DNA of 25,474 nt. Source: Spirogloea muscicola (lineage: Eukaryota; Streptophyta; Zygnematophyceae; Spirogloeales; Spirogloeaceae). Positions 1 to 25,474 of the stretch are shown in pieces (within the stretch, counting starts at the first letter, position 1; each line of letters opens with the position of its first letter). The position numbers were made by a program, and so were the translations under genes. The DNA lies in NCBI GenBank assembly GCA_009602725.1, contig WELB01000014.1:194749-220222 (forward strand), written 5' to 3'. Under the pieces are notes generated by a model. The model ran no database searches. It was not told the origin of the DNA and was given only the letters and a program-made list of their open reading frames with translations.

Positions 1-2138
1 CCGCGCCTGGCCGTTGCGTCCGCTGCTGCGACGCCGCCGCCGCTGCAGCCACCGGGCAGCGCCGTCGGGTCGTCGAGCTCCAGCGGCGGCGGCTGGGACA
101 GCTCGCTGGCGCGCGCGTGGGTGGCCGGCGCGCTGGAGCAGCTGGAGCAGAGGCAGGCGGCGAGGAGGGAGAGCGGCGACACGCCGGAGGAGGCGCCGGC
201 GGGGAGCAGCGCCGGCAGCAGCCTGGCCAGCTCCGTCGCCGAGGGCGGCGCCGGCTCCAGCCACGGCCAGCTCTCGCGGCGCAGCCTGCGCAAGCTCGTC
301 ATGGAGTATGGCCTCGAGTGGGGGCCGCTGACGGCGCCCAGGTCCTCCACACCTCCCTCCTCCCCAACTCCCTCCTCAGCTGCCTCCTGACCTCCATACA
401 AGGGCTTGTCAACTGCCGTCCGGTATTCGGGCATCAGTTAGCGACCTCTATGTGCTGACTCGTGGTTACCCAGGAGGTTAGCTAAGCAGTTAGTTGCTGT
501 ACATCTGTCAATGTGCTTGCCTTTGTGCTTGGCCACTCAGGCCCTCCATAACTCAAAGCCTACTTGTTACGCTGTGCAGGCTCACGATGCACCATGGGTT
601 GCAGCGGGACTTGGCAGCAGCTGGCGGAGGCCGGAGCAGCGCCGGCGGCGCCCACGTCGGAGCCGGCGGCACCGGCGGCGGCGGCGGCGGACCCCGTGGC
701 ACCACCTCGCAGCCAGCCAGCTTCTCGAGACTGCCGGCGGTCCATCGAGCGGGGCTGCCGCGGCGCCCGTCGCCGTTGGGAGCACCGGCAGTGCAGAGGG
801 AGGACGACGGAGGAGGCGTGGAGAAAAGGGAGGGCCGCAACGGCGGCCGCGGCAGCCTCCGCGCAGCAGCGCCTGCGCGCGGCGCCGCCGCGCTCTGCCT
901 CGCCGGCGTCCTCGTCGGCGGCAGCCTCCTCGGCCTTGCCGCTCCGCCGAGCCTCGGCGATAGCTGGATGGGCGTGCCTGACACTGGCGGCAGTGCAGCG
1001 GTCTACTCCGGCAGGCGGAGCCTCAAGTCGCTGGCAGGGCCGCCTGACGTTTTCGCCGAGCAGCGTCTAGCCGTCCAAGGCCCTCTGGGGCTCGATTCGG
1101 CGGGGACCGCGGCATTGCGGCGGCGGCCAGCAGCCGGCGGCAGCGGCGGTGGCAGTAATGCTCCATGGATCAAGAGCATCGGTCTCGTTCTGGGGTGGGT
1201 CTCAGAGTGCCAACACTAACTCTAGGTCCACCGCGCTGACTTCATGTTTGTACCTAAGCATTGGGCTCCTTTCCATCTTTCCTCACACAATTCTTCCCTG
1301 ATAGTCTAACAGTGGTAATGTTAGTGGCAGTTACCTTAATCAGTAGCTTAATTCATGTGCATTCTCATTCTTACGTATCTTCCGACAGCTCTGGCTCGTA
1401 TGGCGCAGGTGGATGTCGGCGGCATTCTACGTGAGCTCCCGCATTGCGCAGATCGCTCGCAACCACGAGCGCCGCTCTGTCGAGGGCCTCTCCATGGCGA
1501 TGTTCGGCTGCGCCATGGCGGCCAACTCGATGTACGGCGCGTCCATTCTCATGCGCACGCCTGGCTGGTGCGTCACCGCTCTCCACCTTCTGCCGCCCTG
1601 TCCTTGTTAATCTGTGGCTCCGATAGCATATCCATGAACGCCCTCTGTATGCACCTGACTGGCTTTTACAGCCGCTCTTTGAACGTTAGCAGCATTAGCA
1701 GCATTAGTAACATCAGCGTATATGTCCTTCCTCTACTACTTTGTCCTCCCATTGTGCTGCCGAAGCTCAGGCTGCAGTCCTCCCTCCCTCCTTTCCCCCT
1801 CCCTCCTCTCCATGCTGCCCGCAGGACGGACCTGGCCGGCAAAGCTCCCTGGCTGCTTGGCAGCCTCGGCACCGTCTCACTCGACATGGCCATCTACCTC
1901 CAGGTGCGTAAGCCCTAAACCCTCTTTCCTTATCGCCACCTCACAGAGCTCGTAGCTTGGTGCAGTCCCTCCTGACAGCATGGCCGGTGGGCTCCTATGG
2001 CAACGGCAGGCAAGGTACCTTGTGTACTGCTACAGCAACAAGCCTCTGCGCTCCGAGGAGGCGGCGCCGTTGCTCCCCAATAAGCTGGCGCGGCCGGCCG
2101 ATGCCATGGTTGCGACAGACTGCAACTTGGAGCCGTGA
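1..2138 (+). CDS. PQ-loop repeat membrane transporter (Ypq/PQLC2-like), 5'-partial
   Basis: The reliable exons are about 1000-1194, 1409-1567, 1825-1903 and 2010-2138 (TGA at 2136-2138), with phase-consistent GT-AG joins. They encode the second PQ-loop of the family: IGLVLGWMSAAFYVSSR, then AQIARNHERRSVEGLS, a transmembrane stretch, and APWLLGSLGTVSLDMAIYLQ followed by a short charged tail. Known relatives (yeast Ypq proteins, animal PQLC2) are seven-helix vacuolar/lysosomal exporters of basic amino acids; the substrate here is inferred only. A hydrophobic segment (LCLAGVLVGGSLLGLAA) lies at about 892-942. The first PQ-loop should lie upstream of the window. An open, fully GC3-biased segment at 1-341 ends in a phase that fits an exon from 605. 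It is probably the low-complexity inter-repeat linker of the same gene, but the frame between about 605 and 900 is unresolved. The family PQ dipeptide reads AQ here. The gene converges on the minus-strand gene ending at 2314. Confidence 0.78.
425..550 (+). repeat. Dispersed LTRGY-family repeat copy inside a PQ-loop gene intron
   Basis: Positions 431-469 read ASVSDLYVLTRGY in frame. About 30 nt downstream is a tail containing AATGTGCTTGCCTTTG (510-525). The same peptide end and the same tail recur on the minus strand at 25265-25360 and 25195-25232, and the tail alone at about 24400-24440. This is therefore a copy of the dispersed element described below, lying in the putative intron 342-604. 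Confidence 0.75.
1641..1716 (+). repeat. Intronic copy of a short dispersed repeat (CACAGCCGCTCTT family)
   Basis: This lies inside the intron 1568-1824. It reads CCCTCTGTATGCACCTGACT, then a GGCTTTTACAGCC-like hairpin and GCTCTTTGAACGTTAGCAGC. It matches 8689-8757 (intron 1 of spermidine synthase, same orientation to transcription) and the reverse complement of about 24715-24785. Confidence 0.75.
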
Positions 2139-2313
2139 CTGGCAGACGTCCCGGGGATGGCAGTGAGCTGCGAGGGCAAGGCTGCCCCCCCTACGACGAA
2201 GTCCAGGGCGGCCTAAGTGCTCGTCACTCGCCTGTGAGTCGCAGTATGACGTTTAGGCGCTCAGATTGGCAATGGGTCATTAGCAACTTGCTCCATGCTA
2301 GCTGCGCCGAGCA

Positions 2314-5300
2314 TCAGCTGCGCTGCCCCTTGGTCTCTTTGGCGCGTGCCAGCGCGGCCTCGCGCTCCGCTGCGTGCTGCGCCATCCTCGCCACCTTCTC
2401 CTCCTTCTCGCGCCGCCGCAGCTCCTCGGCGCTCGGCTTCTTTGGGGCTGGCGCCTTGCCCTTCTTCGCCTGTGAATGCCAACATCACAGGCAAAGCTTG
2501 TAAGGTGCTTCACGAAGGCGTGAAAGAGAGGAGCCCAAATTCATTGGCCACCAAATGCTTGTTGTCCAGAAGGGTAGCGAGTCAGGTGGGAGTGGAGAGG
2601 TGGGAGGACGATAGTGGACAAAGCAGCGGTAGGGTGGACAGGCGGGAGAATATTCTATTATGTTATGTTATGCACTGAAGAGGGAAGGAGGAAAGCAAGC
2701 CTCGAGGGACTGACGAACTGAGGGAGAAAGGAATAGAGGGTTCAGGGTTTTAGGTCAAGAGGTTTAGGGTTCAGGGGTTTAGGATCTAGGGTCTAGGGTA
2801 CATAGATTAGGGTGGGCTCAAGGAATTAGGGTTTAGGACGGTTTCTGCATACGGCGGCCTTGCCCTTGCCTCCCGGCAGAAGCTCTTCTTGCCGAGCGGA
2901 TGTCGGATGCAGTGTGTAGAGTCTAGGGGTTTAGGGTCATGGGGTCTAGGGTCAAGGAGTTTAGGATCCTAGGTGTAGGGGATGTGCATTAAGGGTACGG
3001 GTTTAAGGGTCTGGGTTTGGGATGGTTCCTGCATACCTCGACATTGCCCTTGCCTCCGGCAGAGGCTCTTCCTGCCGAGCGGATTTAGGATTAGGGGTTA
3101 GGTTACAGGGGTTTCGGGTTTAGGGATTTAGGCTCTGGGATGAGGGTGGAAGTAGATTAGGGTGTAGGGTTTAAGATTCAGGAGTATGGGAGTTTTGAGT
3201 CTAGGGTTTGGGATCAGATCCTGCATACCTCGGCCTTGCCCTTGCCTCCACCCGGCGGCGGCTCCTCCTGCCGAGCGGCAGCCGGAGCGCCGCCGCCACC
3301 CTCGGCTGCNCCGCCGGCCACGTCGAGCAGCGCCTCCTGCACCGCCGCGGCGGCCTGGGCCCCGTGCCACTCCTCCCGCCACGCGTGGTCCAGCAGGGCC
3401 TCCCGCGCTGCCGCCTCGCGCGCCAGGATGGCCTCCCACTCCCGCCGCTCCTCTGGGCCCTGCAGCTTCCTCCAGTCTGGGGCCTCCACTGACGGCGGCA
3501 GCTTCTGCATGAGCCAATGGGGTAGACGCAGCAGTCAGAGTTATTGCCACCATTCCCTCACAAGCAGGCAAGACACATATCACCGGAAATTGTATAGTCA
3601 ATGTGTACTTCAAAGTCCTTCAGCCACTATCTGACACCATTGCCAGCTGATCGAGCTGATTGGGGTGTGAGGGTTGGTTAAGGTTTCCGGTGCAGCGATG
3701 CACCTCCAGCTCCAAGCGAAGCAAAAGGATATGAATAGTTACCCCCCAATTCTCAGGCCGCGGCGGCGGGGGCAGCGCGGCTGCCCTGTCGAGGAGCTCG
3801 CGCTGCACCCTGTACTCCGGGAAGCTCTGCACGATGGCGGGGTCCTGCAGAGCGCGATCCGGATCCAGCTCCGCCATTATCTGGTCGAGATGCAAGCAAA
3901 GGGTCAGCACTGTGGTTCTCGTATAAAGGATCGTATATCCAGAGTGCATGAGCAATCCACCGCACTTATATGGTGATGTCTCAGCTGCATCGCGAGGCTT
4001 TTTACTTGCTGATGCACGTGGGACCAGGGCACAACAAGGAGCAGGATGGACGAAAGTGCCAACTGTTGAGAAAGTGTCTCAGACTCATTGTACAGTCGAT
4101 TAGGATCTGTCTGTGCGCACCTGTTGCGCGGCTTCCCAACCCGCCTCCTTGCGCACCACCTTCTCGCGTGCCATGTCGTACATCGCCGCATTCTGACACC
4201 GTGAAACAAGAAAACCCACAGCTGCAGAGGGGTCCAAAGGCACAGGACCGGCATGGTGCTGCATAGACATTGCCGCTTGCTCAACCAGGCAGTGGAGGTA
4301 CAAGCATGGCGGCCCGCTGGCCGGACCTCATACTGCCACCACAACGCCTGCTTGACGTCCTCTGGCATCGTGAAGCCGCCCTCCAGCTCCGGCCGCTCAA
4401 ATAGCAGGAATCGCGCATTACCCGGATCTGTCAGGACCGCCGCCTTGTTCGTCTGCACGCAGCAATTGCAGCAGGAAAAAAAGAGTCAACAGGCGCTTGG
4501 GCCCTCGTGATTTGATATGCTGGTAAAGATCTTAGTTTCATTGTTACACATTCATTGTTGGTTATGATTTTCATTGTTATGTCGTTGCCGCACTCACATT
4601 GGTGGGCTTGGTCCGCAGCTGCGCGTCCCACCCAAACAACGGCGCATCAAAGATCTGCACGCCATCAGGGTCCTCACAAGCATCAGCCAGCAGCCCAAAG
4701 CCCACATGGCACAAAGCTCGGTAGCTTGCCATCAGCTGCAAGGGGACAGGCCGCTGTTGCAGACCCGGTCGAAGCTGATCTTGTTCTTGAAGGCTTGGCC
4801 GTGACACTCTGGGCACTTCATCACGCCCTGCAGCAGCCCAATCGCTGCGCCCAATCGTCAAGGTGTGGTCGCACACCAGCTAGTGAGAGCGTCATCCAAG
4901 AGGCAAGTAATTTGTGAGCAAAAGCCAGTGCAGCGGTGTTCACCGTGCCGTCGCAAGCTGTGCACGTGCGGCGAGGCAGTGGGAGGCCGGCATCGAGGGA
5001 GCCGGGGAGCTGGATGATGTCTGCGCGCCCGTCCGCAGCCGCCGCTGCCACGGCGGCAACTGTCGCGCTCTCGCCCCTGCGCAGAAACACGAGCATGAGC
5101 CGAGACAATTAATGAGTTTACCATCACCAGACCGAACCTCCCTCCACTAGACCTCAAGCATTCGTTGTGTAAAGCACAAAGTTACAAAAATGACGCCTGC
5201 ATAAGTGTCGAGGCAACGAATGCTTGCTCGAGCCCACCGCTTGAGGTTGGGGCTCCGAATGGCGATGAGCTGCTCGCCACTGCCACCGCAGGTGGAGCAA

Positions 5301-6366
5301 CACAGGCCCTCCCACCCGCTGCAGCGCTGGCACTCCCTGCACCGCCAGCCAAGTGCACCAATGCCAACTGAGGGCCGCCGCCTGGCAGAAGCGCCGGTAA
5401 CACTAAACCCAAATCCTAACCCTTAAACCCTAAGTACTAGATCCTAAACCTTAATGAGTGCCGCCGCCTGGCACAAGCGCTGGTGCGGCAATTGTAAGGC
5501 CGGGCAGCGAGCGTCCTCACTTGGGCCCGTAGAACTTGCTGACAAGGTCGAAGGTCACGGCGGCTGTGCCAGCGGCCGCCACGGCCTGCCGCGGCGGCGA
5601 CACTGGCGCCAGTCAGTATGATGAATGTTCCGGAAGGAAGACAACCAAACCCTTTTGAGTCAGAATGTGCATAATCTATATGGGCTGGAGGTGCTACTAT
5701 CACGACTAGCGGTCCTTGGAGGAGCTCCAGAGGGAGGCGGCGGCAACGGCAGGAGTTGCGCACCGCGACACTGAGGCCGGCAATGTTGCTGACGGCTCGC
5801 GGAATGCCGAGGCCCGTGCGCAGCGCCTCTTGGGCCTCTGTTGCCGAGATCGCAAACCCAAGTATTGTGATAAGCATAGATGTAACAAACATTCTAATAT
5901 GTTAAGAGAACGAAATCAACCAAATGTATAGAGGTGTGTAGATTTCCAGGAGCGTGAGAGCCGCCGCAGACAAAGGCATTGAACACGAAAAGCCTTCTGA
6001 GACTATCTCAGCTTTCTGGGCTTTCTAAGCTTCCTGAGCCCTTTCTATCCGCTCAGCTCATCTGCATTTCCGTTTGCTAATACGACGGAACTCAGAGGGC
6101 TGAGTAGCCCAGCTTGCGGTTCCGCGTCATGTAAACCCACATTCCCCTCTGTCAGTGACTGGCTGGCTTTCACAGTCACCTCATAGCATCAGCAGACGCT
6201 TCTGATTTCTGATTCCCAAGAATGTCATCATAGCCCACATGAACGCAGTAGACGTAGAAGTGATGGGTTTGGTGGGCGCACCGACGTTGAGCTCGAAGGC
6301 GGCGTCACGGGCGGCCTCGGCGGCGCCGCGCGCCCGCGCCACCGCCGCCTTCAGGAAGCCCGCCAT
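2314..6366 (-). CDS. DnaJ-type cysteine-rich zinc-finger protein (12 exons, 489 aa)
   Basis: Exons on the minus strand are 6366-6282, 5837-5764, 5585-5521, 5381-5238, 5076-4944, 4827-4765, 4735-4598, 4452-4327, 4192-4121, 3880-3743, 3504-3229 and 2469-2314. All joins are GT-AG and phase-consistent, from MAGFLKAAVARARGAAEAAR to a lysine-rich end KETKGQRS. Four CXXC-type pairs resemble a DnaJ cysteine-rich domain: C89/C92-QRCSG, C103-STC-GGSG, C161-TAC-DGT and C172-PEC-HGQ. After them come a conserved-looking region (FLLFERPELEGGFTMPEDV, about 252-270), a proline patch and a charged, probably helical C-terminal third. There is no J-domain. Such lone zinc domains occur in plant organelle assembly chaperones; an organellar role is only inferred. 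I do not recognise a specific orthologue. One base is N (3310, exon 11). Introns 3 and 11 carry telomere-like tracts and junction duplications. Confidence 0.85.
2745..3200. repeat. Degenerate TTTAGGG-like array with duplicated exon-11 ends
   Basis: Intron 11 of the minus-strand DnaJ-type gene is filled with variants of GGGTTTAGGGT. Embedded at 2841-2900 and 3024-3082 are two decayed copies of the exon 11 3' end and its donor (original about 3213-3278). The copies lie 184 and 192 bp apart and still carry GTATGCAG at the donor position, read on the minus strand. The array begins about 20 nt into the intron. Confidence 0.85.
5374..5484. repeat. Telomere-like tract flanked by a 25-bp duplicated splice acceptor
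   Basis: GCCGCCGCCTGGCAGAAGCG at 5374 recurs with two mismatches over 25 bp at 5460-5484. Between them (5403-5450) lies a degenerate CCCTAAA tract. The first copy is the acceptor and first bases of exon 4 of the minus-strand DnaJ-type gene; the second sits inside intron 3 and keeps the CCAG acceptor. Splicing to the distal copy would soon reach a stop in frame. Confidence 0.85.
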
Positions 6367-6393
6367 GGCCGCCGCCTCTCTACGCCGCTCCAA

Positions 6394-6490
6394 AACCTAA
6401 ACCTCAAACCTAAACCCTGTCCCCCGTCCTCCGGGCAGCGCCTTGCCTTCGCCGCCGCCGCCGCCGCCGCCGCCGCTGCGGCCGCCGTCG
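6394..6490. promoter_or_regulatory. Upstream region of the DnaJ-type gene: telo-box-like tract and (GCC)n
   Basis: Directly upstream of the minus-strand ATG at 6366, the + strand carries AAACCTAAACCTCAAACC-type repeats (6394-6419), then a (GCC)n run at about 6447-6486. AAACCCTAA-like telo boxes are known promoter elements of plant housekeeping genes. Whether this tract is regulatory or just another telomere-like insertion cannot be told from sequence. Confidence 0.4.
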
Positions 6491-6639
6491 GAGGTCCGCC
6501 CGCGAGGCGCGCCGCAGGACGCGGCGCGCGCGCGGGGCCTCCGGCGGCTGGAGGCAGGGGTTTAAGGCCACCGGGGGTTTAAGCTGGCCAGGCCTTCACA
6601 TTGAGCAAGCCTGCGGCCGCTCAACGGGATGTTGAGCAC

Positions 6640-7540
6640 CCAGTGGCCAGATGAGTCGCTGTGTGCTTTACCGCTTTTCTGACGTCTTTCCGCCTGCTAG
6701 CTATTCAGACTTGCAACTAGTGACTAGAGGTTGCTGAAAGTCCGCTTGCTGCTGTCTCAGTCCTTAGCACTCCGGCTCCTTCGGACCTTGTGCATTCCTT
6801 TGGGCTGGCCTCTCCCAGCCACCAGTTAAACTGGCCGCGCTTGCTTTCTGGCCCCCTCGAAGTCTGTTCCTTCTTTTCTCTGGGCTGGCCTCTCCCAGTC
6901 ACCGCCCTCTCATGGAACCGTCTTTCTCTCTTGTACGTTCCTAGGGGCTGGCCTCTCACAGCCCGTAGTTTGGCCCCTTCGAACCTTGTCAATTCTTTTC
7001 GGGCTGGCTTCTCACAGCCCTTGCCCCCATTGGGAGAGCCACTTCTCTCACAGCGTGCCGGCCGTGCTCTGGCTGCAGCCTCTGGCTTTCGTCAGGGGGA
7101 TTGCTTTTTGGCTGCTAGTCTTTCGGGTTTGCGGCTCCTCACTCGTGGTGACTAAGTGATTCGTCCCACCCAAGCTCTGAGACAGCGCTCTTGGCCCCTT
7201 CGGACCCTTGTCCATTCAATTCGGGCTGGCCGTTCACAACCCTTGCCCCCTTTTCGGGGAGTCACTTCGTTCTTACAGCCACTAGCTTACATCGTAAGAG
7301 CTGCTTTCAAAGCTGGCCAGGATGATGTTGGCTGCTTTGACTCAGTGCCTCGAGAGAGTCAACTTGCACATGGACAGAAGAGAGATAGACAGCTGGTCCA
7401 TGGGCCACACCTTGCATCTCCGTGCTGGCCGTGCTCTAGCTGCAGCCTCTGGCGTTCGTCAGGGGGATTGCTTTCCGGCTGCTAGTTTCTCTGATTTGCG
7501 GCTCCTCACTAGAGGTTACGACGCGGATTTCTAAACTGGA
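6640..7540 (+). repeat. Cluster of dispersed LTRGY-family repeats (three ORF ends)
   Basis: This non-genic stretch consists of repeat copies in the + orientation. Open segments with the shared frame are 6690-6737 (ends SDLQLVTRGC, stop), 7054-7155 (RAGRALAAASGFRQGD ... LRLLTRGD, stop) and about 7397-7534 (LHLRAGRALAAASG ... SDLRLLTRGY, then DADF, stop). Between them are hairpin-forming motifs such as GGCTGGCCTCTCCCAGCC (near 6801) and GGCTGGCTTCTCACAGCC (near 7001), and the leader AGCTCTGAGACAGCGCTCTT (about 7170). No host gene is visible here. Confidence 0.75.
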
Positions 7541-7835
7541 AAGAGCTATTTCAATGTATAAGGCAATGGCTGTGAGAGGCCGAAGGTATGAACATTGCAT
7601 TGCAGTAGATTCATTCAACGGAGCTGTTGCAACGAGGGACATTGCCACGAAAGTAGAAAGTTTTCCATTGGGTTGATAGCAGTGGAAGGCCAGCCCAACC
7701 ACGACTAGTCAAGGTCAGGAAGGGCCAGAAAATACAAGACTACACATCCCCTCGAGTGGCTATAACGAATGGGGGCTCAATAGAAAGGGCTCGCCCATTG
7801 GGATCGCTCATAACCGCCCATTACCAGCCGTATGT
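7541..7835 (-). repeat. Inverted-orientation fragments of the same repeat family
   Basis: AGGCAATGGCTGTGAGAGGC (about 7561) and GGGCTCGCCCATTGGG-like sequence (about 7786-7802) are reverse complements of segments seen in the + cluster and match the minus-oriented cluster at 24780-25140. No open frame of note. Confidence 0.6.
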
Positions 7836-8362
7836 CAGATTAGCTTGCAGCAGGATAAGTGTCAACGTGATGTGAATCAAATAAACGTGATGAAAGCAAG
7901 GCCGAGAGGAGATACAGCGAGTCATCAGATCGATGACTTCTGGCAGCAGAGGCAATCAGAAGCCGACAGAAGCTCAATGGGGGACCGTAGCTGAGAGAGG
8001 CCATCCGTAAGCAGTGGATAGAGCTGGAAGAGCAGCACAGCGGGCGGGCAAGCCGAGTGTACTCGAGCCCATCCAACTGGCACTCCGAGCCACTGCCGTC
8101 CCATGCCTTTCCCGTCCATCCGCCAAGCCTTTCCAAAGCCCCTCCGGCAGCGGCAGCCCCCCAGCCACCACCCACCTCCTCCTCTTCTGGGCGCCCACGT
8201 CGAGGTGCGCCGCCATCGCCGCCACTGTCCTCCTCCTCCTCACGCCCTCACCTCCTCCACCCTCCCTCCACGCGAGGCCTTCCAGTGGCCCATCTCTCAG
8301 AGCTCCTCGAGACGCCAAGGCCAGCGTGCCACGACGACGGCCGCTCCGGCACTACGACGGAC
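7836..8362. other. Non-coding or unresolved upstream region of spermidine synthase
   Basis: No gene is supported. Several open frames overlap on both strands at 8050-8340 (proline/serine-rich on +, arginine-rich on -), which is expected from the base composition. One + frame is open from 8057 into the spermidine synthase start, so a longer 5' end is possible. Confidence 0.4.
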
Positions 8363-8533
8363 ATGCGGCCAGCTGCGCTCGCCTGTGCCGCCGCCGCCGT
8401 CGTTGCCTCTGGAGCCAGAGCCGCAGTTGCTCATGCTCTGCTGCCGCGGCTGCTCAGGCGGTCACCAGCGGCAGCGTCGGCGCGAGGCTGGACAAGGCCG
8501 GGGCGGTGCGGCTCCTCCCTCGGCGCTGTGGCG
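8363..8533 (+). other. In-frame transit-peptide-like extension upstream of spermidine synthase
   Basis: An ATG at 8363 is in frame with the ATG at 8534 with no stop between. The 57 residues begin MRPAALACAAAAVVASGARA, contain eight arginines, and have no aspartate or glutamate. That composition is typical of plastid or mitochondrial targeting peptides. It could be a real leader used by alternative initiation, or open 5' UTR. Confidence 0.4.
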
Positions 8534-11009
<2,476 letters not shown>

Positions 11010-12482
11010 CTGCCGGTCTGCCACCTTCGCAAGCTAGAGCAAATCCGGCCTCTATTCAAGTACCCTATTTTTGGAAGTCCTTGCAAGAGCTCCTACAGAT
11101 ACCTGGCTCGCTCAGAAGGATAGACACAAATTTGACATCGACGCTCATGATGGCCTCCTCATTGGCAACTATTTTGTCTTGGAGGTGTGCAAATTGACAT
11201 TGACCAAGGGCATGGCAATCACAAGCTCACAGTGATCATTTCACGCGACGATCAACATGTAGTACTGCTATTTGTGGAAGCCCTGAACACTCGACTAGGG
11301 ATCCAGATTAATCTCATGGCAAGAAGGTATTGACTGCCAAGGACAGAAAGAAAGAAAGGAAAGAAGGAAAGAAACAGCTCTTCGAATGTAAGGCAATGGT
11401 TGTGAGAGGCCAGCCCAAAGGAATGAACAAGGTCTGAAAGGGGCCGCCGTCGAAAAGCGCAAGACAATTGCATTGCCAGGTCGTTACATGTCCACAACGT
11501 CGTTCGGAAGGGCTGACACCATGACACTGTTACCTTGATGTCGCTGTGTGCTTTAGCGCTTTTCTACTGGGAGAGTCTTTCTTTTGCACTGTTCTGGCCC
11601 CTTCGACCTTCGTTCATTCTCTCTTCTGCGCTGGCCACTCACAGCCGTCGCCCATCACTGGAGGAGCTTTTCTTCTTCACCTCGATACCATCTAATCTGA
11701 ACGAGTGCTTTGACGCTTTGACCCTTTCAGACCCTGTAGCAATGGGCAATGGGCTTTACTGCATTGGGCTGGCCTCTCCCAGCCATTGCCTTTCATTAGG
11801 GTCTCCAGCGGTCCATGGCCCACGCCTTGCATCTGCGTGCTGGCCGTGCTCTCGCTGCGGCCTCCGGCTTTCGTCAGGGGGATAGTTTACCGGCAGCTAG
11901 TCTGTCGGATGTGAGGCTCCTCACTCGTAACTACTAAGTGGTCCATCCTCCCCCGTTCTGCCATAGCCTCTTNGCAGGATCCCGTGTGCAGCACACGTCT
12001 ATTTCTTACTTCTTGTGTACCAAGCAATGCCTCTTCATTTGCTTTCAGAAGGTCTTATGTCAAGTGCAGCGACGTCCTCATGCGGAGACTGCACGGCTTG
12101 TGCACGCTCACGGATGCGCTCGACTGAGCGACTTGCGCAGCATTGGCAGCTTACTGTGGGCCTTGCAGTCAACAGCGCCAAAGCTCCCCACCAAGTACGT
12201 CGCTTGGTGACCCTCACTCAGACGCACTGCAGACCATTGCGCAAGCTTCACTTCCGGAGCGTGACATGAGCAAGGGACGGACTCGTGAGGGTGTGCTGGT
12301 GCGCCTCACAGCATGCACTTTCGGGCCTTTCGGGCCTTATTACATCCCTTTGGGCTGGCCCTCCAACGGGGCGAGCCCTTTCTTCTGACGGCCACTGCCG
12401 TTAATTAATTGGAAGAGCCGTTCGCTATCCTAAAGCCTTATCCATCCTGAGCCGGGCGGGCCAGGGCCCGGGCCAGGCCGCC
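11010..12482. repeat. Intergenic repeat region between spermidine synthase and ssSPT
   Basis: No gene is recognised. Contents: an AAAG/GAAAG-rich simple tract (11342-11373); a minus-oriented fragment with GGCAATGGTTGTGAGAGGCC (about 11393-11412); and a + oriented repeat copy from about 11540 to 11940. The last has hairpin motifs and an open end at 11809-11937, RSMAHALHLRAGRALAAASG ... SDVRLLTRNY, stop. One N lies at 11973. Frames at 12050-12230 (e.g. LAQHWQLTVGLAVNSAKA) are open but I recognise nothing definite in them. Confidence 0.6.
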
Positions 12483-12790
12483 ATGGCCGCCATGGCCGGC
12501 GGCGGCGGCGGCGGCGGCGCGCTGGCGGCGGCGGCGGCGCGCTGCGAGCGCCTGGTCTTCCAGTACAACGTCACCTTCGGGCTCTACATGCTGGACTGGT
12601 GGGAGCGCTACCTCTTCAGTATCCGCCACTCGCCGCCATTGCCAAGGCGCGCCGCTGCGCAGCAATGGCGGCGCGGAGCTCCGCACGCCGTCGTGCCTTG
12701 ACTCAATGCCCGCCGCCAGACTCGCTGGCGGCGCTCACGCTCTGGGTGCTGCTCTACAACGCGTACCACGTCCTCGCCAAGTGGTGGTGA
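12483..12790 (+). CDS. Serine palmitoyltransferase small subunit (ssSPT-like, 68 aa)
   Basis: Small subunits bind the catalytic heterodimer of serine palmitoyltransferase in the ER membrane and stimulate the first step of sphingolipid synthesis. There are two exons, 12483-12618 and 12720-12790 (TGA), joined in phase as LFN-SLAAL. The core reads FQYNVTFGLYMLDWWERYLF, then one hydrophobic helix LAALTLWVLLYNAYHVLAKW. This matches the family layout of an N-terminal YQY...TGLYVLE-PWE element followed by a transmembrane segment. The N-terminus (MAAMAGGGGGGGALAAAAAR) is a Gly/Ala run; a second ATG at 12492 is equally possible. The stop lies only 52 nt before the PPR start on the same strand. It was identified by motif memory, and the gene is short. 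Confidence 0.82.
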
Positions 12791-12842
12791 ACGCCGCCGA
12801 AGCCGGCTCTGAGCTGCCGCGGCGGCTCCCGGCGGCGACGTC

Positions 12843-15800
12843 ATGGCGACGGCGTGCCGTTGGCGGCCGGCTCTGGCGGCGTCGAGGCCGCCGTCGCCGG
12901 CCGTCGCCGCCGCCGCCGCCACGGCCGGTCCGGCGGTGGCCACATGGAGAAGCGCTGCCAGTGCCATAGTGGCCGTGCCGGTCGCGGAGCCCGCCGTTGC
13001 CGCCGTCGCGCCGGAGCTTGGCCTCCTGCGAGACGTCAACGGGACGTCTGGGACGTCGAGCAAGCGGGCCGGCGGCAGCGGCGAGATGGCAAGGGCAGAG
13101 GCGGCGCGGTCAGTGGTGGCGGCGGTGGAGGCCGTGGCACGCCTGCGCCACTGGGAGGACATCGACGCCGCGCTGAACGCGTGGGACGGCCGCGCCGACC
13201 GCAAGCTCTACCTAGCGCTCATCAAGGTCTGTCCGACAAAAGCTGTCGTTTCCGGAATCGAGCCCTGGTCCTGCTCTATCCTTCCTTCGAGTCCCAAGTC
13301 TGAGCTGATCAAGCTCATGAGTAGAAGTTAGTTAATGTGTTACTTAATGTATTACTTGGTAGACTACTAAATAAGACTGCAGCAGCAGAGCCCGTCGAGC
13401 TTGACACCTGCATTCTGCGGAGCATGGCGTTGCCAGGGCGTGGCAGCGCGTTGCAACAAGGTTGTCAGCCTCAAGGTCTTCAACTGGATGAAGAACCAGG
13501 GGTGCTACCGCGCCCGCACCGAGGTGTACAACGCCTTGCTGCGGCAGCTGGCTCAGGAGCGCCTCGTCGGCGATGCGCGGCACCTCTTCTACGAGATGCA
13601 GGAGTGGAGGTGGGATGACGGCGTATTGGCCTTCCAAAGTCCACATTTGGACTGTCATCGTAGCGTTTTGTCACTGTGTCATGAGGCTGCCAAAATATTT
13701 GTCTTTGAGGGACAGACTAACTAGAGCTATGACTGTGTGTTTTCTCATGCTTACGATGAACTCCTATCAGCAGCGAACTGGGTGCAATTGCAGGTGCAAA
13801 CCAGACGTGGAGACGTACGCGGCGCTCATGTCCGCACATGGCAAGGCCGGAGACTGGCGGGGCGCCATTAGCCTGTTTGACGAGATGCTGCGAGCTCAGG
13901 TTGTCATCTGTCTGAGGCTGGGCCTGTGTGGCCCCAGAGAAAGCACTTATGAACGACAAGCTCGCTGACTGCTCATGATTAATTTTGGGCCCAAAGTAGA
14001 GCCACGGGTTGTCCACTCTTACAAGAGTATATTGGACTTCATCTCAGGGGGTAGGTCAAGGTCTAGTATGTCAAATTTGAAAATTAAGCACATAATCTAT
14101 TCAATTAGTGTCATGTACTCAATTGACAAGTAGGGGCTTCAATCTACCTGTCAGCTGCACCAATGTAACAGTCAAGACAAGGTGCTGGCACTTAGTTGTC
14201 ATGCTTTGCGGCTCCTGCAGATTGCGCCCAGCCGTGGCTCGTACAACGTGCTAATCAGCGCATGCGGCATCTGTGGGCGACTTGATGAGGCGCTGGCTGC
14301 GCTTCAGCGCATGACGAACGACGGGCTTCATCCAGACCTAGTTACACACAACACCGTTCTGGCTGCATTCAAGCATGCTGAGCAGTACGCACGTGGCCTT
14401 GAGTACTTTCAATCGATGCAGGTGTGGCTCCATGTGCAAGGTAGCCGAGACAATATATTTTTACATGGACCACTTCAGGCTTGAAGGTTGTGCGTATTGA
14501 ATTGTGTTGCGAGTTTGCTATTATACGGCTGCGATGAATGGAATGGTTGGCCACGCTGTGCAGAAACGGGGTGTGCGGCCGGATCGAATCACGTACAATG
14601 TGTTGATGGGCTGCCATGCCAAGCTGTGGGATGTTGGCGCGGTGCAAGCATTGTACAGCGAGATGCGGTCTATGCGGCCACGGTCCAAGTTCTGGCCCGA
14701 TCGAATGACGTACAACACTGTCATGCACGCCTACGCTGCAAGGTCCACACTGTCCCTGCAGAGATTGTCAACACAGCCTGAGTGCTTGAGTTGTGGCTTT
14801 CAAAAATATCAGTGTTCGTGTTGACACTTTCAGCTAGCGAGTGGGTATTCATCAAGTTATACTAATAACCTGATACTAGGACAACCTGGCCTGTATCCTG
14901 TGGTCAGTGGGGACCATGCAAAAGCCCGGGCCGTGTTTGACGACATGCTCGCTGAGGGGGTGGCGCCCAATGCCGTGACCTTCAATACGTTGATTGGCGC
15001 TTATGGTGCGTGGGGCATGCACGAAGCTGCCAAAGAGGCCTTTGACATGCTGGAGATGGCGGACCTTCTGCCGGATGTTGTTTCCTATTCCTCCCTAATC
15101 AACGCCTATAGGTGAGGCCCAAACCTCTGGACCCACATCCTGCTCGAATTTTTCAATATAATGCATACATTAGTCACTGTCCGAGGTTTCAATGCATGTG
15201 CTACTAGTCTCACTGCCTTCAGCAATCGATTTGGCAGCAAGGCTGGGCTGCCGGAGGAGGCACGGGCCGTGTTCGACCGCATGAAGCACCGGCACTGCCG
15301 GCCCAACGTGGTCACGCTCAACAATCTGGTCGATGGGTACAGCCGTGCTGGCAGGCTGGCCGACGCCTGGGGCCTGCTGCAAGAATATGACGACGCCAAG
15401 CTCCAGCCCACCGTTGTCACTATCTGCTCGCTCATTGCGGCCTGCGATCGAAGTAGCAAGGCTGACATGGTGAGTCGGCAGAACGCCCCTTTCTCCACCT
15501 TTCAGTTGACTTTGCTACATCCTTTAGGTTAGCATCCAATCAAGTTTACTTTTCTCAGACCATCTTCTCGGACCACTGAGATCCTTCCTTTTCTTTTTTA
15601 GCTTTCGAAGGTGCTCGAGGAGGCAGAGGCTCGCAGCGTGGAGCTCAATATCGCGGCCTACAATGCGCTCATCCTTGCTGAGCTGAATGCGGGTCTCCAC
15701 GATGCAGCAGTCAGTGTCTTCCAAAAGTTGCAGAGGACTGGCCCGGTGCCCAATGCAGTGACCTACAGCATCATGATCAATGCTGCCGGCAAGGACGGGC

Positions 15801-17795
15801 GGCACGAGGATGCGCAGGTCTTGTTTGAAGAGATGCAGCGGGCCAGTGTGACGCCGTCGGTGCAGGTGTACACCTCGCTCATGGACGCCTATGGAAAGAA
15901 GGTCAGCTTGATCAGAGCACGCCTCAGCTTGCAGTCTGGATACCCATGCTCAAAAACGAGCACAACGTGCTTTGCAGATCACATAGAGTTTTCTTGAAGG
16001 ACATCAACCAAGGTGGGCGAGCTTCTTGCCGTGTACAGTCTTCTTGAAGCACATCAACCAAGGTGGGGCGAGCTTCTTGCCGGGCTGGCTGCAGGGGCTT
16101 TACAAGGAAGCGCACAATGTACTGCGGACCATGAAGAAGGACGGGTGTGAGCCCAACGTTGTTAGCTACTCAGCGCTGATGCAAGCATACAGTAATGCAG
16201 GTCAGGGCAGCTTGCAAGCCCTGCCTTCTGTCCAATTTTCTAGATTCTAGAAGCTTGTTGCTGTACAATGCATTTCCTGTACAATGCATTGAGACAACTT
16301 TAAGCGTGGGGCTCACATTACAAGCTTGTGCACATCGTACAGTCATTGAGCAGATCTGCTCATGCTTTGGTTATGCGCAGGACTATACAAGGATGGCATG
16401 GACATCTTCGCTGAAATGAGGGTGTCTAATGTACAGCCAGATGTCACAGTATATGGCATTCTGCTGGACGCCTTGGACAAGTCCGGGCAACACGAGGATG
16501 CTCTTGAAGTGGGTCAGGGCATGCGCCCTGCTGGCGTCATACCAAACCAAGTTGTCTACAATCTTCTCCTCTCCTGCTGCTGCAGGTACACACAGCCCTT
16601 GGCTGGAGGCATTTGTGCTCTGGGATGGCATGGAGTGACTGATTCCAGCAGGATCTTTGCACCTTTGTTCAGCGTCTGCCGGTTCGCAATGGACATTTTT
16701 CCCCTACATGTTTGCCATGTCTGAGGCTGATACATGATGTGCAAGGCTGAGGAGGTGGGAGGAAGCTGAGACGCTCTTTCACCAGATGAATCTTGACGGC
16801 GTGATGCCATCGACACGCTCGTACACCCTCCTTGCTGACACACTTGGGAAGGCTGGCCAGGCGGAGCGCGCATGGCAGGTGCATCTACTGCCTGATCGAA
16901 CTCATTGAGGCGCATGTACTGTCCAAGTTGGAGATGGTATTGGTCATCATGGAAGTTCTCAGATGTTCTTATCTTTGTTCTCATATAGCACTCACAATGG
17001 GATTGGACTTGTTGCACCTGCAATGTGAAGGCCTACTGCAGTGCAGTATACACTCATACATGCTGAGGACTTGAAGGAATTGACCAGGATCAGTTTGTTC
17101 GTGTTTGTAGATCTTCAACCAGATGCAGCAGAGCGGGGTGAAGGCGTCAGCAGCCACTTTTCACGCTATGTTGCGTGCGTTCGCGCGTATACAGAGGTGG
17201 AAGAAGTGCTTGGAGGTGAACAAGTCCACCGCTACTCGTCACGTCGGTCGTGCATAAAGTCTGGGGTTAAATCTGTCATGCTACTTATGCTCATACATTG
17301 CGGCAATTTTTATGCAGATCATCGGTTTGATGGAGACATCTGAGGTCCCGCCGACCACCAAGAGCTACAACATTGTGCTGGGCTGCCTGAATCACCTTGG
17401 CCTCTGGCAGCAGGCTCTTGCCATCCATGAACGCTTGCTGGCCAACAGGTCTGCTCCTAGACATCTGCTCAGAACTTGGTGGCATCGGTTGCATTGAATG
17501 CCTATGTGAAGGCCTCCTGCGCAAAATCGCTGTGCTGCTCCCCGAGAAATGTCACTTGTTGCTACACCACTTTGGCTACTGCAGCTTCCGTCACATGCAT
17601 GCAATCTCAATAATCTGACATTCCTGTTTCTGCCGTTGCAGATGCTTGCCAGACATGACGACCTACAGGACACTGGTTGCTGTTCTAAGGAAAGGAGAGC
17701 AAAGGGACTGGGCCTTAGAGATGCAGGCTCGGCAGCAGGCGCTGTTCAACGAGGAACGCAGGTCACTGACAGAAATTGCTAGCCTGCTCAAGTGA
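12843..17795 (+). CDS. EMB2654: Pentatricopeptide repeat protein, EMB2654-like (14 exons, 875 aa)
   Basis: Exons: 12843-13226, 13437-13609, 13794-13899, 14221-14421, 14564-14742, 14908-15111, 15223-15469, 15602-15901, 16095-16200, 16381-16585, 16746-16878, 17111-17215, 17318-17448, 17642-17795 (TGA). All joins are in phase. The first about 45 residues (MATACRWRPALAASRPPSPA...) are Ala/Arg-rich with no acidic residue, like a plastid transit peptide. A coiled tandem array of P-class PPR motifs follows, about 14 repeats. Residues 187-221 (CKPDVETYAALMSAHGKAGD...) and the next exon (IAPSRGSYNVLISACG, MTNDG, PDLVTHNTVLAAFKH) closely resemble Arabidopsis EMB2654 as I remember it, and length and repeat order fit. 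EMB2654 is required for trans-splicing of plastid rps12 intron 1, so the same role is inferred. A restricted PPR gene family in green algae makes orthology plausible but not proven. Confidence 0.9.
15991..16082 (+). repeat. 42-bp direct repeat in PPR intron 8
   Basis: TTCTTGAAGGACATCAACCA at 15991 recurs at 16041 with one substitution and one extra G, ending GCTTCTTGCCG. The period is 50 bp. The second copy ends 12 nt before the acceptor of exon 9 (16095). No telomere-like sequence here. Confidence 0.9.
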
Positions 17796-19252
17796 CTTCG
17801 TTTTGTCGACGCTGTCCAGTTGCAGCTCTGATGCCGACTGCGACGGAGTGGCCATGTAGAGTATGCAGTGGAGGAGCAGGGGTGGGTGAGCGTGGGTGAG
17901 GGTGTTGCTGATCCTGTCATCAAGTATTCGCCGCTGGTCAAAAGGCTCAGTACCCAAGTCAGTGGGCTGTCACGTACTCGGCACATTCTTTTCTGACGTG
18001 CCAAAGTGGGCGGTTGGATCTGGAGCCAGCTTCTGGCGTGCCAAGGTGGGTTGCCCGTGGAAGACGGGCCTGGAGCAAGCAGAGTCCTTTGGCATAAGCA
18101 GGCTTCTTGTGTTGAATAGCTGGCCGGTCTGACAAGGCATGTAGTCACGGGTAGCTGGCCATGGAGTACTCCAGCATGATGTCCACTCCTTATTGACACT
18201 CTGTGTCTCCACTGTGAATATTGCCGCAAGTGGCAAGTGTATTTGGGCATGCTAAGAGTGACTGTCGCTTGCTGCTGCACGTGTACTTCTTACCTCGCAC
18301 TATTTCGAGCAACTGCATTTCAGCTGCCGCACCAAGCAGGCAATATGGTGCGCAGTGTGGGGCAGCAGCTGCCGCAGTGGAATAGGAGCAATCATCGACC
18401 TTGTGGACGAGTGGGAGGTGTTGGGAGCTGGCCTGTGGAAGTACGCCTTGGAGCGCATGGCCTGCGCTAATTGATCATTTGTGGGCGCAGACCAATCCCT
18501 TCTGAGCCACAGAAATCGTTCCTTCCGGCCACTCCGTAATTCGTCATGGCGCGCTGCCAGTGAGCCAAGAATGTATGTGCAAGCTAAGCAGATTGCCAAA
18601 GTTAGCCCAATGATTCAGCCTCGCTCTGGCTGAGACATGGAGTCAGGGTCAAAACCACAGACAAGGATGTACTTCTGAGGTGTTTCGATGGTCACAGGAG
18701 CGCCTGGAAGTCGGCATGACATCGACAACCTAACACAGCATTGTGGGCTCCTCGGTAGGGGACATTAAAGACTTCACCGGTGATGGTTACCTGTTGGTGG
18801 ACTATGAGGAGCGCCGACTAGCTCGTATGCCCTTGCTAGCTCACTAAGTGACCATCCTTCGAGGTACTTGCTTGATTGTGTTGTTTCAGCCGCTTTCCGG
18901 CGCCATCGGACCTTGTCCATACATTTCGGGCTGGCTTTTCTCACAGCTTTCTCTCTACTTTCACAGCCCCCTTTCCTCAACTCCTCTAGGCTTCTGGCTG
19001 GCTCATACAGCCGCGTTCCGCTTTCTGGTAGAGCCCCATTCTTCCCGTCAGGAGATCTCAAAAGGCAGGCCAAAACCCCTCTCACCTAGCCACTCTTGAA
19101 CCCTTGCAATCAGAACCCTAGCGAAGTCCGAACACTCGAGGCCGGCCCCCACTGACCTCCATGCTCGTCCAGATAAGGCCTTGCGGCCTTGGCGACCACA
19201 GCAGCACCACCATCGCGGGTTGCGACGCCAGATTGCTGCGCCGAGGCCCCAG
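17796..19252. other. Intergenic region without a recognised gene
   Basis: The 3' flank of the PPR gene has short direct repeats (GTGGGTGAG at about 17882 and 17892; CGTGCCAAAGTGGG and CGTGCCAAGGTGGG at about 17996 and 18036). Open frames on both strands (e.g. 18280-17663 on -) overlap the PPR exon or have no coding bias. From about 18800 to 19090 the sequence resembles the dispersed repeat family (CACTAAGTGACCATCC, CGGACCTTGTCCAT, CGGGCTGGCTTTTCTCACAG). Confidence 0.5.
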
Positions 19253-22200
19253 ATGCTCGGGGCCGCCGCCGGCGGCAGGGCGTCCTTGGCTCTCTCCGGC
19301 AGCCGCTGGCATGCCACAGCCGGCTGGAGAGCCCGTCGTCGTTTATTCGTGGGCGCTTGGTGGAGGCTCGGCCTTGCCCCACAGCCCTTTCTGCTGGCAT
19401 CCCAGTCGATAGATGTGCAGACTGAACGCCGCGCCGCCAGTGATGGCCACTTGGGCGCCGCGCCAAGTGCTGGTGGAGTGCCGTCACGAGAGCTGGGTGG
19501 CGTGAGCGCTTTGGTCGGCGAGTGCAGCAGCCGCCGTGGTCGCGGGTCTCGTCCGGACGTCGGCGGCGGGCTGCTTACGGCCGCGGACGTTGTCACCGGC
19601 GCAGTGGACGTCAGGGGGTGGCGCGTGGTGCTGGAGGCCACTGGCGAAGAGATTGGTGAGCCAAGCCCACCCTAACCCTAAATACTAACCCCTAACCCTA
19701 AATCAAGAATGAACCTAAGACCCATCAGCGATCAGATTGGCGAGCCAAGCCTACCCCAGCTTCAGTTAGCCAGTCTGTTTCTTTTACATCTATCAAAACC
19801 ACAACAAAGTGCCAAACTCTCATGGCTGGCGCTCAACAGCCAGGTCTAGTGGAGCTGCGCGCTATGCAGGAACTGTGGATGAGCTGCTGGACGTCGTAAG
19901 TCAGGTGGAGCTCGCCGACGTATCCGACGAAGGAGACGGCAGTTATGAGACGGCAGGTGCAAAGCAGTTTGCGAAAGAAGATCCAATTTACATCCGTAAG
20001 CCAGCTAACAGCAAGTGACGGAGCACCAATGCTTGACAAAAGTTGTTGCTGTGAATGATTCACCAGCTGACTAGTTGCAAGTTCCTGCTTGCAGTCCACG
20101 AGTGCATGCTGCAAGTCTCTAGCTTGAGCACAAAGGTGTCGCCTCCACTTCCTGCGGCTTCGTCAAAGAGACAGAGCGAGCACGGAGCGTCGATAGCCCA
20201 GGATGCAAGATTAGCAGGAACTGAACATGGGCTTAAAGTTGCTACAAAGGTCGAGCATGCGGAGGAAGTGAAGGAAGATAAGGACGAAGAGGGTCCGTGC
20301 ATAGCCACGTTCCTTGTGCCTTTTGTGGACGCAATTGTGAAGAGGATCGATGCAACGGCGCATTGCCTGCTCATCGACGTGAGTCAGCCTCGCTAGAAGT
20401 GATCAAACAGCATCGGGTCACACTTCAGAGGAAAATAGTACTCCAGGCTCTGAACTTGATATCAAGCGTCTCCATTCTCGAGCAAGGTGAACAGATCATG
20501 AAATATGGTCAGGACTGAAGGTTGAGGATTTGGTCTTCGCTGTCTGCATGAGAGTGTCATCTGCTGCCAGCTGCTGACCTGAGCTCTTGCTGACTGCGGT
20601 ATGCGATGCCTCTGGTTGCAGCCGCCAGCGGGCTTGCTGGAGCTGGGGCATCGGGAGGGCCAGCTGGACGCCTTGGAGCCGCTGCTGTCCGATTTCTGGG
20701 AAGAGGACCGTGCTGGCCGCCAGTCCTGCCTCCTCCAGTCGTGGCAGAACCCCAGGAATGTGGAGGTAGGCTGATAAGCAGCTGGTTCATAATACTCAAT
20801 TTGTGTTCATGACACATACCACACAATGCTGCATAAGTTAAATATTCTGAGATTGAACATTCTCTTTTAGCACCTTGGGCTAGAGTGCCTGCAGCGCGTT
20901 TCAGAAAATCGTGTTATTTGCCAAGAAAAATCGGTCTTCTCTTGTTCTTTCTTCAAGATCAACTTGTTTAGCCAATCACGGTGACGTCATTGCACTAACT
21001 CAAGAAGCGATAGACAATGCAAAATCCGCTTGATAGACTCATGGGCTCTGGTCTCCTGTTGCCAGGAGAGTGTAGAGGCGGACGAGAGGATGAGGCGTGG
21101 TGCAATTGGCTGCGATGGCGGTCGGCCCGACCGCTGGCTCAGCGACAGCCGGCTGGGCCAGCCGTACATGCCGACGCGGCGTCAGCTCGTTGCGGCGGGG
21201 CGGCAGGACATTGTCGCCCGCATCGCTGCTGCCGGCGGCTTCCTCAGCGTCGCCGAGGCGCTGGGGCTTCGAGCGCGCCGCCGTCCCAATGGCTTCTGGT
21301 GAGTATGTACTTACTGACAGAACATCATACGTGTAGGAATCAATTTGGATTATGTTTTAAATTTGGTTTCTCGACTGACTAGTGATTATGCGCGTGCTGA
21401 TGCCTTGATGGCCTTACAGGGAGGACCTCCGCAACGTCGATGCGGAGATTGAGTGGCTCGTGTCGTCGGAGGCATGGGTGCGGTCCTCTGCCAAGGCAGC
21501 CACCGCAGCCGCAGCCGCCGAGGGGGGTGTAGCCATCATGCCCCAGGCGAAAGCCGTGCGGGAGCTTGGCCGCTACGATCTCCACAACGCGGTCAGTGTT
21601 CAGTTAACGCTTTGTCATTTATGCTGTTACATTTATCCATAATCATAAAGAGCAGCGGCGTGTAGCGGTTCAGGCCTCAAGCTGCTGTGGGTTGGGGCGG
21701 CTGGTGCGGACAGATCATGATGCACGGCGGCTACAAGGACGTGGCGGCGCAGCTCGGCCGTCGGCCGGCCTCGGCGGTCGCCGTAGAGTCGCTCGCAGAT
21801 GGCATGCGCTCGTTCATGAGCGAGAGGGGAATGTATCTACCTCACCAGCAACCTGAGCTATGCAGTGCCTATGCTAAAGCTTTAAAGTTATGAAGCTTTG
21901 AGCTTTAAGCCAGAAACCTTGAGAATGGTGTTGGTGGCTCATTTCAGAAGAGGCCCTGCTGACAGTGTCTCCCAGCCAGTTTACCCTTTTTCAGGAATGT
22001 CATTCCGAGGTATAGGCAGCTTCGAGCGGAGGGCCGTCAGGACTTGATCGCGGCCCTCAAGCGGCACGGCGGCCCTGCCGTGCTGGCCGACTACATGGGC
22101 CTCCGGTGCTCGCGCCACGGTGTGAGCACCCGCTCCGCTTCCTCTTGACCACTTTCTGCAACTTCGTCTACCCTGCAGCAAGGGTATAGGGTTTCAGCTT

Positions 22201-23260
22201 TAGGATGTAGGGTTTATGGGCTAGGGGTTTAGGGTCTAGGTTTTCGGGTTTAGGGTTAGGGTTTATGGATTGAAGGGTGTTATGGTTGTAGCTTCTCATT
22301 AGTTGCCACAAGTTCAAGTCCTGCAGAGTGCACTCAGCACTTGTTGCCACGGGCCGTTTGATGTCCTCATGAATGGTCATCCATCACTGACAAAGGGGTG
22401 AGAGAGTGCTGTCTCCACACGCGTCACAGGCAACACTTGCCCATCTCACGGTGTCGTGCTGGCTGATGGTGGTGCCGCAGAAGGGCCACTGGCACCAGGA
22501 GGAGCGTGCAGTGCAGGCACTTCGCGAGTACGTACTCACTTGGAGCCAACGTACAGGGTGCGCCGCCGCAACCACTGTGCAGCCGGTGCACAACGGCCAG
22601 GCCACAAGAGGCACGCGAGTCACTCCTAAATGTTTCTTCGGCTGAGCAACTAAGTTTGAGGCTCATGCATGCATTCCATCCTCCAGGGGAAGCCTGGCGC
22701 CTCTGCGCTGAATTTGACGCCGTGGTGCAGAGAGAACCATTCTACACAAGAACTTAATCATGACAACCCGGCTGCTTCTTGCAGATTGCAGCGACTTTGA
22801 GGAAGAGTGGGAGGCAGGCTGCGCGGCGGGCGTCCTTGTGATGCCATCCAACAACGAGCTCCTGCAGCAGCGGCGCCACGACCTGCGCTACATCATCCAG
22901 GTATTGGCCTGGGGCCGATGGGACGCAGTGCACTTCGGCATGACGTAGTCCCTTTTGCCCACGCTCTCTCCTATCCATCTTCTGGCAGCAATCTGTTATC
23001 TACTCTAATTTTCTGTTTCACAGGCCTATTGCAAATTGTGTGTTTGGACTTGCAGCACTCATAAGTCAACAACTTAGCCCTATGGCATTTTGCCTTCCGA
23101 TGGCTTGATTGCGCAGAAAGTCGGGCGGAAAAAGCTGTGTCAGCTTATGGGCCTCCCAGAGCGGCGAAGCCGCAAGCAGCAGAGGACCGGTAAGCTGACC
23201 GCAGGAGTCACATCGCCGCAGGACAGCGTACATGATGCTAGCAGCGACAGGGCTCCCTGA
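19253..23260 (+). CDS. RimM-type PRC-barrel protein with four C-terminal repeats (11 exons, 645 aa)
   Basis: Exons: 19253-19655, 19870-19995, 20095-20378, 20622-20765, 21066-21298, 21420-21591, 21714-21832, 21995-22121, 22481-22550, 22785-22900, 23117-23260 (TGA), all phase-consistent. The start (MLGAAAGGRASLALSGSRWH...) is acid-free and Arg-rich, so a plastid leader is likely. A PRC-barrel begins at GWRVVLEATGEEIGTVDELL (about 122-141). It is interrupted by an acidic insert of about 90 residues and resumes LVPFVDAIVKRID ... LLIDPPAGLLEL (to about 279), the RimM C-terminal signature. RimM helps mature the 30S subunit. Then come four repeats of the form MPxxxxLxxxGRxDLxxxIxxxGGxxxVAxxLGL, starting near residues 353, 436, 494 and 579. 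I recall plant RimM proteins of similar length. The usual N-terminal RimM domain is not visible. The exon 9 donor at 22551 is the least certain join. Confidence 0.8.
19645..19757 (+). repeat. Duplicated exon-intron junction flanking a CCCTAAA tract
   Basis: GATTGGTGAGCCAAGCCCAC (from 19651) spans the end of exon 1 and its donor in the RimM-type gene. GATTGGCGAGCCAAGCCTAC recurs from 19735; similarity extends upstream to GCGA in both. Between them (19673-19705) is CCCTAA-rich telomere-like sequence. In the second copy the donor GT has become GC. Confidence 0.9.
22180..22290 (+). repeat. TTTAGGG-like tract in intron 8 of the RimM-type gene
   Basis: Repeated variants of TAGGGTTT and GGGTTTAGGGTTAGGG lie inside intron 22122-22480. 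They are in the TTTAGGG sense on the transcript strand, opposite to the tract in intron 1 of the same gene. No clear junction duplication was found around it. Confidence 0.8.
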
Positions 23261-23506
23261 AGGACGTCAAGGTCTGCTGCTGCTAAAGAGTTCGTGCAAT
23301 GCCGTGTAGCTGCAAGGCTGCCAATGGAGGTATGACTCATTCCCAAGCCCCAAGAGCTCAGCTCAAGCAGAAGCCCTTTCCTAGCAATCACTCTCGGCCT
23401 AGTTGACTTTGACGTAGATTACAATAAGTTGGTGAAACCCCCTAACTGGGCTGTGATAATTATTTTGTAAGCACTAATGGCGAGCATTGAGTGTGTGGTC
23501 CAGCCG

Positions 23507-23824
23507 TCACGTGGTGGTGGGGAGGTCGAGGGGGAGCCAGAGGCGGCCGATGTGGTTGAACGGCTGCGCCTCGGGGTGCAGGACCTCGACGAGCACCTCC
23601 AGGGCCTCGACGAGCGACGGGCCGGGGCGCGTGAGGAGCCGCGCGGCGTCCATGACCGCCACTCGGGTCGCCGGCTTGAAGGCTGCGAGGTGCCCCGCGG
23701 CGGCCACGCGCCGTGCCTCGGCGAGGGACGCCTCGAGGCCGAGGCCGCAGAGTGCGAAGATGAGGAGGGGCGGCGCGGCGGCGGCGTCGAGGCAAGCGGC
23801 AGCCAGCGCCGCCCACGTCGCAAT
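23507..23824 (-). pseudogene. Orphan coding segment, possible last exon or gene fragment (about 105 aa)
   Basis: On the minus strand, 23824 to the TGA at 23509-23507 reads as a strongly GC3-biased protein: ATWAALAAACLDAAAAPPLL, then LEASLAEARRVAAAG, VAVMDAARLLTRPGPSLVEA and HPEAQPFNHIGRLWLPLDLP. It looks like an alpha-helical, Ala/Leu-rich C-terminus. I do not recognise the family. Directly upstream the sequence becomes the dispersed repeat (GCGCTCTTGGCCCCTTCGG, about 23832-23850), and no AG acceptor lies between the repeat edge and the coding start. Either the exon is spliced from an acceptor inside the repeat (GCTCTGAGACAG, phase 0 to CGC) or the gene was truncated by the repeat. It could be a live 3' exon whose 5' exons lie beyond the window. 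Confidence 0.5.
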
Positions 23825-23825
23825 T

Positions 23826-24122
23826 GACAAGGACCGAAGGGGCCAAGAGCGCTGTCTCAGAGCTTGGGAAGATGGATCACTTTGTAACCACGAGTGAGGA
23901 GCCACATGTTCGAAAGACTAGCAGCCGGAGAGAAATCCCCCAGCCGAAAGCCAGAGGCTGCAGCTGGAGCACACATGGACTCAAGTAGCTACGAAGCACA
24001 TTAGTAACCCCTACTAAGCAGCCACAGGTCGGAGAAAGTATTCTCTTGGTAGCGGGTCCCCTGGCTAGGGCCAGAGGCTGCAGCAAGGCACGACCGGCAC
24101 GGAGATGCAGCGCGAGCCATGG
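23826..24122 (-). repeat. Two minus-oriented LTRGY-family copies
   Basis: Copy one ends at about 23884: AAASGFRLGDFSPAASLSN, then MWLLTRGY and an open run on. Copy two is 24122-24001: SMARAASPC ... FSDLWLLSRGY, stop TAA at 24003-24001. Both share the frame of the + copies at 7054-7534 and 11809-11937. Confidence 0.75.
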
Positions 24123-24310
24123 ACCTTGACAGCGAGACGGCCAAGTGCATGCGATACGCCTGCGCGAGCGAGCTTGCGGCATGGAAATCTACCGGCTACC
24201 CAAGCACTACGGGCATGCAGGTGCCAGGCGTAGGCCATGGACCGCTGGAGGGAGATGGAGAGGCGCATGCGGTAGACCTGAGCTAGCGAGCCGGCGGCGC
24301 TGAAGTCAGC
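24122..24310 (-). repeat. Tandem duplication of a coding-like segment, upstream part of the LTRGY element
   Basis: Two minus-strand segments read SLAQVYRMRLSISLQRSMA (about 24291-24235) and, in another frame, SLAQAYRMHLAVSLSRSMA (about 24171-24115). They are about 120 bp apart and match at most residues. The downstream one runs into the copy ending at 24001, so this appears to be the more 5' part of the element's reading frame. Confidence 0.65.
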
Positions 24311-24389
24311 CTGCTCACTTCGCCTGCGGGACACAGCGCGCCGTGCAAGCCGGGCCAACAGAAAAACGTGTGTACTAAGAGATGGGGAG

Positions 24390-24945
24390 GCCATGTGTGG
24401 CCAAGTACAAAGGCAAGCACATTGACAAATGTACGTCACCAACTCGAGCCACTGGGACCCGAGAACCTAATCTTTTCCATAATCTTTTTCAGCCCCTATC
24501 CTCAATGGGCGAGCACTTCCTTCTTCATCCACGGCCAGGGGCACGAACTCGTCCCCAGCCGGTTGGAAATGGAATGGATCAGGCTGGAAGGGCCGGAAGG
24601 CGCAAGTAAACACGTGACTGCACTCCATGACTTCTGGTCCAGGAAAAAAGGATAGAAAATGGAAAGGGGGCTCTTCCGAAAAGCGCAGCACAGACTGGGT
24701 CCAAAACCAAAGCGGCTGCTGATATTAAAAGAGCGGCTGTGAAAGCCAGCCAGATGCATACAGGTGTAATAGGGTCCAAAAGGGCCGAAAGGGGAGGAGC
24801 TCGCCCATAGGAAAAAGAAGAAAGTGCTCGCCCATTGAGAATAGGGGCTGGAAAAGCCAGCCCAAAAAGAATCAACAAAGGACGAGAAGGGGCCCAGGGG
24901 AAGCGCTAAGTAAAACAAGCACTCAAAGAAACAAAGCAGCTACGG
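24390..24945 (-). repeat. Minus-oriented repeat segments: tail, CACAGCC hairpin and leader pieces
   Basis: Read on the minus strand: the tail AATGTGCTTGCCTTTGTACT (about 24400-24433); a third copy of the intronic repeat (about 24715-24785, GGCTGGCTTTCACAGCC then GCTCTTTTAATATCAGCAGC); and GGGCTGGCTTTTCCAGCCCC near 24846-24865 with CTCAATGGGCGAGC beside it. Open frames here are not coding-like. Confidence 0.65.
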
Positions 24946-24950
24946 ATCAA

Positions 24951-25150
24951 TCAGTAACCCCTGCTAAGCAGCCTCAGGTCAGAGACGCTAGGCTCCTGGA
25001 AGTGGGTCCCCTGGCCAGAGCCAGAGGCAGCAGCGAGGGCTCTGCCGGCCCGCAGGTGCAGCGCGTGGAAAGAAGAAGGTGCTCGCCCATTGAGAAGAGG
25101 GGCTGGCAGAAGCCAGCCAAAAAAAATGGGACAAAAACCAAAGAGCCACA
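24951..25150 (-). repeat. LTRGY-family copy
   Basis: The minus-strand frame HALHLRAGRALAAASG ... SVSDLRLLSRGY ends at a TGA, 24953-24951. It is preceded by the hairpin GGCTGGCTTCTGCCAGCC (about 25101-25118) and CTCAATGGGCGAGC. Its 16 codons for HALHLRAGRALAAASG differ from the copy at 11809 at ten bases, all synonymous. Confidence 0.75.
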
Positions 25151-25194
25151 ACAGGTGCCGAAAAGAAAATTCCGTGTATTACTAAAGAAAAATG

Positions 25195-25360
25195 TAGGCC
25201 GAATGGCCAAGTACAAAGGCAAGCACATCTAAAGATCTACATAACCTACAGCAGATTGACTCGCTCAATAACCACGGGTCAAAACATAAAGGTCACTACT
25301 CGATGCATGAATACTAGATGCCAGAAACGGAGCCCTTCTGCCACCAACTAGAGCTCGCCC
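25195..25360 (-). repeat. LTRGY-family copy with tail (DLYV subfamily)
   Basis: The minus-strand frame KAGRALVGGRRAPFLASS ... SSDLYVLTRGY stops at TGA 25267-25265. About 35 nt further on is the tail ATGTGCTTGCCTTTGTACTT (25227-25208). The end matches the copy in the PQ-loop gene intron at 431-469. Confidence 0.75.
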
Positions 25361-25474
25361 AGCTTTCTGGTGCAAGGCACTAGCCTGAGCACGCTGCAAA
25401 CAGGCCGAAACTCGTCGTCGCAAGAGCGACAGATATGCAGCTGGCAAGCCCATCTCAGCCGGAAACACATCTGC

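Follow-up and report, generated by a model that had tools for sequence, protein, structure and literature searches.

Dispersed LTRGY-ending repeats in Spirogloea muscicola are very probably dead 3' fragments of abundant non-LTR retrotransposons

The repeats that end in the peptide LTRGY or a close variant in a 25,474 bp stretch of Spirogloea muscicola DNA (contig WELB01000014.1, positions 194,749 to 220,222; the window from here on) are very probably dead 3' fragments of abundant non-LTR retrotransposons (LINEs) of families A–F, a reading to which we give a probability of about 0.96. An earlier note made from the letters of the window had proposed a single LTRGY family under protein-level constraint. 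The constraint is real, but the copies appear from their C-terminal peptides and 3' UTRs to be at least six related LINE families, not one.

Family A has a C-terminal peptide of the form RQGD...LTRGY or NY, and family D, of which we saw the C-terminal 500 residues, ends in SDLYVLTRGY. Family B (QGT.FQ...LLSRGY) and family E (RRSASFPASSYSDLMLLTRGY) are the only two in which we found full-length frames, while families C (RSGVDLPPLSSSDFLLLTRGY) and F (QGDVFPPASYSDLHLLTRGY) were seen as tail fragments only. Family D is the most divergent, its C-terminal part being 40–41% identical to that of B, and its ending is nevertheless kept. There are also 3'-hairpin variants (type G) whose coding part is not in view.

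A six-frame search of the window recovered all nine LTRGY-type copies that had been claimed, with the tail peptide at 440–469, 6708–6734, 7126–7152, 7493–7519 and 11908–11934 on the plus strand and at 23910–23884, 24030–24004, 24980–24954 and 25294–25268 on the minus strand. Both examples of silent change held up: for HALHLRAGRALAAASG, the copies at +11821 and 25067(-) differ at 10 bases in 9 of 16 codons, and for SDLYVLTRGY, those at +440 and 25297(-) differ in 6 of 10 codons; the encoded amino acids are identical in both pairs. The statement that seven copies stop within one codon of the Tyr position needs correcting, as a stop directly after that position is found in six of the nine (copies 6708, 7126, 11908, 24004, 24954 and 25268). 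Copies 440, 7493 and 23884 continue for 3, 4 and 8 codons, respectively, and in the copy at 7397–7519 the family resemblance ends immediately after the Tyr codon. We rejected a match at +19224–19250 (DARLLRRGP, within three mismatches of the tail peptide) that looks like chance. A weak, stop-broken tblastn match to the tail peptide at 7863–7810(-), with E=5e-4, was left unmarked by the long-copy DNA library and may be a decayed tenth copy.

A BLAST comparison of the window with long genomic copies (loci numbered with L) gave 17 strand-specific islands covering 2,468 of the 25,474 bp, and the LINE-derived share of the window is about 2.5 kb. The reversed window gave no islands in the same comparison, which excludes chance for the set of copies as a whole. 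LINE pieces outnumber the copies listed earlier, and some have no peptide (8589–8744, 24484–24525 and 24709–24767, for example), and every family except E is represented among the best matches.

Most islands in the left part of the window lie on the plus strand. At 423–534 there is a family D 3' fragment, with SDLYVLTRGY at 440–469 and 3' UTR (70.8% identity to L076, E=3e-4), and at 1633–1680 a family C 3'-end fragment without the peptide that is weak when taken alone (82% to a C-type tail in L012, E=3e-4). A family F 3' fragment at 6681–6842 carries SDLQLVTRGC and a stop, 3' UTR and 3' hairpin (83% to an F fragment in L067, E=2e-45). Three family A pieces come after it: a 3'-end fragment with hairpin and CTT-rich end (6968–7049; 93% to L024, E=1e-27), a copy with C-terminal codons (LTRGD-stop), 3' UTR, hairpin and end (7053–7274; 82% to L023, E=3e-29), and a copy consisting of the last 41 codons, broken off right after the Tyr codon (7390–7519; 87% to L024, E=4e-35). 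Further along are a family C 3' fragment (8589–8744; 77% to a C-type tail, E=3e-24) and, on the minus strand, an F/G-like 3'-hairpin fragment (11397–11437; 88% to F, E=2e-7). The plus-strand family A copy at 11803–11972, SMAHALHLRAGRALAAASG...LTRNY-stop, is, along its full length, the island closest to a long copy (95.9% to L024, E=8e-75). Another 3'-hairpin fragment lies at 18896–18943 on the plus strand (81% to F, E=9e-5).

At the right end of the window, most pieces lie on the minus strand. They include a family A copy with NMWLLTRGY (23839–23972; 80% to L023, E=1e-21), a family B copy ending SDLWLLSRGY-stop, apparently in more than one piece (23983–24361; 79% to L032, E=1e-47), a family A coding fragment (24528–24566; 87% to L024, E=2e-6) and a family C 3'-end fragment (24709–24767; 93% to L012, E=1e-16). 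The family B 3'-end fragment at 24484–24525 is on the plus strand (92% to L028, E=4e-9). Back on the minus strand, a family B copy at 24805–25143 has HALHLRAGRALAAASG...SDLRLLSRGY-stop, 3' UTR, hairpin and CTTTCTTCT, with a second tail adjoining (88% to L028, E=1e-85), and a family D copy at 25169–25474 with SDLYVLTRGY-stop continues beyond the window end (94% to L076, E=1e-130). The neighbouring stretch L075 has an N run at its bases 524–2272, beginning just before the last base of the window. A 676-aa open frame at the right end was discarded because it runs through N.

Some other features also came to light. The window frame at 9852–10493 matches Spermine_synth (PF01564, E=6e-28), and by eye the family C fragment at 8589–8744 apparently sits in an intron upstream of this spermidine synthase domain exon. 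The family C fragment at 1633–1680 looks, again by eye, to lie within an intron of a different gene, and the frame at 1352–1915 received no name from Pfam. Pentatricopeptide-repeat exons (PF13041, best E=1.5e-20) occupy 13492–16721, apparently interrupted by many short introns, and within this gene region a 34-bp unit occurs twice at 15984–16067, 50 bp apart and with 91% identity. Degenerate TTTAGGG / CCCTAAA telomere-like runs occur within gene regions at 2737–2965, 5400–5460 and 22181–22265. Elsewhere in the genome, C134:218085–219693 has six matches to a frame-shifted tail peptide at a spacing of exactly 305 bp and is probably a tandem array derived from a LINE fragment. A second dispersed repeat, GAGAGAAGGCGCGCGGGGCGCATGAAAT-like, recurs in LINE flanks at L028, L041, L050, L056, L059, L060 and L061. 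At L076, the frame at 340–1008 overlaps the upstream end of the family D copy and starts, by eye, with integrase-like residues (HTQADGLAECMVQTIKRGLTTYALRKGQDRW), which suggests that an LTR element adjoins the LINE there.

Long copies were sought in the whole genome (153 Mb, 471 contigs). A 42-aa tail peptide gave 15,175 candidates and the RT core 1,164; both counts are loose, and the two queries differed in length. The best 150 tail-peptide candidates by score are stop-free with at least 79% identity, and among the best 150 RT-core candidates open frames of more than 1,300 aa are numerous and some groups have identical scores. Open frames of 1823 and 1407 aa among the tail-peptide candidates run through N and were set aside. 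The long copies found first, L023 and L024, have a long frame with the tail peptide at its C-terminus. The RT of L024 (family A) lies upstream, with RVT_1 above the curated cut-off, in a different frame from the C-terminal part, so this copy is broken. The extended upstream ORF that the earlier note had suggested looking for exists as a single stop-to-stop frame in six of eight further long loci, the six being from families B and E (1338, 1338, 1337, 1418, 1410 and 1363 aa); the longest frames in the remaining two are 949 and 897 aa. L027 and L029 are 100% identical over 4,111 bp, with different contigs and flanks, and L027 and L028, also on different contigs, share 99.6% identity across 4,422 bp. 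Amplification has therefore been recent.

The long frames of the six loci contain zinc-finger-like motifs, RT, C-x-C...H-xxx-C, a nuclease-like PD...D region and an ending of SDLxLLTRGY or a near-variant. Three of them (1338, 1418 and 1363 aa, from families B, E and B) were scanned for domains, and all have RVT_1 above the curated cut-off (E=8.5e-16, 2.5e-13 and 4e-17). No APE endonuclease family was found at E<=10 in these three ORFs, a search in which the HMMER filters drop most matches above 0.1. Zinc-finger models stay below cut-off (best E 0.095, 1.1 and 0.019), and a C-xx-C...H pattern is visible. The best solved-structure matches of the profile are R2 retrotransposon proteins in the RT region (9nl3, E=3.5e-5; 9nl2, E=5e-4). 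We aligned the last 326 residues of eight copies from families A, B, D and E. All eight share C-x-C...H-xxx-C, E149, R166, R167, D169, D184, K214 and the ending S-x-S-D-L-x-x-L-x-R-x-Y, and in each of them the knuckle reads CX1C, then 11 or 12 residues, then HX3C. From the E...D-x14-D...K arrangement we infer that the C-terminal region may be a PD-(D/E)XK-type nuclease; sequence searches with this domain found no match in PDB and none of significance in Pfam.

The reading frame is under purifying selection. Nei-Gojobori dN/dS, the check that had been suggested, is far from 1, at 0.09–0.49 in 51 of 55 pairs (11 copies, at most the last 190 codons); the other four pairs, all involving family D, have no defined value, their silent sites being saturated. 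A frame-shift test on eight chosen pairs, over their last 57 codons, gave pN/pS of 0.08–0.29 in the real frame for five A/B/E pairs and 0.79–2.55 in the two shifted frames (one shifted value is undefined). The contrast is weaker in the three pairs with family D, at 0.68–0.70 against 0.96–1.45. The 15 family pairs have a pS of 0.84 and a pN of 0.23 in the last ten codons, and values of 0.72 and 0.32 in the preceding 40 codons. For eight of the nine window copies, comparison with the nearest long copy gave 1–20 base differences and ratios of 0 to 1.09, which are too few for a test on the fragments themselves. These comparisons support purifying selection on the frame, with a constraint that appears between element lineages, i.e. 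source lineages. The earlier idea of master copies under selection agrees with the existence of long ORF copies with RT and with dN/dS well below 1.

The 3' ends were sampled in family B, and the truncation and duplication figures are for that family alone. Its 3'-end 22-mer, CTCAATGGGCGAGCNCTTYCTT, has 3,218 exact genome matches, and the reversed control has none. From 100 matches listed we hand-picked 40, roughly evenly (36 on contig 1 and 4 on contig 2). The sampled ends have CTTTCTT with variable CTT repeats. A 5' boundary was found in 34, at 27–321 bp from the 3' end with a median of 94.5 bp; of the remaining six, one was without a BLAST hit and five ran into N or the edge of the fetched stretch. 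A common 3' end with variable 5' ends is the pattern of the 5'-truncated LINE-type copies proposed before. Target-site duplications, also suggested as a check, are indicated by short flanking repeats that are more frequent than in mismatched pairs: 15 of 39 copies have repeats of at least 6 bp (3.9 expected), 10 of at least 7 bp (1.3 expected) and 5 of at least 8 bp (0.5 expected). The duplications in this sample are 6–10 bp, the clearest being TGATATTAAA at L055. Some flanking repeats are CTT-rich strings that may be chance, and 24 of the 39 samples have no flanking repeat of at least 6 bp.

Families A, B, E and F have in common, near the 3' end, a TTGTNNATTC box and a GGGCTGG...CAGCC stem-loop sequence. 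Of 72 anchored ends, 42 went into our 3'-end alignment; 20 were left out for failing the end-motif rule, 9 as duplicates and 1 as a two-tail hybrid. Hairpin 1 is nearly invariant and so offers no covariation proof; hairpin 2 differs between families. One of seven pairs is changed on both sides. The covariation term of the consensus fold is only -0.47, and six single folds have z-scores from -2.26 to +0.92, one of them weaker than its shuffles. With covariation this scant and fold scores this mixed, we dropped the argument from RNA structure, and we describe the 3' end only as a conserved sequence that would be able to form a stem-loop.

A conserved protein frame under purifying selection would also be expected if the copies were pieces of an ordinary host protein family that had been scattered as segmental or processed pseudogenes. 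The earlier note had allowed for all copies belonging to such a family, but the protein contains RT, many near-identical intact copies exist, and the fragments have a common non-coding 3' end and flanking duplications above control. Given the RT and the structure of the copies, we consider this origin extremely improbable. A SINE-like origin, in which a separate non-autonomous family has only its 3' end in common with the LINE, is also very improbable for the 3' fragments. The length of many sampled copies (less than 100 bp) and the type G hairpin variants would suit such a family, but the nine window copies carry LINE C-terminal codons in frame, and the 5' breaks in the 34 samples fall at many points and not at one SINE head.

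Whether LINEs of this kind target their own CTT tails, forming head-to-tail nests as in Zepp, is a separate matter. By eye, a tail joins the next copy at the 5' junctions of L027 and L028, at window ~7043 and 25065, and also at L042, L059, L062 and L065, and a LINE piece ends within 15 bp upstream on the same strand in 11 of 38 copies versus 4 of 38 on the opposite strand. On the downstream side of 40 tails, however, LINE cover hardly changes with distance on either strand (0.17–0.25 and 0.15–0.26), and the first downstream LINE piece lies within 15 bp on the same strand in 9 cases and on the opposite strand in 9, which fits insertion into LINE-rich DNA. Since the downstream test gave no support, we do not claim self-targeting and regard it as unlikely. 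End-to-end template jumping of RT is known for R2 and could produce the tail-to-copy joints.

For the preferred reading, in which the copies are dead LINE fragments, we envisage target-primed reverse transcription. The element protein would bind the 3' end of its own RNA, its PD-(D/E)XK-like C-terminal domain would nick the target, and the nick would prime reverse transcription from the CUU-rich end. Synthesis would usually stop early and leave fragments of ~30–320 bp. Selection would act on a few full-length source lineages, which would explain why fragments of different families differ mostly at silent sites.

The layout resembles that of R2-type single-ORF LINEs. As in R2, R4, NeSL, HERO and Utopia, there appear to be one ORF, N-terminal zinc-finger-like motifs, a central RT and no detected APE domain, and the C-terminal Cys/His motif with a PD...D region is like that of RLE LINEs. 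The elements may belong to the RLE group, though the knuckle spacing departs from that of the group and the nuclease is putative, read from motifs. R2 inserts at one site of 28S rDNA, whereas the flanks of the 40 sampled family B ends are of many kinds, and these scattered sites exclude R2 itself. The knuckle is CX1CX11-12HX3C here and CX2-3CX7-8HX4C in RLE-type LINEs, as the latter is given in PMC5678591. HERO, outlined in PMC4640811 as an RLE-encoding clade in which many families are non-specific and some targeting of microsatellites occurs, is similar by description and may or may not be related. Zepp and ZeppL are green-algal LINEs piled up as nested, mostly 3' fragments according to PMC8226300 and PMC3446292, and the tail-copy joints that we saw by eye are frequent, as in Zepp nests. 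ZeppL is treated as an L1 LINE in PMC8226300, with a tree from endonuclease and RT domains; the elements here differ in having no detected APE and no support for tail self-targeting. Dualen/RandI has RLE, Dualen encoding both APE and RLE (PMC4640811), and Dualen was found in Chlamydomonas relatives (PMC8226300). We exclude Dualen/RandI since no APE was detected in the three long ORFs.

Scans of viral contigs and genome contigs gave pattern matches and no confirmed relative. The literature we found on RLE, Dualen and Zepp elements held nothing tied to this genome, from which we do not claim absence from print. The elements are a further LINE of an already known kind, abundant in this genome. 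More tentatively, they may form an undescribed single-ORF RLE-LINE lineage with a variant zinc knuckle, SD[LF]xxL[TS]R[GN]Y-stop in all six families and non-specific spread through a compact genome; this is possible, though we would not bet on it.

The analysis explains a large repeat class of this genome and points out the families with open full-length frames. It also carries a warning for annotation, as a short open frame in a repeat of this kind is a LINE tail and not a gene. Most RLE clades are described as target-specific, and the site specificity of R2 is being used for gene insertion. If this lineage is RLE-type and truly non-specific, it would be a useful natural comparison for R2.
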